Shown: piece by piece, positions 1 through 64,000 of the stretch | Layout of the letters: every line of letters begins with the position of its first letter | Position numbering within the stretch: the stretch's first letter is position 1 | Origin: Paenibacillus sp. R14(2021) | GTDB lineage: Bacteria > Bacillota > Bacilli > Paenibacillales > Paenibacillaceae | Direction: 5' to 3' | Length of the DNA: 64,000 nt | Assembly (NCBI RefSeq): GCF_019431355.1 | Contig: NZ_CP080269.1 | Location: forward strand, 3,195,001-3,259,000 | Program-made: the position numbers and the translations under genes | Notes under the pieces: generated by a model | Databases searched by the model: none | Seen by the model: the letters and a program-made list of their open reading frames with translations, nothing else | What the model was told of the DNA's origin: nothing

Positions 1-167
1 GGCCGGAATTAGAATATACCATATACCTCTCGAAAGATGCAACTGTTTTTTAAAAATATTCAAATCCATTTTCTGCTCATGCTTTCTAGCTATAAATGCA
101 GGTGCAGATAAGCGAGCCCCTTCCCTACAAGTGGAATCTCTCACGTTATTGACTCTACGGAATAGCG

Positions 168-212
168 GGGCTTCTCCTTCTCTTCTATAACAAGACTGAT
201 TGAGAGAAGCCC
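168..212. other. Weak inverted repeat downstream of the kinase gene
   Basis: A 9-base arm GGGCTTCTC (168-176) pairs with GAGAAGCCC (204-212) across a long loop of about 27 bases. It lies after the stop of the minus-strand kinase gene, but no T-run follows on the minus strand, so a terminator role is doubtful. Apart from this, bases 1-285 hold no gene or RNA that I can recognise. Confidence 0.25.
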
Positions 213-285
213 AATCAACGTACGCGAATAGCACAGCAACTTTTGGTCATACTTTCGATTGCGCAGCCCATGCTCCTCAGTCATA

Positions 286-2091
286 TTAAGACTTGCCCAG
301 AGCATCCTCTCCTAAGATGGGATGTCGAAGCGTTATACGTGTGCCCTGCCCCGGGGAGGTCTCGATGCTCAGCTTGCAGTTGTCGCCGAAGTAGAGCTTC
401 AGACGATCATTGACATTGCGCAGACCAACGCCCTTGGCTCCTTCCGCTGATTTCCCGTGCGGGTTGGCTCCCTGTTCCAGTTTCTCAAGCACCTCCACAG
501 GAATACCGCTGCCATTGTCAACGAGATCGACCACGAGTTCATTGCCTTCTTGGCGGGCGGACAGCAGGATTTTACCCTGCTCGAAGTTGTCCCGTATACT
601 GTGCTGAATGGCATTCTCGACGAGCGGCTGCAGCAGCAGGCGAAGAAACGGTATGTCCTTTAGTTCATTGTCGACCGAATACAAGATGCGGATCGCCTGC
701 CGCATGCGCGCCTGCTCGATTTGTACGTAGGCCTTTACCTGCTCGATTTCGCGCCCGAGTGTCGTAACCTCTTTACCTTGGTTCAAGCTAAGCCGAAGCA
801 GATTGCCAAGTGCGGAAACCATTTCGCTAATCTCGCTGCGGCCATGATTCTCCGCCTTCCAACGAATGGACTCCAGTGTATTATATAGAAAATGAGGATT
901 GATCTGATGACTCAACACCTGAAACTCCAGCTCTTTCTTCTGCCGCTCCGCCCGCGCGCCCTCCTCTATTAGCCCTTCGATCCGGCGGATCAGGCTGCCA
1001 TAGCCGCGGTACAGCCAGCCAACCTCGTCCTGACGAGTTGAAGTCGGAATGAGCTGCTGCAAGTTGCCCGCCTCCAGCCTTCTCATATAACGGACAAGCC
1101 GGGCAATGGGCTGGGTAAAATACGCCGTAATATAGAGGACCACGCCAATACAGCAGATCAAATAAATGACTAGAAAAATAACAAGCAGCCGGTTAATCTC
1201 CGCAATGGCTCCCGTCAGTTCATTCAGCGGCGTCAGGCTTGCGATTGCCCATGGATAGCTATCCATGCGGACATACGTCGCTAGATACTTGCTGCCATTG
1301 ATCGTAACGGTCTGCGAACCAGAACCCTGGGAGCCGTCCGAGACGTGACGAGTAAACGGCTCTGAAGGAAACGGACGGCCCGTCCACTCGTTCGTTTGTG
1401 AGTCGTAGACGACCGTCCCCTTCTCGTCCAGCAGCAGCACCTTCTGTTTACTCATTCCCCTACCGGAAGAAAAGAACCGTTTCAGCTGGTCCTCGGACAA
1501 GTCGGTGGCGATGATGCCTCTCGGAGCCTGATCATACAAACCAGAGAAACGCTTGATATAGGTAAGCAGCGGCCGTTGAAACTTGCCTTTCTCCGGCATC
1601 GATAACCGCCAGGTCGGACTGACAGTCCCGATTGATTTTTGAAACCACGGCTCGTCCTGCACGTGGTCCGGCTCGCCGATCGTGCTCATGTAATCCGTGT
1701 ATTTGGACGGATCGATTGGATACACATGGATCCGAAAGGCATCGATTGTTGATGTCTTCTGGTAAATCAAGCTAACCATATTCAGCGTGAACGCATCCTC
1801 CGATGCGGCGTTAGCCGGCGGCGGCTCGCCAAGCAGGCGCTGAAGCTGCTTATTGCCGATCAAACCGTTGACCTGATCGTTCAATGCCTCCAAATAGCTC
1901 TCGAAGTTGCCCCGCGATTGGCGCAAGTAATTAATAGATGCCGTCATGTTCGCATTGGAGATCCCTTCGATGGCCTTAATATGCGCGTAATAAGCAAACA
2001 ATAAAAAGGGGACGATAATGATCATGAAGAAGATCAGTATCATCCGGTTTCGAAACGACGACGCAAGGCGGAGCGAAACGGGGCTATTCAT
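286..2091 (-). CDS. YesM-type sensor histidine kinase
   Basis: Membrane sensor kinase expected to phosphorylate the response regulator encoded just upstream. Seen: a membrane helix near residues 14-36, an extracellular sensing region to about 295, a second helix near 300-322, a HAMP linker, the His_kinase family motif NPHFLYNTLES (phospho-accepting His) near residue 390, then the N box ENAIQHSI and G1 box DNGSGIP of the ATPase domain. The length of about 600 residues is usual for the family. The start is taken at ATG 2091 behind AAGGGA; an in-frame TTG at 2100 is possible. The start lies just before the stop of the regulator gene, so the two are translationally coupled. No transporter is adjacent inside the window; the target operon may lie to the left of base 1. 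The signal is unknown, a sugar or peptide by analogy. Confidence 0.93.
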   Translation of the reverse strand: MNSPVSLRLASSFRNRMILIFFMIIIVPFLLFAYYAHIKAIEGISNANMTASINYLRQSRGNFESYLEALNDQVNGLIGNKQLQRLLGEPPPANAASEDAFTLNMVSLIYQKTSTIDAFRIHVYPIDPSKYTDYMSTIGEPDHVQDEPWFQKSIGTVSPTWRLSMPEKGKFQRPLLTYIKRFSGLYDQAPRGIIATDLSEDQLKRFFSSGRGMSKQKVLLLDEKGTVVYDSQTNEWTGRPFPSEPFTRHVSDGSQGSGSQTVTINGSKYLATYVRMDSYPWAIASLTPLNELTGAIAEINRLLVIFLVIYLICCIGVVLYITAYFTQPIARLVRYMRRLEAGNLQQLIPTSTRQDEVGWLYRGYGSLIRRIEGLIEEGARAERQKKELEFQVLSHQINPHFLYNTLESIRWKAENHGRSEISEMVSALGNLLRLSLNQGKEVTTLGREIEQVKAYVQIEQARMRQAIRILYSVDNELKDIPFLRLLLQPLVENAIQHSIRDNFEQGKILLSARQEGNELVVDLVDNGSGIPVEVLEKLEQGANPHGKSAEGAKGVGLRNVNDRLKLYFGDNCKLSIETSPGQGTRITLRHPILGEDALGKS

Positions 2092-3709
2092 GGCCTGCAA
2101 TCCCTTGCAGCCTGCGGTATTCTTTCGGCGTGTAGCCCGTCTGTTTCTTGAACAGCTTCGTAAAATGAACGGGATCCTTGTAGCCCACCTCCGAGGATAC
2201 TTCGTAAATCTTGTACTGCACCTCTTCGAGCATCCCCTTCGCCCGCTCCATTCGAATGTCGGTTAAGTATTCAAGAAATGTTTTGCCCGTTTCTTTCTTG
2301 AACAGCTTGCTCAGCCAAACCGGCGTTACGTGAACCTCCTCGGCCACGCTCGGCAGCGTCAAGCTCTCGGCATAGTGCCTGTGAATGAACTTCTCTGCTT
2401 CTTGGATAATATGGCACGGGGACATGGTTTGCTTACGGAAGCCATCTGCAATAGCCAATAGAAATTGTTCCACTTGATCCTTCAGCGATTCCAACGTATC
2501 GAATTGCTCCAGATGCTCCCAGACGGCCATCGGATTTCGTTCCCAGCTCATGTCCGACCATCCGTGATGCCGCGCTTTCTTGAAGAGGTCGAGCAGCCAT
2601 TCGAAGATGCGCTGCTGAATGTCCTTGATCTGCGTAAAGGACCAGCACTGGACCATCTCCACGAAAAGCTTCATCGCCGTCCGAATCTCGTCATCCGTTC
2701 CGTATCGGATCAGGTCCAGCACCTCCGCCGGCTGCCGAATAGAGAGCTTATCCTGCTCTTCCTCGCTCTCCCAGCCGAGTCCCGTCAACAGCCGGTTGCC
2801 GCCGTACACGGCTTTCTGCTCTAAAATTTCCTCCGTTTCCGTATAAAGCGCGTGCAGATCGCTCGCATGGCCGATGGAAGAACAGCGCGCTGCGCTCACA
2901 TGAATCTTCACGAATTGGTGGATGCGGCGAATGCACAGCTGTCCAAGCTCCTTGTAAGACTCCAGCCTGGCAGCATCCGGGCATTCCAGCAGCAGCACCC
3001 AGCGGTTCTTGCCGTCGGCATAAAGCACGGAATGGTGCATGCAGTCTTCTTCCAGCGTCTGACGGACGACATTGCCAATACTGAACAAGATCAGATTCCG
3101 TTCGTTACGGCTCTCGACCGCCTTCAGATCATCAGCTTCAATAAGAAGCAGCGCCAATCGATCGCTCATGAGCCAATCCAATTCCAGCGTCCTGAGCCGA
3201 TGCGCGATTCTTGTTTCCCGATAGGCGTTATATTTGAATTCAACCAGCTCGCGCAGTACTTCTTCGCGCATCTTCGGAAGCGCGTTCTGTACATGCGAGT
3301 GAAGTAGGATTTCGTTATCCCGGTCGCGCTTTTCTTTCTGAAGCTGGTCGATCATTCGTATTAAAATATCGCCAAGGTCCAACGTGTTGATCGGCTTCAG
3401 CAAATAATCCATTGCACCAAGCTTCATCGCGCTGCGCACCATTTCGAAGTCGTCATAGCCGCTAATCACGATGGACTTCCAGCCTTCGGCGCGCACCGCA
3501 CCGCAGCGCTCGATTAGCTCTAGACCCGACATTCGCTTCATGCGGATATCCGTCAGGATTAGGTCCGGCTTCCGCTGCACAGCCAATTCCAGCGCGCTAT
3601 CGCCGTCATCGGCTGTAATCGCTTCCAAGATTCCGTAATCCGTCCACGGAAAATTCCGGCGCAGCCCCTCGCGAATCTCCCACTCATCGTCGACGATCAG
3701 AACCAGCAT
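2084..3709 (-). CDS. YesN-type response regulator with AraC HTH
   Basis: Cytoplasmic transcription regulator paired with the downstream kinase. Residues 1-120 form a receiver domain with acidic pocket DD (7-8), phospho-acceptor Asp54 in ILTDIRM and the conserved Lys in YLLKPI. A long middle region of unclear fold follows. The last 100 residues are two AraC helix-turn-helix units, with the typical ending GYKDPVHFTKLFKKQTGYTP. The ATG at 3709 fits the family N-terminus (MLVLIVDDE) better than the upstream in-frame start at 3730, and follows a GAGAGAGGCGGGGG stretch. It comes first in a regulator-kinase operon, the reverse of the second two-component pair in this window. Confidence 0.93.
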   Translation of the reverse strand: MLVLIVDDEWEIREGLRRNFPWTDYGILEAITADDGDSALELAVQRKPDLILTDIRMKRMSGLELIERCGAVRAEGWKSIVISGYDDFEMVRSAMKLGAMDYLLKPINTLDLGDILIRMIDQLQKEKRDRDNEILLHSHVQNALPKMREEVLRELVEFKYNAYRETRIAHRLRTLELDWLMSDRLALLLIEADDLKAVESRNERNLILFSIGNVVRQTLEEDCMHHSVLYADGKNRWVLLLECPDAARLESYKELGQLCIRRIHQFVKIHVSAARCSSIGHASDLHALYTETEEILEQKAVYGGNRLLTGLGWESEEEQDKLSIRQPAEVLDLIRYGTDDEIRTAMKLFVEMVQCWSFTQIKDIQQRIFEWLLDLFKKARHHGWSDMSWERNPMAVWEHLEQFDTLESLKDQVEQFLLAIADGFRKQTMSPCHIIQEAEKFIHRHYAESLTLPSVAEEVHVTPVWLSKLFKKETGKTFLEYLTDIRMERAKGMLEEVQYKIYEVSSEVGYKDPVHFTKLFKKQTGYTPKEYRRLQGIAGHE

Positions 3710-3924
3710 AGCGCCCCCGCCTCTCTCCATCTTGTCACCAAAGCATATAACGAGATTCGAGCGGAAACAAGACGTTGATCTTATCTTTTCAAGGGGGATT
3801 TAATCTTCTTTCTTCTATAAAGAACGAACTAATTACCGGGATGCAAAGAGCTCCCCCCTAATGGAAGAAGCCCTATAATTCCTTCTAATTTCTTACTGAT
3901 CCATCACGCCAAATTTCTGCGCTC

Positions 3925-4416
3925 CTACTCCTCCGTATCTTCAAGACTCAGTTTGTCCTCTTCGTTGTCCCGAATCGTCTTCTGCAGCACAAGACATGCG
4001 ACGATTAGGAACGCACCGCCGATCGCGTAGTAGCCCTTAACATAAAGCGGCTCTTGCAGATTGTAGAGACCGATATATTGTGCCATTATCGCAAGCACGA
4101 AGCCGGCCCAAGACATGAACGAGAACGCGGTCGTATTTCTCCGGCGGTAGCTTGGATTGTGCTCCTTCAGGAAGTTATCCTCATCGTTGTCGCGCGCCAC
4201 TTTCTGAAGCAGGAACGAGGTTATGATCAGCAGCACGCCCGTTACCGCGTAGTAGCCTTGAACGGACAAGGGCTCATCCAGATTGTAGATCCCTACGAAT
4301 TCGAAGCCGCTTGCCAGCACGAAAGCCGCCCATGCCATAAAGGTATACGTCGGGGTGTTACGGCGACGATAGAAGCGCATTTTATTCCGTGCCGAAGTCA
4401 TATTTTCCAAGTCCAT
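3925..4416 (-). CDS. YiaA/YiaB-type membrane protein with duplicated domain
   Basis: Small integral membrane protein of 163 residues made of two copies of a two-helix unit. Each copy starts with a basic RRRNT segment, has a helix around WA(A/G)FVLA, the motif LYNLQEPL or IYNLDEPL, then YYA and a second helix, and closes with RDN.ED. This matches the yiaA/B two-helix domain family, whose function is unknown. GGGAGG lies 9 bases before the ATG. It is transcribed toward the regulator gene but is separated from it by about 200 bases, so it is probably independent. Confidence 0.85.
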   Translation of the reverse strand: MDLENMTSARNKMRFYRRRNTPTYTFMAWAAFVLASGFEFVGIYNLDEPLSVQGYYAVTGVLLIITSFLLQKVARDNDEDNFLKEHNPSYRRRNTTAFSFMSWAGFVLAIMAQYIGLYNLQEPLYVKGYYAIGGAFLIVACLVLQKTIRDNEEDKLSLEDTEE

Positions 4417-4432
4417 TTCGTTGTTCCTCCCG

Positions 4433-4450
4433 ATAACCGCCTGCGGTTAT
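4433..4450. promoter_or_regulatory. Perfect inverted repeat upstream of the YiaA/B gene
   Basis: ATAACCGC, two bases, then GCGGTTAT: 8-base perfect arms ending just upstream of the ribosome site of the minus-strand gene starting at 4416. It could be an operator or a small hairpin in the messenger leader. I know no regulator for it. Confidence 0.4.
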
Positions 4451-4554
4451 TTGTTATGGCTTCATTGTAATCCGGCTCGCGCATCTCCATAAGTACCAAC
4501 TTCTTCTAGTACCGGTACCATCTCGCTTCAGGCTGCACAGGCATAGACAGCCAA

Positions 4555-4589
4555 AACAAACAGAGCAGCCGGCGGCTGCCCTGTTTGTT
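4555..4589 (-). terminator. Rho-independent terminator after the GH2 gene
   Basis: Near-perfect stem AACAAACAG.GCAGCC / GGCTGC.CTGTTTGTT, followed on the minus strand by TTTT. It lies 24 bases after the stop of the GH2 gene, so it closes that single-gene unit and insulates the YiaA/B gene. Confidence 0.8.
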
Positions 4590-4612
4590 TACTTCCACCT
4601 GCTATGCGGAAT

Positions 4613-7363
4613 CTATCTTACGTTCACGAGTACATCGATCGGATAACGTCCTGCATTGCGGCCGTACAGCGCCAAGCCGCCTTCGCCTGCTTCGAGCGCC
4701 AGCTTGAAGCTGCGGCTGCGGTCAAGCTTCGCCGTGATGGCAGCCGGCAGGGCTACCTTGCAGAGATAGCCGTAGGAGCCTGCTTCATCGAGCTGATCCT
4801 GCGTCTTCTGATAGTGGTACGAGAGTACGCCTTGGCTATCCGCTGGATTATCCGGCAGGTAGAACGATGCGACTTTCTCGCCGTCGACGAGAACGTGGAC
4901 AATCGACTCATGACGTTCGCTGTCCGTCATATAGTACGTATTGGAGTTGTACTCCACGTTCGCCTCGGCGCCGTGCATGAACGAAATCGTATGCGCTTCT
5001 TCTTTCACGCCCTCAACGTTACGCGCAAGCAGACGCTTCGCGCTTGCTTCAAAAGCGATATCGACATACTGCACCAGCCCATGCTCGCTTGCATCAGGAA
5101 GCGTAACCTCGTAGACGAAACGACCTTCTTTGCCGCCGTTCGCCTTGCCTTCTTGAATGGCATTCCATTGGTAGGCGAAGGTTTGCTCTTCGAAGCCCGT
5201 AACGGGAACGGCAATGAAGAGGCCTTCTGCATCATAGACAGGCACTTCACTTCCGCCGCGAACGTCGAAGGTCGTGAAGTTCCGCGTCACGACCGTGCCT
5301 GCCACATCGCGCAGCGTCAGCGCAAGCACCGCCACCGCATCCTGCTTCGGCAGGTCGAATTCGAGCGGCGCGTCAATCGGAGCTACGCCGTAGCCGTTCC
5401 AGTCCAGCTTGACCGTTCCACGATCGCCGGTTACGCGCACCCCGAGGTTGTCGTGCCACAGCTCCCAATGCAGCTGCAGCTTCTGTCCGTGGTATCGGTC
5501 CGAATAGCTCGAACGGAGCAGAGGCACCGATACCCGCTCTCCCGCTTTCACGGTTTGGCAAGGCGGCGCGTCGATGACAATAAAATCCGGCGCATGCAGG
5601 TCTGCAAGCGACATGCCAGGCACGAAGCCCTCATAGCCGAAGAACTTCTCACGGCCGTCCAAGCGGTAATAGCCGTTGAACTCGTTCGTCACGTCGCGCA
5701 GCTCTGTAAAGACGAAGCCGCACATTTGGTCGTGACGGCGGAATTCATTCATCATGTAGCGGTAATGCCATGCGAGGTCGCTGTCCCCCGCGCCAACCTT
5801 AAAGCCCCAGACGTTACCGCATTCACTGTTCATCAGCGGTGCGTCGGACTGCACGTTGCCGCCGGTATAGTTGAAGGATGAGCCCGGATAAGTATTGTCC
5901 ACCACCATCGAGACATGCTCGCGCAGATTCTCGTAGCCATTGATATAGAAATGCCAGGAGTTGATGTCCGATTCTACGTGGTCCCAGTTGCACGTCGAGT
6001 TATCCTCGATAATGCGCGTAGGATCATAGTTCTTCGCCCAGTGGTACATCGATCTGACCCATTCCTGGGTTTCCGGCAAATACGCCTGCTTCGAGTCAGC
6101 GCCTTGGCTCGTCAAGCTTATCGTCTCGGCATCCGTCCACAAGCCCCATGTTTCGTTGAACATGATCCAGTTGAATACCGACGGGTGATTGTAATCGCGG
6201 TCGATGATTTCTTTCGCTTCGCGTTCGTAGCCTGCACGGGCCGTCTCGTCCGGGTTGCCCCAGAAGCATGGCATATCCTCCATCACCAGCATGCCGAGCT
6301 TATCCGCCCAGTACAGCTTGCGCGGCTCCTCCGGTTTAATGTGAATGCGGACAAAGTTAAGACCAAGCCGTTTCAGCAAATAAATCTCGTTGCGCATTTC
6401 CTCATCCGTCGGATAAGTGAAGAAACCCTCCTCGTGAAAGGACTGATCCAGCGCACCGTTCAAATACACCGGCTTGCCGTTCAGCGTAATCCAGCGGTAC
6501 TTGCGGTCGCCGAACAATGCCGTACCGACTTCGCGAATGCCGAAGTACGTTGCAATCGAATCTGTGCCGTCGCTACTTGCGAGCGTAATCTCCCCTTCGT
6601 ACAAATGCGGCGATTCTGGGCTCCACAGCTGCGGATCCGCTACTTGGAAGGAAATGCTGATACTGTTCGTGCCCAGAGCGAGCGTCACGTTCTCGGCATG
6701 CTGCACGGCACCATCCGCAAAGCTGAATTGAAGGGCCGCTTCACCAGGCTGGCTCGAAACGACCGTCGCCTGAACATGGACGGTACCGTCCAGCTTCGTG
6801 CTGAACTTCGCCTGCTGAACATAGGATTGCGGACGCGACTCCAGCCACACCGGCTGCCAAATGCCGCGAATCTCGCCATAGCCCTGCTTACCGCGCGTTT
6901 GCGATTTCAAATCGAAATCCTCCGCACGCACAACGATCAGATTCGCCGTATCCGTCCGCCAAACGCCTGTCACGTCAAACTCGAATTCGCCGTAACCGCC
7001 CGAATGCGAGCCGACATGCGTACCGTTGATCCACACGTCGCAGCGGTAATCCACCGCGCCGAAATGCAGGAACAGCACGGAGCCGCTAACCGCCGGCGTC
7101 CAAGCCACTTCGCGCTTATACCAGCCGATGCCGCGCTCATTGCGTCCGATGCCGGACAGCGGGCTTGCCCAAGAGAACGGAACGGTAATCTCGCTGTCGA
7201 ACTCGCCCAACGGCTGCGTAGAACCGCTTTCATTTTGTTCTTCCTGAAGCTGGAACGACCAGATTCCGTTTAAACTCACCCAGTCCCGGCGCTGCCAATC
7301 CGGGCGCGGATATTCGGGACGCGGTACTTCTACTGCCGCTGTTTGCAAAGCTGGAGCTGTCAT
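4613..7363 (-). CDS. Glycoside hydrolase family 2 (beta-glycosidase)
   Basis: Retaining exo-beta-glycosidase, probably cytoplasmic since no signal peptide is seen. Order: a sugar-binding jelly-roll (about 15-190), with GIGWYKREV and DVWINGTHVG; an immunoglobulin-like domain (190-290) ending in FGIREV; a TIM barrel (about 295-570) with LNFVRIHIKPEEPRKLYWADKLG; then further beta domains. The acid/base Glu is in FNETWG near residue 403, and the nucleophile Glu is in NSECGNVWGF near 513. At 916 residues it is longer than typical beta-glucuronidases. The family covers beta-galactosidase, beta-mannosidase and beta-glucuronidase activities; I cannot choose between them. It is divergent from an ArsR-type regulator that probably controls it. 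Confidence 0.9.
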   Translation of the reverse strand: MTAPALQTAAVEVPRPEYPRPDWQRRDWVSLNGIWSFQLQEEQNESGSTQPLGEFDSEITVPFSWASPLSGIGRNERGIGWYKREVAWTPAVSGSVLFLHFGAVDYRCDVWINGTHVGSHSGGYGEFEFDVTGVWRTDTANLIVVRAEDFDLKSQTRGKQGYGEIRGIWQPVWLESRPQSYVQQAKFSTKLDGTVHVQATVVSSQPGEAALQFSFADGAVQHAENVTLALGTNSISISFQVADPQLWSPESPHLYEGEITLASSDGTDSIATYFGIREVGTALFGDRKYRWITLNGKPVYLNGALDQSFHEEGFFTYPTDEEMRNEIYLLKRLGLNFVRIHIKPEEPRKLYWADKLGMLVMEDMPCFWGNPDETARAGYEREAKEIIDRDYNHPSVFNWIMFNETWGLWTDAETISLTSQGADSKQAYLPETQEWVRSMYHWAKNYDPTRIIEDNSTCNWDHVESDINSWHFYINGYENLREHVSMVVDNTYPGSSFNYTGGNVQSDAPLMNSECGNVWGFKVGAGDSDLAWHYRYMMNEFRRHDQMCGFVFTELRDVTNEFNGYYRLDGREKFFGYEGFVPGMSLADLHAPDFIVIDAPPCQTVKAGERVSVPLLRSSYSDRYHGQKLQLHWELWHDNLGVRVTGDRGTVKLDWNGYGVAPIDAPLEFDLPKQDAVAVLALTLRDVAGTVVTRNFTTFDVRGGSEVPVYDAEGLFIAVPVTGFEEQTFAYQWNAIQEGKANGGKEGRFVYEVTLPDASEHGLVQYVDIAFEASAKRLLARNVEGVKEEAHTISFMHGAEANVEYNSNTYYMTDSERHESIVHVLVDGEKVASFYLPDNPADSQGVLSYHYQKTQDQLDEAGSYGYLCKVALPAAITAKLDRSRSFKLALEAGEGGLALYGRNAGRYPIDVLVNVR

Positions 7364-7419
7364 CTAATGAGCACAACCTTTCAAATGGGTTAATGGAATG
7401 AAGGTATGGATTTTAACCT

Positions 7420-7448
7420 ATTCTAGCATCGGTATATATAATTATCAA
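7420..7448 (-). promoter_or_regulatory. Sigma-A-type promoter of the GH2 gene
   Basis: On the minus strand: TTGATA (-35), a 17-base spacer, TAGAAT (-10), each 5/6 to consensus. It is about 55 bases upstream of the GH2 start codon and back to back with the regulator promoter, so one bound protein could cover both. Confidence 0.65.
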
Positions 7449-7461
7449 TATGTATTATACT

Positions 7462-7490
7462 TTTACAATATACTATTTTTCTTGTACACT
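7462..7490 (+). promoter_or_regulatory. Promoter of the ArsR-type regulator gene
   Basis: TTTACA, 17 bases, TACACT on the plus strand, about 42 bases before the regulator start. The surrounding 70 bases are very AT-rich with several short TATA-like repeats. Confidence 0.5.
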
Positions 7491-7531
7491 AGAAGCATAT
7501 TAACCGACCAATGAAGGGCGGATTCAAACCC

Positions 7532-8461
7532 ATGAGCGAATCTATACAAGATACGTTACGCTATCCCTCCGCACGCATTGTCGACGTTGCGAAAGCGTTG
7601 TCCGGTGACGTGCGCGTCCGCATACTGGAGGCGCTTGGCGAGAAGCCGATGAGCGTCAGTCAGCTGGCGGAAGCGATCGGGGTAGCGCAGCCGACGATTT
7701 CAATCAATGTGCAAATCTTAGAAGCGGTGGAGCTGGTCTCTTCGACGCTGGGCGCAAACCGCGAGAAAATCTGTTCCGTCACCTGCCGGTCCATCCATCT
7801 TGACCTGCCCGTGAAGCTCGGCGAAGGCCTGCACCGCACGGAAGAGCTGCATATGCCGATCGGGATGTTCGCGCACTGCTCGGTGCAGCCAACCTGCGGA
7901 CTCGTCAACCGGGACTGCATCCACGTGGGATCGCTGGACGATCCGCGTTCCTTCTATATGCCGGAGCGTGCCGATGCATCGCTGCTGTGGTTCTCCGGAG
8001 CCGGCTACGTGGAATATTATTTTGCCAACCCCATGCCGCCGGGGGTTACGATCGACGAGCTCTGCTTCAGCGCGGAGCTGTGCGCCGAGGCACCTTCCTT
8101 TCAAATGGAATGGCCGTCCGATATTTCGCTCTTCATTAATGATGTGCCCGTCGGCACTTGGACAAGCCCAGGCGATCTTGGCGACCGCAAGGGCAAATTA
8201 ACGCCCGACAAATGGCGCAGCGGTACGGAATACGGACAATTGACGCAGTGGCGCATCACGAAGGAAGGCAGTCTCGTGAATGGTGTTCCAAGCGCGGCGG
8301 CGGCGCTGGACGCGTTGAATTTGCAGTACAATAAGCCGATCCGTATTCGGCTCGAGGTAAGCGAGGATTCGGAGAATTGCCGCGGCCTTAATCTGTTCGG
8401 CGCGGATTTCGGCGACCATCGCCAGGACCTGATTCTTTCGTTTATCCGATATTCGGAATAG
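7532..8461 (+). CDS. ArsR-family regulator with large C-terminal domain
   Basis: Residues 10-85 form a winged helix-turn-helix of ArsR type (VAKALSGDVRVRILEALGEKP, then VSQLAEAIGVAQPTIS as recognition unit). Unlike classic ArsR proteins of about 100 residues, some 220 further residues follow, containing a Cys-rich stretch (CSVQPTCGLVNRDC) and a beta-rich region with LWFSGAGYVEYYFANP, GTWTSPGDLGD and EDSENCRGLNLFGADFGD. The beta part looks like a ligand-binding fold, perhaps for sugars, but I do not recognise it. The start MSESIQ is preferred to an earlier in-frame ATG because it begins just before the HTH. Divergent from GH2, and a good candidate for its regulator. Confidence 0.8.
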   Translation: MSESIQDTLRYPSARIVDVAKALSGDVRVRILEALGEKPMSVSQLAEAIGVAQPTISINVQILEAVELVSSTLGANREKICSVTCRSIHLDLPVKLGEGLHRTEELHMPIGMFAHCSVQPTCGLVNRDCIHVGSLDDPRSFYMPERADASLLWFSGAGYVEYYFANPMPPGVTIDELCFSAELCAEAPSFQMEWPSDISLFINDVPVGTWTSPGDLGDRKGKLTPDKWRSGTEYGQLTQWRITKEGSLVNGVPSAAAALDALNLQYNKPIRIRLEVSEDSENCRGLNLFGADFGDHRQDLILSFIRYSE

Positions 8462-8491
8462 ACGCTCGGAGTTAGATGTGAATATGAGAAT

Positions 8492-8532
8492 AGCGTTCCG
8501 CTTCAAGCAGTTTGAAGCCGGGACGCTTTTTT
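8492..8532 (+). terminator. Terminator of the ArsR-type regulator gene
   Basis: Stem AGCGTTCC.GCTTCAA / TTTGAAGC.GGGACGCT followed by TTTTTTG, about 30 bases after the stop codon. Confidence 0.85.
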
Positions 8533-8660
8533 GTCGTTTGCAGAGGCAGGGTAACAGGGAAGAAGCAATGGCAGGATACAAGCTCTCTCTAAAGGAGCGG
8601 CTCCTCCTCGGACGAAAGGACTACGACGCCTCCGCTATTCGGCCTGGATCGGTATCCCTA

Positions 8661-8759
8661 TGTGGATAACTCGTCCTGTGGATATGTTTATTAGTTATTC
8701 ATTTACAAATGATTCATGGTTTTGGTGCATGTGCATGACGGGGATAACTTTGTGCATAA
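8661..8759 (+). promoter_or_regulatory. Cluster of DnaA-box-like 9-mers
   Basis: All in one orientation: TGTGGATAA at 8661-8669 (exact complement of TTATCCACA), TGTGGATAT at 8677-8685 (one mismatch), TGTGCATGA at 8730-8738 (one mismatch to TGTGNATAA), CGGGGATAA at 8739-8747 (two mismatches), TGTGCATAA at 8751-8759 (fits TTATNCACA). No dnaA, dnaN or other replication genes lie nearby, so this is probably not oriC. It may be a DnaA titration or regulatory cluster upstream of the DUF2167 gene. Confidence 0.5.
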
Positions 8760-8905
8760 CTCATTGTTCCCCTTCGGCTGACTCCTTTATTTACAAAAAA
8801 ATATTAAAGTTCCTGGAAGATGGTCCGATAATAGAACGGATATTGTTGGAATGAAATCCAGTTATATCCTAGAGAGAACAAGAGAACCGGGGAGGACATG
8901 AACAA

Positions 8906-9883
8906 ATGAACGACAAACGCAATTGGCCGACTTGGCTGAAGGGTGCAGCCGGAACAGCCTTTATTCTGCCGCTGCTGCTGCTTCAGCTTGCACTGCCGGA
9001 ATCCGCTTCCGCAGAAGAAGCAGCACCCGCTGCCAATGCTGCCAATGCTGCCAATGCAGCCAAACTAAATTGGGTCCAAGGCGCAGGACAGAAGCTTGAG
9101 CTGGGTGACGGTCTCGCGGAGCTGACGCTGCCGAAGGAGCTCGTCTTCTTGAACAAAGCGGACACCATGACCTACGAGACGATCATCGGCGGCAAGCCGA
9201 ACGAGAACGAGATCGGCAGCGTCTTCCCTGTGGATGAAGCGCAGCAATGGGTTGTTTATATCGAATATGAGGAATCGGGCCACGTGGCAGACGACGAGAA
9301 AGATGCTATCGATGCGGATGCTCTCCTTGACAGCTACAAGATAGGAACGGAAGAAGCCAATAAAGATTTGGAGGACGCCAATAAGCTCTATGTGGACAGC
9401 TGGAGCGTGCCGCCCCATTATGACGAACAGCTTCACAGCCTGTCTTGGTCGCTTCTCGCGCATGATGCAGGAGGCAATAAGCTGATTAACCACAACGTCC
9501 GGATTCTAACGCGCGAAGGCGTCGTATCGGCCATTCTGGTATCGGACCCGGCGCATCTGGATGCCGACCGCGTGACGATGGAGAAGTCGGTCCTTCCTGC
9601 CTTCGCGCTGAAGAGCGGCAAACGATACGAGGACTATGACGCCTCGACAGACAAAACCTCCAAATACGGCCTGACCGCATTGATTCTCGGAGGCGGCGGC
9701 CTGCTCGTTGCCAAGAAGGTCGGCCTGCTCGCGGCCATTCTGCTCTTCGCCAAAAAATTCTGGATTATCGTGATTGCCGGAGGCGGCGCGCTGTGGAGGT
9801 TCTTACGCGGCAAAGCTGCCAAGAAGAAAGAAGCTGCAGCCCAAGCAGCTCAAGAGGAAACAACAACGGAGCATGTGAGTTAG
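8906..9883 (+). CDS. DUF2167 family membrane protein
   Basis: Secreted or membrane protein of unknown function. Seen: an N-terminal signal segment (about 13-36, ending ASAEE), a short NAANAANAA repeat (about 43-52), the DUF2167-like body (LNWVQGAGQKLELGDGLAEL onward, FLNKADT, YIEYEESGHV, LHSLSWSL), and two C-terminal membrane helices around 252-300 with a Lys/Ala-rich cytoplasmic tail. In the family the ending is two helices as here. ATG 8906 sits 10 bases after GGGGAGG; an ATG eight bases earlier hits a stop at once. Its stop codon overlaps that of the convergent AraC gene. Confidence 0.85.
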   Translation: MNDKRNWPTWLKGAAGTAFILPLLLLQLALPESASAEEAAPAANAANAANAAKLNWVQGAGQKLELGDGLAELTLPKELVFLNKADTMTYETIIGGKPNENEIGSVFPVDEAQQWVVYIEYEESGHVADDEKDAIDADALLDSYKIGTEEANKDLEDANKLYVDSWSVPPHYDEQLHSLSWSLLAHDAGGNKLINHNVRILTREGVVSAILVSDPAHLDADRVTMEKSVLPAFALKSGKRYEDYDASTDKTSKYGLTALILGGGGLLVAKKVGLLAAILLFAKKFWIIVIAGGGALWRFLRGKAAKKKEAAAQAAQEETTTEHVS

Positions 9884-10743
9884 TTCGTTTTCGTAAGCAC
9901 GGACACGCCATAGTAATGCTGATTCTTTCGCTTAGCCCGTTCCCTGTAAGCACCTGGCGTCAGCCCATAGCGCTTGGCGAACTGGCGGCTAAGGTAAGCC
10001 GCATCGCCCAAACCGCATTGGGCCGCGATTTGCGATAGCGGCAGCTCCGTACCCTCCAGCAGGCGGCTTGCTCTTCGCAAACGCAGCTCCCGCAGCAGCT
10101 GCATCGGCGTCAGCCGGAACTTCTCGGCGAAGACGCGATCCAAGTAATTCGGATTCATATGCACGAGGCCGGCCAGCTGTTCGCGTGAGATTTTCTCATT
10201 CAGATTAGAGCTCATATAGGTGATGAGTAATTGGAAGCGATCGTCGTTCTTCTCGCTCGGTAGCTTCCTTGGCTCTCTGCCGCCGTTGTCCCAGCTCTGA
10301 AGCAGCTGGGCGAGCAGCAGCTGACATAGACTCGATATTTCCATTTCACGAAACGGTCCGTCTTGGCGTTCCCAAGCGGCCAGCATCTGATCGAACGTTT
10401 GCATATACCTGCCGGGGTCTGCAATCGTCGTCACTTCGCTAACGGGGTATTTGCGGAACAGATCCACCTCGTGCGCATGGACAGCCTCCACGGCGAACCA
10501 GCGATGATTGCCCCCACGGCTAGCATACTCCGAGAAAGGCAGATGAGGGGCATGCAGCATCACTTGTCCCGCATGTGCGGCACTAGCCACGCTGCCTACA
10601 TGGGTCTCAACCTCTCCCTCGGTAATGTAACTCACCACCCAGTGCGGATAGACGATATCTTGGATATCCAAGGTATCGTAATACGCATGGCCCACCACCG
10701 ACGGCCTTATCCGCCACCCGTCCTCAACTGCCAGTCCAATCAT
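9880..10743 (-). CDS. AraC-family transcriptional regulator
   Basis: 287 residues. An N-terminal cupin-like sensing domain (about 10-130; YPHWVVSYITEGEVETHVG, GQVMLHAPHLPFSEY) is followed by two AraC HTH units (about 175-275; ISREQLAGLVHMNPNYLDRVF and PLSQIAAQCGLGDAAYLSRQF). It is the last gene of a minus-strand run PhyH - DUF1450 - AraC, with GAGAGGAG before its ATG and 19 bases after the DUF1450 stop. It probably controls this run in response to a small ligand. Its stop (9880-9882) overlaps the stop of the convergent DUF2167 gene (9881-9883), with no terminator between them. Confidence 0.88.
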   Translation of the reverse strand: MIGLAVEDGWRIRPSVVGHAYYDTLDIQDIVYPHWVVSYITEGEVETHVGSVASAAHAGQVMLHAPHLPFSEYASRGGNHRWFAVEAVHAHEVDLFRKYPVSEVTTIADPGRYMQTFDQMLAAWERQDGPFREMEISSLCQLLLAQLLQSWDNGGREPRKLPSEKNDDRFQLLITYMSSNLNEKISREQLAGLVHMNPNYLDRVFAEKFRLTPMQLLRELRLRRASRLLEGTELPLSQIAAQCGLGDAAYLSRQFAKRYGLTPGAYRERAKRKNQHYYGVSVLTKTN

Positions 10744-10762
10744 GTTGATACTCCTCTCGCTT

Positions 10763-11005
10763 TCAGCCCGCTGCGTCGTTTCTTTCCTGTCCCTCGCCGA
10801 GCAGAATTACCTTAAACGCCGCCAGATTATCCGAACCTTGCAGCCTCCCGTCGATCATCGCCTGCGGCTCTCGCCGGCAGCCAATGCAGAAGCTTACGCA
10901 GCGCTCCAGCTTCACGTCTTCGCCGCGGTCAGCCAGCGCCTGCAGCGTAACGCCGTATTGAAACTGCCGCACATTGTTCGCGCAGCAACGGACCACGCTA
11001 GGCAT
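10763..11005 (-). CDS. DUF1450-like small Cys-rich protein
   Basis: 80 residues. N-terminal CC pair (VVRCCANNVRQF), then CVSFCIGC near residues 38-45 followed by EPQAMIDGRL, resembling the CLSYCGVC...P.A.VNG pattern of DUF1450 (YuzB-like) proteins, which are small and probably thioredoxin-like. Function unknown. ATG 11005 overlaps the end of the dioxygenase gene by 8 bases, so the two are coupled. Placement with an oxygenase suggests an iron or redox link, but that is inference. Confidence 0.65.
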   Translation of the reverse strand: MPSVVRCCANNVRQFQYGVTLQALADRGEDVKLERCVSFCIGCRREPQAMIDGRLQGSDNLAAFKVILLGEGQERNDAAG

Positions 11006-11765
11006 GGAAGTGCTCGCCCTGTTCGACTTGCGCTTGCGTTACGAAGCCGTTGTACGCGCTTTGGCCGTTCTTGGCAATCAACGGGCCGCTCAAAAATTCC
11101 TTGCCGGTATCCGGGTTGAAGGCGCCTGTTACGGAATATTGAATGACATAGCCCTTGCGTGTCGTCTGGCTCCGATTCGGCGTACTGCGGTGAAAGAGTA
11201 AGGAATGAAAGACCACCATGCTGCCTTTCTTCAACTCGACCGGGATGCCGGGGTCCTCGCCCTGATAGCACACATAACCGATTTCCGAATACACATGCTC
11301 GACGAATCCTTGCTTATGGCTCTCCGGCTGAACCCAAATGCATCCGTTCGCGATCGTGGCATCTTCCAGCGCCAGCCAGCAGGTTACGTAATGCACGGGC
11401 TCGGTCGGTACATAGCCGTTGTCTTGATGCCAAGGGAAATCTCGGCTAGCCTCAGGGCGTTTGTACACGGACTGATCCCAATAAAGCCGCGTATTCGGTC
11501 CCAGAATCGCCGTCGTAATCGCCACAAACCGATCGTCCGCGATAAAACGCTGCAGATCAGGATGCTGATAATTCAAATGGCTCGTAAAATTAATCTGGTT
11601 AGCCTGGCTGATGAAGTCCCGTCCTTGCTCCAAGCGGCGCGAAGACGCTTCGTCCAGCGCGTCGATATGACAGCGAATGCCATCCATCTCCGCCTCGGAA
11701 AATAGGTGCTCCATAATGATATACCCTTGCTCATCGTACTGCTTCAACTGCTCTTGCGTCAGCAT
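10998..11765 (-). CDS. Phytanoyl-CoA dioxygenase (PhyH) family protein
   Basis: Non-heme Fe(II)/2-oxoglutarate oxygenase fold, 255 residues from the chosen start. The iron facial triad is visible: His and Asp in WHQDNGY (near residue 130), and the distal His in FHRSTPN (near 202), followed by RKGYVIQYS, whose Arg should bind 2-oxoglutarate. ATG 11765 (MLTQEQLKQYDEQGY, the usual PhyH beginning) follows AAGGGGAG; an in-frame start 132 bases upstream would add an unrelated tail. The substrate cannot be predicted; bacterial members hydroxylate varied small molecules. First gene of the run with DUF1450 and AraC. Confidence 0.87.
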   Translation of the reverse strand: MLTQEQLKQYDEQGYIIMEHLFSEAEMDGIRCHIDALDEASSRRLEQGRDFISQANQINFTSHLNYQHPDLQRFIADDRFVAITTAILGPNTRLYWDQSVYKRPEASRDFPWHQDNGYVPTEPVHYVTCWLALEDATIANGCIWVQPESHKQGFVEHVYSEIGYVCYQGEDPGIPVELKKGSMVVFHSLLFHRSTPNRSQTTRKGYVIQYSVTGAFNPDTGKEFLSGPLIAKNGQSAYNGFVTQAQVEQGEHFHA

Positions 11766-12099
11766 GCCGATCTCCCCTTCGCGTACAGCAGCCCGCGGCG
11801 CTTCCGATTGCATGAACACGACTTCGGAAGCGGAATTGCGGGGCTTGCCGAATATGATGCATGCTTTTATTCTCCATGATAACAGCCGTTCGCTCAATGG
11901 CGCAGTTCCGTCGGTTCATTGTACGATTTCCACTTTATTCGGACGCAGCGCGCTCTCACTAGTTTACCACCCTTTTCCTATCGGTGTTAGCATGCCGCGG
12001 CATGCAAGGACGCAAAAAACGCCAGCTCACCCCTGAGGGATGAACACCGGCGTCTTGTCGTTAAACTATACCTAGGAGGAGGAAGGAACCTCCCTCCGC
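11766..12099. other. Intergenic region upstream of the PhyH gene
   Basis: 334 bases between the PhyH start and the DoxX stop. Contains a perfect 16-base palindrome GCATGCCGCGGCATGC (11990-12005), of unknown role, and the DoxX terminator (12014-12053). No further gene is seen; the reading frame running into it from PhyH lacks conserved sequence. Confidence 0.5.
12014..12053 (-). terminator. Terminator of the DoxX gene
   Basis: On the minus strand ACGCCGGTGTTCA pairs with TGAGCTGGCGT around an 11-base loop and runs into TTTTT. It lies about 47 bases after the DoxX stop. Confidence 0.65.
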
Positions 12100-12453
12100 T
12101 TAGAAACGGCCAATTGCAATAAATACGCTGATCGCTAGCAGGACGATATTCATCACGACGGCGCCGTATTCTCCCTTTCTGCCGTGAACGCCGATCGCGA
12201 GCACCATAATGATAGCGATGCCTACGCCCGCGGCGCCAGTCAGCCATGGCAGCACGCCAAGTGCAGCCGGCAGAATGAATCCCACAGCAGCAAGCAGCTC
12301 GGCAATGCCGATGAAATGAACCAGCCCTTTGGAATATTCCTTCATCCATGGCATTTTAGCTTTCGACTTCTCATACTGAATCGTCTTCATAACCCCTGCA
12401 TTCAAAAACATTAATGCCAACAATGCTTGACCGATCCACAACGCGATATTCAT
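12100..12453 (-). CDS. DoxX-family membrane protein
   Basis: About 117 residues with four hydrophobic helices (WIGQALLALMFLNAGVMK, then GLVHFIGIAELLAAVGFILP, GAAGVGIAIIMVLAIGV, and AVVMNIVLLAISVFIAIG). This is the DoxX/DoxD-like pattern of small membrane proteins tied to thiol or quinone redox in other bacteria. ATG 12453 (MNIALW) has AAGGGAG upstream; an earlier in-frame start would prefix a non-conserved tail. Divergent from an HxlR regulator, a common pairing in Bacillales, suggesting control by electrophile or oxidant stress. Confidence 0.85.
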   Translation of the reverse strand: MNIALWIGQALLALMFLNAGVMKTIQYEKSKAKMPWMKEYSKGLVHFIGIAELLAAVGFILPAALGVLPWLTGAAGVGIAIIMVLAIGVHGRKGEYGAVVMNIVLLAISVFIAIGRF

Positions 12454-12535
12454 TTTGACCAGCTCCCTTGTGTATTGTATGTCTTTAGGCGTATAATACG
12501 CTCTAGAAGCCATCTTCGGAAGTAGGCACATTAAT

Positions 12536-12559
12536 GTATCTTAGTATCATTTTAGATAC
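12536..12559. promoter_or_regulatory. Candidate HxlR operator
   Basis: GTATCTTA (12536) and TTAGATAC (12552) form an inverted repeat around GTATCATT, which itself repeats the GTATC half-site. It sits immediately before the ribosome site of the hxlR-type gene and about 83 bases upstream of the divergent DoxX start. HxlR-type regulators bind such short inverted repeats; the link here is inferred. Confidence 0.5.
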
Positions 12560-12577
12560 CATAGAGGAGGACTGGAT

Positions 12578-12922
12578 ATGGTCGAATGTAAAGCAGAAGC
12601 GGCACTTGATATCCTTATCGGAAAATGGAAGCCTATCATTCTTTACCATCTAGGCACCGGAGGTACGCTTCGGTTCAGCGAGCTGCAGAAGGCCATCCCA
12701 GACATCACCAAGAAAATGCTCACCGCGCAGCTACGAGAGCTGGAATACCACGACATCGTCCATCGTGAAATCTATATGCAGATCCCGCCCAAGGTAGAAT
12801 ACTCCATTACCGAATACGGTCAGACCATCTTCCCCATTGTCGAAATGATGAACGATTGGGGCCATAAGCACATCCTACATTTAGAGGAAAAATATGGTGC
12901 AGGAGAAGCAGCGGCTAAATAA
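12578..12922 (+). CDS. HxlR/MarR-like transcriptional regulator
   Basis: 114 residues, one winged helix-turn-helix of HxlR type: the family beginning with Cys4 (MVECKAEAALDILIGKWKPI), LRFSELQKAIPDITKKML as recognition unit, and the wing REIYMQIPPKVEYSITEYG. The conserved N-terminal Cys is the usual redox- or electrophile-sensing residue in this family. GAGGAGG precedes the ATG. It probably represses itself and the divergent DoxX gene. Confidence 0.9.
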   Translation: MVECKAEAALDILIGKWKPIILYHLGTGGTLRFSELQKAIPDITKKMLTAQLRELEYHDIVHREIYMQIPPKVEYSITEYGQTIFPIVEMMNDWGHKHILHLEEKYGAGEAAAK

Positions 12923-12936
12923 GCCGCTGCTCTTTG
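12908..12936 (+). terminator. Terminator overlapping the HxlR-type stop codon
   Basis: GCAGCGGCT-aaata-AGCCGCTGC followed by TCTTTG. The TAA stop lies in the loop. Confidence 0.65.
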
Positions 12937-13081
12937 TTCGTTCTAGGAGAACATTCGACCTTTTACCTTCGCCTCCTTAGGCAATTGTTCATAATTATGG
13001 TAACGATATAGGTCCAAAGTTAGATGCTCATTTCTTCCTCCCCTTATATAATCATGAGCAGCAGGATACTGTCGAAACTTG

Positions 13082-13098
13082 TAAAACAAACGGTTTTA
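13082..13098. promoter_or_regulatory. Inverted repeat TAAAAC-N5-GTTTTA
   Basis: Perfect 6-base arms upstream of the alginate lyase gene. It covers the first in-frame ATG (13098), which has no ribosome site. This supports the later start at 13191 and suggests a repressor site near the promoter. The regulator is unknown. Confidence 0.35.
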
Positions 13099-13190
13099 TG
13101 ATCTCCTCTTTCACTCAAACGCGATTAGTCGCAGGCATTTCTATCCTGCTCATCCTTCCTTACCTATACTTTTCCTCGGGGGCTCCAAGA

Positions 13191-14843
13191 ATGAAATCAT
13201 CTTTATTCAGAAAGATAACGATTGCAACAATTGCTTCACTCCTCTTTATCCCGATTTCGATGATCGGAGAAGCATTCGCTTATCCCCATCCGGGCGGTTT
13301 GTATTCACAAGCCTTAATCGATTCCATTAAATCAAATGTAAAAGCTAATTTATCCCCATGGAAACCTGCCTATGACAGTCTTGTAGCCAAAGCAAAATGG
13401 CTGCAGACTGAAGTTCCAAGCGCCGTACAAACCTTCTATGTTCCCGCCTACTACTCAGGTCCTGCCGCCCATATAGCTGCATCCGCCCTATTACAAGATG
13501 ACGTGAAGGCCGCTTATGTCTCTGCTGCTGCCTATGCGCTTACCGGAACGAATTCTTTTGCCGACAAGGCGATTGAAATCATGAACAATTGGGCTCGAGT
13601 CAATACTGGCGTGGGCGGCGACGACAGCTCGCTTGTTATGTCTTATGCAGGAGTTGCGTTTATCCAATCGGCTGAACTCTTACAAAACTACTCCGGTTGG
13701 AATGCGTCAGACAAGGCTCAATTTAAAAGCTGGGTATCCGATGTGTTTCTGGACAAAGTGGCCAACGCGAATAAAATGCGTACAAACAATTGGGGTATGT
13801 GGGGCGTGCTGGGTTCGATTTCGGCTTATCACTACTTGGACGACCCTGCCCATGTTCGGAGCGAAATCGATCTCATCAAAGCGAAAATCGACGCTCAAAT
13901 TGCATCGAATGGTGCGATTACCGAGGAAGTCAAACGCGGCGCCAGCGGATTGCAGTATACGTACTTCTATCTGGCTCCATTGACGGCAGCTGCCCAAGTT
14001 GCACTGGATTCGGAAGGCGTGGATCTCTTTAACTGGGTTTCTCCGCAAGGGAAGACAATTAAGAGTGCGCTGGATTACCTCCTTTACTACATGCAGCATC
14101 CATCTTCGTGGCCCTACGCTGCGAATCCAGAACTTCCATCGGCATCCGATCCTTGGCCGAGCAATTTATTCGAAGCGATGGCAAATTATTATCCTGATCC
14201 GGCCTATGAAGCCTTTGCTGCTTCCAAACGTCCACTAATGCAAACAGGTCATCACTACGCATGGACGTTTCCAACCGTAATGAAAAGCACACGTACGCTG
14301 GTTAGCGAAACCTTTGATAATATGCCGACGGGAACTCCGCCCGTAGGTTGGACCGTTACGAATTCGACCGATTCAAGTGCATCCATCGTTAATGTGTCCC
14401 AGGATAAGCTGCTAAGTTTGAAGATCACGGATACCAATGCAAATGGCGCCTCGCTGGTACAAAAAAACTTTACCGCTCAGTCGGGTACCGTTACCGCGCA
14501 ATGGAGCGTAATGGAGCAGGCCCTGTTTCCTTACGCAAAATTCGGATTAAAGAGCGGCACGAACTTCGCTATTGAACTGTACACCGCCGGACCGAATCTA
14601 GCTTATCGCTTGAATAACGGCAACTATATCAATGTCCAGAGTTTCAAACCAAATACCTGGTATACGATCAAAGTCACAGCAAATATACTCACCAATTCCT
14701 ATGACATCTACGTAGACGGCATACTGAAAGCAAGCAACGTCGTCTTTACGAATCCTGCTTCCACAATTAACGGCATTGCCTTCTACGGAGGCTGGGGGCC
14801 GACAGGAACCGTGTTCATCGATGATGTAGGTGTCATTAAATAA
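13191..14843 (+). CDS. Secreted alginate-lyase-family protein with C-terminal beta-sandwich
   Basis: Predicted secreted polysaccharide lyase of about 550 residues. A signal peptide (MKSSLFRKI... to about residue 31, AFA|YPHP) is followed by an all-alpha toroid domain (about 35-360) with YYSGPAAHIAASAL, TNNWGMWG and GLQYTYFYLAPL. These match the alginate lyase (PF05426-like) layout, where Asn, His and Tyr act in catalysis. The classical NNHxYW box reads NNWGMW here, so the substrate may be another uronic-acid polymer. Residues about 365-550 form a lectin-like beta-sandwich (FDNMPTGTPPVGWTV to FIDDVGVIK), probably for carbohydrate binding. The start MKSS is chosen for its clean signal peptide; the ribosome site (CGGGGGC) is weak. 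Lower GC than its neighbours. Confidence 0.8.
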   Translation: MKSSLFRKITIATIASLLFIPISMIGEAFAYPHPGGLYSQALIDSIKSNVKANLSPWKPAYDSLVAKAKWLQTEVPSAVQTFYVPAYYSGPAAHIAASALLQDDVKAAYVSAAAYALTGTNSFADKAIEIMNNWARVNTGVGGDDSSLVMSYAGVAFIQSAELLQNYSGWNASDKAQFKSWVSDVFLDKVANANKMRTNNWGMWGVLGSISAYHYLDDPAHVRSEIDLIKAKIDAQIASNGAITEEVKRGASGLQYTYFYLAPLTAAAQVALDSEGVDLFNWVSPQGKTIKSALDYLLYYMQHPSSWPYAANPELPSASDPWPSNLFEAMANYYPDPAYEAFAASKRPLMQTGHHYAWTFPTVMKSTRTLVSETFDNMPTGTPPVGWTVTNSTDSSASIVNVSQDKLLSLKITDTNANGASLVQKNFTAQSGTVTAQWSVMEQALFPYAKFGLKSGTNFAIELYTAGPNLAYRLNNGNYINVQSFKPNTWYTIKVTANILTNSYDIYVDGILKASNVVFTNPASTINGIAFYGGWGPTGTVFIDDVGVIK

Positions 14844-14895
14844 TACCAGTAAGGTTCCCGGCAATCCTGCCGCAGAACTTTTTTTGTTCATGCAA

Positions 14896-14952
14896 AACAA
14901 ACCCCGTATGCATGGTTCAGCCACAGCTAAACGATGCATACGGGGTTTGTTG
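14896..14952. terminator. Bidirectional terminator
   Basis: 18-base arms AACAAACCCCGTATGCAT / ATGCATACGGGGTTTGTT, perfect complements, between the convergent lyase and GNAT genes. A run of Ts or As flanks each side, so it can end both transcripts. Confidence 0.8.
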
Positions 14953-14985
14953 CTTCACGCCTTCCTATACGGCAGGTGCTGCAGC

Positions 14986-15411
14986 CTATTCCTCGTCTTC
15001 CGCGTAATATGTACACCTGAATCGCTCCGTGCCGGGATACAGCTCACCGAGGCTCTCCACCGTGAAACGGCTGCTTCGATAGAAGTCGACGGCTTCCTCG
15101 TCCGTCTCCGCAATAAGTACATCCGGCTTCTCCAGCTCCAACAGCTCCAGAATCAAGCCTCTGCCGAAGCCCTTGTATCGTTCTGTCGGCGCCACTGCAA
15201 TATGGTCGATCTCGATCGTGCCGCCGTCCACGGCGTGATAGCCGATCAAGCCGACTACTTCGCCCTCGGATTCATAGCCGAACAGCCTGTGGGTATCCTG
15301 TGCATATAACGTGATGGCCTGCTTCAGCCGCTCCGGATCTGGAAAGACCGACCATCCGAGCAGCTCCTGAATATCGGCTTCGTTCAGCCGGGACCGTATA
15401 TCGATGAACAT
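14986..15411 (-). CDS. GNAT-family N-acetyltransferase
   Basis: About 141 residues with the acetyl-CoA-binding signature: IEIDHIAVAPTERYKGFGRGLI (V-x-P-x-x-x-x-x-G-x-G pattern) and the closing EEAVDFYRSSRFTVESLGE. ATG 15411 (MFIDIRSRLNEADI) follows AAAGGCGG; the upstream extension of 49 residues is not conserved in character. The acetyl acceptor cannot be predicted. Single gene between terminators. Confidence 0.85.
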   Translation of the reverse strand: MFIDIRSRLNEADIQELLGWSVFPDPERLKQAITLYAQDTHRLFGYESEGEVVGLIGYHAVDGGTIEIDHIAVAPTERYKGFGRGLILELLELEKPDVLIAETDEEAVDFYRSSRFTVESLGELYPGTERFRCTYYAEDEE

Positions 15412-15521
15412 CGTTATGTACCGCCTTTGCTTGTTTTCGTTGCGATTTATTATACCACAAGCAGAAGCCTTCGGACTGCACGCAGCGATATCAAAACCCT
15501 CGGACCGTTGCATATGAGTTA

Positions 15522-15620
15522 GTGCTCCGCAACGACTTCGCGTATCCCCTGCTCCCACGTCATCGTATAGGTGAAATTGAGATCGTGACGTGCCGCAGCG
15601 TGGTCAATACGCAATTCCGA
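15522..15620 (-). pseudogene. Remnant of an epimerase/dehydratase C-terminus
   Basis: On the minus strand, overlapping the last bases of the next gene in another frame, a stretch reads ELRIDHAAARHDLNFTY then TMTWEQGIREVVAEH and a stop. This resembles the ending of extended-SDR epimerases (R-D-x-x-x-A-R-x-x-L-x-F ... EGIRE). No matching N-terminal part is present. It is either the trace of a lost gene or the result of a frameshift at the end of the preceding NAD(P)-binding gene. Confidence 0.4.
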
Positions 15621-16224
15621 CGCGCGCACGCACATACGTATCCTCATACAGCTGCATATAGGCGAATGCGGCCGTATCCGGCACCGATATTTGCCTCCCA
15701 TCCATCGGGAGCATATTCCGCTCGACCCGGTATTGCCCCGTCTGCTCGCCATCCGGCAAATACGTGGGGCATACGATGGTCCAATCCAGATCGGACTGCA
15801 GCAGCTCCAAGTAAAACCGATGATGCTCCTGCGCCGCGCGCGTTAACGTCCGGCGGGATTCGTTTGATTGGTAGCGAAGAAGCCCCGGCTCCGTGCGGCT
15901 GTCCAGAATGCCGGCCGTCCCGATGGTTAGGATGCGCTTAATGCCGTTCAGCTGCATCGCTTGAACAAGAAGCGGCCCGCAGTCGGACAGCACTTGGCCG
16001 CCGTCCGTGCTTAGCGCGCTCAACACGGCGTCAGCGCCTTTAGAAGCTTGAATCAAGTCCTCCAGATTCGTTGCATCGCCTTGAACGACCTGAATATTCG
16101 CATGCGTCAGGGGCATGCGGCTTGGATCTCTGACGAGCGCCGTCACCTCATGCCCATCCATCGCCGCCAGACTAAGCCAATGCCTGCCAATGCGCCCCGT
16201 GGCGCCTAGAATCAATAATTTCAT
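15604..16224 (-). CDS. NAD(P)-binding oxidoreductase (atypical SDR)
   Basis: 206 residues, Rossmann fold. The nucleotide site GATGRIGRH is at residues 7-15, followed by VTALVRDPSRMP, VVQGDATN and GADAVLSALS, as in the NAD(P)H-binding (PF13460) family related to biliverdin reductase B and NmrA-like proteins. LDWTIVCPTYLPDGEQTGQY is the conserved C-terminal half. The ending RVGIAY is natural for the family, which argues that the epimerase-like tail downstream belongs to something else. Substrate unknown. Confidence 0.82.
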   Translation of the reverse strand: MKLLILGATGRIGRHWLSLAAMDGHEVTALVRDPSRMPLTHANIQVVQGDATNLEDLIQASKGADAVLSALSTDGGQVLSDCGPLLVQAMQLNGIKRILTIGTAGILDSRTEPGLLRYQSNESRRTLTRAAQEHHRFYLELLQSDLDWTIVCPTYLPDGEQTGQYRVERNMLPMDGRQISVPDTAAFAYMQLYEDTYVRARVGIAY

Positions 16225-16274
16225 CGTAAGTCCTGCTTTCTCGTCGAGCCTATAGCTCGGTATATCTATTTATC

Positions 16275-16997
16275 TTACCACGCCAGCGGCTGACCCAAAT
16301 AATCCATGTAGACCGGTTTATCCGTCCTCGGCGCCGCCGCGGCTTCTCCGATCCGCTCCATAATATGACCTGCGGACTCATCGGCCGTCAGATGCGCGGC
16401 CGTATTCAGCTCGCCGTGCATGTACGACTGGACCCAGCCCGGGTGAAGGAGCAGCACTTGGCCTCCGGCACCTTTCACGCCCTCGTGAATGAGCGCGCCC
16501 TGCATATTGAGCGCGGCCTTCGACATGCAGTACCCGAACCAGCTGCTTCGCGCGTTTGCCCCTATGCTCCCCGCTTCGGACGAAATATAGACGAACATTT
16601 TCTCATCGCTGCGGAGCACAAGCGGTGCCAGCGCGTTCGTCACGCGAAGCGGACCGAGCGTGTTGACGTTGAACACCTGCTGCATCTCGGCAAAAGGCAG
16701 CGGCTGCAGGATCGTCGATTCGCAATCGCCTAGAATGCCGGCATTGTTGATCAGCACGTCCACCGACTCCGTCATGGCCGCGATCCGCTCGGCTGCCAAC
16801 GCCACGTTCCCGTCGCTGGAAACGTCCAGTTCGACGAGCATCAGCTGCTCCCCAAACGAGGCCGCCAGCTCATCAAGCTGCGACAGGCCCTCCATAAATT
16901 TACCCGCAATGACATGATACCCCCGCTGCAAAAGTCCTTTGACCAGCGACAGTCCCAATCCTCGGTCCGCGCCGGTTACAATCGCATATCGTTTCAT
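16275..16997 (-). CDS. Short-chain dehydrogenase/reductase
   Basis: Classical SDR of about 240 residues: cofactor site TGADRGLG, NNAG near residue 83, catalytic Ser in YISSEAGS and the YxxxK pair in YCMSKAALN, then HPGWVQS. ATG 16997 (MKRYAIVTG) is preferred: GGAGGGAG lies about 12 bases upstream, whereas nearer upstream starts sit on or before this site. The substrate is not predictable. It lies 59 bases upstream of the NAD(P)-binding gene on the same strand, so the two may be cotranscribed. Confidence 0.88.
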   Translation of the reverse strand: MKRYAIVTGADRGLGLSLVKGLLQRGYHVIAGKFMEGLSQLDELAASFGEQLMLVELDVSSDGNVALAAERIAAMTESVDVLINNAGILGDCESTILQPLPFAEMQQVFNVNTLGPLRVTNALAPLVLRSDEKMFVYISSEAGSIGANARSSWFGYCMSKAALNMQGALIHEGVKGAGGQVLLLHPGWVQSYMHGELNTAAHLTADESAGHIMERIGEAAAAPRTDKPVYMDYLGQPLAW

Positions 16998-17144
16998 GAA
17001 GCGTCCCATCTCCCTCCGCAATCTGATGCGTCACGGTTACATTGTAACGCTGGTCATGGAAGAACGACAGCGCCGCTCCCAAGTTATACGCCTTCCTTTC
17101 TGCCGCCACATCTCTCCTACATGGCGTAGAACGCTTAGAAACAC

Positions 17145-17174
17145 CAAAGAAGAGGCAGCGATTTACGCTGCCTC
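17145..17174 (-). terminator. Terminator of the monooxygenase/ABC operon
   Basis: GAGGCAGCG-taaat-CGCTGCCTC followed on the minus strand by TTCTTTGG, 27 bases after the last permease stop. Confidence 0.7.
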
Positions 17175-17200
17175 CTCCATACGATATGATGCTCAATTAG

Positions 17201-18025
17201 TTATCCCTTCAATGACCCGGCCATCATCCCGGCAACAAAATACCGCTGCAGAAACAGAAACATCACCGTCATGGGAATGGCCGTCACAACAACGCCTGTT
17301 AGCAGCATGGGGTAATTCGTGACGAATTCTCCCCGAAACTGAAGCATGGCAAGCGGCAGCGTCAGCTTCGACTTTCCGTTCAGCATCAGCATCGGAATGA
17401 GCAAATCATTCCATACTAAGACGAACAAGAACGTTGCGGCTGCCGCAATCGACGGCGCTGACAGCGGCAGCGCGAAGCGTGCATAAAGCTGCCACTCCCC
17501 CGCTCCATCAATGCTCGCCGCCTCCATAATCTCATGGCTAAGCAGCTTCATAAAACCAGCGATCATAAATACGGACACCGGCATGAGCAGCGCAACAGAT
17601 ACGAGCATGAGGCCGTAATGGTGATCCGTCCAGCCGAGCTTATGGCTCAGCGAATAAATCGGCAGCATGTTAACCTGCGACGGGACGATCAGCCCAGCCG
17701 TAAACAACGCGAACACGATCGCGCTAATCTTGCCGCCGAAGCAATAGATTGCGAAGGCAATCAGCGTGCTGAGCAGCAGCTCCAAAAGGACGGTGCTGAA
17801 GGTCACTTCCACGCTGTTCAAAAAATATTGCAGCATCGGTTGCTCGCGAAACAGCGTAATCGGATTGTTCAGCGTGAAGGGCTTCGGCCAGCCGAGCGGG
17901 CTCGCGAAGAACGACTGCGACGACTTGAACATCGAGATAAATACGATATAGAGCGGAGCCGCGATCACACCTCCATAGAGGAGCAGCACCGTCCTTTTCA
18001 TTATTTTCATACGCATAGACTGCAT
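17201..18025 (-). CDS. Sugar-type ABC permease (MalG-like)
   Basis: Inner permease subunit with six predicted helices. The ATPase-docking EAA loop reads EAASIDGAGEWQLYARFALP and the ending is RYFVAGMMAGSLKG, as in MalG/AraQ-type proteins. Nine bases separate it from the upstream MalF-like gene. Together with the binding protein it makes an importer linked to the SsuD-like monooxygenase; no ATPase gene is present. Confidence 0.92.
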   Translation of the reverse strand: MQSMRMKIMKRTVLLLYGGVIAAPLYIVFISMFKSSQSFFASPLGWPKPFTLNNPITLFREQPMLQYFLNSVEVTFSTVLLELLLSTLIAFAIYCFGGKISAIVFALFTAGLIVPSQVNMLPIYSLSHKLGWTDHHYGLMLVSVALLMPVSVFMIAGFMKLLSHEIMEAASIDGAGEWQLYARFALPLSAPSIAAAATFLFVLVWNDLLIPMLMLNGKSKLTLPLAMLQFRGEFVTNYPMLLTGVVVTAIPMTVMFLFLQRYFVAGMMAGSLKG

Positions 18026-18033
18026 CCTTCATG

Positions 18034-18909
18034 TTAGGAATAGGCAATCCGGTTGCCGCGCAGCAATCTGAATTGCAGCGCTGTCAGCACGGAGAGCACG
18101 ATCAGAAAAATCACGGAACCCGCTGACGCCGGCCCGAAAGCATAACTGGCAAACGCCGTATGGTAAATGTACGTTGTCAAAATCTCGGTAGCGTAGTTAG
18201 GCCCGCCGTCGGTCATCGTGAAGATAAGGTCGAATGCCTTGAACGATTGAATGGTCGTATAGGCGACCACGATCGTCGCGGATGGCGCGAGCAGCGGCCA
18301 CGTTATCCTCCGGAAGATCTGCCATCTCCCTGCCCCGTCGATTCGCGCAGCTTCGTTCAGCTCCTCTGGAATCGTCTGGAGCCCGGCGATAAACACGATC
18401 ATCATCTGCCCGGCATGCGCCCAAACCTGTACGAAAGCGATGGCATAGAGCGCGATATGCGTGCTTCCCGTCCAGTTCTGCATCCAGGCGTCAGCGCCAA
18501 GCCGATCTAAAGCGGCATTGATAAGGCCGAGGGAAGGATCGTACACGAACGACCAAATCAGACCGACCGAGACCGAGGACAGTACCGCCGGGAAGAAAAA
18601 AAGCGCCCGCAGCACCACGTGAATCCGGTGGTTCTTCACCAGCAGCAGCGCAAGGCCGAGAGAAACGGCTGTTTGGGCCAACACGACGGCAATCATGAAT
18701 TTCACGTTATTGAATAAGGCTTTTCTAAACACGATGCTCGTCAATGTGTCCTTATAATTATCCAGTCCAACGAGATGATAGGACGGCGAAACGCCGTCCC
18801 AATTCGTGAAGGAATAGAATAATCCCGTGACTGTCGGATACATGAATATTGCGAGATAGAGCAGTAAGCCCGGCAGCAGGAACAACCATAACAGCTTTCG
18901 ATTCCGCAT
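18034..18909 (-). CDS. Sugar-type ABC permease (MalF-like)
   Basis: 291 residues with six helices: N-terminal LLWLFLLPGLLLYLAIFMYP, the EAA loop EAARIDGAGRWQIFRRITWP and FTMTDGGP near the end, all typical of MalF/UgpA permeases. It starts 7 bases after the binding-protein stop. Confidence 0.92.
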   Translation of the reverse strand: MRNRKLLWLFLLPGLLLYLAIFMYPTVTGLFYSFTNWDGVSPSYHLVGLDNYKDTLTSIVFRKALFNNVKFMIAVVLAQTAVSLGLALLLVKNHRIHVVLRALFFFPAVLSSVSVGLIWSFVYDPSLGLINAALDRLGADAWMQNWTGSTHIALYAIAFVQVWAHAGQMMIVFIAGLQTIPEELNEAARIDGAGRWQIFRRITWPLLAPSATIVVAYTTIQSFKAFDLIFTMTDGGPNYATEILTTYIYHTAFASYAFGPASAGSVIFLIVLSVLTALQFRLLRGNRIAYS

Positions 18910-18915
18910 GACGTG

Positions 18916-20211
18916 TTACTTCGTCAGATGCTGGTCGACGATCGCCTGAGCCTCTTTCGCGGCGTCTTCCGGCGACTTTCCGCTCAGCACGGCTTGGATG
19001 GAATTCGTGACTGCCTTCTGGTTATCCGCGTTGGTGATGGTGAAGCGCGGTTGGAAGAGCGTCTTCTTGCTCGCCCATGCCGTTGCGACCTGCAATTCAG
19101 GCGTGGTGTACTGCACGTCTTTCACAGTCACGTTCTGGCCCGTTGCATTCGCGTATTCGCCTGCGATGTCCTTACCACTCAGGAACGCGATGAACTTCTT
19201 CGCTTCTTTCGGATGCTTCGACTTGCTGTTCACGGCCAGCATGAACGTCGTCGTATGAATACCTTCATACTTCGCTTGATCCGCGGCTACCGTAATTGGA
19301 GCGAGAAGCTGCTGCTCCAAGTTCGGATTCTGCTTCTTGTTTTGCGCCAATTGGAACGACCCGCTCGCTAGAATGGCCGCTTTCTCCTGAATGAACAGCG
19401 CGCCTGCAGCGGCATCCTTCGTGCCCAAAGCGTCTTTTTGCAAATAACCCTTATCGTTCAATTCTTTGAATTGCGACAGTGTTTTGACCCAGAACGGATC
19501 GGTCAGCTTGGCTTCGCCCGCTTCCACCTTCGTAAAAATATCCGTGCTCGGCTCATTGTTCATCACCATGCTGTTCATCAGCTGACCGGGACCGATATCG
19601 GCACCTGCGAATGCGATCGGAATGATGCCCTCGGACTTCAGCTTCTCGCAGAGCGCCAGGAATCCATCCCAATCCTTCGGGGTCGTCAAGCCGTATTTCT
19701 CAAACAGCTTCACGTTATAGATGGGATCGTTATAAACAAGCTGATAAGGAACCGCCAGCTGCTTGCCGTCCTGCTTGCCTGCTTCGATCAGGGCAGGATT
19801 GTAGTTAGATAGGAACGATTCGCCGGATAGATCCGCGAAAACGCCGGCTTTGGCCAAGGCGCCAAACTGCGCGCCCGGGAATGACGTGAATACGTCGCCT
19901 ACGGAGGCATCTGCCAGCTTCGCCTGCGCGGTGGATTGATATTGTTCGGACGGCATCGTCTGCATTTCGACGTTGATGCCGGGGTTGGCTGCTTCGAATT
20001 TCTGGATAATGCCGTTCAGCGCCTCCACGTCTTCGCCGCGCCAGTGGATGAAGCTGATGGTCACGGGATCGCCCGAAGGTTTATTGCCGGCATCGCTCCC
20101 AGCGGATGCCGTGTTGCTTTTATTCGCATTTGAGCTGCCGCAAGCAGACAGCACCGATACGATAAGCACGCTGAGAATGAGCAAAGCTGCTCTGAATTTG
20201 ATCTGTTTCAT
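18916..20211 (-). CDS. Extracellular solute-binding lipoprotein (family 1)
   Basis: Substrate receptor of the importer. A lipobox VLSAC near residues 20-24 implies a lipid anchor, followed by a Ser/Asn-rich linker and the family 1 sugar-binding fold (VTISFIHWRGEDVEALNGII, GDVFTSFPGAQFGALAKAG, then LAVPYQLVYNDPIYNVKLFEKYG). ATG 20211 lies 9 bases after GGAGGT; a TTG at 20214 is also possible. Only 30 bases separate it from the flavin monooxygenase gene, so a shared substrate is likely. Confidence 0.9.
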   Translation of the reverse strand: MKQIKFRAALLILSVLIVSVLSACGSSNANKSNTASAGSDAGNKPSGDPVTISFIHWRGEDVEALNGIIQKFEAANPGINVEMQTMPSEQYQSTAQAKLADASVGDVFTSFPGAQFGALAKAGVFADLSGESFLSNYNPALIEAGKQDGKQLAVPYQLVYNDPIYNVKLFEKYGLTTPKDWDGFLALCEKLKSEGIIPIAFAGADIGPGQLMNSMVMNNEPSTDIFTKVEAGEAKLTDPFWVKTLSQFKELNDKGYLQKDALGTKDAAAGALFIQEKAAILASGSFQLAQNKKQNPNLEQQLLAPITVAADQAKYEGIHTTTFMLAVNSKSKHPKEAKKFIAFLSGKDIAGEYANATGQNVTVKDVQYTTPELQVATAWASKKTLFQPRFTITNADNQKAVTNSIQAVLSGKSPEDAAKEAQAIVDQHLTK

Positions 20212-20241
20212 CAATTTATAACCTCCGTTGAATTAAAAGTG

Positions 20242-21435
20242 TTATACGGGTGCCGAAGCCGCCTGACGCTGCTTCCATTTCTCCCGGAATACCGGCAATG
20301 CCTTGTTACCGAAGTTCTCGGCCTCTTCCAAGTGCGGATAACCGGATAGAATAAAGGTCGATATGCCTAGTTCCGCGTATTCAATCAGACGGTCTGCAAC
20401 CTGCTCTGCCGTGCCGACGATCAGGATCGCCCCGCCCGAACGGACGAGGGACAGCCCTGTCCACAGGTTCGGACCGACGACGAAGTTCTGGCCCTTGGAC
20501 TGCTCGCGAAGCTCGTTCTGGCGCTGCTGGTTCGTTGCATCCGTCTTGGCGAATGCCGCTTCAGCCTGCTTGATCGCTTCTGGCGATACTTTGCTGATAA
20601 TCTCCCAAGCGGCTGCCCAAGCCTCCTCTTCCGTATCCCGGACGAGCACCTGCGCGCGGAGACCGTATTTCATAACCTTCTCAATGCCCTTCTCGGCTTC
20701 CACCTGCTTACGGATGCCTTCGATTTCCTCGATTTGCTGTTCGATCCATGCATGCGGCTCGCCCCACATCAGGTACGTATCCGCATATTCCACCGCGACG
20801 CGCTTGGCGATCGGCGAGCTGCCGCCGAGGAAAAACGGCGGATGCGGCTTCTGCACCGTCTGAGGCGTGCTTACCGCTCGGGTAAATTGATAATACTTCC
20901 CGTGGAAAGGCTGCTTCTCTTCCGAAACCGCGCGGGCGGAGGCATCCTTAACCTGAAATTCCGTCGCTGCGAGGCCTTCCGATTGCGTCCATGCCTGCTG
21001 CATCACTTCGAGATATTCCTGCGCTCTTATGTACCGCTCGTCGTGCGAATGCGCCAACGGGTCGCCGAGCTCTTCCAAGTCCTGCACCGAGCTGCCTGTC
21101 ACGACATTAATCATCGCCCGGCCATTCGAGAGTACGTCGAGCGCGGCTCCCATACGTGCGGCAAGCACCGGCGCTACGAGACCCGGCCTTACGGCCACAA
21201 GCGGCCGCAGCGTCTTGGTGTGGCTCATGACGGCCGAACCGACGACCCATGCATCCAAGCAAGCGCCTCCCGTCGGTATAAGGACGTACTCCAGGCCGGA
21301 GCGTTCCGCCGCCCGCGCCACTTCGATGAGATAGGAGAGCGAAGGTTCACGCTCCGGTGCTACCCCCACGTATTTGCCGTCGCCAGCTGTAGGTAAAAAC
21401 CATCCAAAGCTGATTTCCTCTCGTATCGCTGTCAT
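20242..21435 (-). CDS. ssuD: SsuD-like FMN-dependent alkanesulfonate monooxygenase
   Basis: Luciferase-like flavin monooxygenase of 397 residues, very close in pattern to E. coli SsuD: WFLPTAGDGKYVG at the start, VLIPTGGACLDAW (the Cys matches SsuD Cys54), LSNGRAMINVVTGS, PPFFLGGSSPIAK, YLMWGEP, PNLWTGLSLVRSGG and the ending FILSGYPHLEEAENFG. SsuD uses FMNH2 and O2 to release sulfite from alkanesulfonates. Here it heads an operon with a sugar-type importer rather than SsuABC, and no flavin reductase gene is adjacent. The substrate may be a sulfonated sugar or related organosulfonate; this is inference. Divergent from an AraC regulator. Confidence 0.88.
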   Translation of the reverse strand: MTAIREEISFGWFLPTAGDGKYVGVAPEREPSLSYLIEVARAAERSGLEYVLIPTGGACLDAWVVGSAVMSHTKTLRPLVAVRPGLVAPVLAARMGAALDVLSNGRAMINVVTGSSVQDLEELGDPLAHSHDERYIRAQEYLEVMQQAWTQSEGLAATEFQVKDASARAVSEEKQPFHGKYYQFTRAVSTPQTVQKPHPPFFLGGSSPIAKRVAVEYADTYLMWGEPHAWIEQQIEEIEGIRKQVEAEKGIEKVMKYGLRAQVLVRDTEEEAWAAAWEIISKVSPEAIKQAEAAFAKTDATNQQRQNELREQSKGQNFVVGPNLWTGLSLVRSGGAILIVGTAEQVADRLIEYAELGISTFILSGYPHLEEAENFGNKALPVFREKWKQRQAASAPV

Positions 21436-21568
21436 TTCGGAAAGCCCCTCTCCGTTGTATGCATCAATGGTTTCAATATCCCCCTCCCACCGGCTATGTC
21501 TCTAGCTGAGGCATCTCCAGCGGTCCGGTAGATATCCGATAAATACACTAGGTTTAATTTGTATTTGA

Positions 21569-21598
21569 ATCATAGCAAGCCTGCGCATGACCCGTCAA
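21569..21598 (-). promoter_or_regulatory. Promoter of the monooxygenase/ABC operon
   Basis: TTGACG, 18 bases, TATGAT on the minus strand; both boxes 5/6. It leaves a leader of roughly 125-130 bases before the monooxygenase start. Confidence 0.6.
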
Positions 21599-21656
21599 TG
21601 TCAATTCGTGTCTAAGTATTTTTGTCATTTTGCGTGGTATAAGTTATCGCGATCGA

Positions 21657-21685
21657 TTGATTGCCTTACTATTCTTTTGTAAACT
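21657..21685 (+). promoter_or_regulatory. Possible promoter of the AraC gene
   Basis: TTGATT, 17 bases, TAAACT; 4/6 matches each, about 55 bases upstream of the AraC start. Confidence 0.35.
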
Positions 21686-21739
21686 CATATTGACAGTAAC
21701 AGATTCCAACTACTAACTTGGAAAAATGAGGTGAAGAAC

Positions 21740-22618
21740 GTGGTCGGCCATTTACGCGAGGATCATCATGAATTCTTGGAGATTCATTACTTCACGCCGT
21801 CTTCCTTCGAGAAAGCCGGCGCCGCTTGGCCAATCCGGCTCGGCCGCAACATCGCCAAGCCGAACTACCATATCGGCCCTCGAACGTCGCCGTATTATTA
21901 CCTCATCTTCGTGCAGGATGGCCACGGCACTTTTATCCAGAATGGACGGACTTACCCGCTTCGGCCAAACGATATGTTCTGCCTCTTCCCGCAGGTGACA
22001 CATGAATATTTCACGGATGCGGAGAAGCCGCTCCGTAAAATTTTCTTTGCCTTCGACGGGAAGCTCGCGCTGCAGCTGCTGGAAAGGATCGGCCTGCGGC
22101 CGCAGAACCCTCATGCCCCCAGCTCGCTCACGCCTGAGATTTTGGCGCTTATGGAGCAGTTCATAGAAGTGCTGCATCACGGCGAGCCGTCCGAACGCGA
22201 ATCTTCCGATCTGACTCGGCTGGCATACATCCTGCGCGTATTCGATGCCTTGTCCGCCTGCCGCGCAGCAGAGATGCTTGAAACAGCCCCTCCGTCAAGC
22301 TGGCTTCAGAAGGGGACCGAGTACATGGAAATCCACTACGCGGACGGAATTTCGATCGGACAAGTGGCAGAATACGCCGGCGTGGATCGGACGCATTTCA
22401 CCAAGCAATTCCGCAAAGCTTACGGCGTCACGCCGATCCAGTTCCTGCAGCAGCTTCGCATGAACGAAGCTCGTCTGCTGCTTGCCCAAACAAGCTACAA
22501 AATAGCCGAAATCGCGCAATCCGTCGGTTACCCCGATTTGTTTACGTTCTCCAAAGCATTCAAGAAGCTTGTCGGCCTGTCACCGAATGCGTACCGCGGG
22601 CAGCCGGGTGAGGAATAA
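21740..22618 (+). CDS. AraC-family transcriptional regulator
   Basis: About 292 residues. An N-terminal AraC-type cupin (YYYLIFVQDGHGTFIQNG, YPLRPNDMFCLFPQVTHEY) precedes two HTH units (ISIGQVAEYAGVDRTHFTKQF and KIAEIAQSVGYPDLFTFSKAF). GTG 21740 is taken as start because GAGGTGA lies 5 bases upstream; GTG 21731 is part of that site. It is divergent from the monooxygenase/importer operon and is the obvious candidate for its activator. Confidence 0.88.
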   Translation: MVGHLREDHHEFLEIHYFTPSSFEKAGAAWPIRLGRNIAKPNYHIGPRTSPYYYLIFVQDGHGTFIQNGRTYPLRPNDMFCLFPQVTHEYFTDAEKPLRKIFFAFDGKLALQLLERIGLRPQNPHAPSSLTPEILALMEQFIEVLHHGEPSERESSDLTRLAYILRVFDALSACRAAEMLETAPPSSWLQKGTEYMEIHYADGISIGQVAEYAGVDRTHFTKQFRKAYGVTPIQFLQQLRMNEARLLLAQTSYKIAEIAQSVGYPDLFTFSKAFKKLVGLSPNAYRGQPGEE

Positions 22619-22653
22619 GGTCTGATTCAGCAGCCTTGATGCACGTGATAAAC

Positions 22654-22710
22654 AAAAAAAGCCCAAGCTGCAGTTCCTGCGCTGACTGCGCGCGGAGCTG
22701 CAGCTCGGGC
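22654..22710 (-). terminator. Terminator of the second YesM/YesN operon
   Basis: Large stem GCCCGAGCTGCAGCTCC / GGAACTGCAGCTTGGGC on the minus strand, ending in TTTTTTTG. The 12-mer GCGCTGACTGCG occurs in the loop and again just beyond it. Confidence 0.8.
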
Positions 22711-22729
22711 GCTGACTGCGCGAGAGCTT

Positions 22730-24322
22730 CTAGTGATAATCCCTGTATTCCTGCGGCGTACAGCCGACCAGCTTCTTGAACAAATACGTGAAATACGCCG
22801 AGGTCTGAATTCCGACCCGGTCCGCTACTTCATAGACTTTAATATTCGGATTCTTAAGCAGCTCCCGCGCCCGCTGGATGCGCGTCTCCTGGACGAACTC
22901 GGAGATGGTCTTCCCGAGCTCCCGCTTGAACAGGACGCTCAGATAGCTGGCATTCAAGCTGAATTCCTCCGCCAGTTGCTTCACCGTCCAATTCTCCTGC
23001 AGCCGCTCTTCGATGAAGAGCGCAACCCGCTTGATCAAGTTATGCTGCTGATGGATTCGCGCTTTCTTCTCAATCGTCATGTACCGTTCCACATAATCGA
23101 CCAATAGAAGTATGATTTCCCCCGTGCTCCGGCAATCCAGCATCCGCCGCCACATGAGAATGTTCAAATTGCCCTCTGGTTCGTCCTTCCACTTCAAATT
23201 CCGGATCAACTCGCTCAGGAAGCTCATACCGAACGCCTGCACGTAGGAGAATGAAGCCGGCTCTTGCGCCAGCAGCAGATCCAAGATCTGATTCATATAC
23301 GCTCTGACCTGCGCTGCATCGCCCGTTTCCATAAGCTTCACGATATTCGGCATCAGCTCTTCCCGCAGCCGAAAATCCTGGAATTCGTTAACGTCCATGT
23401 CGTTATGCCGAACGATCTGACCATCGGAGATCAGCCGCGCCTTGGCCATCATGAACTTGGTTTCCTTGTACAAGAGCGGTACTTCCGCCCAGCGGTTTCC
23501 CTCCCGTCCGCAGCCGACCGTCACGGTGGGGCCGTACTGCTCGCGCATCATGCCTTGGATAAAAGATACACGCTTCTCGATTCTTGCCCGCTCTTGCGGC
23601 GATTGACCGAATAGCAATACGACGATTTCATCCGGCGCAATCTGCGCCAAGTACATCGGCTCCGCGTCGGATAAACCGACATCCACCGTTTGCTTGAATC
23701 CGCTGCCCAGCAAAATTCTGTCCTTCGCCTCCTTGCCTGCCGACAAGAAATGGTCCAGCCCGAAGACGAGCAGCTGAAACCCTCCCACAGCGTCCGGCAG
23801 CGCGATGAGGCTGTTCCAGGAGGCGAGCATGTCGTTCGTCTGCGGAATTTCCGCAAGTAGATCATTCACGAACCGTTCCTTCACGAGCTTCAGACTCTCC
23901 GACACCCGCTTCTCCAGCTCGCTCGTCTGTTCGACGATACTCCGCATTTTCTGAAGCGTCTCTCTGAACCCCGCGAGCCGACCCGACACTTCCTCCATCT
24001 TGAGCGGCTTGAGCACGTACGCCTGCGCCCCGACATGGATTGCGTCCTGCACGAACTCGAATTCGTTATAGCCGCTGATCATGAGCACTTGCAGGTGCGG
24101 GTGCAGCTTCTTGGCCTCCGCCACCAGCTCGATGCCGTTCATGCCGGGCATCGACACATCGGAGATGAGTACATCGAACGCAGCATCGCGCAGCGCCCCC
24201 AGCGCCTCCTCTCCCGATTCCATCGCGGCCGGCTTGTCGTACCCGAGCCCGAGCCAATCGATATAACGCACAAGGCCTTGAATATTGGAAGGCTCGTCGT
24301 CCACGATAAGCACCTTAAGCAT
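22730..24322 (-). CDS. YesN-type response regulator with AraC HTH
   Basis: 530 residues. Receiver domain 1-120 with Asp55 in LISDVSMPGMNG and the Lys in VLKPLKMEE; a middle region; and a C-terminal AraC pair (NWTVKQLAEEFSLNASYLSVLF, then KVYEVADRVGIQTSAYFTYLF). Its ATG directly follows the TAA of the kinase gene (24323-24325), with GGAGGG inside the kinase end, so translation is coupled. It is expected to control the LplABC-type importer upstream in the same run. Confidence 0.93.
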   Translation of the reverse strand: MLKVLIVDDEPSNIQGLVRYIDWLGLGYDKPAAMESGEEALGALRDAAFDVLISDVSMPGMNGIELVAEAKKLHPHLQVLMISGYNEFEFVQDAIHVGAQAYVLKPLKMEEVSGRLAGFRETLQKMRSIVEQTSELEKRVSESLKLVKERFVNDLLAEIPQTNDMLASWNSLIALPDAVGGFQLLVFGLDHFLSAGKEAKDRILLGSGFKQTVDVGLSDAEPMYLAQIAPDEIVVLLFGQSPQERARIEKRVSFIQGMMREQYGPTVTVGCGREGNRWAEVPLLYKETKFMMAKARLISDGQIVRHNDMDVNEFQDFRLREELMPNIVKLMETGDAAQVRAYMNQILDLLLAQEPASFSYVQAFGMSFLSELIRNLKWKDEPEGNLNILMWRRMLDCRSTGEIILLLVDYVERYMTIEKKARIHQQHNLIKRVALFIEERLQENWTVKQLAEEFSLNASYLSVLFKRELGKTISEFVQETRIQRARELLKNPNIKVYEVADRVGIQTSAYFTYLFKKLVGCTPQEYRDYH

Positions 24323-26131
24323 TTAGGATTCCCTCCTGATCGCCGGCTCCGCGCTGCAAGCCGGGAACGTGATCGATACCCGCGTCCATGCGCCGGGCTC
24401 GCTCTCAATCGCAAGTGCCGCGTCGCTGCCGAAATACAGCGCGAGCCGTTCTTTAATGTTCGGCGTTCCGAATCCGCTTCCCTTGCCGACATGCGTGCCC
24501 CTCTCGACGTCCCGAAGCACATCTGCCGGAATGCCCTGTCCGTTATCGTAGACGGACATGCGGATCGTATCCGCTTGCCGGGTTACGGCAATGCGAATCA
24601 GCGCGCCGGGCCTGCGTGTAATAGCCCCGTGCAGGTAGCAGTTCTCCACGATCGGCTGCAGCACGGTTTTGATCGTGTAACTCTCGATCGCACCTTCGTC
24701 AATGTCCCACTCCACCCGCACGCGCCCCGGATACCGGAATTGGCAAATCTCAAGGTAAGCCTTGACGTGCTCGAGTTCATCCCAGATGCGGATGACGCTG
24801 ATCTGATTGTTCAGCGTAATCCGGTAAAAAGTCGTCAGTGCATCGATGATCTGAATTTGCTCCCGATCGTCCGCGTCCATCGCCCGCCAGCGCAGAAGAC
24901 CGAGCGAGTTGTAAATGAAGTGCGGATTGATCTGCGCCTGCAGCGCCTTGAACGCCTGCTCTTTCTCCGCCAGGCCTGCTTTCGTGATGTCCTCGACCAG
25001 CTTGCCGAGCCGCTCCGACATGGAATTGAACCGGTTTTCCAGCTCGCCCAGCTCGTCGTTCTCGCTGTATCGGACGACCGCTTCGAATTCCCCGCGCGAC
25101 AGGTCGCCCATGCGCGTGCCGAGCTTACGGATCCGCCGGACGATATTGCGGACGATCGTTGTCATCAACGACAGCGAAAGCAGGAGGAAGAACGTAACGA
25201 TCCCCACGATCACAATGAGGATCGTCCGGTTCTGATTGTCCAGATGCTTCGTGCGCATGAGCGCCACAAGCGTCCAATGGGAGGATAAAGGCTGCGTCAT
25301 CAGCATTTCCTTCGTCCCGGTCAAATCCAGCACGTCACTGCTCTTGTCCGGAGCGGCTGTCTGCTTCGTGCTCACGTTATCGTCCGGCCACACCTTCAAC
25401 TGCAAGCGCTTTCCGATTTCCGCGCGGTTCGTTGCGGCCAGGACGCGGCGGGAATCGTCGACGATGTACAGGCTGCCGTCGTTGAACGGATGGTCCAGCA
25501 GCTCGCCGAACACCGTATCGTAGTTTAATAGGATATAAACCCTGCCGAGCAGTTCCCCGGTATTGTCGATGATTTTACGCGTCAGGATGCTCTGGTTCGG
25601 ATTGCCAGGCACGCTGCTCCAGAATAACGGGTTCGGCGACCTCTTCGACTGCTCGTACCAAGCGCTCTCGTCCATGCCGGAGAGCATCCGCGCCTCTGGA
25701 CGCCACAGCAGCTGGCCGTCCTGCACCAGCGTCCCGTTCGTATGGTAGATGCGGAAATCCGTGATGCCCGGCAAATATTTGCTCGTGATTTGAAACGTCC
25801 TGTCCACGTAATTAACCGTGTCCACGATCTCGGTCATGTCCGCGTACTCACGTCCGAGCCGGGCGATCAGCTCGCCGTCGGTCGCCGTGCGAACGGCTAA
25901 TAGATCATAGCTCTTCTTGCTGAAATCAACGATCTGCGCTGTCTGCCGTACAGCTTCCTCCGCCGTGTTCATGTAGCTGTGGTGAAAGCTGCGGATGACC
26001 AGATAGACGGCACCGCTGCTGAACACGAGCGTCGGCAGCAGCAGAATCAGCACGTAGAGCACGACAATTTTGCCGCGGAGGCTGAGTCTGCGGGTGAAGC
26101 CCAGAATCCATTTGTCGAGTCGTAGCCGCAA
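24323..26131 (-). CDS. YesM-type sensor histidine kinase
   Basis: 602 residues. Membrane helix near 22-44, extracellular sensor to about 295, helix near 297-320, HAMP with RKLGTRMGDLSRGEFE, phospho-His motif NPHFIYNSLGLL near residue 405, N box ENCYLHG, G1 box DNGQGIP. The start is TTG 26131, 3-4 bases after the end of GGGGAGGGAGCC; no better ATG is in frame. It lies downstream of the importer genes and is probably the sensor of the same substrate. Confidence 0.92.
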   Translation of the reverse strand: MRLRLDKWILGFTRRLSLRGKIVVLYVLILLLPTLVFSSGAVYLVIRSFHHSYMNTAEEAVRQTAQIVDFSKKSYDLLAVRTATDGELIARLGREYADMTEIVDTVNYVDRTFQITSKYLPGITDFRIYHTNGTLVQDGQLLWRPEARMLSGMDESAWYEQSKRSPNPLFWSSVPGNPNQSILTRKIIDNTGELLGRVYILLNYDTVFGELLDHPFNDGSLYIVDDSRRVLAATNRAEIGKRLQLKVWPDDNVSTKQTAAPDKSSDVLDLTGTKEMLMTQPLSSHWTLVALMRTKHLDNQNRTILIVIVGIVTFFLLLSLSLMTTIVRNIVRRIRKLGTRMGDLSRGEFEAVVRYSENDELGELENRFNSMSERLGKLVEDITKAGLAEKEQAFKALQAQINPHFIYNSLGLLRWRAMDADDREQIQIIDALTTFYRITLNNQISVIRIWDELEHVKAYLEICQFRYPGRVRVEWDIDEGAIESYTIKTVLQPIVENCYLHGAITRRPGALIRIAVTRQADTIRMSVYDNGQGIPADVLRDVERGTHVGKGSGFGTPNIKERLALYFGSDAALAIESEPGAWTRVSITFPACSAEPAIRRES

Positions 26132-26298
26132 GGCTCCCTCCCCTTTCTAAACGCAGTATATCATACGCCCGGGCCGGCCGGTTATCGGTTCGAGCCAGAT
26201 CGAACCTGCTCGGGGCGACTGCACCCGCGGAATGCCGTCAAGCGCCCCCTGCTCTCCCACCGTCAATCCATCACGTCAACCGCGCCGAATCGTGCCGA

Positions 26299-26329
26299 AA
26301 GGGAAGCCGTCGGATAGACGGCTCCCCTT
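26299..26329 (-). terminator. Hairpin after the binding-protein gene
   Basis: AAGGGGAGCCGTCT / AGCCGT-based stem AAGGGAAGCCGTC-ggat-GACGGCTCCCCTT, about 40 bases after the binding-protein stop. No long T-run follows, so it may only lower read-through into the kinase gene or protect the upstream message. Confidence 0.5.
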
Positions 26330-26370
26330 GGTCAAGCAAACATGCCCGTTTCGATGCAATCGCTGCCTTC

Positions 26371-28098
26371 TTATGCCTTCGCCGCGGCGCCTTGCTCTTG
26401 GAGGGATGTACTCCACTCCTGCTTCAGCTCGCTCCAATGCGCGCGTTTTTCGAGAGCGGACTGGAAGTCGGCCCATGCCGCTTCGAACGCCTTGTCGTCT
26501 TTGGCCATCAGCAGCTTCGCTTTATACTCCTTACGGACGTTCTCGAGCTCCGGCAAATATTTCTCCCACACGCCGCCCGGCTTCGCCTTCACCATGTCGT
26601 ACGGCTGCGCGACGCGAACGCCGCCCATTTTGCCGATTTGCTCGGTGAAATCGATCGTTTTCTGCCGACCCTTCGGGTTCGTCACGGCATAGTTCCACCA
26701 CGGGTACCAGGCGTTGCTGTAGGAGGAGATGCCGTACAGCCCCGGGTTCGTGCTCGCGAATTTGGCGGCATCCCCGGAATCGTGAAGCTGCTGGTAGTTG
26801 GCATCCGTGTACTGCCATTTGCCAAGCGGCTTATCTACCCAATTCCAGAACACGCCGGCCGGGCCTTCGCTCGCGACCTGCTGCTGTTCCGGCTTTGGCT
26901 GCAGCATATAGTCCACGAAGGCAAGAATAGCATCGAGGTTTTTCGAATCTTTACTGATATATAGGTCGTTGCCCGGGAACGGATTGACGATTTGATTCGC
27001 TCCGATGTGATCGACGCCCGTTACTTGCGGATACGGAATCGTCTCATAGAACCACGCCGGTTCGGTCGGACCGTCTAGAATTTCCCAGATATGCGCATCC
27101 ATGTTGAAGAATCCGCCTGCGTTCATCGCGATGCGTCCGGATTTGGTCTTCTCCTTGTAGCGCTCCGCTTTGTCCGTAATCGCCTCGGCGTCGATGAGCC
27201 CTTGGCGATACATACTGTTCATCCATTGATAGGCCGATTTGTACTGCGGATTATCGTAAATGAACTGATAGTCATCACCCTTCTTCTCCACTGGAATGAC
27301 ACCACCGGCAGTAGCTGTCGACACCCCGAACGTGCTCAGAATAACGTTCTCGTCGCTTGCGTCCGACAGGAAGCTGAGCGGGATATACGCCTTACCGGAC
27401 GGGTCCTTCTGCTTGACCGCGGCCTTGAGGTAACTCTCCACTCCGGAGATCGTCTTTAGATCATCCATGGTCATGCCCGTCTTATCGAGGATGTCCTTCC
27501 GCACGAACCACCCGAGTGAAGCCCAGCCCGGCCACGGATCTTCGGGGTTCTGGTCGAACCACGTCGGAATTGACCAGATATGGCCGTCCTTGTCCTTCAT
27601 CCCGTCCAGATAGAGCTTCGGAATGGAGGCGAGGCCCGGATATTTGTCCGGCATATTGAAGTACTGATCGAGTGGAAGAATGCTGCCGGAGCGGATCATC
27701 GAGGAATTGACGATGTCGCTTCTTCCGAATAGTGCCGCATCCTCGAAGCCGCCCGTATTCAGCTTCAGGTTCAGGGCCGTCATGGCGTCGCCCTGCGTCG
27801 CTTCAAGCTGGACGTCAATGCCCGGTTCATGCTCTCTCCAATACTTCTGCACCATGCTGTCGTTGTTGATCGTCGCTGTCCAGCCGAGCCACAGCTTGAA
27901 CGCCTTGGATCCGGCAGATTCCCCTGCATCTGAATTCGTGCCTGCCGGTTGGTTCGCGCTGGCGCTGTTCGATCCCGCCTTTGCATTATCAGCCGTATTA
28001 TCGCCGCCGGAGCTGCCTCCGCCGGCGCAAGCCGTCAGGCCAAGCACAAGCGCTGCCAGCCCCGCCGCCATACGTTTTCTTGCCGTAAGCATCTTCAT
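26371..28098 (-). CDS. LplA-type extracellular solute-binding lipoprotein
   Basis: 575 residues, the long type seen with LplBC permeases. The lipobox LTAC near residues 21-24 is followed by a Gly/Ser/Ala linker and the binding fold (FKLWLGWTATINNDSMVQKY, DAALFGRSDIVNSSMI, WSIPTWFDQNPEDPWPGW). The C-terminal half ends ALEKRAHWSELKQEWSTSL. The substrate is unknown; relatives serve oligogalacturonides, xylo-oligomers and other glycans. Third gene of permease - permease - binding protein - kinase - regulator. Confidence 0.9.
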   Translation of the reverse strand: MKMLTARKRMAAGLAALVLGLTACAGGGSSGGDNTADNAKAGSNSASANQPAGTNSDAGESAGSKAFKLWLGWTATINNDSMVQKYWREHEPGIDVQLEATQGDAMTALNLKLNTGGFEDAALFGRSDIVNSSMIRSGSILPLDQYFNMPDKYPGLASIPKLYLDGMKDKDGHIWSIPTWFDQNPEDPWPGWASLGWFVRKDILDKTGMTMDDLKTISGVESYLKAAVKQKDPSGKAYIPLSFLSDASDENVILSTFGVSTATAGGVIPVEKKGDDYQFIYDNPQYKSAYQWMNSMYRQGLIDAEAITDKAERYKEKTKSGRIAMNAGGFFNMDAHIWEILDGPTEPAWFYETIPYPQVTGVDHIGANQIVNPFPGNDLYISKDSKNLDAILAFVDYMLQPKPEQQQVASEGPAGVFWNWVDKPLGKWQYTDANYQQLHDSGDAAKFASTNPGLYGISSYSNAWYPWWNYAVTNPKGRQKTIDFTEQIGKMGGVRVAQPYDMVKAKPGGVWEKYLPELENVRKEYKAKLLMAKDDKAFEAAWADFQSALEKRAHWSELKQEWSTSLQEQGAAAKA

Positions 28099-28182
28099 GC
28101 GTTGCTTTCCCCTTTCTGTCTCTCCAGTTATATGGTGTTTCCGTACACCTGTTGTTTAATAGCTGCCGGCTCCCCATCCGCC

Positions 28183-29079
28183 TTAGCCTTTGACGGAACC
28201 GATGAGTACACCCTTGACGAAGTACCGCTGTAGGAATGGATAAACGCATAGAATCGGAATAGCGCTTACCATAACCGTCGCCATCTTCACGGACATCAGC
28301 GTCACGTTCGCGAGGCTCGTGCCCCTGGCGATCGATTCCACGTTATTGCCCGAGCCGAGCACGGCCGAAATATCCTGCGCGGATAGCAGCTGCTGCAGAA
28401 ACGTCTGCACCGGGATAAGGCTCTGTTTCGAGACGAAGAAAGCGCCCGCAAACCAATCGTTCCAGTGCATAACGCCAGTGAACAAGCCGAGCGCTGCCAG
28501 CATCGGCTTCGACAGCGGCAAAATGATGGACCAGAGCACCCGGAACGGCTGCGCGCCGTCCATCTCGGCCGATTCGATCAACGCCTCCGGGACCCCTTGA
28601 ATGAATTTCATCATGACGAACATGTTCCAGGCCGAGAACGCGCTTGGCACGATATACACCCAGAACGAGTTCAGAAGCGAGAGATCGTGAAGCTGGATGT
28701 AGAAAGGGATCAAGCCGCCGCTGAACAGCATCGTTATCAGCACGTAACCGAGCAGCGTGTTCCGCATGGGAAGCGCCCGGTAGGACAAGCCGAACGCGGC
28801 GAGCAGTGTAACGAGCAGCCCGATGACCGTGCCCGCGATCGTCCGGGCTGCCGTTATCCAATAGGCATGTCGGATGATTTCGTTGCCGAGCACGATCCGA
28901 AAATTATACAACGTGAACTGGCGCGGCCACAGGTACACGCCGCCCTTGGCCGCGTCGCTCCCTACGTTCAGGGAGATCGCCAGCATATACAGAAACGGAT
29001 AGATGACTGAGAAGCACAGCAATAAGAGAAGCGCGATGATGATGAATTGACCTGCTTGGTCGCTTACCGAACGTTTCAT
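28183..29079 (-). CDS. LplC/YtcP-type ABC permease
   Basis: 298 residues, six helices. The EAA loop is the variant ESAEMDGAQPFRVLWSIILP usual for the LplC group, and the end is RYFVKGVLIGSVKG. It starts 3 bases after the stop of the LplB-like gene. Confidence 0.92.
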   Translation of the reverse strand: MKRSVSDQAGQFIIIALLLLLCFSVIYPFLYMLAISLNVGSDAAKGGVYLWPRQFTLYNFRIVLGNEIIRHAYWITAARTIAGTVIGLLVTLLAAFGLSYRALPMRNTLLGYVLITMLFSGGLIPFYIQLHDLSLLNSFWVYIVPSAFSAWNMFVMMKFIQGVPEALIESAEMDGAQPFRVLWSIILPLSKPMLAALGLFTGVMHWNDWFAGAFFVSKQSLIPVQTFLQQLLSAQDISAVLGSGNNVESIARGTSLANVTLMSVKMATVMVSAIPILCVYPFLQRYFVKGVLIGSVKG

Positions 29080-29082
29080 GCT

Positions 29083-29976
29083 TTACCAAAGCCCCTCCCC
29101 GTTGAGTTTGCGCGACATCCCATTCGTGATGAGCACGAGGATCAAGCTGATGACGGATGACAACAGGCCGACAGCCGTCGCCATGCCGAAGTACCCCTGC
29201 TGTAGTCCGCTTCGTAAAATGTACGTGTCGAGTACGTCAGCGACCGGCTGGTTCGCTGGATTCATTAACGGATAAATCTGATCCATTCCGACCGCGATCA
29301 AGCTCGGCATGCTAAGGATCAGGACGATCGAAATCGTCGGCAGGATGCCGGGCAGTGTAATATGGCGGATTTGCGCGAGTCTGCCGGCACCTTCCACCTT
29401 GGCCGCTTCGTACAGCTGCGGATCGATGGTCGTGATGGCCGCCAAATACAGAATCGTGTTCCAGCCGACTTCCTTCCACAGCCCGCTAGCCACGATCATC
29501 GGACGGAACCATTCTGTCGAACCCAGGAAGAAGATCGGATCGTTGCCCGTCTTCGCGACGAATTGATTAACCAGCCCGCCGTCAAGCGTCAGCAGCGACT
29601 GCAAAATATAAGCAACGACGATCCAGGAGAAGAAATGCGGCAGGTAGCTGACCGATTGGACGAACCGCTTGAATCCGCTGTGCTTCACCTCATTAATGAG
29701 CAGGGCGAGCAGAATCGGCGCCGGGAAACCGAATATGAATTTGAGCACCGCGATGATGACCGTATTCTTCACGACGATCCAGAACTGGTCGTCCTGGAGA
29801 AAAGAGAAGTTGCCCAGTCCCACCCACGGGGCGTTCCAGATCGTATAGCCGATATGGAAGTTTTTGAAAGCGACTTGAATGCCGGCCATCGGAATGTAGC
29901 TGAACAGCAGCAGCAGCACGACGGCTGGGGCAATCATAATGTACTGGTAGCGGTATTTTGCCAGTTTCTCAAGCAT
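29083..29976 (-). CDS. LplB-type ABC permease
   Basis: 297 residues, six helices; PMAGIQVAFKNFHIGYTIW and WVGLGNFSFLQDDQFW in the first periplasmic-side region and EAAKVEGAGRLAQIRHITLP as the EAA loop are LplB-like. First gene of the importer operon; AGAGGTGAT precedes the ATG. Confidence 0.92.
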   Translation of the reverse strand: MLEKLAKYRYQYIMIAPAVVLLLLFSYIPMAGIQVAFKNFHIGYTIWNAPWVGLGNFSFLQDDQFWIVVKNTVIIAVLKFIFGFPAPILLALLINEVKHSGFKRFVQSVSYLPHFFSWIVVAYILQSLLTLDGGLVNQFVAKTGNDPIFFLGSTEWFRPMIVASGLWKEVGWNTILYLAAITTIDPQLYEAAKVEGAGRLAQIRHITLPGILPTISIVLILSMPSLIAVGMDQIYPLMNPANQPVADVLDTYILRSGLQQGYFGMATAVGLLSSVISLILVLITNGMSRKLNGEGLW

Positions 29977-29996
29977 GCGATCACCTCTGTACGCTA

Positions 29997-30002
29997 ATTA
30001 TA
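29997..30002 (-). promoter_or_regulatory. -10 box of the LplBC operon
   Basis: A perfect TATAAT on the minus strand, about 20 bases upstream of the LplB-like start, without a recognisable -35 box at the right distance. This is typical of promoters that need an activator, here presumably the YesN-type regulator at the end of the same run. Confidence 0.4.
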
Positions 30003-30190
30003 CAAATAGAGCGGCAAGCGATCGATATGACAACGATTGGATTTTTATCGTAATGATTAGAGAATGATACGCCCTAGGCGCAGACGCGGCTCAAGTGTAC
30101 AAAACCCACCGCTATCGCGACAAAATACGGGCGCAGCCATCTTGAATAAACTCCCAATTAATCCGAATTTTGTTGAGGTTCCCGCGAAAC

Positions 30191-30220
30191 TTGGATAAAC
30201 CACGATAGATTCTGTATAAT
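30191..30220 (+). promoter_or_regulatory. Promoter of the DUF2971-like gene
   Basis: TTGGAT, 18 bases, TATAAT, about 48 bases upstream of the start codon. Confidence 0.5.
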
Positions 30221-30268
30221 TAAATAGACACTGACTATTTTTCCATGAAAAAAAGGGAGCACAGAACA

Positions 30269-31345
30269 ATGATCGTACATTACACAAGAGATATTCAAAG
30301 CGCCTCCGGCATGCTAAGCTCCAAGGAATTGCTGCTTTCGCGCATCGGCAGCTTGGACAGCCAAAACGACATTTTGCACTATTTAAAAGAATTCAATCGA
30401 TTGCATTACATGCAGGATCTCATCAGCACCTTCCAGCAGGCTCTCGTGATGATCAGCACGATGCCGGGCGTGAATCAGCAGCAATTCTTCATGCATACGC
30501 TGACGGCCGCTCAGCTGCGGAAGCAAGCCTATCAAGCCGGCGTATCGCTAGAAGGTTCGCTCTCTCGCGTGCTGAAGCAGAACAGCTACGTCGCATCATT
30601 CACCGAGGAGGTAGCCGCTTCGTTCCCGAGCACGGCCTGCGGAGAGATCGCGTTCGTGTTCGACGGCAACCCGCTTCGCGCGCCGCGCGGCTTCGAGCTG
30701 CTGTTCAATAAAGTCCATTACGCCGATGCCGAGAAGGTAGATCGTCTGCAGGCAGCCGGCGGGGACAACCTTGCCAAGTTCATGGAGAGCATCTCTCAAG
30801 AGCCCGGTATGTCGTATGCGGGTATTCTCGCCGCTTACATCAAACGGCTGGAGAAGCAGCAGCAGGCTTACGCCGGCATCATCCATGAAATTATCGACGA
30901 GCTGAGCAGCAAGGATCAGACCGACGCGTATACGCCGCTCGATTATAAAAGCCATGAAGGAGCCGTCGATGCCATCCACAGCCGCATCGTCGAGGAATAC
31001 ACGACGTTATTCCGTCAGGAAACCGGCCAGAAACCGCTGACCAAGAACGAGATTAAGCAGAGGCTGAAGGACCATCCGGAAATGGCAGAATCGACGTGGC
31101 TCAGCATTCGCAGCGTTCTGGTCAAGGACGAGGCGTTTAAAGCGGAGAACGAGGTCAGAGCGGTCCTGCTTCCGCAAAGCAAGGAGCAGTTCAATCAGAC
31201 GAAAAAACAGCTGCCTGTCGGCTTCGATACCGGCCTGCTGAAGAAAATCGTCATTTCGCCGTCCTGCGAAAGCAAAGCGGAGTGGAAAGCCGCGCTTGAA
31301 GAAGCGCTGCGCGCCAATAAATACAACGATGTCGTCGTCGAATAG
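30269..31345 (+). CDS. DUF2971-like protein of unknown function
   Basis: 358 residues from ATG 30269 (MIVHYTRD, after AAAGGGAG). The N-terminus (HYTRDIQSASGMLSSKELLLS), YVASFTEEVAA, IAFVFDGNPL, and the C-terminal VKDEAFKAENEVRAVLLP with LLKKIVISPSCE follow the order of DUF2971 proteins, in which an E-x-E-x-R motif is conserved. DUF2971 has no established role, though members occur in defence and toxin contexts. Monocistronic: own promoter and own terminator. No membrane segment or signal peptide is seen. Confidence 0.6.
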   Translation: MIVHYTRDIQSASGMLSSKELLLSRIGSLDSQNDILHYLKEFNRLHYMQDLISTFQQALVMISTMPGVNQQQFFMHTLTAAQLRKQAYQAGVSLEGSLSRVLKQNSYVASFTEEVAASFPSTACGEIAFVFDGNPLRAPRGFELLFNKVHYADAEKVDRLQAAGGDNLAKFMESISQEPGMSYAGILAAYIKRLEKQQQAYAGIIHEIIDELSSKDQTDAYTPLDYKSHEGAVDAIHSRIVEEYTTLFRQETGQKPLTKNEIKQRLKDHPEMAESTWLSIRSVLVKDEAFKAENEVRAVLLPQSKEQFNQTKKQLPVGFDTGLLKKIVISPSCESKAEWKAALEEALRANKYNDVVVE

Positions 31346-31362
31346 GACGGCGTGTTAGATGG

Positions 31363-31417
31363 AAAAGGGGTTGTCCCAAACGTCATGGGAAATGACATTT
31401 GGGATCGCCCCTTTTTT
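31363..31417 (+). terminator. Terminator of the DUF2971-like gene
   Basis: Long stem AAAAGGGG.TTGTCCCAAA.GTCA / TGACATTTGGGA..CGCCCCTTTTTT. Confidence 0.85.
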
Positions 31418-31449
31418 CTTAATACGGTAAATGGACGAGGGGGAAAGCG

Positions 31450-31995
31450 ATGTTTCCTAGATTAGAAACGACAAGATTACGATTGAGAGAAATTACTGTC
31501 GATGATGAAAAGGACTTATTTGATTGCTTTTCTAATGAACAGGTTACACGTTATTACGGACAAGAGACATTCAATCATAGCGAGCAAGCGAAGGTGCTTA
31601 TTGATTTCTTTGCCAAAAGCTATATCGAGAAGAGAGGCATACGGTGGGGGATTGAGCTAAAAGGCACTCGAGGATTAATGGGTACGATTGGCTTTAATGC
31701 CTGGTCGCCTAAACATAAACGGGCAGAAATAGGGTATGAATTAAACCCTGCACATTGGAGAAAAGGGTATGCCTCCGAAGCTGTATCATCCGTCATTCAA
31801 TATGGATTCAATGAAATGAGCCTTACTCGCATCGGGGCTGTTGTGTTCATCGACAACGAAGTATCCAACCGCTTACTGACGAAGCTGGGTTTCCAAAAAG
31901 AAGGCTTGCTTCGCGATTATATGTATCAGAATGGCAACGCGTACGATACGTATGTGTATGCCATTCTAAAAAACTGTAATAATATGCTGACCTGA
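31450..31995 (+). CDS. RimJ/RimL-type GNAT acetyltransferase
   Basis: 181 residues with the RimJ/L layout: LETTRLRLREITVDDEKDLF at the start, IGYELNPAHWRKGYASEAVS as acetyl-CoA loop, and TRIGAVVFIDNEVSNRLLTK with LGFQKEGLLRDYM at the end. Such enzymes acetylate protein N-termini or small amines. GAGGGGGA precedes the ATG. Noticeably more AT-rich than the genes around it, which hints at a separate origin. Confidence 0.88.
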   Translation: MFPRLETTRLRLREITVDDEKDLFDCFSNEQVTRYYGQETFNHSEQAKVLIDFFAKSYIEKRGIRWGIELKGTRGLMGTIGFNAWSPKHKRAEIGYELNPAHWRKGYASEAVSSVIQYGFNEMSLTRIGAVVFIDNEVSNRLLTKLGFQKEGLLRDYMYQNGNAYDTYVYAILKNCNNMLT

Positions 31996-32030
31996 CGTGG
32001 GTAATCCCCGAATGCTTCGACCTAGGGATG

Positions 32031-32065
32031 CAAAAGAAGGCTTCCGATTCACTCGGAAGCCTTCT
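32031..32065 (-). terminator. Terminator of the GH130 operon
   Basis: AGAAGGCTTCCGA-gtgaa-TCGGAAGCCTTCT followed by TTTTG on the minus strand, 21 bases after the GH130 stop. Confidence 0.8.
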
Positions 32066-32086
32066 CTATTCCTATTCAGCCTGCCC

Positions 32087-33148
32087 TTATACCGGCTCCA
32101 AGCTGTCCAGAATTTCCTGCAGGCTCAGCTCCGCGCAAGCCATGGACGTATCCGCGGCGCCGTAGTACATCCGTACGCGATCGCCGTCGACAAGCACGCC
32201 GCATGAGAATACGACCCCGCCGAAGAAACCGTTCACCTCGTAATCGGCCTCCGGCTCCATGACCGGCTTCACGGAACGCGCAATGACCTTCGACGGGTCA
32301 TTCAGATCCAAGAGCACCGCGCCCATGCAGTAGCGGTGATCCTTGGTCGCGCCGTGGTACAGCTCCAGCCAGCCGCGTTCCGTCCGGAACGGAACCGCGC
32401 CGCCGCCGAGGCGGCCGCTGTCCCACATGCCGTCGCGCAGGCCGATAAGATGCTTATGATTGCCCCAGTACAGCAGGTTATCGGACTCGGCGATCCACAT
32501 TTCCGGCCGTCCGACGCTCTTCGTCGTCGGGCGGTGCAGCGCGTAATACTTGCCGTTCACGCGTTCCGGGAAGATCAGCACATCCTTGTTATCCGGTCCG
32601 AATATCATGCCGTGATACGTCGTATGCACGAAATCCTTCGTCGAAACAAGCGATTCCCCGATGCCGACCGGAGACACGGCGGAATAATAAATATAATACG
32701 TGTCCCCGATTTGCGTAATGCGCGGATCCTCGATGCCGAACGTCTCCAGCGTCTGCGACGGATACAGGAACGGCTTCTCGTCGATGGTGAAATGATGGCC
32801 GTCCGAGCTGCGGGCGATCCGCAGGTAGGACAGCGAAGTCAGGTATTCGAATGCCGGAGCATGTTCCTTCAAAATAATGACGCGCGGATCGGACAAGTCA
32901 TAACGCTCGTCGTCCTTGCGAATGGGAATCAATTCGAGCTCCGACGTCTCCACATTGTACACCGGCGCCAGCACAACCTCGGGGTCGGGGCTGATGGGAC
33001 GCTCGGCTACGCGAAGCAGCATAATAACTTCGCCGTTGTATTCCGCTATGCCAGCGTTAAACGCGCCGATGACTTCAAAATCGTCGCGATGCGGCTTTAC
33101 GTCAGCCGGCGTAACCAGCGGATTTTGTTCATAACGGTAAATATTCAT
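32087..33148 (-). CDS. GH130-family glycoside phosphorylase
   Basis: 353 residues, five-bladed propeller with the GH130 signature FGIEDPRITQIGDTYYIYY (Asp as general acid), the N-terminal NPLVTP entry, RVNGKYYALHRP and GCVV-like FSCGVLVDGDRVRMYYGAAD. GH130 enzymes split beta-mannosides with phosphate to give mannose 1-phosphate. Cytoplasmic, no signal peptide. Last gene of importer - DUF1861 - GH130, so the imported substrate is probably a beta-manno-oligosaccharide or a mannosyl conjugate. Confidence 0.92.
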   Translation of the reverse strand: MNIYRYEQNPLVTPADVKPHRDDFEVIGAFNAGIAEYNGEVIMLLRVAERPISPDPEVVLAPVYNVETSELELIPIRKDDERYDLSDPRVIILKEHAPAFEYLTSLSYLRIARSSDGHHFTIDEKPFLYPSQTLETFGIEDPRITQIGDTYYIYYSAVSPVGIGESLVSTKDFVHTTYHGMIFGPDNKDVLIFPERVNGKYYALHRPTTKSVGRPEMWIAESDNLLYWGNHKHLIGLRDGMWDSGRLGGGAVPFRTERGWLELYHGATKDHRYCMGAVLLDLNDPSKVIARSVKPVMEPEADYEVNGFFGGVVFSCGVLVDGDRVRMYYGAADTSMACAELSLQEILDSLEPV

Positions 33149-33198
33149 AGCATTTACTCCTCTACATGTTAACTCTTCGGTGACTTCGGTGAAGAAGA

Positions 33199-34146
33199 TT
33201 ATAGGCCTCGAAATGGATCTTCGATAACGATCCGCTGGGCATCTGCATCGCTGATGCCCGCATACAGCACGGCGCTGCCGTCCGCACGGCGAACCAGCCC
33301 GCCGCTGAAGACGACGTCCTGCAGATCAGGCCGCTTGGACGGGCCAGGCAGGAAGCGGCTGCGTTCCGCGATGAGCTTCATGACCGAGAACGAGGCGTCC
33401 GCCGGATCGAATAGGAACGCCATCGGATAATAATGGCGATCGCCCGCTTCATCGAATTTCGCGACATGCCCAAGCACGCCGACGCGGCCATCCTGCAGCA
33501 GATGCGCTTCGTTGGCACCGCCCCATTCGCCTTCCGCGAATTGGCCGACCAGCAGCGGTGCTTCATTAATAACATCCAGCGTCAGCTCATCAAGCGTCGC
33601 AACGCGGGCGTAGCCAATCTTGCCGCGGCCGCCCTTCTCGCCCTGCGGACGCGTGAAAATGCCGATGCTGCCGTCCGCAAGCTCGACGAGCCGGAGATCC
33701 TTCATGCCGTCCGGCCCTTTGAAGAACGGCTTCAGGCTGCGGATATCCCCGCCCCGGTAAAAGACGGTGCGCCACATCAGCGCTCCCTCGTTCACGGGAT
33801 GCGGATAAATTTCCACGCCGCCGACCACCAGCTCCCCGCCGATCCGGCAGTGGAATGGATCCTGCAGCACGAGCACCGGTGCATCTGCGAGCGGCAGCCA
33901 TGTGCCTTCCCGCTCCGCGAAGAAGACGACCTCGGAATGCTCGCTGTCGCGCGATTCCACGCGTCCTGCAATAATTTCCACGCCATTATCCATGAATGGA
34001 GCAGCAATGTTGTACACGTCCTTATCCGCATAACCGCCGAATGCGATACGCTCCGCTTGTTCGGCCCGTGCGCCAGAAGCGCGGTAGGCGCTAAGCAGCT
34101 CGCCGCACAATTGCGGCCCCATGCTTTTTCCCCAACTAGCAGCCAT
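33199..34146 (-). CDS. DUF1861 (GH130/43-like propeller) protein
   Basis: 315 residues matching DUF1861 proteins: KDVYNIAAPF near 43, AGRVESRDSEHSEVVFF, LQDPFHCRIGGELVVGGVE, WRTVFYRG and DVVFSGGLVRRADG. The fold is a beta-propeller related to glycosidase clans; activity not established. It sits between the importer genes and GH130, so it probably acts on the same manno-configured substrate. Confidence 0.85.
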   Translation of the reverse strand: MAASWGKSMGPQLCGELLSAYRASGARAEQAERIAFGGYADKDVYNIAAPFMDNGVEIIAGRVESRDSEHSEVVFFAEREGTWLPLADAPVLVLQDPFHCRIGGELVVGGVEIYPHPVNEGALMWRTVFYRGGDIRSLKPFFKGPDGMKDLRLVELADGSIGIFTRPQGEKGGRGKIGYARVATLDELTLDVINEAPLLVGQFAEGEWGGANEAHLLQDGRVGVLGHVAKFDEAGDRHYYPMAFLFDPADASFSVMKLIAERSRFLPGPSKRPDLQDVVFSGGLVRRADGSAVLYAGISDADAQRIVIEDPFRGL

Positions 34147-34180
34147 TCTTCTCTCTCCTCGCTTGTTCAGCTGTTTGCTA

Positions 34181-35020
34181 TTATTTCAAGTTGAACTGCA
34201 TGCCTTCTTTGAATTTCTTGCTGAAGAACAAGAACATGATAATGATCGGCAGCGTCAGAATTGTCGATGCCGCATAGAGCGGTCCCGGGAACGAGCCGTA
34301 AGGCCCGAACATCTGCGACAACAGCACGTTCAAGGTCAGCATGGAATCGCTCTTAACGGCGATCAGATCCCACAACAGCTCTGTCCAGCGTTCCATGAGC
34401 AGGAACAGGAAGATGACGGTCGTAATCGACTTCGACATCGGCAGCATGATGCGGAACATGATCTTTAAATCGGTCGCTCCATCTAAGCGTGCCGCTTCAA
34501 TGAACACTTGAGGCACTGCCTTGAAGAAGTTCGTATACATGAAGATCGCCCACAGACTGACTGCTTTAGGAAGAATAAGCCCCAAATACGAGTCATATAA
34601 GCCCACTCGCTGCACGATCAGGAAGGTCGGAATCAGCAGAATAATCGCCGGGAAGAACATATGGAACAATACAAAGTTGTTAATGGCATTGCGGCCGAAG
34701 AAGTTCATCTTCGCCAGCGCATAAGCGACCATAACGCCGAAGATCATCATCAGCACCGTGGAGCTGATGGAAACAATCACGCTGTTCAGGAAAGCATGCA
34801 GCCAAGGCCGCGTAACGCCTGTCTCTCCCCCGTGGAACAACCAATCGTACGATTTGGTCGTAAATTTCGTCGGAATAAGCGTCTTATCGATTTGGGACCA
34901 ATCCGCGAACGAACTGAGCACCATATATAAATACGGATACACCATAATGAGCAGAAGCACGATGGCCAGGATATAACGTATCGCCCGCTTTGTGCCGCTG
35001 TGCCGTTTAGACCCAACCAT
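34181..35020 (-). CDS. Sugar-type ABC permease (MalG-like)
   Basis: 279 residues, six helices, EAA loop EAARLDGATDLKIMFRIMLP, ending KKFKEGMQFNLK. Its start overlaps the end of the partner permease gene by 14 bases. Confidence 0.92.
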   Translation of the reverse strand: MVGSKRHSGTKRAIRYILAIVLLLIMVYPYLYMVLSSFADWSQIDKTLIPTKFTTKSYDWLFHGGETGVTRPWLHAFLNSVIVSISSTVLMMIFGVMVAYALAKMNFFGRNAINNFVLFHMFFPAIILLIPTFLIVQRVGLYDSYLGLILPKAVSLWAIFMYTNFFKAVPQVFIEAARLDGATDLKIMFRIMLPMSKSITTVIFLFLLMERWTELLWDLIAVKSDSMLTLNVLLSQMFGPYGSFPGPLYAASTILTLPIIIMFLFFSKKFKEGMQFNLK

Positions 35021-35882
35021 TGCGCTTCCCCCAAACCTCCAGTAATTTGCGGATGATGAAAATGGAAATGAACGTCGCGATGGAAGCCAGCAAGGCTACA
35101 GCGGAAGCATAACCGCTCTGCAGGTTCGTGAACGCTTGTTTGAAAATTTCCATCTGCCACGTATTGGTGGCATTGCCCGGACCGCCGCCGGTGAGCTGGT
35201 ACACTTCGGTGAAAATCCCGAAGGTGACGCCGAAAGCCAGAATGAGCGTCGTGTACATCGACGGATACAGAAGTGGCAGCGTAATGCGCCAGAACCGTTG
35301 ACTATCCTTGACCCCGTCGATCGCCGCAGCCTCATAAACCTCTTTATCAATGCTTTCAAGACCCGAAGTTATGATAAGGGCATAATAGCCCGTGAACTTC
35401 CAAGCGAGAATGAGCCCTACGATGAATAACGCCGTGAACGGCGTCCCAAGCCAGTCGATGTCGAATCCCATGCTGCGAAAGAATTCGTTAATCGGACTGT
35501 TATAGGAAAGCAAACCTTTTACGATCAGCGCCGAAACAACGCCGGAACTCAAGTAAGGCAGGAAGAATCCGATCAGGAACAATCCTTTAAAACGCGAAAG
35601 CCCATGCACCAGCACGGCTACGCCGATGGCAAGAACGGTGACGATCGGTACAAAGATAAGCATGAAGCGATACGTGTTCCAGAATGCCGCGTGAACGCTT
35701 GGCGACTTCAGCGCATCCGCGAAATTGCTGATACCCTCGAAATTAAACGTTGGCTTGATCATATTCCAATCCGTCGCGGAGAGGAACAGCGTCCAGATCA
35801 GCGGGATGAAAAAGAAAATGATCGAGTAAATGAGATAAGGGCTGGTAAACAGCCAGCCCAATTTATTGTTACGTTGGTCCAT
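35007..35882 (-). CDS. Sugar-type ABC permease (MalF-like)
   Basis: 291 residues, six helices, EAA loop EAAAIDGVKDSQRFWRITLP, and the family motif QLTGGGPGNATNTW. It follows the binding-protein gene by 15 bases. Confidence 0.92.
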   Translation of the reverse strand: MDQRNNKLGWLFTSPYLIYSIIFFFIPLIWTLFLSATDWNMIKPTFNFEGISNFADALKSPSVHAAFWNTYRFMLIFVPIVTVLAIGVAVLVHGLSRFKGLFLIGFFLPYLSSGVVSALIVKGLLSYNSPINEFFRSMGFDIDWLGTPFTALFIVGLILAWKFTGYYALIITSGLESIDKEVYEAAAIDGVKDSQRFWRITLPLLYPSMYTTLILAFGVTFGIFTEVYQLTGGGPGNATNTWQMEIFKQAFTNLQSGYASAVALLASIATFISIFIIRKLLEVWGKRNGWV

Positions 35883-35897
35883 GTGGTGGAGCCTCCC

Positions 35898-37256
35898 TTA
35901 TTTCAGGGCGTTTTCCAAGGCGGTTTTCATCGCTGCCCAGCCATCTGCCGGTGCAATTTGGCCTTTCACGACCTTGTTGAACGCTTCTACGCCGATAATT
36001 GTCTGCAAATCGTTATATTTCGCGTTGTCCATCGGCGGTACTGCATTTGGTACATTCTCCGCGTAAGGTTTCAACTGCGGGTTTTCTTCCAAAATCGGTT
36101 TGAACGCATCATTCGTGGACAAGTCGTCGCGCGCCGGCGGCAGGTTCGTTTGCTTGAACCATTTGGCGTCGTTAGCCGCATCGCTGTAGACCCATTTAAT
36201 GAAGTCGACCGCAGCCTGCTGCTGCTCTTTGGATGCCGAAGCATAGATGACGAGGCCTTTCGTATCCGCGAACGTTTTGCTTTGCGCCGGGTCTACGCCA
36301 TCCGGTACCGGAGGCATGGTCAGCGTGTACGTATCGTTAAACTTCAGGTTCGGGTATTTCTCCGCCCATGTCGAGAATGTCCAAGGGCCAATGTCGGTGA
36401 AAATGCCTGTGCCTGTCTCGAACGGATCCGTTACCTGGCGGGCAAGAATGCCCTTCTCCTTACGAAGGTTATCCACGAATGTCAGGACTTGCTCCCCAGC
36501 CTTCTGATCCCCCGTGAACTTGCTGCCTTCGATGAACTTGTTGCCGCCGGATGCCGCATCATACAGCATGTAGAAGTCGAACCACCGCTTCCACGCCGTA
36601 GGATCTGCTAGGTCAGCTTTCGCCCATAGGTATTTCTTGTCGCCGTATTTAGCTTTCAGCTTCTTCGTCAGATCGAGGATTTCGCTGTACGTCTTCGGTG
36701 GCGCATCGTAGCCGAGTTCCTTCAGCGTGTCCAGACGCCAGCCGAACAGCATCGGGTTGGAGTAGATCGGCAGCACGTATTGATGGCCGTCCGCGAATTT
36801 CCAAGGCTCGATCGTCTTCGTCATGTCTCGACCGCTGATAACATCGGTGAAGCCAGGAATCGTGTCCAGCGGCACAAGCGCTTGGCTATCGGATAGCTGT
36901 GCGGCGAAGCCCCGGTTAATATTCTCGGAAATCGTCGGCGCGCTCTTCGCGGCGATCGCTGCTTGAATGCTCGCTTCCGAAGTTGGGGATTCTTTAATTG
37001 CGCTTACATTTATTTTGACTTTATTGTTAACACCTTCATATGCCTTAGCCATCTCTTGCCAGTAAGCCTGCTGCGTCGGATTCGGCGCCGCCCAGAATTC
37101 GATGGTCGTCACACCGCCGGCGGAAGCACCGTTGTTGCTGCTATTGCTGTTGCTGTTGTTATTCGTTGCAGTACCTTGGCCCGTTGAACAAGCCGACAAC
37201 AATCCGGCTGTAAGTGTGGCAGCCAGCAAAACCGAATTTCTCTTTTTCATCTTCAC
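35898..37256 (-). CDS. Extracellular sugar-binding lipoprotein (family 1)
   Basis: 452 residues. Lipobox LLSAC near residues 18-22, a Ser/Asn linker, and the binding fold (TTIEFWAAPNPTQQAYWQEM, PTISENINRGFAAQLSDSQAL, YVLPIYSNPMLFGWRLDTLK). The ending DGWAAMKTALENALK is typical. It is the receptor of the importer tied to GH130 and DUF1861, and the first gene of that operon, opposite the LacI-type regulator. Confidence 0.92.
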   Translation of the reverse strand: MKMKKRNSVLLAATLTAGLLSACSTGQGTATNNNSNSNSSNNGASAGGVTTIEFWAAPNPTQQAYWQEMAKAYEGVNNKVKINVSAIKESPTSEASIQAAIAAKSAPTISENINRGFAAQLSDSQALVPLDTIPGFTDVISGRDMTKTIEPWKFADGHQYVLPIYSNPMLFGWRLDTLKELGYDAPPKTYSEILDLTKKLKAKYGDKKYLWAKADLADPTAWKRWFDFYMLYDAASGGNKFIEGSKFTGDQKAGEQVLTFVDNLRKEKGILARQVTDPFETGTGIFTDIGPWTFSTWAEKYPNLKFNDTYTLTMPPVPDGVDPAQSKTFADTKGLVIYASASKEQQQAAVDFIKWVYSDAANDAKWFKQTNLPPARDDLSTNDAFKPILEENPQLKPYAENVPNAVPPMDNAKYNDLQTIIGVEAFNKVVKGQIAPADGWAAMKTALENALK

Positions 37257-37383
37257 ATAACCCCTCCATAGTGTTGTGATGAATCCGCTTTAACCAATCT
37301 TAACTTACGGGACTTACCTGTCATGTAGGAACGAGTCTCATTATGCTCTCTGTAATTATATAAGTCAAGTGACAAAATAAAGA

Positions 37384-37398
37384 TGGCTACGTTTTCAT
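37384..37398 (-). promoter_or_regulatory. cre site (CcpA) upstream of the GH130 operon
   Basis: ATGAAAACGTAGCCA on the minus strand fits the published cre consensus WTGNAANCGNWNNCW at every defined position. It points to carbon catabolite repression of the operon. Confidence 0.55.
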
Positions 37399-37429
37399 AA
37401 TCAATATGTAATGTTGATAATAATCTTAA

Positions 37430-37439
37430 GTAACGTTAC
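37430..37439. promoter_or_regulatory. Candidate LacI-type operator
   Basis: GTAACGTTAC, a perfect palindrome with the central CG that LacI-family proteins favour, between the divergent LacI-type and binding-protein genes. Confidence 0.5.
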
Positions 37440-37488
37440 AATATAAACATAAGTTTTACAAACTCTACACCGCTAAGCATGATTCCAC

Positions 37489-37517
37489 TTGACACTCCAC
37501 GCGAAAATAGAAACAAT
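37489..37517 (+). promoter_or_regulatory. Promoter of the LacI-type gene
   Basis: TTGACA (exact), 17 bases, AACAAT; about 57 bases before the TTG start. Confidence 0.5.
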
Positions 37518-37573
37518 GAAAGATACAGGTCTTCTCTTTTCATTTTGAACGGCCGACAACGGAGGTTACCCTT

Positions 37574-38599
37574 TTGAAGACGAAAGTAACGATGCAGGAT
37601 GTAGCGGATAAGCTTAACATATCCAAAAATTCCGTTTCTCAAGCGCTCACGGGCAAACCCGGCGTCAGCGAAGAAACGCGCAGCCTGATCATCCAAACCG
37701 CGGATGAAATGGGCTACACCTATGCAAAGCGGCTGCCTGATTATGCCGCTAAAGGGAATGCTAAACGTACCATTGCCCTCATTGCATCGGATTATGCGTT
37801 TTCCATGAAGAGCTTCTTCGGCGGCATTTATTTGAGCATCGACAAAGAATTAAGTAAACACGGCTGCAGCCTTACGATACAATCCATCAGTCCGGCACAC
37901 GCAGCATCCATTACGCTGCCCGAATTTCTGGAGGAGCGTTCCGTGGACGGTGTACTGATTCTGTCCCATATCACGACTCCTTATTTGCAAGCCGTGCTGA
38001 ATACCGGCATTCCAGCGGTCATGATTGACCATCACCATCCGCTGCTTCACGCTGATTCTATCCTGACGAACAACCGCTTCAGCGCGTTCGATGCGATCCG
38101 GCATCTCGCGGAGCTCGGCCATCGCGACATCGGTTTTGTTGGCAACATCCGCCTATCCCCGAGCTATTACGAGCGCTTGGAAGGAATGCGGCTCGCCGCT
38201 TACGAGCTTGGGCTTACTCTGCAGGAGCAGTGGCTGATTACAGACGCTGTCGAAGACAACGAGACCGTGCGCAGCCGGTTGAATGGCCTGCCCTCGCAGC
38301 CAACAGCTTGGTTCTGCATCAATGACGGCTTCGGCTTCATCGTGAATTCCGCGCTGCAGCAAATGGGGCTGCGCGTGCCGGAGGATGTCTCTATCGTCAG
38401 CTTCGACAACGGCTACTTGTCCCGGATCGCCATGCCTGCCATCACGACCATCGATGTGAACCTGCCGCTTTATGCAGCTTGCGCCGTCGAGCGTCTTCTA
38501 AGCCGGATTGAACAGCCCGATTTGCCTCAGACAGAGATGCTCCTCTCCACGTCCCTGTTAGTCCGGCAGTCGACAGGTCCCGCTCCGGAAGGCCGATAG
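37574..38599 (+). CDS. LacI-family transcriptional regulator
   Basis: 341 residues. N-terminal HTH and hinge (VTMQDVADKLNISKNSVSQALTG split as VTMQDVADKLN and SVSQALTGKPGVS), then a periplasmic-binding-protein-like sensor domain (IALIASDYAFSMKSFFGGI, ERSVDGVLILSH, GHRDIGFVGNI, SIVSFDNGYL). The start is TTG 37574, 7 bases after GGAGGT; no ATG fits. It probably represses the divergent importer/GH130 operon until an oligosaccharide binds. Confidence 0.93.
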   Translation: MKTKVTMQDVADKLNISKNSVSQALTGKPGVSEETRSLIIQTADEMGYTYAKRLPDYAAKGNAKRTIALIASDYAFSMKSFFGGIYLSIDKELSKHGCSLTIQSISPAHAASITLPEFLEERSVDGVLILSHITTPYLQAVLNTGIPAVMIDHHHPLLHADSILTNNRFSAFDAIRHLAELGHRDIGFVGNIRLSPSYYERLEGMRLAAYELGLTLQEQWLITDAVEDNETVRSRLNGLPSQPTAWFCINDGFGFIVNSALQQMGLRVPEDVSIVSFDNGYLSRIAMPAITTIDVNLPLYAACAVERLLSRIEQPDLPQTEMLLSTSLLVRQSTGPAPEGR

Positions 38600-38633
38600 C
38601 TGCCGGCTGGCTGCAGTGACTTGCACGACCAAA

Positions 38634-38669
38634 AACCCCCAAGCATCGTCGATGCTCGGGGGTTCTTTT
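38634..38669 (+). terminator. Terminator of the LacI-type gene
   Basis: AACCCCC.AGCATCG / CGATGCT.GGGGGTT followed by CTTTTG. A closely similar GCCCCAAGCAT stem ends the DinB gene near 39.9 kb. Confidence 0.85.
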
Positions 38670-38782
38670 GTTTGTCTTTAAACAGCATCGCTTTCATGTA
38701 AGTCACCTCCAAAAAAACCTTTACAACCGAACGTATATTCGCTAATATTGACTTGGATATAATTCCCATTAAGGAGCGATCT

Positions 38783-39178
38783 ATGATGGAAACAACCAAA
38801 GCTAAGATCGAAAATTCGCTTACTGTCTTATTGGTTTCTAATCTCGAACAGACGCAGACGTATTATGAGAAAGCACTGGGATGTGAAGTGAACGAACACT
38901 GGGCCATTAGAGATGATTTCGGATTAGGGTTTAAATTCATTCAAGCGCAAGATCCAGCCGATGTTCGACCTAACAAGGGGACTTGGAATACCTATGCCTA
39001 CGTCAAGACCCACGAAGAGCTGGACCAGTTATATGCGGAATTCGAAGCAAGCGGAGCCATTATCGTCTCCGAACCCTATGTAACCGAGCATGATTGGGGA
39101 GCTTGGAAGGAGTTTAGTATACAAGACCCGGATGCCTATGTGATTGGCTTCGGTTCTGGGAGCAAATCCAGCAGCTGA
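38783..39178 (+). CDS. VOC-superfamily (glyoxalase/bleomycin-resistance-like) protein
   Basis: 131 residues with the paired beta-alpha-beta-beta-beta units of the VOC fold: SLTVLLVSNLEQTQTYYEKA, LGFKFIQAQD, YVKTHEELDQLYAEF and the closing EFSIQDPDAYVIGF (metal Glu region). AAGGAG lies 6 bases before ATG 38783. Members bind or modify small electrophiles or antibiotics; nothing more specific can be said. Confidence 0.82.
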   Translation: MMETTKAKIENSLTVLLVSNLEQTQTYYEKALGCEVNEHWAIRDDFGLGFKFIQAQDPADVRPNKGTWNTYAYVKTHEELDQLYAEFEASGAIIVSEPYVTEHDWGAWKEFSIQDPDAYVIGFGSGSKSSS

Positions 39179-39233
39179 TTGCACCCCATCGAATATGAAA
39201 TATACACGAAGCACGAAGGAGGAAACAGACAAC

Positions 39234-39779
39234 ATGCTTTACGATTTACAGGGTGAAGCAGCTATGTCGCCTCTGGTGGGAATCTTATATTCCGCGGTGA
39301 AAACGAATAACAAACGGCTGCAACTCATCACGGACGGCATGTCGCAAGAAGAAGTCGATTACAAAGGGCCGGCACACAGCTTCAATAGTACCGCCCAGTT
39401 AATTCAACATGTCATGTACGTGGATCTGAATTGGGTTTATCGCATCATGGAACAACCGCTTCCTCATGCTCTACGAGAACAATACGGCCCTATGATCGAT
39501 ACCAACAATAAGCTTCCGATGGTTCAGGGCAAATCCTTGCATTCGCTTATCTCCGCCTATGAAAGCGTAGTAGATCTGCTGCAAGAAGCATGTGCTTCGT
39601 TAACCGATGCTGATCTAGCTCGGGTTGTCACCTTCGGACACGACGATGAGAAACAAGCAACACTGCGCTGGGGACTGTGGCATATGGCCGACCATAGCCG
39701 CTATCATCAGGCGCACATCAATCAGCTTCGCAAATGGTATAGGACGCATACTTCGTCGCATTTAGAGAAGGTAGAATAA
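39234..39779 (+). CDS. DinB-family protein
   Basis: 181 residues, four-helix bundle of DinB/YfiT type, with the three metal-binding His: HVMYVDLNW (near 61), then HMADHSRYHQAHINQL near the end (H-x-x-x-H type). AAGGAGG precedes ATG 39234; an upstream TTG frame overlapping the VOC gene is rejected. Family members are thiol transferases or of unknown role. Probably cotranscribed with the VOC gene 55 bases upstream. Confidence 0.87.
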   Translation: MLYDLQGEAAMSPLVGILYSAVKTNNKRLQLITDGMSQEEVDYKGPAHSFNSTAQLIQHVMYVDLNWVYRIMEQPLPHALREQYGPMIDTNNKLPMVQGKSLHSLISAYESVVDLLQEACASLTDADLARVVTFGHDDEKQATLRWGLWHMADHSRYHQAHINQLRKWYRTHTSSHLEKVE

Positions 39780-39895
39780 TTATTATAAGAGAGCGCTGGA
39801 TTAGGTTAATGCGTTGTACAGCTTCAAGAAAGCTGCGTCTCCAAGCCGCAAGGCCGATACGTACCATTTCAGATAAACAGGCGCTTACGCATAAG

Positions 39896-39932
39896 AAGCC
39901 CCAAGCATCGTCAGCGACAATGCTTGGGGCTT
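39896..39932. terminator. Bidirectional terminator
   Basis: AAGCCCCAAGCAT / ATGCTTGGGGCTT between the convergent DinB gene and the last gene of the large uptake operon. Confidence 0.75.
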
Positions 39933-39950
39933 CCTCTGTACCTCGATAGC

Positions 39951-40820
39951 TTATTTAAACCAGCGTGCTAGATGCTCCGCCGCCTTCACGATGCCTTGGC
40001 GCTCCGCCTCGAGGGAGCCCCAGAAGCGGTGATCCTCCAGCTCGATGCTGACCGCGCCCGCATAGCCGAGCCGGTCGAGACGAACGGCCACCTTGCCCCA
40101 TTCGACGTCCCCATGACCGGGAATCGTGTAGCGCCAGGAACCTTCGGAGAATCCGTACTTCTCGCCGAAGGTCGACGTCAGCACGCCGCATTCGTACAGC
40201 TCATCATGCAGGATTTCAGTATCTTTGCCGTGGACGTGGTTGATCCGTTCGCCGAATTCGCCAAGCGCCCGAATGTAATCGATGCCAAGCCGCACCAAAT
40301 GGGACGGATCATAATTCAAGCCGAAGTGTTTCGACGGAATCGCTTCGAACATCGCCCGCAGCATCTCCGGGGTGCAGCCAAGCGTCGGATAGTGCGGCGC
40401 AGGTCCCGGCCAGCCCTCGATGGCGATATAGATGCCCTGCTGCTCCGCATGCCTTACGATTTCCGGGAAGGTTTCCTTCCAGATCGCGAAGCCCTCCTTG
40501 CGCGGCAGCGTATGATCCTCCGGTACCAGGCACATGAACAGCACGCGACCGCCCAGCGCCGCGATCTCGCTCATCTCCCGCTTCGCCGCTTCCAAAGCAT
40601 CCGCCCGGCGGCCCTCGTCGCGGCTCAGCAGCTGCCCGGTATGGTGCGCATCGATCGAGCCGATGCCAAGGCCAGCCGCTTCGCAGGCTGCCTTCACTTC
40701 CGGCGTAAGCCGCGAGACGTCCAGAACGTTTAGTCCAGCGCCTGCCGCCCATTGCGCGGTCTTCTCAATGCCTTCCGATCCGATCTTCGGCGGAATCCGC
40801 ATGCCAAGTTTTACATTCAT
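39951..40820 (-). CDS. Sugar phosphate isomerase/epimerase (TIM barrel)
   Basis: 289 residues of the xylose-isomerase-like AP-endonuclease-2 fold. Metal ligands appear in AIEGWPG, NYDPSHLV, HVHGKD and SIELED. Such enzymes interconvert ketoses or oxidised sugars and often work after a Gfo/Idh/MocA dehydrogenase, as here (4-base ATGA overlap with that gene). Last gene of the eleven-gene minus run from 54496. Substrate unknown. Confidence 0.9.
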   Translation of the reverse strand: MNVKLGMRIPPKIGSEGIEKTAQWAAGAGLNVLDVSRLTPEVKAACEAAGLGIGSIDAHHTGQLLSRDEGRRADALEAAKREMSEIAALGGRVLFMCLVPEDHTLPRKEGFAIWKETFPEIVRHAEQQGIYIAIEGWPGPAPHYPTLGCTPEMLRAMFEAIPSKHFGLNYDPSHLVRLGIDYIRALGEFGERINHVHGKDTEILHDELYECGVLTSTFGEKYGFSEGSWRYTIPGHGDVEWGKVAVRLDRLGYAGAVSIELEDHRFWGSLEAERQGIVKAAEHLARWFK

Positions 40821-41812
40821 GCTGTTTGCTCCTCCTCGGAATCGAGTGCTGCGTCCGGCACATAACCGGCCGCTTGATAGATCATTTCGGACAGCTTCAC
40901 GACCTTCAGGGCAAACTCGCCAGGCACGAGCACTTCATGCCGTCCGAGAATCGAATCGATGAAGCTCTTGTCTTGGTTCGTTTCCTGCACGGGCAGCTCC
41001 GGTACGATCGGCTCCTGCCGCAAGCGGCGCAGCGTGATTTTGCCGTTGTCGTAGAAGATACCGCCTTCCTCGCCGCAGAAGACGAAGGTCTCGTGCCAAC
41101 ACGGGGAGTAACCGACGAGGTTCAAGCCGGCAACCGGCCCTTCCGCGAAGCGGATCGATGTGAACGTGTCGATCTCCACGTCCGCGCCGTGCATATGCAG
41201 CTGCGGCTTCACTTCGATCGGCGTCAAGCCGGATGTCCACAGCAGCACGTCGATAATGTGGCTGCCGGAATCCATCAGGAAGCCGCCGCCGGATAGCGCC
41301 GGGTTGGCGCGCCAGGAGCCCGGCGTTCCCTGTCTCCATTCCTGGTACAGCGACGCCGTGATGGACGTCAGCTTGCCGATCTCGCCGTTTGCGATCGCAT
41401 TGCGGATGTATAAGAATTCCGGCTGGAAGTGGCGCTGATAGGATACCTGCATGATTTTGCCTGCTTCCTCCGCCTTGCGGATGAGCAGCTCTGCTTCCGC
41501 AGACGAGCAGGTCATCGGCTTCTCGATCAGCACATGCAGCCCGCTGTCCAGCACATCGTAGGCTTGTTGGAAATGCAGCGTGTGCGGGGAACAGATGACG
41601 ACGGCATCCAGCTCCGCCTGCTCCAGCATATCTTGATAGTTCGTGTACTGCTCTACGCCTTGGAGGTTAAACTTCGTCACGAAGCTCTCCCGGCTTCTCT
41701 CGCTTGTATCCGTAATGGCCGTGATCTCCGCTTCCGTCAATTCCAGCAGCTGCCGGGCATGCAGCCCCGCGATTCCGCCTGTACCGATAAACCCAATGCG
41801 CACTTTACTCAT
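40817..41812 (-). CDS. Gfo/Idh/MocA-family oxidoreductase
   Basis: 331 residues. N-terminal Rossmann domain with GFIGTGGIAGLHARQ, VVICSPHTLHFQQAY and the catalytic-Lys motif LIEKPMT near residue 98; C-terminal domain with GGGFLMDSGSHIIDVLLW (catalytic Asp/His region). NAD(P)-dependent oxidation of a sugar or cyclitol is likely. Together with the isomerase it forms the intracellular end of the uptake pathway. Confidence 0.92.
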   Translation of the reverse strand: MSKVRIGFIGTGGIAGLHARQLLELTEAEITAITDTSERSRESFVTKFNLQGVEQYTNYQDMLEQAELDAVVICSPHTLHFQQAYDVLDSGLHVLIEKPMTCSSAEAELLIRKAEEAGKIMQVSYQRHFQPEFLYIRNAIANGEIGKLTSITASLYQEWRQGTPGSWRANPALSGGGFLMDSGSHIIDVLLWTSGLTPIEVKPQLHMHGADVEIDTFTSIRFAEGPVAGLNLVGYSPCWHETFVFCGEEGGIFYDNGKITLRRLRQEPIVPELPVQETNQDKSFIDSILGRHEVLVPGEFALKVVKLSEMIYQAAGYVPDAALDSEEEQTA

Positions 41813-41868
41813 TTCCTAACCTCCTGTAAGTGAGTGAACTGTCAAGCTCAATTGCTTCAGTATTCGGC

Positions 41869-42882
41869 TTACTCCACCAATCCAGAACGCTCCACGCCTT
41901 GAATGAAATAGCGCTGAAGAAATAGATAGACAAGGAGCATTGGAAACAATGCAAAAAACGTTGCGGCCATGACGACGGGTAAACTGAACACTTCGAACGT
42001 GCTTCCCGTTAACGTATCGAGCGACTGATACAGCCGAGGAAGCATCATCGGCAGCGTGAATTTCTCTTCGGACGTCAGATAGATGGACGGCTCGAAGAAA
42101 TCATTCCAATGCCAGACCAAGGAAAGCAGCGTCGTGACGACGATCGCGGGCGGCGTCAGCGGCATAATAATCTTCCAATACACCCGGAAGCTGCCGCAGC
42201 CATCCACCCGCGCAGCATCCTCCAGCTCCCAGGGCAAGCCCCGGAACAGCTGCCGGAAGATGAAGATGAAGAGCGCGCCTCTAAGCCCGTTGCCGAAGAA
42301 GGAAGGAACGATAAGCGGCAGCACGCTGTCCAGCCAGCCCATCGTCTTGTACTGCATGAACAACGGCACGATAATTGTCTGCGGCGGAATAATCATCGTA
42401 AACATGCAGAGCACGAACAGCACCTCGCGCCCGGGGAACTTGATCCGGGCGAAGCCATACGCGATGAAGGAGCAGGACAGCACTTGACCCACCACGCTGA
42501 GAACCGCGATCAGCGCCGAGTTATTGAAATGGGTCAAGAACTGCAGCCCTTTCATGCCGTAATAGAAGTTCTCCCAAGCTAGACTCGTCGGAATCCATTT
42601 GATCGTGAAATTCATCAGATCCACAGGCTGCTTGAGCGAGGTCGTCATCATATAGATAAACGGATACAGAAACACGAAAGCCAAGTCGATCAGGATGACG
42701 TAAACGAAGATGCGGTAAATGAGCCCGATCCAGCGGCTTTTGCTTCCGATGCGGCTTAATACTGTATGATTTCGCAGAGCCTTGACTTTACTGCCGGCTG
42801 CTCTTGCTTGTGCTTGTGCAGGTGCTTGCGCATGAGCGGCTGCTTTTTGCGGTTTGGTCTTACCTATCGGGTTCGACAGCAT
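41869..42882 (-). CDS. Sugar-type ABC permease with Ala/Gln-rich N-terminal extension
   Basis: 337 residues, about 55 longer than usual. Residues 1-50 are basic and rich in Ala/Gln (AHAQAPAQAQARAAG) before the first helix; then six helices with EAA loop DAARVDGCGSFRVYWKIIMP and ending RYFIQGVERSGLVE. The extension is cytoplasmic by prediction, role unknown. Partner of the following permease. Confidence 0.9.
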   Translation of the reverse strand: MLSNPIGKTKPQKAAAHAQAPAQAQARAAGSKVKALRNHTVLSRIGSKSRWIGLIYRIFVYVILIDLAFVFLYPFIYMMTTSLKQPVDLMNFTIKWIPTSLAWENFYYGMKGLQFLTHFNNSALIAVLSVVGQVLSCSFIAYGFARIKFPGREVLFVLCMFTMIIPPQTIIVPLFMQYKTMGWLDSVLPLIVPSFFGNGLRGALFIFIFRQLFRGLPWELEDAARVDGCGSFRVYWKIIMPLTPPAIVVTTLLSLVWHWNDFFEPSIYLTSEEKFTLPMMLPRLYQSLDTLTGSTFEVFSLPVVMAATFFALFPMLLVYLFLQRYFIQGVERSGLVE

Positions 42883-42904
42883 GATGCGGATACCTCCTTG
42901 CAGC

Positions 42905-43774
42905 TTATTTTTCGCCAGTATAAATAATCAGTCGGCGGGTAGACACAAACACAAGGACGAGCAGCAGGAAAATAAACAGGAAGTAAATCCAGCCCATGCT
43001 TGAAGCGTAGCCCATCTCGATATTGGTAAAGGCCGTATCCTTGATATACACCATCATTCGGTTGTTGATATCCGTGAAGGAATCGACGCACGTATAGACG
43101 AGATTGAGCAGAATAATCGGCGTCATAAGCGGCAGCGTAATCTTCCAGAACATCTCCCACTCCGTCGCTCCGTCGCATCTTGCCGACTCATAGAGCGATA
43201 CGGAGATACCCTGCAGACCAGCCAGGAAGAGCAGAATCTGCACGCCCGTCTTCCAGAAAATCACGGTCAGCCGGCTCAGCATGTCGAAGACGATCTGCGA
43301 GAACGTCGGCCCCATGTAGAGGAATACCTCATCCGGCACGCCGATCCCGTTCACGAGCGTATCCTTGCCGACGCCTGCATACAGCAGCTGCTGCATCGCA
43401 AGACCGGAGCCGATCAGCACGGGCAGGAAGAACGCCGCCCGGAAGAATGCGCGCCCCCGGATGTTATGATTCAGCAGGATGGAGATAAAGAGCGAGAATA
43501 CGAGTATGAGCGGCGTATTGATAACTGCATCCTGAATAACCGAGATAAACAGCGGGATAAACTTCGTATCGAGCACGAAAGCCTTGTTGAAATTGCCCCA
43601 GCCGACGGAGGTCAGCTCGAAATTGCCGACCCCTGCCACCTCATGGAAGCTGAGCCAAAGGGAATAGACCAGCGGATAGAGCATAAACAACGCAAAACCG
43701 ATTGCCCACGGCGCGATATAGACATAGCCCGCCATCATTTTCTTACGTTCCAAACTCATCTTCTGCCCTCTCAT
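42905..43774 (-). CDS. Sugar-type ABC permease (MalF-like)
   Basis: 289 residues, six helices, EAA loop ESARCDGATEWEMFWKITLP. It starts 2 bases after the DUF5696 stop, with GGGAGG in the end of that gene, so it is coupled to it. No binding protein is adjacent, so this second permease pair must use one of the upstream binding proteins. Confidence 0.91.
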   Translation of the reverse strand: MRGQKMSLERKKMMAGYVYIAPWAIGFALFMLYPLVYSLWLSFHEVAGVGNFELTSVGWGNFNKAFVLDTKFIPLFISVIQDAVINTPLILVFSLFISILLNHNIRGRAFFRAAFFLPVLIGSGLAMQQLLYAGVGKDTLVNGIGVPDEVFLYMGPTFSQIVFDMLSRLTVIFWKTGVQILLFLAGLQGISVSLYESARCDGATEWEMFWKITLPLMTPIILLNLVYTCVDSFTDINNRMMVYIKDTAFTNIEMGYASSMGWIYFLFIFLLLVLVFVSTRRLIIYTGEK

Positions 43775-43776
43775 GC

Positions 43777-46020
43777 TTATCCTCCCTTCGGCACGACGAT
43801 AAAGTTGTTGTCCGGCACGACATGGCCGTCATCGGTGCGGACCTCGCGCGGCGTATAGTTGACGATGACGCGGGTGCCGTCCTCGTACGTCACCTCGTAC
43901 ACGTCCTTCTGAAGCTTGCGGTGCTCGCGGATTGTCTGCGACCACACGGACTGCAGCTTCTCGTTCATTTCCTTGTACTGCCGGACCGACTGGGCCGACC
44001 AATTGGTATACGACGAGCTGAACAGATCGTTATAGTAGGTGTCCTTCAGATCCTCTGCGTGATTCGCCGTAAACTGGTAGTAAGGCATATAGCCGTATTC
44101 CACCATCTTGAGGTACTGCAGCTGCGGATCGTAGAACAGGTTCTGCGGATCGCCCGAGTACGGAATCAGCCCGTGCACGACCATCTGATAGAGCGGAATC
44201 GTCTCGTCGGTGAAGAAGAACCCGCTGTCCTCCATCGGAATGCCGAACAGGCGCGAGGAGTGTTTAAGCGTATAGCCGTTGCCGCCGATGGAAGCGGCGC
44301 CGCCGAATTGCTTCTCGGACTTGGCCATCATCTCCATCCATTGCCCGGCCGTCCCTTCGCGCGTCTGCTCGTAACCGTCGTTGTAGTCGTAATAGTCCTC
44401 GTAGCCGACGCCGTCGAAGTTAATGCCCGTGATCGACAGCTTGCTAAGCGGATCCACGATCTTCTTCTGGAACTCGTCGTTCTGCTTGCCAGCGCTCAAG
44501 TAGAAGAGCTCGCTGTAGCGGTCGGTCACGGCAAAATGATTCGCCCCGACGACGACGTCGCTGCGGGTCGAGAAGCCCTTGATCCCTTTGAAGGCCATCA
44601 AGTAATTGTCCTGTAAGTAGAGCGGAATGCCCTTCGCTTTGGCGTATTCGCTCAGCTTCTTCAGGCCGCTCATGCCGCCCAGCTTCGTGGAAGGCTTATA
44701 GCCTGACGGGTAAGACAAGTATCCTTTGCCCGTCCAGCCGAGCAGGTTGGCGGAGATGGATTGCACGCCTTTCTTGCCGAGATCCTCCATGATTTGCTGC
44801 GCTTCCTCGTAGGTCGTCGTCTGAATGAGATGATCGAACAGAATGCGGTTTTCCGTGATGCCCATCAGCAGATCGAGACCAAACGGAACGGGATCTCCCT
44901 TCTTGATGCGCGGCTGCACGCCCTGCTCCTTCACCAGATAGTTCCGGTAGGCCGAAGCCATATGGCTGTAGTCGGCCTCTTCTCCGCTTAAGAATACGTA
45001 GCGGATCGTATGGTCCTCGCGCAGCAGGTCTTTCTCCGGCTTCTTGGTCAAGTTCCCGTCTTTCTTCACCGCCTCGTATTCGCGCCGGTACACCAGCTCC
45101 GAGGATACGCGGTTCAAGTTGATCAAATACCCGCTCGGCGAGTACAAAATGTTAGCATCGTATTCACCCTTCGTGATCATGCCGACGAATGCGTTGTCGC
45201 TGACCTTCAGCCCGAAGAGCGGCAGCATCGCGTTCATTTCCCGTTTGTAATTCTCGAACGTAATCGTGTCCGGACCATAAACGCTGGCCCGGTAAGGGTT
45301 CAGATAAGAAGGATGAATCGGCTTGAAGGTCGACAGCGCGCCGGGGCCGTCCGGATAGACCGAGTAGCCCTGCTCGTGGTCCGTCGCCGCCCCGAAGAAC
45401 GGAAGCGGCGCGATCGCCATCAGCCAGTTGTTCTTCGACTCTTGTACGGATTGACCCGGAACAGTGACTTCGAGGGCGTCGCCCTTCAGCTGGAATTTCA
45501 TATCGAAGCTGATCTTCAGCCGCTCCAATTCATAATGGACGGAAATACCGTCCGCAAGCGGCGTTGCCTTCATCTTCGGCTTCTCCAGCACGGAGTTCGT
45601 CTCCTGTGTTTCGAGTGCCGGCAGGTTCGGGTCCGTGAAGGTCAAATGGAATATCGACTGACTGCTGGCCGTCCACAGCTCATTCCCGTCGGTGTTCACA
45701 TCCTGCAGCGGCACCGTCGACTGCCAGACATGGCCGTTGCTCTTGTCCTCCACCTCTATTGCGGAGTCGGCGGCCCGGAAGCGGAGCTCGAGACGGTCCG
45801 TCTCCGCTACCTTCTCGTACGAGCCCAGCTCCTCAGGCTGGCTGTCGTCTTCCGGCGCGTCTCCTGCGGCCTCGTCGGCGGCTGCGGTCTTCACCTTGAT
45901 CTCCTGCTTCGCTCGTTCGACCGCGCTTTTCACAGAGGGGAGCGCCAGGAGAACGAGCGCAGCGATGACCAAGCCGACTACCGAATAATAGATCCATTGT
46001 TTGGCTTTTCTCGTATTCAT
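43777..46020 (-). CDS. Membrane-anchored DUF5696 protein, possible glycosidase
   Basis: 747 residues. One N-terminal membrane helix (about 11-30) with the bulk predicted outside the cell, an acidic linker (AAADEAAGDAPEDDSQPEE), then a beta-sandwich region (about 70-330; LELRFRAADSAIEVEDKSNG, YSVYPDGPGALSTF) and a TIM-barrel-like region (about 370-680) with ENRILFDHLIQTTTYEEAQ, GIPLYLQDNYL and ITGINFDGVGYEDYYDYND, where an Asp lies at a strand end as in clan D/GH101-like retaining enzymes. DUF5696 has no proven activity; glycosidase is my inference from fold and context. The gene lies between Yip1 and a permease pair. Confidence 0.75.
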   Translation of the reverse strand: MNTRKAKQWIYYSVVGLVIAALVLLALPSVKSAVERAKQEIKVKTAAADEAAGDAPEDDSQPEELGSYEKVAETDRLELRFRAADSAIEVEDKSNGHVWQSTVPLQDVNTDGNELWTASSQSIFHLTFTDPNLPALETQETNSVLEKPKMKATPLADGISVHYELERLKISFDMKFQLKGDALEVTVPGQSVQESKNNWLMAIAPLPFFGAATDHEQGYSVYPDGPGALSTFKPIHPSYLNPYRASVYGPDTITFENYKREMNAMLPLFGLKVSDNAFVGMITKGEYDANILYSPSGYLINLNRVSSELVYRREYEAVKKDGNLTKKPEKDLLREDHTIRYVFLSGEEADYSHMASAYRNYLVKEQGVQPRIKKGDPVPFGLDLLMGITENRILFDHLIQTTTYEEAQQIMEDLGKKGVQSISANLLGWTGKGYLSYPSGYKPSTKLGGMSGLKKLSEYAKAKGIPLYLQDNYLMAFKGIKGFSTRSDVVVGANHFAVTDRYSELFYLSAGKQNDEFQKKIVDPLSKLSITGINFDGVGYEDYYDYNDGYEQTREGTAGQWMEMMAKSEKQFGGAASIGGNGYTLKHSSRLFGIPMEDSGFFFTDETIPLYQMVVHGLIPYSGDPQNLFYDPQLQYLKMVEYGYMPYYQFTANHAEDLKDTYYNDLFSSSYTNWSAQSVRQYKEMNEKLQSVWSQTIREHRKLQKDVYEVTYEDGTRVIVNYTPREVRTDDGHVVPDNNFIVVPKGG

Positions 46021-46029
46021 GGTACCCCC

Positions 46030-46677
46030 TTAATTCTCCATTAAATAGCGGACTTCGATGAAGACTTCGCGCGCGAACTGTAGAACGTGGTTCGTCAAGG
46101 CGAAGACAAGTCCGACGGTGCCCCAGAAGATGATGAAGGCAAAAACGCTTAGAAGAAGCACGCCGACCGATTTCTTAAACGAATAGTCGTTCAGCACCTT
46201 CAGTTGAATGAAGATCAACAGGGCGACCCATATCCAAATCAGGAGATTGATGCTGTGATAGAGTCCGATCTCGCCTCTCGAGAGCACCTGAGAGATGGCC
46301 GCGAGCGGAATGGCAAACACGATATACGGAATCAAGGCGTACGACATCGCGGTCAGAATTTGGCTGAAATACGCCTCGCCGTCCATGATCGCAGTAATCA
46401 AATAACAAGCGACGACACCGGAAATAAGCGGCACTACGAAGCGGATCAATTCCAGATTCAAATCCGCGTACTGCGGCTGCAGCGCCGTAATGTGGAAGCT
46501 CGTCATGTAGATCGTGATGATCCGAACGCACAGGGTCATCACGATGAGCACGAATGCCGAGACCAGGCTCTTGTTCTTCTGCAGCTCCTCGAACCCGTCG
46601 GCAGGATGGAAGAGGATGGCGATGCCGAGCCGCAGCGACCGCAGCCCGGATTGTTTCATGAGCTCCGTTTTGGTCAA
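46030..46677 (-). CDS. Yip1-family membrane protein
   Basis: 215 residues with five hydrophobic helices in the Yip1 pattern: AILFHPADGFEELQKNKSLV at the start, then FVLIVMTLCVRIITIYM, FVVPLISGVVACYLIT, MSYALIPYIVFAIPLA and a C-terminal pair. The family is named for a eukaryotic trafficking protein; the bacterial role is unknown. Its ATG region overlaps the end of the NHL/TPR gene by 4 bases. Tight coupling to the NHL/TPR membrane protein and DUF5696 suggests a joint membrane complex. Confidence 0.82.
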   Translation of the reverse strand: MTKTELMKQSGLRSLRLGIAILFHPADGFEELQKNKSLVSAFVLIVMTLCVRIITIYMTSFHITALQPQYADLNLELIRFVVPLISGVVACYLITAIMDGEAYFSQILTAMSYALIPYIVFAIPLAAISQVLSRGEIGLYHSINLLIWIWVALLIFIQLKVLNDYSFKKSVGVLLLSVFAFIIFWGTVGLVFALTNHVLQFAREVFIEVRYLMEN

Positions 46678-48098
46678 AATCCATACCTCCTTATGACGGT
46701 ATTCGTGACGCGAATCATTCCTTTCACGATGAGGTAGATCGCGTAAACGATGAGCGCCGCGCCGATGAGCAGCCAGCCTAAGTATTTGCGCATGATATCG
46801 TGCCGGTACTCGGCAAACGCCTTGGAATAGCCGTCCTGATCCTCGCCCAGCTTAAATTCCTTCATGGCATCCTTCCAGCGCTCTTCCTTCATCAGCGCCT
46901 TGGCCACGCCGCGATGCGCCAGCGGATAGTTCTCGTCGATTTTCAATACTTCCTTCCATGGGACGAGCGCCTCCTGGTAGCGGCCGTTGAAATGCAGCTG
47001 GCTCGCCTGATGGATCAACTCCGCGAACCGCGTGGGCTGGAACACCTGGATGTTGTTCCGGTCCCGGTCGAGCACGTAGATCTTGCCGGCTTTATCCACC
47101 ACGATGCTGGTCGGGTACTCGAACCGGCTCTTCACGTCGCCTTGGCCGCCGAATACGGCCAGCAGATTACCCTCTTGGTCGTATTGGTAGATTTTGCGCG
47201 ACATGGCGTCGAGCGCGTTCACGACGCCGTATTGGTCAACCGCAAGATCGACGAAGTACGGCTGCTCCAGCGTGCCGCTGTCGATGGAAGGCTGGCCGAA
47301 GGCGGCTTTCTTGTAGATGTTCTCGCCCATGGCGTTAAACTTCTTGATCTGATCCGCGTCGATAAGTACCGTCGGCGAATAGATGAAGCCTTTGGTGTCT
47401 ATCGTCAGATTCGCGTTCTGCGCCGGTACTGCGTTGTTCAGCTGCTCCCGCTGCTCCGGCGTTGCCAGGAGGCGGATAAGCAGGTTCTTCCAATCGAACG
47501 GCACGCGGTTCGCGCCAATGTAGCCCCGGAACCGGTTCATGGCATCGATCATCATGAAGCCGCTGTAGTCGTTCTTATTCAGGACGTATAAATAGCCGCG
47601 GCGGTCCATGATGACCTTATCCGGCGCGAATTCGAGATCCTCGCTGAGCAGGCTCGACTTCGGCTTGACGAACTCTTCGACGAATTCGCCTTTCGGCGAC
47701 AGGTGAATAACCCGCCCGCTGCCCGTATCCGCAACGAACATATCGCCCAGCTGATCGACGAAGATGCCGCTCGGCTGATCGAGCTCGACGCCTTGATCCT
47801 TGCCAAAGATCGCGAGCACCTTGCCGTCGCCGTTCAGCTTCACGATCCGGTTATTGTCCGTGTCCGCGACATAGAGCAGCCCTTGATCATCGAGAAACAT
47901 ATCGCTCGGCTTGTTAAACCCGAGATCGCCGATGTCGAGCACGACGCGGTCGACGGTATAGGTGAGCGGAATCGGGATTCTGTAGCCGTACATCGGGTCA
48001 AGCGTATACGACATTTGCGGGAGTGCGTAGGCGGGTAACCCGCCGATCAGCAGCAGCAGACAGCCGATGATGCCCGCCGTAATTCGTTTGTGCAGCAA
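46674..48098 (-). CDS. NHL-propeller/TPR protein with C-terminal membrane helix
   Basis: 474 residues. Signal segment 1-25 (GCLLLLIGGLPAYA|LPQ), six or so NHL repeats (about 55-355; NKPSDMFLDDQGLLYVADT, QPSGIFVDQLGDMFVADT, YPTSIVVDKAGKIYVLDR), one TPR-like helical unit (about 362-420; YQEALVPWKEVLKIDENYPLAHRG split over it), and a membrane helix near 443-463 with a short basic tail. The propeller is therefore outside, tethered by the C-terminal helix. It may bind glycan or another surface protein. I know no characterised relative with this order. Confidence 0.8.
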   Translation of the reverse strand: MLHKRITAGIIGCLLLLIGGLPAYALPQMSYTLDPMYGYRIPIPLTYTVDRVVLDIGDLGFNKPSDMFLDDQGLLYVADTDNNRIVKLNGDGKVLAIFGKDQGVELDQPSGIFVDQLGDMFVADTGSGRVIHLSPKGEFVEEFVKPKSSLLSEDLEFAPDKVIMDRRGYLYVLNKNDYSGFMMIDAMNRFRGYIGANRVPFDWKNLLIRLLATPEQREQLNNAVPAQNANLTIDTKGFIYSPTVLIDADQIKKFNAMGENIYKKAAFGQPSIDSGTLEQPYFVDLAVDQYGVVNALDAMSRKIYQYDQEGNLLAVFGGQGDVKSRFEYPTSIVVDKAGKIYVLDRDRNNIQVFQPTRFAELIHQASQLHFNGRYQEALVPWKEVLKIDENYPLAHRGVAKALMKEERWKDAMKEFKLGEDQDGYSKAFAEYRHDIMRKYLGWLLIGAALIVYAIYLIVKGMIRVTNTVIRRYGF

Positions 48099-48110
48099 CG
48101 TGTCCGCCCC

Positions 48111-48974
48111 CTAAGATTTGATTCCCGAATGAACCATCGTATTCATGATCAGCTTCTGGAACAGCAAGAAGATCACAATCGGCGGCAGAGTCACGAGGAA
48201 GGTACCCGCGGCAAGCGCGCCCGACCTCGCAACCACACCTGGACCACCGGCCAGCGTCTGGATGGCGAGCGGCAGCGTCTTCATCGTCTCGCTGGTCGTG
48301 AAGACGAGCGCCGAGAAGTAATCGTTCCAGTTGCCGATGAACGAGAAGATGATCAGCGTCGCCCAAGCCGGCTTGCTCACCGCCATGATGACCTTCCAGA
48401 AAATCTTCCAGTCTGACGCCCCGTCGATATGCGCCGCTTCGATCAGCGCATCCGGGATTTGATCGAAAAACTGCTTCATGAGGAAAATGTTGAACGCGAC
48501 CGCGATTTTCGGCAGAATGAGTGCCCAGTACGTGTTGACGAGACCCAGGTTGGAGACGATCATGTACGTCGGAATCTGGGTCACCTGAGGCGCGAACATG
48601 AGTGCCGACAGAATCACGGAGAAAATAAACCCCGCGCCCGGCGGTTTGAACTTGGACAGCACGTACGCGCCAAGGCTGCATACGAACAAGCTGAGCGCCA
48701 CGATCGAGCCGGAGATGAACAGGCTGTTAAAAATATACCTCGTGAACGGAACGACCGAGCTGTCGGTCGCCGTCAGCAAGTCGAAGAAGCTGCGCAGGGT
48801 AGGCTTCTGCACGAAGAACCGCGGCGGATACAGGAACAGCTCGTCAAGCGGCTTGAACGCCGTCGAAACCATGTAGATGATCGGCAAGGCCGTGAAGCCG
48901 ACCAGCGCGATCATGAATGCGTACAACAATCCCCTGTTGAAGCGGGCAACAAACTTCGCATAGTTAATCGTCAC
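48111..48974 (-). CDS. Sugar-type ABC permease (MalG-like)
   Basis: 287 residues, six helices, EAA loop EAAHIDGASDWKIFWKVIMA (the final Leu-Pro is replaced by Met-Ala, unusual), ending IMNTMVHSGIKS. Second permease of the pair next to the CBM-fused binding protein. Confidence 0.9.
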   Translation of the reverse strand: MTINYAKFVARFNRGLLYAFMIALVGFTALPIIYMVSTAFKPLDELFLYPPRFFVQKPTLRSFFDLLTATDSSVVPFTRYIFNSLFISGSIVALSLFVCSLGAYVLSKFKPPGAGFIFSVILSALMFAPQVTQIPTYMIVSNLGLVNTYWALILPKIAVAFNIFLMKQFFDQIPDALIEAAHIDGASDWKIFWKVIMAVSKPAWATLIIFSFIGNWNDYFSALVFTTSETMKTLPLAIQTLAGGPGVVARSGALAAGTFLVTLPPIVIFLLFQKLIMNTMVHSGIKS

Positions 48975-48990
48975 GAACGCTGGCCCTCCT

Positions 48991-49941
48991 CTATTGGTCT
49001 TTGGACGATAATAGTTTCATGACGATGCGGCCGAGGCCAAACGTCAGGAAGAACAGGAACACCGCGATGGCCGACGCATAGCCGAGCTCGAAGCGGATGA
49101 AGGCATAGTCGAACAAATGCGAGATGATCGTATGCCCTGCGTAGTTCGGGCTCGGCATGCCGGCGATCGCGACGGCGATGTCGAAGACGCCGAAGGCGGC
49201 GACGATGGAGTTGACCGCGCCGAACAGCAGCTGCGGCTTCATGAGCGGCAGCGTAATGTACCACAGCTCTTGGAAGCGGCTGGAAATGCCGTCAATCGCG
49301 CCGGCCTCGTAGAGCTCCGGCGATACGTTCTGCAGCCCCGCCAGGAAGACCAGAAACCCGGTGCCCATGCTCATCCAGAGCGATACGATGACGATGACCG
49401 GCATGATTGTGTCTGGATCCGTCGTCCATAGGATCGGCTCGCTGATCATGCCCCAGTTCAGCATCCAGTTGTTCAGCAGGCCGTACCGGTCGCCCGAGAA
49501 AATGTACAGCCAGACAATTGACAGCGCGATGCCGCTCGTAATGGACGGCACGTAGAAGGCGAGCGAGAACAGCATCTTGGCCCGCAGCGTGTTGATGACC
49601 CACGCGAGCAGGAAGGAGAGGCAGTAGCTCAGCGGTCCTGCGATGATGGCGAAGACGAACGTGTTTTTAAGCGATTTGATGAAGGTGTCGTCCTCGAGGA
49701 ACAACACGCTGTAGTTGGAGAGTCCGACCCATTTGGCAGGCTGGAGCATGTTGTAGTACGTGAAGCTTAAGTAGACGGACTGGACGACGGGTATGACCGT
49801 GAAAATGATAAAGAGAATGAGGAAAGGGCTCAGGAACAAGTAACCGAGCGCGGCCTTCCTCCCCGCCTGGGTTAATCGGAAACGTCTTTCCTTTTCGGCT
49901 GTCAGCTGAAGCGGACTATTTACTTCCACGCTGCTTTGCAT
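48991..49941 (-). CDS. Sugar-type ABC permease (MalF-like)
   Basis: 316 residues, six helices after a 30-residue polar N-terminus. The EAA loop reads EAGAIDGISSRFQELWYITLP (Gly replaces the second Ala, and the loop is one residue longer). Lies 21 bases after the stop of the large binding-protein gene. Confidence 0.91.
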   Translation of the reverse strand: MQSSVEVNSPLQLTAEKERRFRLTQAGRKAALGYLFLSPFLILFIIFTVIPVVQSVYLSFTYYNMLQPAKWVGLSNYSVLFLEDDTFIKSLKNTFVFAIIAGPLSYCLSFLLAWVINTLRAKMLFSLAFYVPSITSGIALSIVWLYIFSGDRYGLLNNWMLNWGMISEPILWTTDPDTIMPVIVIVSLWMSMGTGFLVFLAGLQNVSPELYEAGAIDGISSRFQELWYITLPLMKPQLLFGAVNSIVAAFGVFDIAVAIAGMPSPNYAGHTIISHLFDYAFIRFELGYASAIAVFLFFLTFGLGRIVMKLLSSKDQ

Positions 49942-49962
49942 ACCGCTCCTCCTTCCGCGCCG

Positions 49963-52941
49963 CTACTCCGGCGTGAATCCGAATTCTTTTTGCTTGGCTT
50001 CAAGCTCTTTGTTAATATCCTTAATGCCCTGCTCGAGCGATTCCCGGATGTTCTGGCCGCCCAGCACGACGCGGTTCCAGGCGTTGTCGATGTTACGCGC
50101 CGTGAAATAACCGCCGAGCACGTACGGCTGCTCCTTGTAGTACTTCCATTGGTCGGTCAGTGACTTCAGATCGTCCTCCGGCCAAGGCAGCTGCTGGAAC
50201 GCTTCGATGTTGGCCGTATTCCAGCGGGCCTCGACGCCGAGCAGCGCCTCCAGCTCTTGACCGAACTGCACCTGGCTCTCCGCGCTCGTCCACCACTTCA
50301 GGAACTCCCACGCTTCCTTCTGATGTTTCGATTGCTTGAAGATCGCCACGGACTGCACGGCTCCGCCGCTCGTGCGGTCGATGGTGCCGTCCGCTTTCTT
50401 GTGGCCCGGCGAAGGCGCCACGCCCCAGCGGCCGACCAGCTCCGGAGCCGCTGTCGAGAGCAGCACGTACGTCAGGTAATCCGCGATCCCGACCGGCATT
50501 TCCCCTGTGCGGAACCGGTTAAAGAAATTTGCCTGGACCGGGAATTTGTAGTTGGTGTACAGCTCCGTCCATTCTGTGAACGCTTGGAACGCTTCCGGCG
50601 AATCGAGGCCCGACTTCTGGCCGTTCTTCTGGTAGAATTCGCCGCCGTTCTGATAGAGGAACGGCATGAAGCCAAGCGACGAAATCGGATAGTACATCTG
50701 CATCCCGTTCTGCTGAAGGATCGGCAGCATCGAATAGGTGTCCTCCCACGTCTGCGGGACGTTGACGCCGAGCTCCTTCAAAATATCCTTGCGGTACACG
50801 AGCACGTTAAAATCCTGCGTCTCCGGCAGCGCGTAGTTGCCGCCGTTATACTGGAACGGAATGAGCGCGCCTTGGAGGAAACGCTTGCTCACTTCCTTGT
50901 AATCCGGGAATTGCGACAGATCCACGGACGCGTCCCGGATCGCGAATTCGACGGGCAGATGCGCGTCGACGCCGGTTGCGACGTCCGGCGCCTTGCCGGA
51001 GCTTGCCGCGAGCAGCAGCGTATTGACGGAACCGGAGTTCAGCTGGCCGGCCGGCAGCGTGTTCACATTAATGCGGATGCCGGTCTTCGGCGTGAAATCC
51101 TCCTCCGCCATCTCCTTCATGATCTCCGCCCACTCTTTGCCGCGGGAGACCCAGACTTCGAGGACCGGACCTTCTTCGGCGGACACTTCTCCGTCCTCGC
51201 CGTAGACGCTGCCCACGCCGGTGTAATCCTTCGTGAAGGAAGCCGCGAAGTTCTTCACCGTGCTGACGGTCTTCTGCCAAATATTCGATTTTACCTTCGG
51301 ATAATGCGTATCCGGCGCGCTGATCATCAGGTAATCCAGCACGAGCGGCACGTTCTGTAACCCCATCAGCAGGGTGCTGAGGCTCGTTTGGCTGTTGCTG
51401 AGCTCCGACAGCTGCCTCGGGATAATGTCCGGATTGTTGACCATTTTCATGAACGTATGGTTCATCATCCGCAGGCTGCTCACCGTGCTCGGCTGTTTCT
51501 CCGATATGGCGTTCAGCGCATCCATCCGGACGAGCAAATCGTCGGCGATCGCTTTCAAATCATTGATCAGCTCGGGCACTTTCTTCCCAAGCTCGTATTC
51601 GAAGTTCGGATCCGGCGTCGGTCCGGTCACCATGATGATGCGGCGGTACAGATCGGACAGCTTCTGCGTATCCGCCGTCAGCCCTTCGATGATGGCTTGA
51701 TACGGGCCAACCTCGGCCACCATGGAAATCGTATGCTCCCCTGCCGTCAGGTGCATCAGCAGCGGTTCATCCTCATCCGTCTTGGCATTCGTCTTATGCA
51801 GCGTTTCGATGCGCCAATTGCGCGAGTAACTGAACGGGTACAGCTCCAATTCCTTGAACGGAACCTGCCCATCTATAAGAATTTGACGATAGGACGGAAG
51901 CCCATCGCCCCACCATTGTCCAAATTTCAGACCTACCTTATACAATCCGTCCTTCGGCACCGTGAACGTCCAAGACGCCTTCTGGCCGCCTTTGCGCCAG
52001 CGCCAATCGCCGAACGCGTTCAGCTTGATCCGACCGTTGCCCGCCGGCTCCATGAGCGGATCGCCGTTCGATTCCCTGCGAATCGTCGGATCGGACTTCA
52101 TCGGATTGTTCTCCGCTTGTACCTTTACATCCACGTTCGTTACCGGCTCGTAGCCTTCCGCTTGGTATGCTTGCTTTGCTTCGTCGTAGCTTGGCGGCCG
52201 CTCCGGCGCCGTCAAACGCAGTTCATCGACGGCCATCGACTCGACCAGGAAATTCATCCGGATCACATGCTTGCCCGCGGTCAAATAAAATTGGAATGCG
52301 TCTGGATATAACCCGTTGCCGTCGACGATCGACTGATCAATCCACAACGGCTTCTCCAGCTGCTTCGGCCTGACGTCGTCGCCTTGATTGTTTTGAACGG
52401 GGTTGCCCCTATCGACCCAGTTGCGGTAGAAAAAAATGCGCTGCGCCTCGCGGAACGGGCTTTGCCCGTCGATGAGCAGCTCGCGCTGAATCGGCAGCCG
52501 TTTCCCCGCCAGGGGATAGTAACGCGCCTCGAGATTGTACAGGCCGTCCGCCGGAACCTCCATCGTCCATTCGAGCCATTCGGTTCCCTTCGCCCATACG
52601 AGCGCCGAAGATTGGCCGTTGACTGTTTCCGATGCGGGTTTCGTGCCTCCGAAAGCCGAATACTGATCGGCCTTGACCACGATATCCGGCTGCTCCGCCG
52701 GCTTATAGCCCTTCTGCTGATAGGCCGCAAGCGTCTTGCCGTACGTCGGCTGCAGGATATCGTCAATGGACAGCTGATCCGAATCCGACTGCGGCACGCC
52801 CTGGTTCTGATTGCGGTCCCGCAAACGATCGCTGGCGTACGATTGCAGGTTCTCGCCGAAGGTTACCGAGCAGAGAAGAAAAGCAAACAAGATCAGCATG
52901 ATTTTCTTCCACTTCAACGCCCTATTCCACTTCCATTTCAA
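49963..52941 (-). CDS. Binding protein fused to two N-terminal carbohydrate-binding-like domains
   Basis: 992 residues, more than twice the size of a usual solute-binding protein. A signal or anchor helix near 12-28 without a clear lipobox; two similar beta domains (about 75-245 and 262-430), each with the pattern W..TF/MEVP.DGLY.L/VG..., an ILIDGQ.PF(K/R)E strand and a final LTAG.H.I strand, as in CBM6/35-like modules; a helical linker (about 440-580); then a family 1 binding fold (about 595-985; LEVWVSRGKEWAEIMKEMAE, NVLVYRKDILKELGVNVPQ, TSGGAVQSVAIFKQSKHQ). I infer direct glycan capture at the cell surface followed by delivery to the permeases encoded next. Confidence 0.85.
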   Translation of the reverse strand: MKWKWNRALKWKKIMLILFAFLLCSVTFGENLQSYASDRLRDRNQNQGVPQSDSDQLSIDDILQPTYGKTLAAYQQKGYKPAEQPDIVVKADQYSAFGGTKPASETVNGQSSALVWAKGTEWLEWTMEVPADGLYNLEARYYPLAGKRLPIQRELLIDGQSPFREAQRIFFYRNWVDRGNPVQNNQGDDVRPKQLEKPLWIDQSIVDGNGLYPDAFQFYLTAGKHVIRMNFLVESMAVDELRLTAPERPPSYDEAKQAYQAEGYEPVTNVDVKVQAENNPMKSDPTIRRESNGDPLMEPAGNGRIKLNAFGDWRWRKGGQKASWTFTVPKDGLYKVGLKFGQWWGDGLPSYRQILIDGQVPFKELELYPFSYSRNWRIETLHKTNAKTDEDEPLLMHLTAGEHTISMVAEVGPYQAIIEGLTADTQKLSDLYRRIIMVTGPTPDPNFEYELGKKVPELINDLKAIADDLLVRMDALNAISEKQPSTVSSLRMMNHTFMKMVNNPDIIPRQLSELSNSQTSLSTLLMGLQNVPLVLDYLMISAPDTHYPKVKSNIWQKTVSTVKNFAASFTKDYTGVGSVYGEDGEVSAEEGPVLEVWVSRGKEWAEIMKEMAEEDFTPKTGIRINVNTLPAGQLNSGSVNTLLLAASSGKAPDVATGVDAHLPVEFAIRDASVDLSQFPDYKEVSKRFLQGALIPFQYNGGNYALPETQDFNVLVYRKDILKELGVNVPQTWEDTYSMLPILQQNGMQMYYPISSLGFMPFLYQNGGEFYQKNGQKSGLDSPEAFQAFTEWTELYTNYKFPVQANFFNRFRTGEMPVGIADYLTYVLLSTAAPELVGRWGVAPSPGHKKADGTIDRTSGGAVQSVAIFKQSKHQKEAWEFLKWWTSAESQVQFGQELEALLGVEARWNTANIEAFQQLPWPEDDLKSLTDQWKYYKEQPYVLGGYFTARNIDNAWNRVVLGGQNIRESLEQGIKDINKELEAKQKEFGFTPE

Positions 52942-53003
52942 GCCCCGTCACCTCTTTGTCGTTCAATTCCACCAGGCCGCGATCTGCGCATCCGCGCAGG
53001 AAT

Positions 53004-53037
53004 GGGAAAGGGGCAGCCTGATACCTACCCCTTTCCC
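53004..53037 (-). terminator. Intra-operon hairpin between two binding-protein genes
   Basis: GGGAAAGGGG / CCCCTTTCCC around a 14-base loop, without a T-run on the minus strand. Located 11 bases after the first binding-protein stop. Such hairpins usually protect the upstream message, raising the amount of binding protein over permeases. Confidence 0.6.
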
Positions 53038-53047
53038 CGCCTATTCC

Positions 53048-54496
53048 CTATTTGGCTGCTTGCAGTTTCTTCAGCTCGCTGTCGACATTCTTCTTCACTT
53101 CGTCAAGCAGCTTCTTCGGCTCGCCTTTGCCGTTCAATGCGAGATCCTGCACGCGGAACGTCTCGTCCCACATCTTCTGTCCGGCCGGTGTAACAGGGCG
53201 GAAATGCGCTTGCGGCATCATGTCCAGGAACACTTTAAGCTGCGGGTTGTCCGCGATTTTGATTTCATCGTTTACTTGTGGCATCGCCGTAATGTCATTG
53301 CCGGCATCCGCGCGTTTTGCCCAGAGCAGCGTACCCTTGTAGCCTGCGATGAATTTCAGGAATTCCCACGCTTCCTTCGGATGCTTCGCACCCTTCGGCA
53401 TCGCGAAGGACCAGCCGCCTGCCCACGTCGTTTGCGGGTAGCCATCTTCGGAAGGCATCGGCGCGACGCCCCATTCGAACGTCGGTTTGACCTTCGCGTT
53501 GCTCTTCAGGTCGTTCAGAATCCAGTTGCCGTCGACCATGAAGCCGACTTTGCCTGTCCAGAACGGGTTGATGCCGGTTTTGCCCATGACGTCGTTGAAT
53601 TTGTTGATTTTGGCCATATCGTATTTCTTGGCGTAACCGGCCATCCATTCCAGCGCCTTGACGATCTGAGGATCGTTCGGCGTCAGCTCATCGCCCTTCG
53701 TCCATTCGCCGCCGAAGTTCCAGCTTTGCGTGTACAGGTAGCTTTGTCCCATCCAAGGAATGAAGCCGACCTGCTCATACCCGCCGCTCGTCGTTTTCTT
53801 GAAGATTTTCTCCGCCATGGCGTCCAGCTCGCTGACCGTGGTCGGCGGCTTCTCCGGATCCAGGCCCGCTTCTTTCATCAGCGTCTTGTTATAGTAGATG
53901 CCGCGGTTATCCGTTCCGAACGGCATCGCGTACAGTTCGTTGTTGTAGTTGCCTTCCGCCCATACGGCCGGGTAGTAGTCGTCCGCGCCGACTTCACTGT
54001 CAGTCTCGAGGTAGGGCTGCAAGCTCTCAAGCGAGCCTTTGGCTGCCCATGCGCCTGCCATGAAACGGTCGAGGATCGCGACGTCCGGAGGCGTGCCGCC
54101 GGCGATCAAGGTGGTCAGCTTGTCGTTGCCGCCTTGGTCTGGGATGTATTTGATCTTGATATTCGGGTGCAGCTTCTCGAACTCGCTGATGACGATCTTC
54201 GTGAAATCGGTCTGGAATTTGCCGCTCCAGGACCAGAAGTCGAGCGTGACTTTCTCGCCGCTGTCCTTGCCTGCGTCGTTGTTAGCCGCATTCGCGTCTT
54301 TCGTGTCCGCCGCCGCGTTGTCCGTCGACGCGGCATTGTTTGTTTTCGCCGCATTATCGGTGTCCGCCGTGTTGGAATTGCCGCCTCCGTTTGCCCCCCC
54401 GCAGCCTGTCAATACCAAACTTAATGCTAAAGCCGTTACGAAAAACTTGATCATGCCCGGTCTTACTCGCAGAGTGCCCATGCTTTTGTTCTCCAC
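53048..54496 (-). CDS. Extracellular solute-binding lipoprotein, first gene of the large operon
   Basis: 482 residues from GTG 54496 (AAGGAGG 7 bases upstream). Lipobox LTGC near residues 29-32, a long Asn/Ala/Asp-rich linker (about 35-72), and the family 1 fold (VTLDFWSWSGKFQTDFTKIV, PPDVAILDRFMAGAWAAKG, YAMPFGTDNRGIYYNKTLMK, TWAGGWSFAMPKGAKHPKEA). Closely related along its length to the binding protein at 56054-57457. It carries the 27-base element about 100 bases upstream and is probably induced by the regulator at 59340-61055. Confidence 0.92.
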   Translation of the reverse strand: MENKSMGTLRVRPGMIKFFVTALALSLVLTGCGGANGGGNSNTADTDNAAKTNNAASTDNAAADTKDANAANNDAGKDSGEKVTLDFWSWSGKFQTDFTKIVISEFEKLHPNIKIKYIPDQGGNDKLTTLIAGGTPPDVAILDRFMAGAWAAKGSLESLQPYLETDSEVGADDYYPAVWAEGNYNNELYAMPFGTDNRGIYYNKTLMKEAGLDPEKPPTTVSELDAMAEKIFKKTTSGGYEQVGFIPWMGQSYLYTQSWNFGGEWTKGDELTPNDPQIVKALEWMAGYAKKYDMAKINKFNDVMGKTGINPFWTGKVGFMVDGNWILNDLKSNAKVKPTFEWGVAPMPSEDGYPQTTWAGGWSFAMPKGAKHPKEAWEFLKFIAGYKGTLLWAKRADAGNDITAMPQVNDEIKIADNPQLKVFLDMMPQAHFRPVTPAGQKMWDETFRVQDLALNGKGEPKKLLDEVKKNVDSELKKLQAAK

Positions 54497-54583
54497 TTAC
54501 AAGCCTCCTTCAAACTGGTTTATTGAGAATTTGGAGCCTAGCTTTAGTGTAGATGGATTTATTTAATGGGGTAATGCGAGCGG

Positions 54584-54610
54584 TTTTGGATTTGGTGTAG
54601 TATTTTTGCT
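54584..54610 (-). promoter_or_regulatory. 27-base element A, candidate response-regulator site
   Basis: Plus-strand TTTTGGATTTGGTG-tag-TATTTTT-g-CT. It matches 24 of 27 positions with the element at 61140-61166, in the same orientation and at the same distance (about 100 bases) from the start codon of the minus-strand gene. Confidence 0.6.
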
Positions 54611-54627
54611 ACCTTGCGCCTGAACGC

Positions 54628-54666
54628 AAGAAGAGTGCCTGCCCAGAATCGGCCGGCACTCTTCTT
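54628..54666. terminator. Hairpin in the divergent region
   Basis: AAGAAGAGTGCC / GGCACTCTTCTT, 12-base perfect arms, between the divergent binding-protein and stalk-domain genes. Upstream of both genes, so it is either a leader attenuator of the plus-strand gene or a barrier to divergent transcription. No strong T-run. Confidence 0.45.
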
Positions 54667-54747
54667 AATGCGTGAAATTGTACGTTCTGTAACTTTTTTA
54701 CAATGTTAATCGTCTGGATGACAAATGCTAAAGGAGGTGTACAGCCT

Positions 54748-55950
54748 ATGAAGCTGAAGAGAATACTGGTGACCGTTATTGCCCTTGCCGCTTTCACCGC
54801 ACTATACAATACCCAGGCACAGCCGGCACGCGCCGCCGCTGCAAACACGCCGGCTTCAATAGCCGACCGCACAGCGTCAACCCTTTTACCCGATGCCGGT
54901 ATTTCCCCTGACACTTATATTTTCGATGGGAAGCACCCGAACGCAGACTTCTTCGTTCATCAAGGGACAACGTATCTATCCTGCCGGCAGGCGTCCGCCA
55001 TGTTCCGGGATTTGGTCTGGTCCTACGACGCGAAGTCGAAGAGCTTGAAGATCAGCGGTCCGAATCGGACGCTAAGCTGGAAGGCCGGCAGCCGCACCGC
55101 GGTTATTAACGGCATAAGCCGCAGGATGTCTGCAGCATTAATGGTCCGAAGCGGCAGCCTAAGCTTGCCGCTTCGGGAGCTCGCGAATTGGGCGGGCGGC
55201 AGTATCCGAGCCTATCCCGGTCAGTTGATAGGCGTCTCTTATACCGTCCGCAGTGTATTATCCGGCGAAGGCAATAATCGGTACTGGGTGCGAAGAGACA
55301 ACGGCATTGTCTATAGGGCTGCAGGCTTCGAGATGCCGCATCAGATCGGCTATTCGGCTGTCAGAGCGGGCCAATACGTCGATATGTCGGTGTCCCGCAT
55401 CGACAACCAAACCGTCGTTCTAGAGGTGACGCACAACTACGGCGAGCCGAGTCTTGCCAATACGATTTACCGGCTGCTCCTTCACGAGGGCAAGCTCGTC
55501 AGGGCGTCGTCAGCCTCGTATTATGGCGTGAGCAAGGTGCAGAGCATGCTGAACGCGGAAGGATTAGTCGCGATGGTGGACGGTTCGCGGCTGCTCCTTG
55601 TTGATGCAGCCGGCAAGGCCGTCCGAACCTATGATTTGAAGAAGCTTGGCGGCAAGGACGAAGACTACACCGTGGAATATGCTTCCGCAGCCGATGATAC
55701 GCTGGTCATTCGACCTTATTCCTCACAAACGCTGCTCCTTGTTCGTCCCGACTTAGCAGCGCCGATCATCTTGTATAAGGAGCTGCTTTCCAAGGAAGAG
55801 CAGTCGCTGTTCGAGCAGCAAGAACCAAACGTTACGATTCCGCCGCGAGACAGGCTTCAATTCGGGAAGAGAACCGGGAATACGTTCACGTTCGGACATC
55901 TAACCTTATCGGGGCCGAATGAAGACCTGACGTATACCTTAGCGCCATAG
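54748..55950 (+). CDS. Secreted copper amine oxidase N-terminal-like (stalk domain) protein
   Basis: About 400 residues from ATG 54748, which follows AAAGGAGGTG. Signal peptide to about residue 30 (ARA|AAANT). A stalk-like domain (about 55-150) with FFVHQGTTYLSCRQASAMF, DAKSKSLKISG and LSLPLRELANWAGG is of the CuAO_N type common in Paenibacillus surface proteins. The rest is beta-rich (VVLEVTHNYGEPSLANTIYRL, LVIRPYSSQTLLLVRPDL) and unassigned. The only plus-strand gene within the 40-61 kb locus, between two related binding-protein genes; may be an accessory surface protein. Confidence 0.75.
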   Translation: MKLKRILVTVIALAAFTALYNTQAQPARAAAANTPASIADRTASTLLPDAGISPDTYIFDGKHPNADFFVHQGTTYLSCRQASAMFRDLVWSYDAKSKSLKISGPNRTLSWKAGSRTAVINGISRRMSAALMVRSGSLSLPLRELANWAGGSIRAYPGQLIGVSYTVRSVLSGEGNNRYWVRRDNGIVYRAAGFEMPHQIGYSAVRAGQYVDMSVSRIDNQTVVLEVTHNYGEPSLANTIYRLLLHEGKLVRASSASYYGVSKVQSMLNAEGLVAMVDGSRLLLVDAAGKAVRTYDLKKLGGKDEDYTVEYASAADDTLVIRPYSSQTLLLVRPDLAAPIILYKELLSKEEQSLFEQQEPNVTIPPRDRLQFGKRTGNTFTFGHLTLSGPNEDLTYTLAP

Positions 55951-55972
55951 TGCAGGTGTATACAGACGATGG

Positions 55973-56004
55973 AAAGGGGGGCTGCCTAAAGGCAGCCCCC
56001 CTTT
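55973..56004. terminator. Strong bidirectional terminator
   Basis: AAAGGGGGGCTGCC-taaa-GGCAGCCCCCCTTT, perfect 14-base arms, between the convergent stalk-domain and binding-protein genes. Confidence 0.85.
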
Positions 56005-56053
56005 CGAATACAGCCCAGCGCCTCGAGCCGCAGCTATGTATCCCTTCTCGGCG

Positions 56054-57457
56054 CTACTTCGACGTCTCGCCGAACACGCCTGCCTTCACCCGAGCCAGCT
56101 CCGCATCGACCTTCTTCTTCATCTGGTTCAGCAGCGCCTGCGGCTCGCCCTGCAGCTGCACCGCCAGATTCTGCACGCGGTACATCTCGTCCCACATGTA
56201 GCCGCCTACAGGCGTAACCGGACGGATATGCGCATGCGCCAGCAGATTGACGAAGACGCTCAGGTTCTCTTTGTGATCCAGTCCAAGCTGCGCATTTACC
56301 TCCGGAATGCTGGTAATATCGAATTTGCTTCCTGCCCGGCTCGCCCACAGCAGCGCGCCTTCCTTGCCCGTAATGAAGGTAATGAACCTCCAGGCCTGCT
56401 CCTGATGCCGCGCCCCCTTCGGCATGACGAATGACCAGCCCCCCGCCCAGGTCTCATCCAAGCTGCTGTCCACGGTAGGCATCGGTGCTACGCCCCAGTC
56501 GAACGATGAATCCCCGATTTCGTTCAACAGCCAATTGCCTTCGTAGATAAAGCCTACCTTGCCGGAGAGGAACGGATTTCTCCCGGTCTGTTTCAAGGCA
56601 TTCGTGAAGCTGAATAGTTTCTTCGTGCCGTATTTCTTGGCATAGTACTGCATCCAACGCAGCGCGTTCACGATGGCGGGATCATTCGGCGTCAGCGCTC
56701 CGTTCTTCTCCCATTCGCCGCCGAAATTCCAGCCGTGCGTATATAAGAAGCCCTGACCCAGCCAAGGAATCATCCCCACCTGGTCGTAGTCTCCCTTGCC
56801 GTTCGTCCTAAACATCTTCTCCGCCATGCCATCAAGCTCGGAAATGGTGGCCGGAGGTTTGTCCGGGTCGAGTCCCGCTTCCTTCATCATGGTCTTGTTG
56901 TAGAACATCGCCCGGCTGTCCGTATTCCACGGAAGGGCATAGGTTCTCCCGTCATACTGCGCCTCCGCCCACATGGCAGGGTAATACATGCCGGCGATTT
57001 GATCCTGCTTCGCCCTCTCCGACAAGTCCTCCAGCGCATCCATGGCCGCCCATTCCCCGACGACGAACCGGTCCAGCATCGCGACGTCCGGAGCCCGTCC
57101 GCCGGCAATTGCCGTCAACAGCTTGTCTGACGCCTGCGAATTATCCGAGTTCTCGACGAACGTCAGCTGGACTTTAATATCAGGGTTCGCCGCCTCGAAC
57201 GGCTTGACGACCGTGTCGTCGAACTCCTTCTTGAAGCCGCCGCCCCATGGAAACCATAAGCTGATCGTAACGGGCTCGCCGCCTGCCTCGTTCTCATTCA
57301 GGGAAGGATCTTCTGCATCCAGCGCTCCGGCCTTCGTGCTCGAACCGGTGCCGAACCCGCAGGCGTTTACGAACAAGATGACGGCGACCGTGAAGACAAC
57401 CAAGATCGATACAGGTGTTCTTCGGCGAATCAGAAGCTTCTTCATCGTTACATTCAT
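56054..57457 (-). CDS. Extracellular solute-binding lipoprotein linked to the two-component pair
   Basis: 467 residues. Lipobox VNAC near residues 30-33, then the family 1 fold (VTISLWFPWGGGFKKEFDDT, APDVAMLDRFVVGEWAAMDA, YALPWNTDSRAMFYNKTMMK, TWAGGWSFVMPKGARHQEQA). A clear paralog of the protein at 53048-54496. It is the last gene of regulator - kinase - binding protein and has no permease of its own, so it may act as co-sensor for the kinase or as a second receptor for the permeases of the long operon. Confidence 0.92.
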   Translation of the reverse strand: MNVTMKKLLIRRRTPVSILVVFTVAVILFVNACGFGTGSSTKAGALDAEDPSLNENEAGGEPVTISLWFPWGGGFKKEFDDTVVKPFEAANPDIKVQLTFVENSDNSQASDKLLTAIAGGRAPDVAMLDRFVVGEWAAMDALEDLSERAKQDQIAGMYYPAMWAEAQYDGRTYALPWNTDSRAMFYNKTMMKEAGLDPDKPPATISELDGMAEKMFRTNGKGDYDQVGMIPWLGQGFLYTHGWNFGGEWEKNGALTPNDPAIVNALRWMQYYAKKYGTKKLFSFTNALKQTGRNPFLSGKVGFIYEGNWLLNEIGDSSFDWGVAPMPTVDSSLDETWAGGWSFVMPKGARHQEQAWRFITFITGKEGALLWASRAGSKFDITSIPEVNAQLGLDHKENLSVFVNLLAHAHIRPVTPVGGYMWDEMYRVQNLAVQLQGEPQALLNQMKKKVDAELARVKAGVFGETSK

Positions 57458-57508
57458 CCCCCTCTGTCAGGCATCTTGCAATCCGAATCCTCTTGGCGCC
57501 TGCCGGCG

Positions 57509-59326
57509 CTAGCTGATTTGTCTGACGGGATCACTCCTTAACAGCGGAACGGTCAGCGTGACCCGCGTCCCCTGGCCGCTCCAGCTGTCGATTTCGATAC
57601 CGTACGGCGAGCCGTAAGCGATTTGAATCTGAGCATTAATATTGCGAAGTGCAAAATGGCTTCCCTCGATCGTATCCCCGCCGCGCCGCAGCAGCTGCTC
57701 GCGCAGCTCCTTCAGCTTATCCGGCGCAATTCCTTTCCCATCGTCCACCACGATAAACTTCAAGCTGCCGCCTTCCTGAAGGAACGAAACATCGAGCCTG
57801 CCCTTACCCGATTTCTTCTCCAGCCCGTGATAGATGGCATTCTCCACAATCGGCTGGAAGATCGATTTCAACACCTTGTAGTCGCCAAGCGACTCGTCCA
57901 CGTGCAGATGCAGCGAGAATTTATCCCGGTACCGAACCTTTTGAATCATAATATAGCTGTCGATCAATTGCGCAATCTGGCTGATGGCGACCTCATCCTT
58001 GCCTTCGCTTAGACTTAGCCTCAAATACTTGGACAAGCCGAAGACCATCGTACTGATGTCGTCGACCTTATGAATGCGGGCAATCCAGTGCACGGAATCC
58101 AAGGTATTGTATAGAAAATGAGCATTGATCTGCGAGCCCAGCATCTTCAGCTGAAGCCCCTGCTCCAGCAGCTTCTGCACGTACAGCTCGTTGATCAGCG
58201 CTTTGATCCGAGCTACCATTTCGTTGAAATGAATGAATAAATACCCGAATTCATCCTCCCGCTTGTCCATGATCCGCACGTCGAAATCCCCGTTCTTTGC
58301 TTTGCGCATCGCCCGAATCATCTTCTGCAGCGGCAGGTGCACCGACGATGCAATAATGACCGCCAGCAAGATGCCGATCGAGGAGAATATGACGCCGAGC
58401 GTTAGCATATACCAGCGGATATCCCGGGCTTCCTTCATTAAGTCCGTACCGCGCATCATGCCGACCAGCGTCCAGTCCGCGGTTTCCAGCCGGTTGTAGA
58501 CGACGAGCTTGTTCTCGCCGCCCTTCTGACTGCTGAATATGCCTTGATTCGCCTTCGACAGCGGAAGGCCGATGGGGATTGCGCCCAGCAAGCCGTCCTT
58601 GTCTCCGACAATTCGTTTTTCTTGATCAATGAGTATATTCATGCCGGAACCATCGTAGTCGATCTCCGCAAGAAGATCCGTAATTTCGATGGGATCCATC
58701 TCGTACAGCAGCACGCCGATAATTTCGCCGCGCCGGTTGACGTCCTTCTCCGCCCGGCCAAAGCAGAACACCGGCCCCGCGCCGGGCTGCTCGCCTCTGA
58801 TCAGGGAAGGCCCGATGCCGAAGTAAACGACTTGCCCGTCCGCCTCGCGAACTCGCTTGTACCATTCGGTTTCAGCATAATCGGCAGCGTACGGATTGTA
58901 GACGGGAAACGAATCTCGCGGCGAATACCGGAAGGAATAGCCCTTCTCTCCGAGCAGATAGATGTTCTCGATATCGTTTCTGGAATTGACGAGATTGGCG
59001 AGAAACGCCGTGTTGTCATTGTTCGTATCGATCCGCTCCAGCCCGTTCTGAAAGTCTCCGACCAGCTGCTTCTGGATATTCTTGTTGCCGAGAACGAGCA
59101 GCGAGCGGTCCTCGTAGCCCGCCAGAATCGTATCGAGCCGCTTGCTCATTTGCTGTACGTTTTGGAGTGCCATGCCCCCGATTTTGGTTTCGATCATTTC
59201 CGCGGATTTGTCATAGGCGAGATAGCCCATAACGGCGATAATAATCAGCATGCTTGCGACGTAGAAGCCGAACACCTTAACGCCTACCGAAGTTAGATTC
59301 GATTTGCGAACGAAAGACAGCATCAT
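57509..59326 (-). CDS. YesM-type sensor histidine kinase of the uptake locus
   Basis: 605 residues. Helix near 17-38, extracellular sensor (about 40-292; GYSFRYSPRDSFPVYNPYAA), helix near 296-318, HAMP (PLQKMIRAMRKAKNGDFDVR), phospho-His motif INAHFLYNTLDSVHW near 400 (Ala replaces the usual Pro after Asn), N box ENAIYHGLEKKSG, G1 box DDGKGIAP. It starts 13 bases after the regulator stop. It should sense the substrate of the large importer, directly or through the lipoprotein encoded next. Confidence 0.93.
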   Translation of the reverse strand: MMLSFVRKSNLTSVGVKVFGFYVASMLIIIAVMGYLAYDKSAEMIETKIGGMALQNVQQMSKRLDTILAGYEDRSLLVLGNKNIQKQLVGDFQNGLERIDTNNDNTAFLANLVNSRNDIENIYLLGEKGYSFRYSPRDSFPVYNPYAADYAETEWYKRVREADGQVVYFGIGPSLIRGEQPGAGPVFCFGRAEKDVNRRGEIIGVLLYEMDPIEITDLLAEIDYDGSGMNILIDQEKRIVGDKDGLLGAIPIGLPLSKANQGIFSSQKGGENKLVVYNRLETADWTLVGMMRGTDLMKEARDIRWYMLTLGVIFSSIGILLAVIIASSVHLPLQKMIRAMRKAKNGDFDVRIMDKREDEFGYLFIHFNEMVARIKALINELYVQKLLEQGLQLKMLGSQINAHFLYNTLDSVHWIARIHKVDDISTMVFGLSKYLRLSLSEGKDEVAISQIAQLIDSYIMIQKVRYRDKFSLHLHVDESLGDYKVLKSIFQPIVENAIYHGLEKKSGKGRLDVSFLQEGGSLKFIVVDDGKGIAPDKLKELREQLLRRGGDTIEGSHFALRNINAQIQIAYGSPYGIEIDSWSGQGTRVTLTVPLLRSDPVRQIS

Positions 59327-59339
59327 GATGACCTCTCTT

Positions 59340-61055
59340 CTATGCGCCGTAGTTGCGGAACTGGGCGGGCGTCATGCCCTCCCACTCCTTGAACGTCTTC
59401 ACGAAATGGCGAAAATCCTTATAGCCGACCCGGTCGGCGATTTCATAAATTTTGAGGGGTGTTTGTTCAAGCAGCTCTTTGGCCTTGGAAATCCGGATGC
59501 GGATGAGATAGCGGCTGAGTGTTTCTCCGACTTCTTCATGGAACATTCTGCTGAAATACGAGGGGTTCAAGTAGATCGTCTCGGCCACGTTATGAAGGCT
59601 GATGCCAAGATGAAAGTTGTCGTGGATATAGCGCAGCGCGTGCTCGATCGTTCGTTTCTGTCCGAATCCGGCCGCGCCTGAATCTTTCTTGAGAAAAGCG
59701 TTCATCACCGTCTGCTTCCAATCCGGAAGCGGACATCGGTACAGCTGCAGCTTCATCTGATGCGTAATCTCGCGGGGCTTGGCGCGGTCCTTGCCCCTGC
59801 ACAGCTCCTGCCATTTGGCCAGCAGCATGTCGATATACAGATTCATCTCGCAGCGAACGGCAAACGCACTTCCCTGCTTGACCGTCTCTTGAAGCAGCTT
59901 CAGCTGCTCATCCAGCAGCTCGGACAATCTGCTTTCGTCCATCTGCTTCATGGCGTGAAGCATCCGATTGGACCACGCCGTATCCAGCGCCTCCGTCTGA
60001 ATCGTGATATAGGGAACCTCGCCGGCAAGGGCTTCGTGCATGTCGCCTGATCCGCCCGTTCGATGCGCCGGCGCTGTGGCATGACCTTCTCTTACGCCGG
60101 ACGAGGGCGTGCATCCCGCTGCTGTACCATGTACGAGACCCGCACCACGTACAAAATAATCAACACTATATGTAAGCGCTTCCCTAAACGCGAAAAAAAG
60201 CTTCTTCCCTTCCCCCGTGCCGCTGACGCCAATGCTGATGCGCAAGCCTAGAATCTGCAGTGCCCGCTTAATCATCCGATCCGCGCCGCGGCACACATCG
60301 TCTTGACCTGCGGAAGCTGTCCCATCCTCCAAGGAGGCGATAAGCGCCACGTCCGCAAAATCATTCTCATGCAGCGGACAGGCCAAGCTGCGGACGCCTT
60401 CTTCCGCGAGCATCTCCGCCATGAGATTGCCGAGCGCATAACGCATGAGCGAGCACCCGCTTTCGTTCAAGGCGCGCTCGCCCCAATCATGGACGACGGC
60501 AGACAGCACCACGAGCCGCTCCGGATTCAGGTCAATGCCGAGGGCCTCCCATTTGGCCCGAAGCTCCTGCCCTGCAATCGGCCGGGACAAGCAAATTTCG
60601 AGCTGCTTCTGTTTCGCGAGCGGAATGCTTTCCCTCACCAGGCCGGACAGCTCTTCCATACGGGAGAACAGCTTCCGCTTCTGCTTGATCTCGGCGACGC
60701 AGCGGTCAATGATCTCAAGCAGCACATTCTCCTCGATCGGCTTTAATATATAGTCGAAGGCCCCCAGCTTAACGGCCTTCTGTGCATAGACGAAATCGTT
60801 GAAGCCGCTTATGAAGATTACCTTGGTAACGATACCACGCCGCTTCATTTCTTCCATAAGCTCCATTCCATCCATAGAGGGCATCTTAATATCCGTAATC
60901 ATGATGTCCGGAACGTTCGATTCCAGCAGCTCCAGCGCCTGCAGGCCATCCTCGGCGTCGCCGATAAACTCAATGCCGTGCGCCGCCCAATCAATGGTCT
61001 GCTTCAACCCTTCCCGAATCCAAAGTTCATCGTCGACTACCATGAGTTTTACCAT
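59340..61055 (-). CDS. YesN-type response regulator of the uptake locus
   Basis: 571 residues. Receiver 1-120 with Asp55 in MITDIKMPSMDGM and the Lys in YILKPIEEN; a middle region carrying a Gly/Ala-rich insert (about 305-345; GTAAGCTPSSGVREGHATAP) not seen in the other two regulators; then two AraC HTH units (ISLHNVAETIYLNPSYFSRMF, KIYEIADRVGYKDFRHFVKTF). GGAGGGC precedes ATG 61055. The 27-base element lies 85-111 bases upstream, so the gene is probably autoregulated. Confidence 0.93.
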   Translation of the reverse strand: MVKLMVVDDELWIREGLKQTIDWAAHGIEFIGDAEDGLQALELLESNVPDIMITDIKMPSMDGMELMEEMKRRGIVTKVIFISGFNDFVYAQKAVKLGAFDYILKPIEENVLLEIIDRCVAEIKQKRKLFSRMEELSGLVRESIPLAKQKQLEICLSRPIAGQELRAKWEALGIDLNPERLVVLSAVVHDWGERALNESGCSLMRYALGNLMAEMLAEEGVRSLACPLHENDFADVALIASLEDGTASAGQDDVCRGADRMIKRALQILGLRISIGVSGTGEGKKLFFAFREALTYSVDYFVRGAGLVHGTAAGCTPSSGVREGHATAPAHRTGGSGDMHEALAGEVPYITIQTEALDTAWSNRMLHAMKQMDESRLSELLDEQLKLLQETVKQGSAFAVRCEMNLYIDMLLAKWQELCRGKDRAKPREITHQMKLQLYRCPLPDWKQTVMNAFLKKDSGAAGFGQKRTIEHALRYIHDNFHLGISLHNVAETIYLNPSYFSRMFHEEVGETLSRYLIRIRISKAKELLEQTPLKIYEIADRVGYKDFRHFVKTFKEWEGMTPAQFRNYGA

Positions 61056-61139
61056 ACGAATGCCCTCCTCATTGAATCGTCACCGTCATGCTTTACTACT
61101 CATCTTACAGAAGCTGGGAATCTAATATAATGTTTTTAT

Positions 61140-61166
61140 TTTTGGATTTGGTGCATTATTTTTACT
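61140..61166 (-). promoter_or_regulatory. 27-base element B, candidate response-regulator site
   Basis: Plus-strand TTTTGGATTTGGTG-cat-TATTTTT-a-CT, the partner of element A at 54584-54610. On the minus strand it is followed 10 bases later by TATATT, a possible -10 box, so the element would cover the -35 region as AraC-type activator sites often do. Confidence 0.6.
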
Positions 61167-61306
61167 TTTCGGCAGCCTCCTTACATATTCCTTTCTTTCA
61201 ATTTCCATCCTCTTTCTACAAGTATACAAAACTATCACCAGTGTATTGTCGTTTGGCGGAATGTTGCAGGTTGGCTGTCGCGTCCGCGTATGACCGCTCG
61301 CGTGCC

Positions 61307-61852
61307 CTACTTCAACGAGCCGAGCTCCATCCCGCGAATGAATCGTTCCGCCATGCCGTCCCGGTTATCCTCCGTCAGCATGACCAGCTCTATGCCGGGA
61401 GCTCGCTTGATGCGATCAATAACCGGATGGCTGTCCAAGCATACCGTGCCTGCGATAAGATATCGTTCATTCAAGACGATTTCCTCCAACAGCTGCGCGA
61501 AAGGCTCCGAGAGCACCTGCATGAATCCAATCTCATCGATCAGCGTGATCTGTTTATGTTGGAGGGACCTGCGAATGGCGGGAAGCGCAATCGCCTCGAA
61601 GCGTTCAACCTCTACGCCGTAACGACCGATGCGAAGCGGACTCGCACTCGCAACGCTGGCGATGATTTCACTGTCGCCGTCCGCCGTCACGCACCGAAAA
61701 CCGATCCGATCCGATGCATCCCGCATTTCTTCCGTAAAGAAGCCGCCGCATCTGCCTGGCCCCAATTGCTGCAGGATAGCCTTCATTGCCGTGCTCTTCC
61801 CCAATCGTGCTTTGCCCGTCAATAGAAACACATGATTTCTGGTTGTCTCCAT
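61307..61852 (-). CDS. NTPase_1/THEP1-type nucleotide kinase-like protein
   Basis: 181 residues. P-loop GKARLGKST (residues 13-21), GGFFTEEMRD, Walker B ITLIDEIGFMQ near 100, ending ELVMLTEDNRDGM. This is the layout of the NTPase_1 family (nucleoside-triphosphatase THEP1), P-loop enzymes that hydrolyse NTPs; the cellular role is unclear. GGGAGGT precedes the ATG by 5 bases. It follows the GNAT gene by 14 bases, so the two are likely one unit. Confidence 0.87.
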   Translation of the reverse strand: METTRNHVFLLTGKARLGKSTAMKAILQQLGPGRCGGFFTEEMRDASDRIGFRCVTADGDSEIIASVASASPLRIGRYGVEVERFEAIALPAIRRSLQHKQITLIDEIGFMQVLSEPFAQLLEEIVLNERYLIAGTVCLDSHPVIDRIKRAPGIELVMLTEDNRDGMAERFIRGMELGSLK

Positions 61853-61866
61853 GCGTTACCTCCCGC

Positions 61867-62376
61867 TTAAGATTCAAAGACGAATACCGGCCCGTTCCAG
61901 CTGTCATTATGTACGCTTGCCTCTTGATAGCTGCCGTCTGCTCTATAATTGTGAATGACATGCTTCCAGAACGAGTAGGCGTCCTTATTGGATGCGGTTT
62001 GTCTAATCTCCCAAGTGCCCGGAAACTGTTGAAATACGGACAAGGCCGCCTGCTTGCCCACGCCTTGTCGCCGATATTTTCGCATAATAAAGAATTCGCT
62101 GATTACGTTGGTCCGCTCTGCCGTGTTCAGCTTCATATACGCTTGCGGCACGTCCAGCATAACCAGGGCAAATCCCGCGATCTCCTCGTCCACCGTGACG
62201 ATAAATGGACGCCGGTATTCATCCGTCCACTGATGATCAAAGTACTTATACAGGTACAACCCATGCCTGTTTAGAACATGACCGTCGAATTCGCTGCTGT
62301 CGTAACGATACAACTGAATGAGGTGCTGCAATACTGTCTTATCCTCGTAAGGGACGAGCGACAACTGAATGTTCAT
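61867..62376 (-). CDS. GNAT-family N-acetyltransferase
   Basis: 169 residues with a GNAT core: IAGFALVMLDVPQAYMKLN, EFFIMRKYRRQGVGKQAALS (acetyl-CoA loop RRQGVG), and TASNKDAYSFWKHVI. GAGGAGGG precedes the ATG. Acceptor unknown. First gene of a pair with the NTPase. Confidence 0.88.
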   Translation of the reverse strand: MNIQLSLVPYEDKTVLQHLIQLYRYDSSEFDGHVLNRHGLYLYKYFDHQWTDEYRRPFIVTVDEEIAGFALVMLDVPQAYMKLNTAERTNVISEFFIMRKYRRQGVGKQAALSVFQQFPGTWEIRQTASNKDAYSFWKHVIHNYRADGSYQEASVHNDSWNGPVFVFES

Positions 62377-62497
62377 ATTAGGAACCCTCCTCTATTGTAC
62401 GGAATCTACCACGATTGCAACCAATTCTGAAAGCATCTAGATGAAGAAACAGCTGCCAAGCATCTCGCTCAGCAGCCGTATCGATTACAATATGAAC

Positions 62498-63085
62498 TCA
62501 ACCCGTGATTGAAGCCAGCAGCCCATAGCCGAGCAGCCCGAGTACCACGACAGGGACCATCGCGGCCAGCGAAATGAAGCGTGCCCAGTTGGAGCGTTCA
62601 ATGACCAGCACGAGCGCAATGCCAATGACCAGCTCCGCAGCGCCGAAGCCATGCATGTGATCGTAGCCCTCGTGCAGGAAAATATTCAATCCTTCCGTTA
62701 CGAACACGCCGCCGAGCAGCGCACTGCCGTATTTGCGTCCCCAGAGATAGCCGCCGAGGCCGAAGATCACTCCGCCGACGACAGCAGCCACGAGCCATAC
62801 GATTACAAAATAGAGCGAATGCGGCATATGCTGTACGAACCTCGCGTATCCGTAGTAACCCGCCACCATGCCGATCAGCGAGATGACACCTCCGGCCGCA
62901 GCTCTTGTTTTCGATGTGCCGATTCCGCCGAGGAAGAACGCCGGAACAAGCCATACCGCGCCGGAATTTGCGAGCGAATTCCAATTTCCGGGCAATAGGC
63001 CCTGCCCCAGCACTGTTGCGATGCCCACAAGAAGTCCCGCGATTGCCGAGACAATAAGATATGCGCCAAAACTCGACCTTTTCAA
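62498..63085 (-). CDS. DUF6518-like small membrane protein
   Basis: 195 residues with about six hydrophobic helices (AYLIVSAIAGLLVGIATVLG, VWLVPAFFLGGIG, GGVISLIGMVAGYYGYA, YFVIVWLVAAVVGGVIFGLG, AAELVIGIALVLVIE, and the last near the end). Resembles DUF6518 membrane proteins; function unknown. The start is TTG 63085, 7 bases after GGGAGG; an ATG at 63139 would add a tail with no ribosome site. Confidence 0.65.
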   Translation of the reverse strand: MKRSSFGAYLIVSAIAGLLVGIATVLGQGLLPGNWNSLANSGAVWLVPAFFLGGIGTSKTRAAAGGVISLIGMVAGYYGYARFVQHMPHSLYFVIVWLVAAVVGGVIFGLGGYLWGRKYGSALLGGVFVTEGLNIFLHEGYDHMHGFGAAELVIGIALVLVIERSNWARFISLAAMVPVVVLGLLGYGLLASITG

Positions 63086-63350
63086 AGTAAATCCTCCCGA
63101 TCCGAAGCTGTAGACACCTGATGTAATTTGCTTGAACAAACGTCTTGTCCATTCTAATTCGCCGGCACGAATTTTTCAAACAAATTGGGATCAATTTATT
63201 CGACTCGTTACCGCTTCGTCTTCTACCGCTAAGCGACAATCGCTGGCAGCAGCTCAAGTCTTCCATTTATAATCCATATACTGGATAATAGGGTGGAAGG
63301 CAATATAGGAACTGCCACAAGTACATCTATCGAAAGCGAGGTCGCCGCCA

Positions 63351-64000
63351 ATGGGCAATCCATCCACCAACATCGTAAAAACCAATTGGAACGAGTGGTC
63401 GGACACCTGGTACCGCCGCTACAGAACCGAGGAAGCGATAACGAAACTCATCCATGTGCCGGAATCCGCCTTTCATCCGGTTACCTTCACCATGTTAAAC
63501 AGAGCACTGCCGGATTTGCGGGGCAAACGCGTCTGCGTTCCTTCGAGCGGCGACAATCATGCGGTGTTTGCCTTTCATCTGCTGGGGGCCGACGTTACCT
63601 CTTGCGACATCTCGGAGAGACAGCTGGAGAATAGCTCCCAAATCGCCAGAAAGCACGGCTGGAACATCCGGTTTCTATGCGAGGACACGATGCAGCTGAA
63701 GGGCATAAGCAGTGGGGAATACGATTTGGTCTACACTTCGAACGGCGTGCATGTCTGGATTCAGGACCTTCCTGCCATGTATACGAATATGCATCGGGTG
63801 CTCAAGCAAGGTGGCAGCTACATCATGTACGACATCCATCCTTTCCTGCGCCCGTTCGGTATCCAGGCCCGCGAGGAGCTGCAGATCGTAAAGCCCTATG
63901 ATGAAACGGGTCCCTTCGGCGAAGTTACCACATACAAATGGCGGATCCAGGATATTATGAATGCCATGGTCTCTTCCGGACTGCAGCTCGTACATATGGA
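63351..64000 (+). CDS. Class I SAM-dependent methyltransferase, cut by the window end
   Basis: Open from ATG 63351 (MGNPSTNIVKTNWNEWSDTW) to the right edge without a stop, about 216 codons. The SAM-binding core is visible though altered: GKRVCVPSSGDNHAVFAFHLLG in motif I position (SSGDN for the usual GCGTG), VTSCDISERQLENSSQIA with the acidic residue, DTMQLKG, YDLVYTSNGVHVW, and LKQGGSYIMYDIHP. This fits small-molecule methyltransferases of the UbiE/Methyltransf_11 type. Weak GCGAGG ribosome site. The C-terminus lies outside the window. Confidence 0.8.
   Translation, partial: MGNPSTNIVKTNWNEWSDTWYRRYRTEEAITKLIHVPESAFHPVTFTMLNRALPDLRGKRVCVPSSGDNHAVFAFHLLGADVTSCDISERQLENSSQIARKHGWNIRFLCEDTMQLKGISSGEYDLVYTSNGVHVWIQDLPAMYTNMHRVLKQGGSYIMYDIHPFLRPFGIQAREELQIVKPYDETGPFGEVTTYKWRIQDIMNAMVSSGLQLVHM

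Follow-up and report, generated by a model that had tools for sequence, protein, structure and literature searches.

Do the genes between positions 39951 and 61055 of a 64,000-nucleotide stretch of Paenibacillus sp. R14(2021) DNA (the window, i.e. the whole stretch analysed) belong to one functional unit, and what would such a unit do? The initial annotation had listed eleven minus-strand genes (54496 to 39951) and a regulator/kinase/binding-protein operon, containing three binding proteins, two permease pairs, an NHL/TPR protein, a Yip1 protein, DUF5696, a dehydrogenase and an isomerase. All of these open reading frames are found in place, and Pfam agrees with the families named (Table 1), permease B1 being the sole one of the four below the Pfam cut-off. 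From 5′ to 3′, the gaps in the eleven-gene run are 106, 21, 16, 12, −4, 9, 2, 22, 56 and −4 bases (by ORF coordinates); eight of the ten junctions are below 25 bases, as had been described, and the "several overlaps" reduce to two. The gaps of the regulator operon are 13 bases (response regulator to kinase) and 51 bases (kinase to binding protein). The whole span is not a single unbroken unit, because a plus-strand gene (54703–55950), omitted from the initial annotation, separates the two operons. Promoter-like sites (6 versus 11.1 expected) and terminator-like sites (18 versus 18.6 expected) in the window are not above chance; a tRNA search of the window found none, and Rfam gave no match there at the gathering score.

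Table 1. Genes of the locus, with their positions in the window and the features on which their assignment is based.
Feature	Position	Strand	Evidence
Solute-binding protein 1, first operon gene	53048..54496	-	Pfam SBP_bac_1 E 1.9e-43; lipobox LTGC
CBM-like/SBP fusion	49963..52941	-	N-terminal hydrophobic segment, duplicated beta-sandwich domains, helical linker, C-terminal SBP domain
Permease A1	48991..49941	-	BPD_transp_1 E 2.1e-10; EAG..DG loop
Permease A2	48111..48974	-	BPD_transp_1 E 5.1e-11; EAA..DGA loop
NHL beta-propeller + TPR protein	46674..48098	-	Pfam NHL E 2.9e-18; TPR_11 E 7e-5, under cut-off
Yip1-family membrane protein	46030..46677	-	Pfam Yip1 E 1.4e-12; several hydrophobic segments (hydropathy)
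DUF5696 protein	43777..46020	-	N-terminal hydrophobic anchor-like segment; GH129-fold domain
Permease B1	42905..43774	-	EAA-type loop YESARCDGATEW; UgpA-like; BPD_transp_1 20.7 versus cut-off 26.4 bits
Permease B2	41869..42882	-	BPD_transp_1 E 1.4e-17; loop DAARVDGC
Gfo/Idh/MocA dehydrogenase, accessory	40817..41812	-	Pfam; closest NCBIfam inositol 2-dehydrogenase, far below its cut-off
Sugar isomerase/epimerase, xylose-isomerase-like TIM barrel, accessory	39951..40820	-	Pfam AP_endonuc_2
Divergent Cu_amine_oxidN1-domain gene, outside core	54703..55950	+	Pfam E 1.5e-6
Third solute-binding protein, regulator operon	56054..57457	-	Pfam SBP_bac_1 E 4.6e-39
Histidine kinase, dCache sensor (YesM type)	57509..59326	-	Pfam
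AraC-type response regulator (YesN type)	59340..61055	-	Pfam

The actual unit is a block of eight genes, encoding the CBM-like/SBP fusion, A1–A2, NHL-TPR, Yip1, DUF5696 and B1–B2. Four copies are present in the window genome, where each of the eight families has the same two paralogous loci as its closest pair. After removal of weak matches (9 DUF5696 genomes, 21 NHL genomes), strong matches to the CBM-like domain, NHL, Yip1 and DUF5696 occur in identical genome sets: 95 of the 147 family genomes hold all four, and 52 hold none. Yip1 and CBM copy numbers are equal in 91 of these 95. Gene order is kept in all 60 family loci taken, one of which has broken genes (L095) and another an inserted SBP gene (L104). 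NHL, Yip1, DUF5696, B1 and B2 stand together in all 20 loci taken from other families, and the four markers are present in 74 of 80 named loci. Among 161 loci, a non-random choice from the best matches listed, DUF5696, NHL and Yip1 lie together in 155; of the six without DUF5696, three (L196, L223, L228) lie at contig ends, and the remaining three are split by enzyme genes inserted within them. The protein search with DUF5696 reached 34 proteins, query included. Beyond the family, the block is found in Lachnospiraceae, other Bacillota and, in small number, Chloroflexota MAGs. A free SBP gene usually, but not invariably, lies at the SBP1 end or the opposite end of the block in other loci. The arrangement is more than chance, since many genomes have loci with the same core order, and the prespecified synteny check bore out that NHL-TPR, Yip1 and DUF5696 co-occur with importer genes elsewhere.

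CUT1-type importers (MalEFGK, UgpABCE; served by MsmX in Bacillus) consist of a solute-binding protein, a permease heterodimer with EAA loops, and a MalK/MsmX-type ATPase that is often encoded apart from the permeases. These parts are shared by the block at the gene level: an SBP_bac_1-type binding protein, BPD_transp_1-type permease pairs with EAA-type loops, and a MalK/MsmX-type ATPase in the genome, the window genome having one OB_MalK gene. All four window permeases retain the ATPase-contact loop. Its apparent lack in A1 (0 of 145 by a strict pattern) was rejected as a pattern artefact, the alignment displaying EAG..DG at this site; in B1 a loose pattern is found in 57 of 154 sequences, and the alignment gives the less conserved consensus YEA-x-x-x-EGAT. 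In 24 of the 161 loci (among the best matches listed), the gene immediately upstream of the block encodes a MalK-type ATPase. In contrast to CUT1 systems, the block has two permease pairs and, in addition, the CBM-like/SBP fusion, NHL-TPR-Yip1 and DUF5696, and we know of no described CUT1 system with these features. It is apparently an undescribed variant of a carbohydrate ABC importer.

We consider it moderately probable, judging by homology and gene order, that the block products work as one enlarged carbohydrate ABC importer for pieces of plant polysaccharides. The CBM-like/SBP protein and DUF5696, which is probably membrane-anchored, would hold a glycan chain at the cell surface. The NHL-TPR protein, tied to the membrane via Yip1, may serve as a scaffold through which the two permease pairs come close to the bound chain; the pairs would pass oligosaccharides inward, import being driven by a MalK/MsmX-type ATPase usually encoded outside the block. 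In the window copy, the sugar might then be processed by the dehydrogenase and isomerase and sensed by the kinase/regulator pair. Two duplicated beta-sandwich domains of the fusion protein (about 64–247 and 248–412) precede its SBP domain (about 590–990). Their assignment as CBM is weak: the best CBM_35 E-value is 4.9e-5, and Golvesin_C and GH115_C score equally well or better. The VIA list for the model of this protein was filled by SBP matches, and the N-terminal domains were compared by sequence only. By hydropathy, NHL-TPR has an N-terminus resembling a signal sequence and a single hydrophobic segment towards the C-terminus (440–458); NHL and Yip1 are fused in a single open frame at 55 of 156 loci.

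The proposed machine had been described as one of capture, trimming and import. Homology supports capture, through the CBM-like domains and SBP, and import, through the permeases and ATPase, whereas trimming is unproven, because the acid pair is not conserved in DUF5696 despite its GH129 fold. In the predicted structure this fold comprises a beta-sandwich, a TIM barrel and a C-terminal beta domain. Identity to the GH129 and GH129-like enzymes NagBb (5wzn) and DagB (ZGAL_3152, 5opq) is 13–18% in structural alignments, and, in contrast to these, DUF5696 has an N-terminal anchor-like segment. DagB is recorded with PF18952; the Pfam GH129 model (PF11308) gave no match in 299 phylum genomes and none in the controls either, and is thus uninformative. 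The reference catalytic Asp of strand 4 is D435 in NagBb and D486 in DagB, and DagB E517 aligns with a NagBb residue that we take to be E478. E517 is the strand-5 catalytic acid of DagB, and the second catalytic residue of NagBb is not kept in DagB homologues (PMC5698469).

It is possible, if less than probable, that DUF5696 is an active exo-glycosidase trimming the captured chain, which would be compatible with a single importer. Such an activity is favoured by the fold and by homology, over the full length, to NagBb and to DagB, which is an active 3,6-anhydro-galactosidase. Moreover, 111 of 150 DUF5696 sequences have an acid where strand 4 ends (536 or 537), D545 is kept in 139 of 150, and D605 and E641 are also conserved, which would allow for a catalytic pair that has changed. 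Against this, the stretch 545–605, where the strand-5 acid is expected, has no column with acids in at least 60% of the 150 sequences; a conserved counterpart of DagB E517 is absent from them, position 578 is acidic in 51, and both mapped catalytic positions are acidic in only 33. The mapping relies on a sequence profile and is uncertain by a few positions, D486 not being placed exactly. A glycan-holding role seems at least as likely as trimming.

A different reading of the block, which we regard as unlikely while giving it some weight, is that of two ordinary, separate ABC importers, co-regulated for different products of one polysaccharide: A with the CBM-SBP protein, and B with the free SBP, NHL-Yip1 and DUF5696. 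Of the 20 loci outside the family, six (three of them on short contigs) have no A half in view of B, and two have it 3′ of B; the halves are therefore spatially separable. Three genomes have enzyme genes inserted between them, and ten genomes outside the family, including five of the six without A in view, carry full-length CBM-SBP genes, which is compatible with two importers that act independently. Three loci (L224, L232, L238) considered as containing the A half alone were rejected as such, as the B half follows further along the same strand, with 27–31 kb from DUF5696 to the CBM-like domain (start to start) versus about 8 kb in the window. The identical presence sets, the copy numbers matching in 91 of 95 genomes and the order kept in all 60 family loci speak against two importers, as does the single MalK-type ATPase gene per two permease pairs where such a gene directly precedes the block. 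In keeping with one machine, pairwise distances over 143 loci correlate at 0.90–0.92 between the A and B pairs versus 0.95–0.96 within pairs; the free SBP also reaches 0.84–0.92, and shared descent is partly behind these high values.

The locus had also been called self-regulated. This is true only locally: a kinase gene lies upstream in all eight close orthologous loci (L051–L058). Over all loci, the three nearest upstream genes include only 13 kinase and 19 regulator genes. Dehydrogenase and isomerase are present as described, yet appear as accessory genes, the dehydrogenase being out of view in three of the eight close loci. The upstream kinase, paired in the window with a regulator and an SBP of its own, would fit a block that is a glycan sensor and not an importer, an idea rendered very improbable by regulator genes lying outside the core elsewhere, four permeases with EAA-type loops, and the ATPase genes directly upstream. 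Least probable of all is export or assembly of a cell-surface glycan. One could cite for it that surface and membrane proteins are probably among the products, that no fixed uptake role attaches to the NHL and Yip1 families, and that Yip1 genes are reported from clusters for leaderless and circular bacteriocins, where an immunity or transport function has been suggested (PMC11580447; PMC9484092). Against it, binding proteins and permeases with EAA loops are components of importers, and some neighbours are degradative hydrolases.

These neighbours include GH10, GH30, GH43, GH26 or GH5 enzymes, counted without background and among many neighbours from unrelated families; several such hydrolases point to plant polysaccharides as the likely substrate. 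The split loci contain GH106, GH42, GH2, GH95 and apiosidase-like enzymes. A Gram-positive polysaccharide utilization locus (gpPUL) unites a degradative enzyme with a transporter and a regulator, and here, too, importer, regulator and, in some relatives, hydrolases lie side by side. In contrast to a gpPUL, the window has transporter and regulator with an operon in which Pfam finds no hydrolase, and what stays constant is the membrane block rather than the enzyme genes. In Bacteroidetes Sus systems, surface glycan-binding proteins feed a membrane importer. The block would resemble them in this way of working, as predicted from its genes, but has ABC permeases, and no SusC or SusD family appears in the Pfam results for the block genes. 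More speculatively, the products may form a single supercomplex, in which two permease heterodimers yoked by NHL-TPR-Yip1, a GH129-fold receptor without catalytic activity and a binding protein armed with CBM domains reel in long chains, not short oligosaccharides, as a Bacillota answer to Sus; we find this doubtful.

A literature search returned no description of the eight-gene block. NHL, Yip1 and DUF5696 are absent from the main text of a Paenibacillus JDR-2 transcriptome paper (PMC4765114), and NHL, DUF and transporter terms from PMC10440823. If the block is one machine, NHL-TPR, bacterial Yip1 and DUF5696 would share a role, the retention of two permease pairs in such loci would be explained, and a marker would be available for glycan-uptake loci that enzyme-based searches may miss. 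Its marker proteins are present in almost two thirds of the sampled family genomes. Some family genomes hold these markers in many copies.

Gene order within the family was compared in 60 stretches of 18–20 kb each, of which L051–L070 were chosen from the list of NHL matches plus the copies in the window genome itself, L071–L090 and L105 from the DUF5696 list, and the rest of L091–L110 from the Yip1 list. The order CBM-SBP (a fusion of a CBM-like domain with a solute-binding protein, SBP), permeases A1 and A2 (together the A half), NHL-TPR, Yip1, DUF5696, and permeases B1 and B2 (the B half) is found in all 60 loci and in the window. A free SBP gene lies at one end of the block in most of the 60. 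The order is present in broken pieces in L095, and L104 carries an extra SBP gene inserted ahead of NHL. In other families of the phylum, NHL, Yip1, DUF5696, B1 and B2 stand together in 20 of 20 loci, with the A half upstream in 12, downstream in two (L151, L152) and out of view in six, three of which sit on short contigs. Full-length CBM-SBP genes are present in 10 of 10 genomes outside the family, including five of those six (the ten do not include G408, the sixth).

A further sample of named loci was seeded with CBM-SBP. The best 80 of 580 relatives include members of Paenibacillus, Cohnella, Bacillus, Lederbergia, Neobacillus, Caldicoprobacter, Lachnospiraceae and Chloroflexota MAGs; among these 80, CBM-SBP, NHL, Yip1 and DUF5696 are all found in 74 loci, and a B1-type permease likewise in 74. 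The full set (160 loci and the window) displays DUF5696, NHL and Yip1 together in 155 of 161 loci and a permease within 300 bases after DUF5696 in 154, which bears out the conserved synteny with permeases that the initial annotation proposed to look for. Three records titled Chloroflexota MAG (L165, L166, L168) contain the entire block. Ahead of a complete block, the 5' part of L182 holds an additional DUF5696 gene of 752 aa with no NHL-Yip1 in view, possibly the last part of a further block.

Three of the six exceptions (L196, L223, L228) stop at contig ends. The other three (L224, L232, L238) were considered as an A half alone; this was rejected, as DUF5696 and B1-B2 follow further along the same strand and contig. 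The distance from CBM-like domain to DUF5696 is 27–31 kb, start to start, compared with about 8 kb in the window, and DUF5696 adjoins B1-B2 and an NHL-Yip1 fused in one frame. These loci are thus split, not incomplete. Large open reading frames (ORFs) separate the halves; those scanned include GH106, GH42 and GH2 in one genome and GH95 and apiosidase-like ORFs in another, while some were assigned to no family.

Presence and absence were scored in 147 genomes of the family. DUF5696 matched in 104 (95 strong, the remaining nine with best E of 3.7e-13 or worse), NHL-TPR in 116 (95 strong, the remaining 21 at E of 7e-10 or worse), and Yip1 and the CBM-like domain in 95 each, with E no higher than 1e-20 for the latter. 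Once the nine and 21 weak genomes are set aside, all four parts occur in exactly the same 95 genomes, and the other 52 have none. Yip1 and the CBM-like domain occur in equal copy number in 91 of the 95. The window genome has six Yip1 matches, and the four above the Pfam cut-off are its four DUF5696 loci.

Based on this dataset, we hypothesize that the block is most likely an enlarged CUT1-type importer. CBM-SBP and DUF5696, which each carry a hydrophobic segment at the N-terminus, would keep a glycan chain at the membrane, NHL-TPR and Yip1 may link these ectodomains to the permeases, and a MalK/MsmX-type ATPase would power import. The main rival is that of two separate importers which are co-inherited. 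Across 143 loci, the correlation of pairwise protein distances is 0.96 for A1-A2, 0.95 for B1-B2, 0.90–0.92 between the A and B pairs, and 0.96 for NHL-DUF5696; the free SBP also reaches 0.84–0.92, and all these values are inflated by shared descent. The window genome's own four loci offer a comparison free of species descent: L060 and L061 are the closest pair in 8 of 8 protein families, as a block duplicating and diverging as a unit would show. In 55 of 156 loci, one of them the L095 fragment, a single open frame covers both NHL and Yip1.

An EAA-type loop is present in each of the window's four permeases and retained in the family consensus of A1 and B1. No ATPase gene belongs to the window block, and the one gene with a MalK OB domain in this genome is distant from it. 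In 24 of 161 loci, CBM-SBP is immediately preceded by a MalK-type ATPase gene (28 hits, four non-adjacent; some loci start too close to CBM-SBP to tell). This placement would fit a shared ATPase, by analogy with MsmX, which is shared between importers. Downstream neighbours (83 ORFs scanned out of 153 listed) include GH10 (5), GH30 (4), GH43 (4), GH26 (4) and GH5 (3), counts that stand beside no background count and many unrelated families, e.g. ABC_tran (5). Given these varied neighbours, the target glycan probably differs from locus to locus while the block is unchanged. The nearest relatives of the window's dehydrogenase and isomerase are inositol 2-dehydrogenase and IolE, respectively, both far under cut-off. 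In L150 an Omp85/POTRA gene (15274–17088) lies near the block; the genomes that carry the block thus include one with an outer-membrane-type protein, in which "surface" would refer to the periplasm.

The component families are known, and the block is classed as a variant of the carbohydrate ABC importer; as a unit it appears undescribed. In the open-access library searched we found no paper on DUF5696 and none joining Yip1 with NHL, a transporter, an SBP or a hydrolase, and among the titles and abstracts listed by broader searches there, none describes the combination. The acid sought on strand 5 was not found to be conserved in DUF5696, which is therefore not classed as a GH129 member. The record of DagB of Zobellia (P0040), an enzyme characterised as a 3,6-anhydro-galactosidase, lists Pfam DUF5696, so that a family of "unknown function" touches a known enzyme.

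The 575-residue gene listed below is binding-protein-like by profiles and matches no Pfam family; the GH130-containing group is likely a separate mannooligosaccharide locus.

Further features of the window
Feature	Position	Strand	Remark
Alginate-lyase-like protein	13098-14843	+	weak concanavalin-like match
Second kinase/regulator pair, 575-residue gene, permease pair	22730-29976	-	
SBP, permease pair, GH130 mannooligosaccharide-phosphorylase-like gene	32087-37256	-	
Cu_amine_oxidN1-domain gene	54703-55950	+	divergent from operon, between operon and regulator operon
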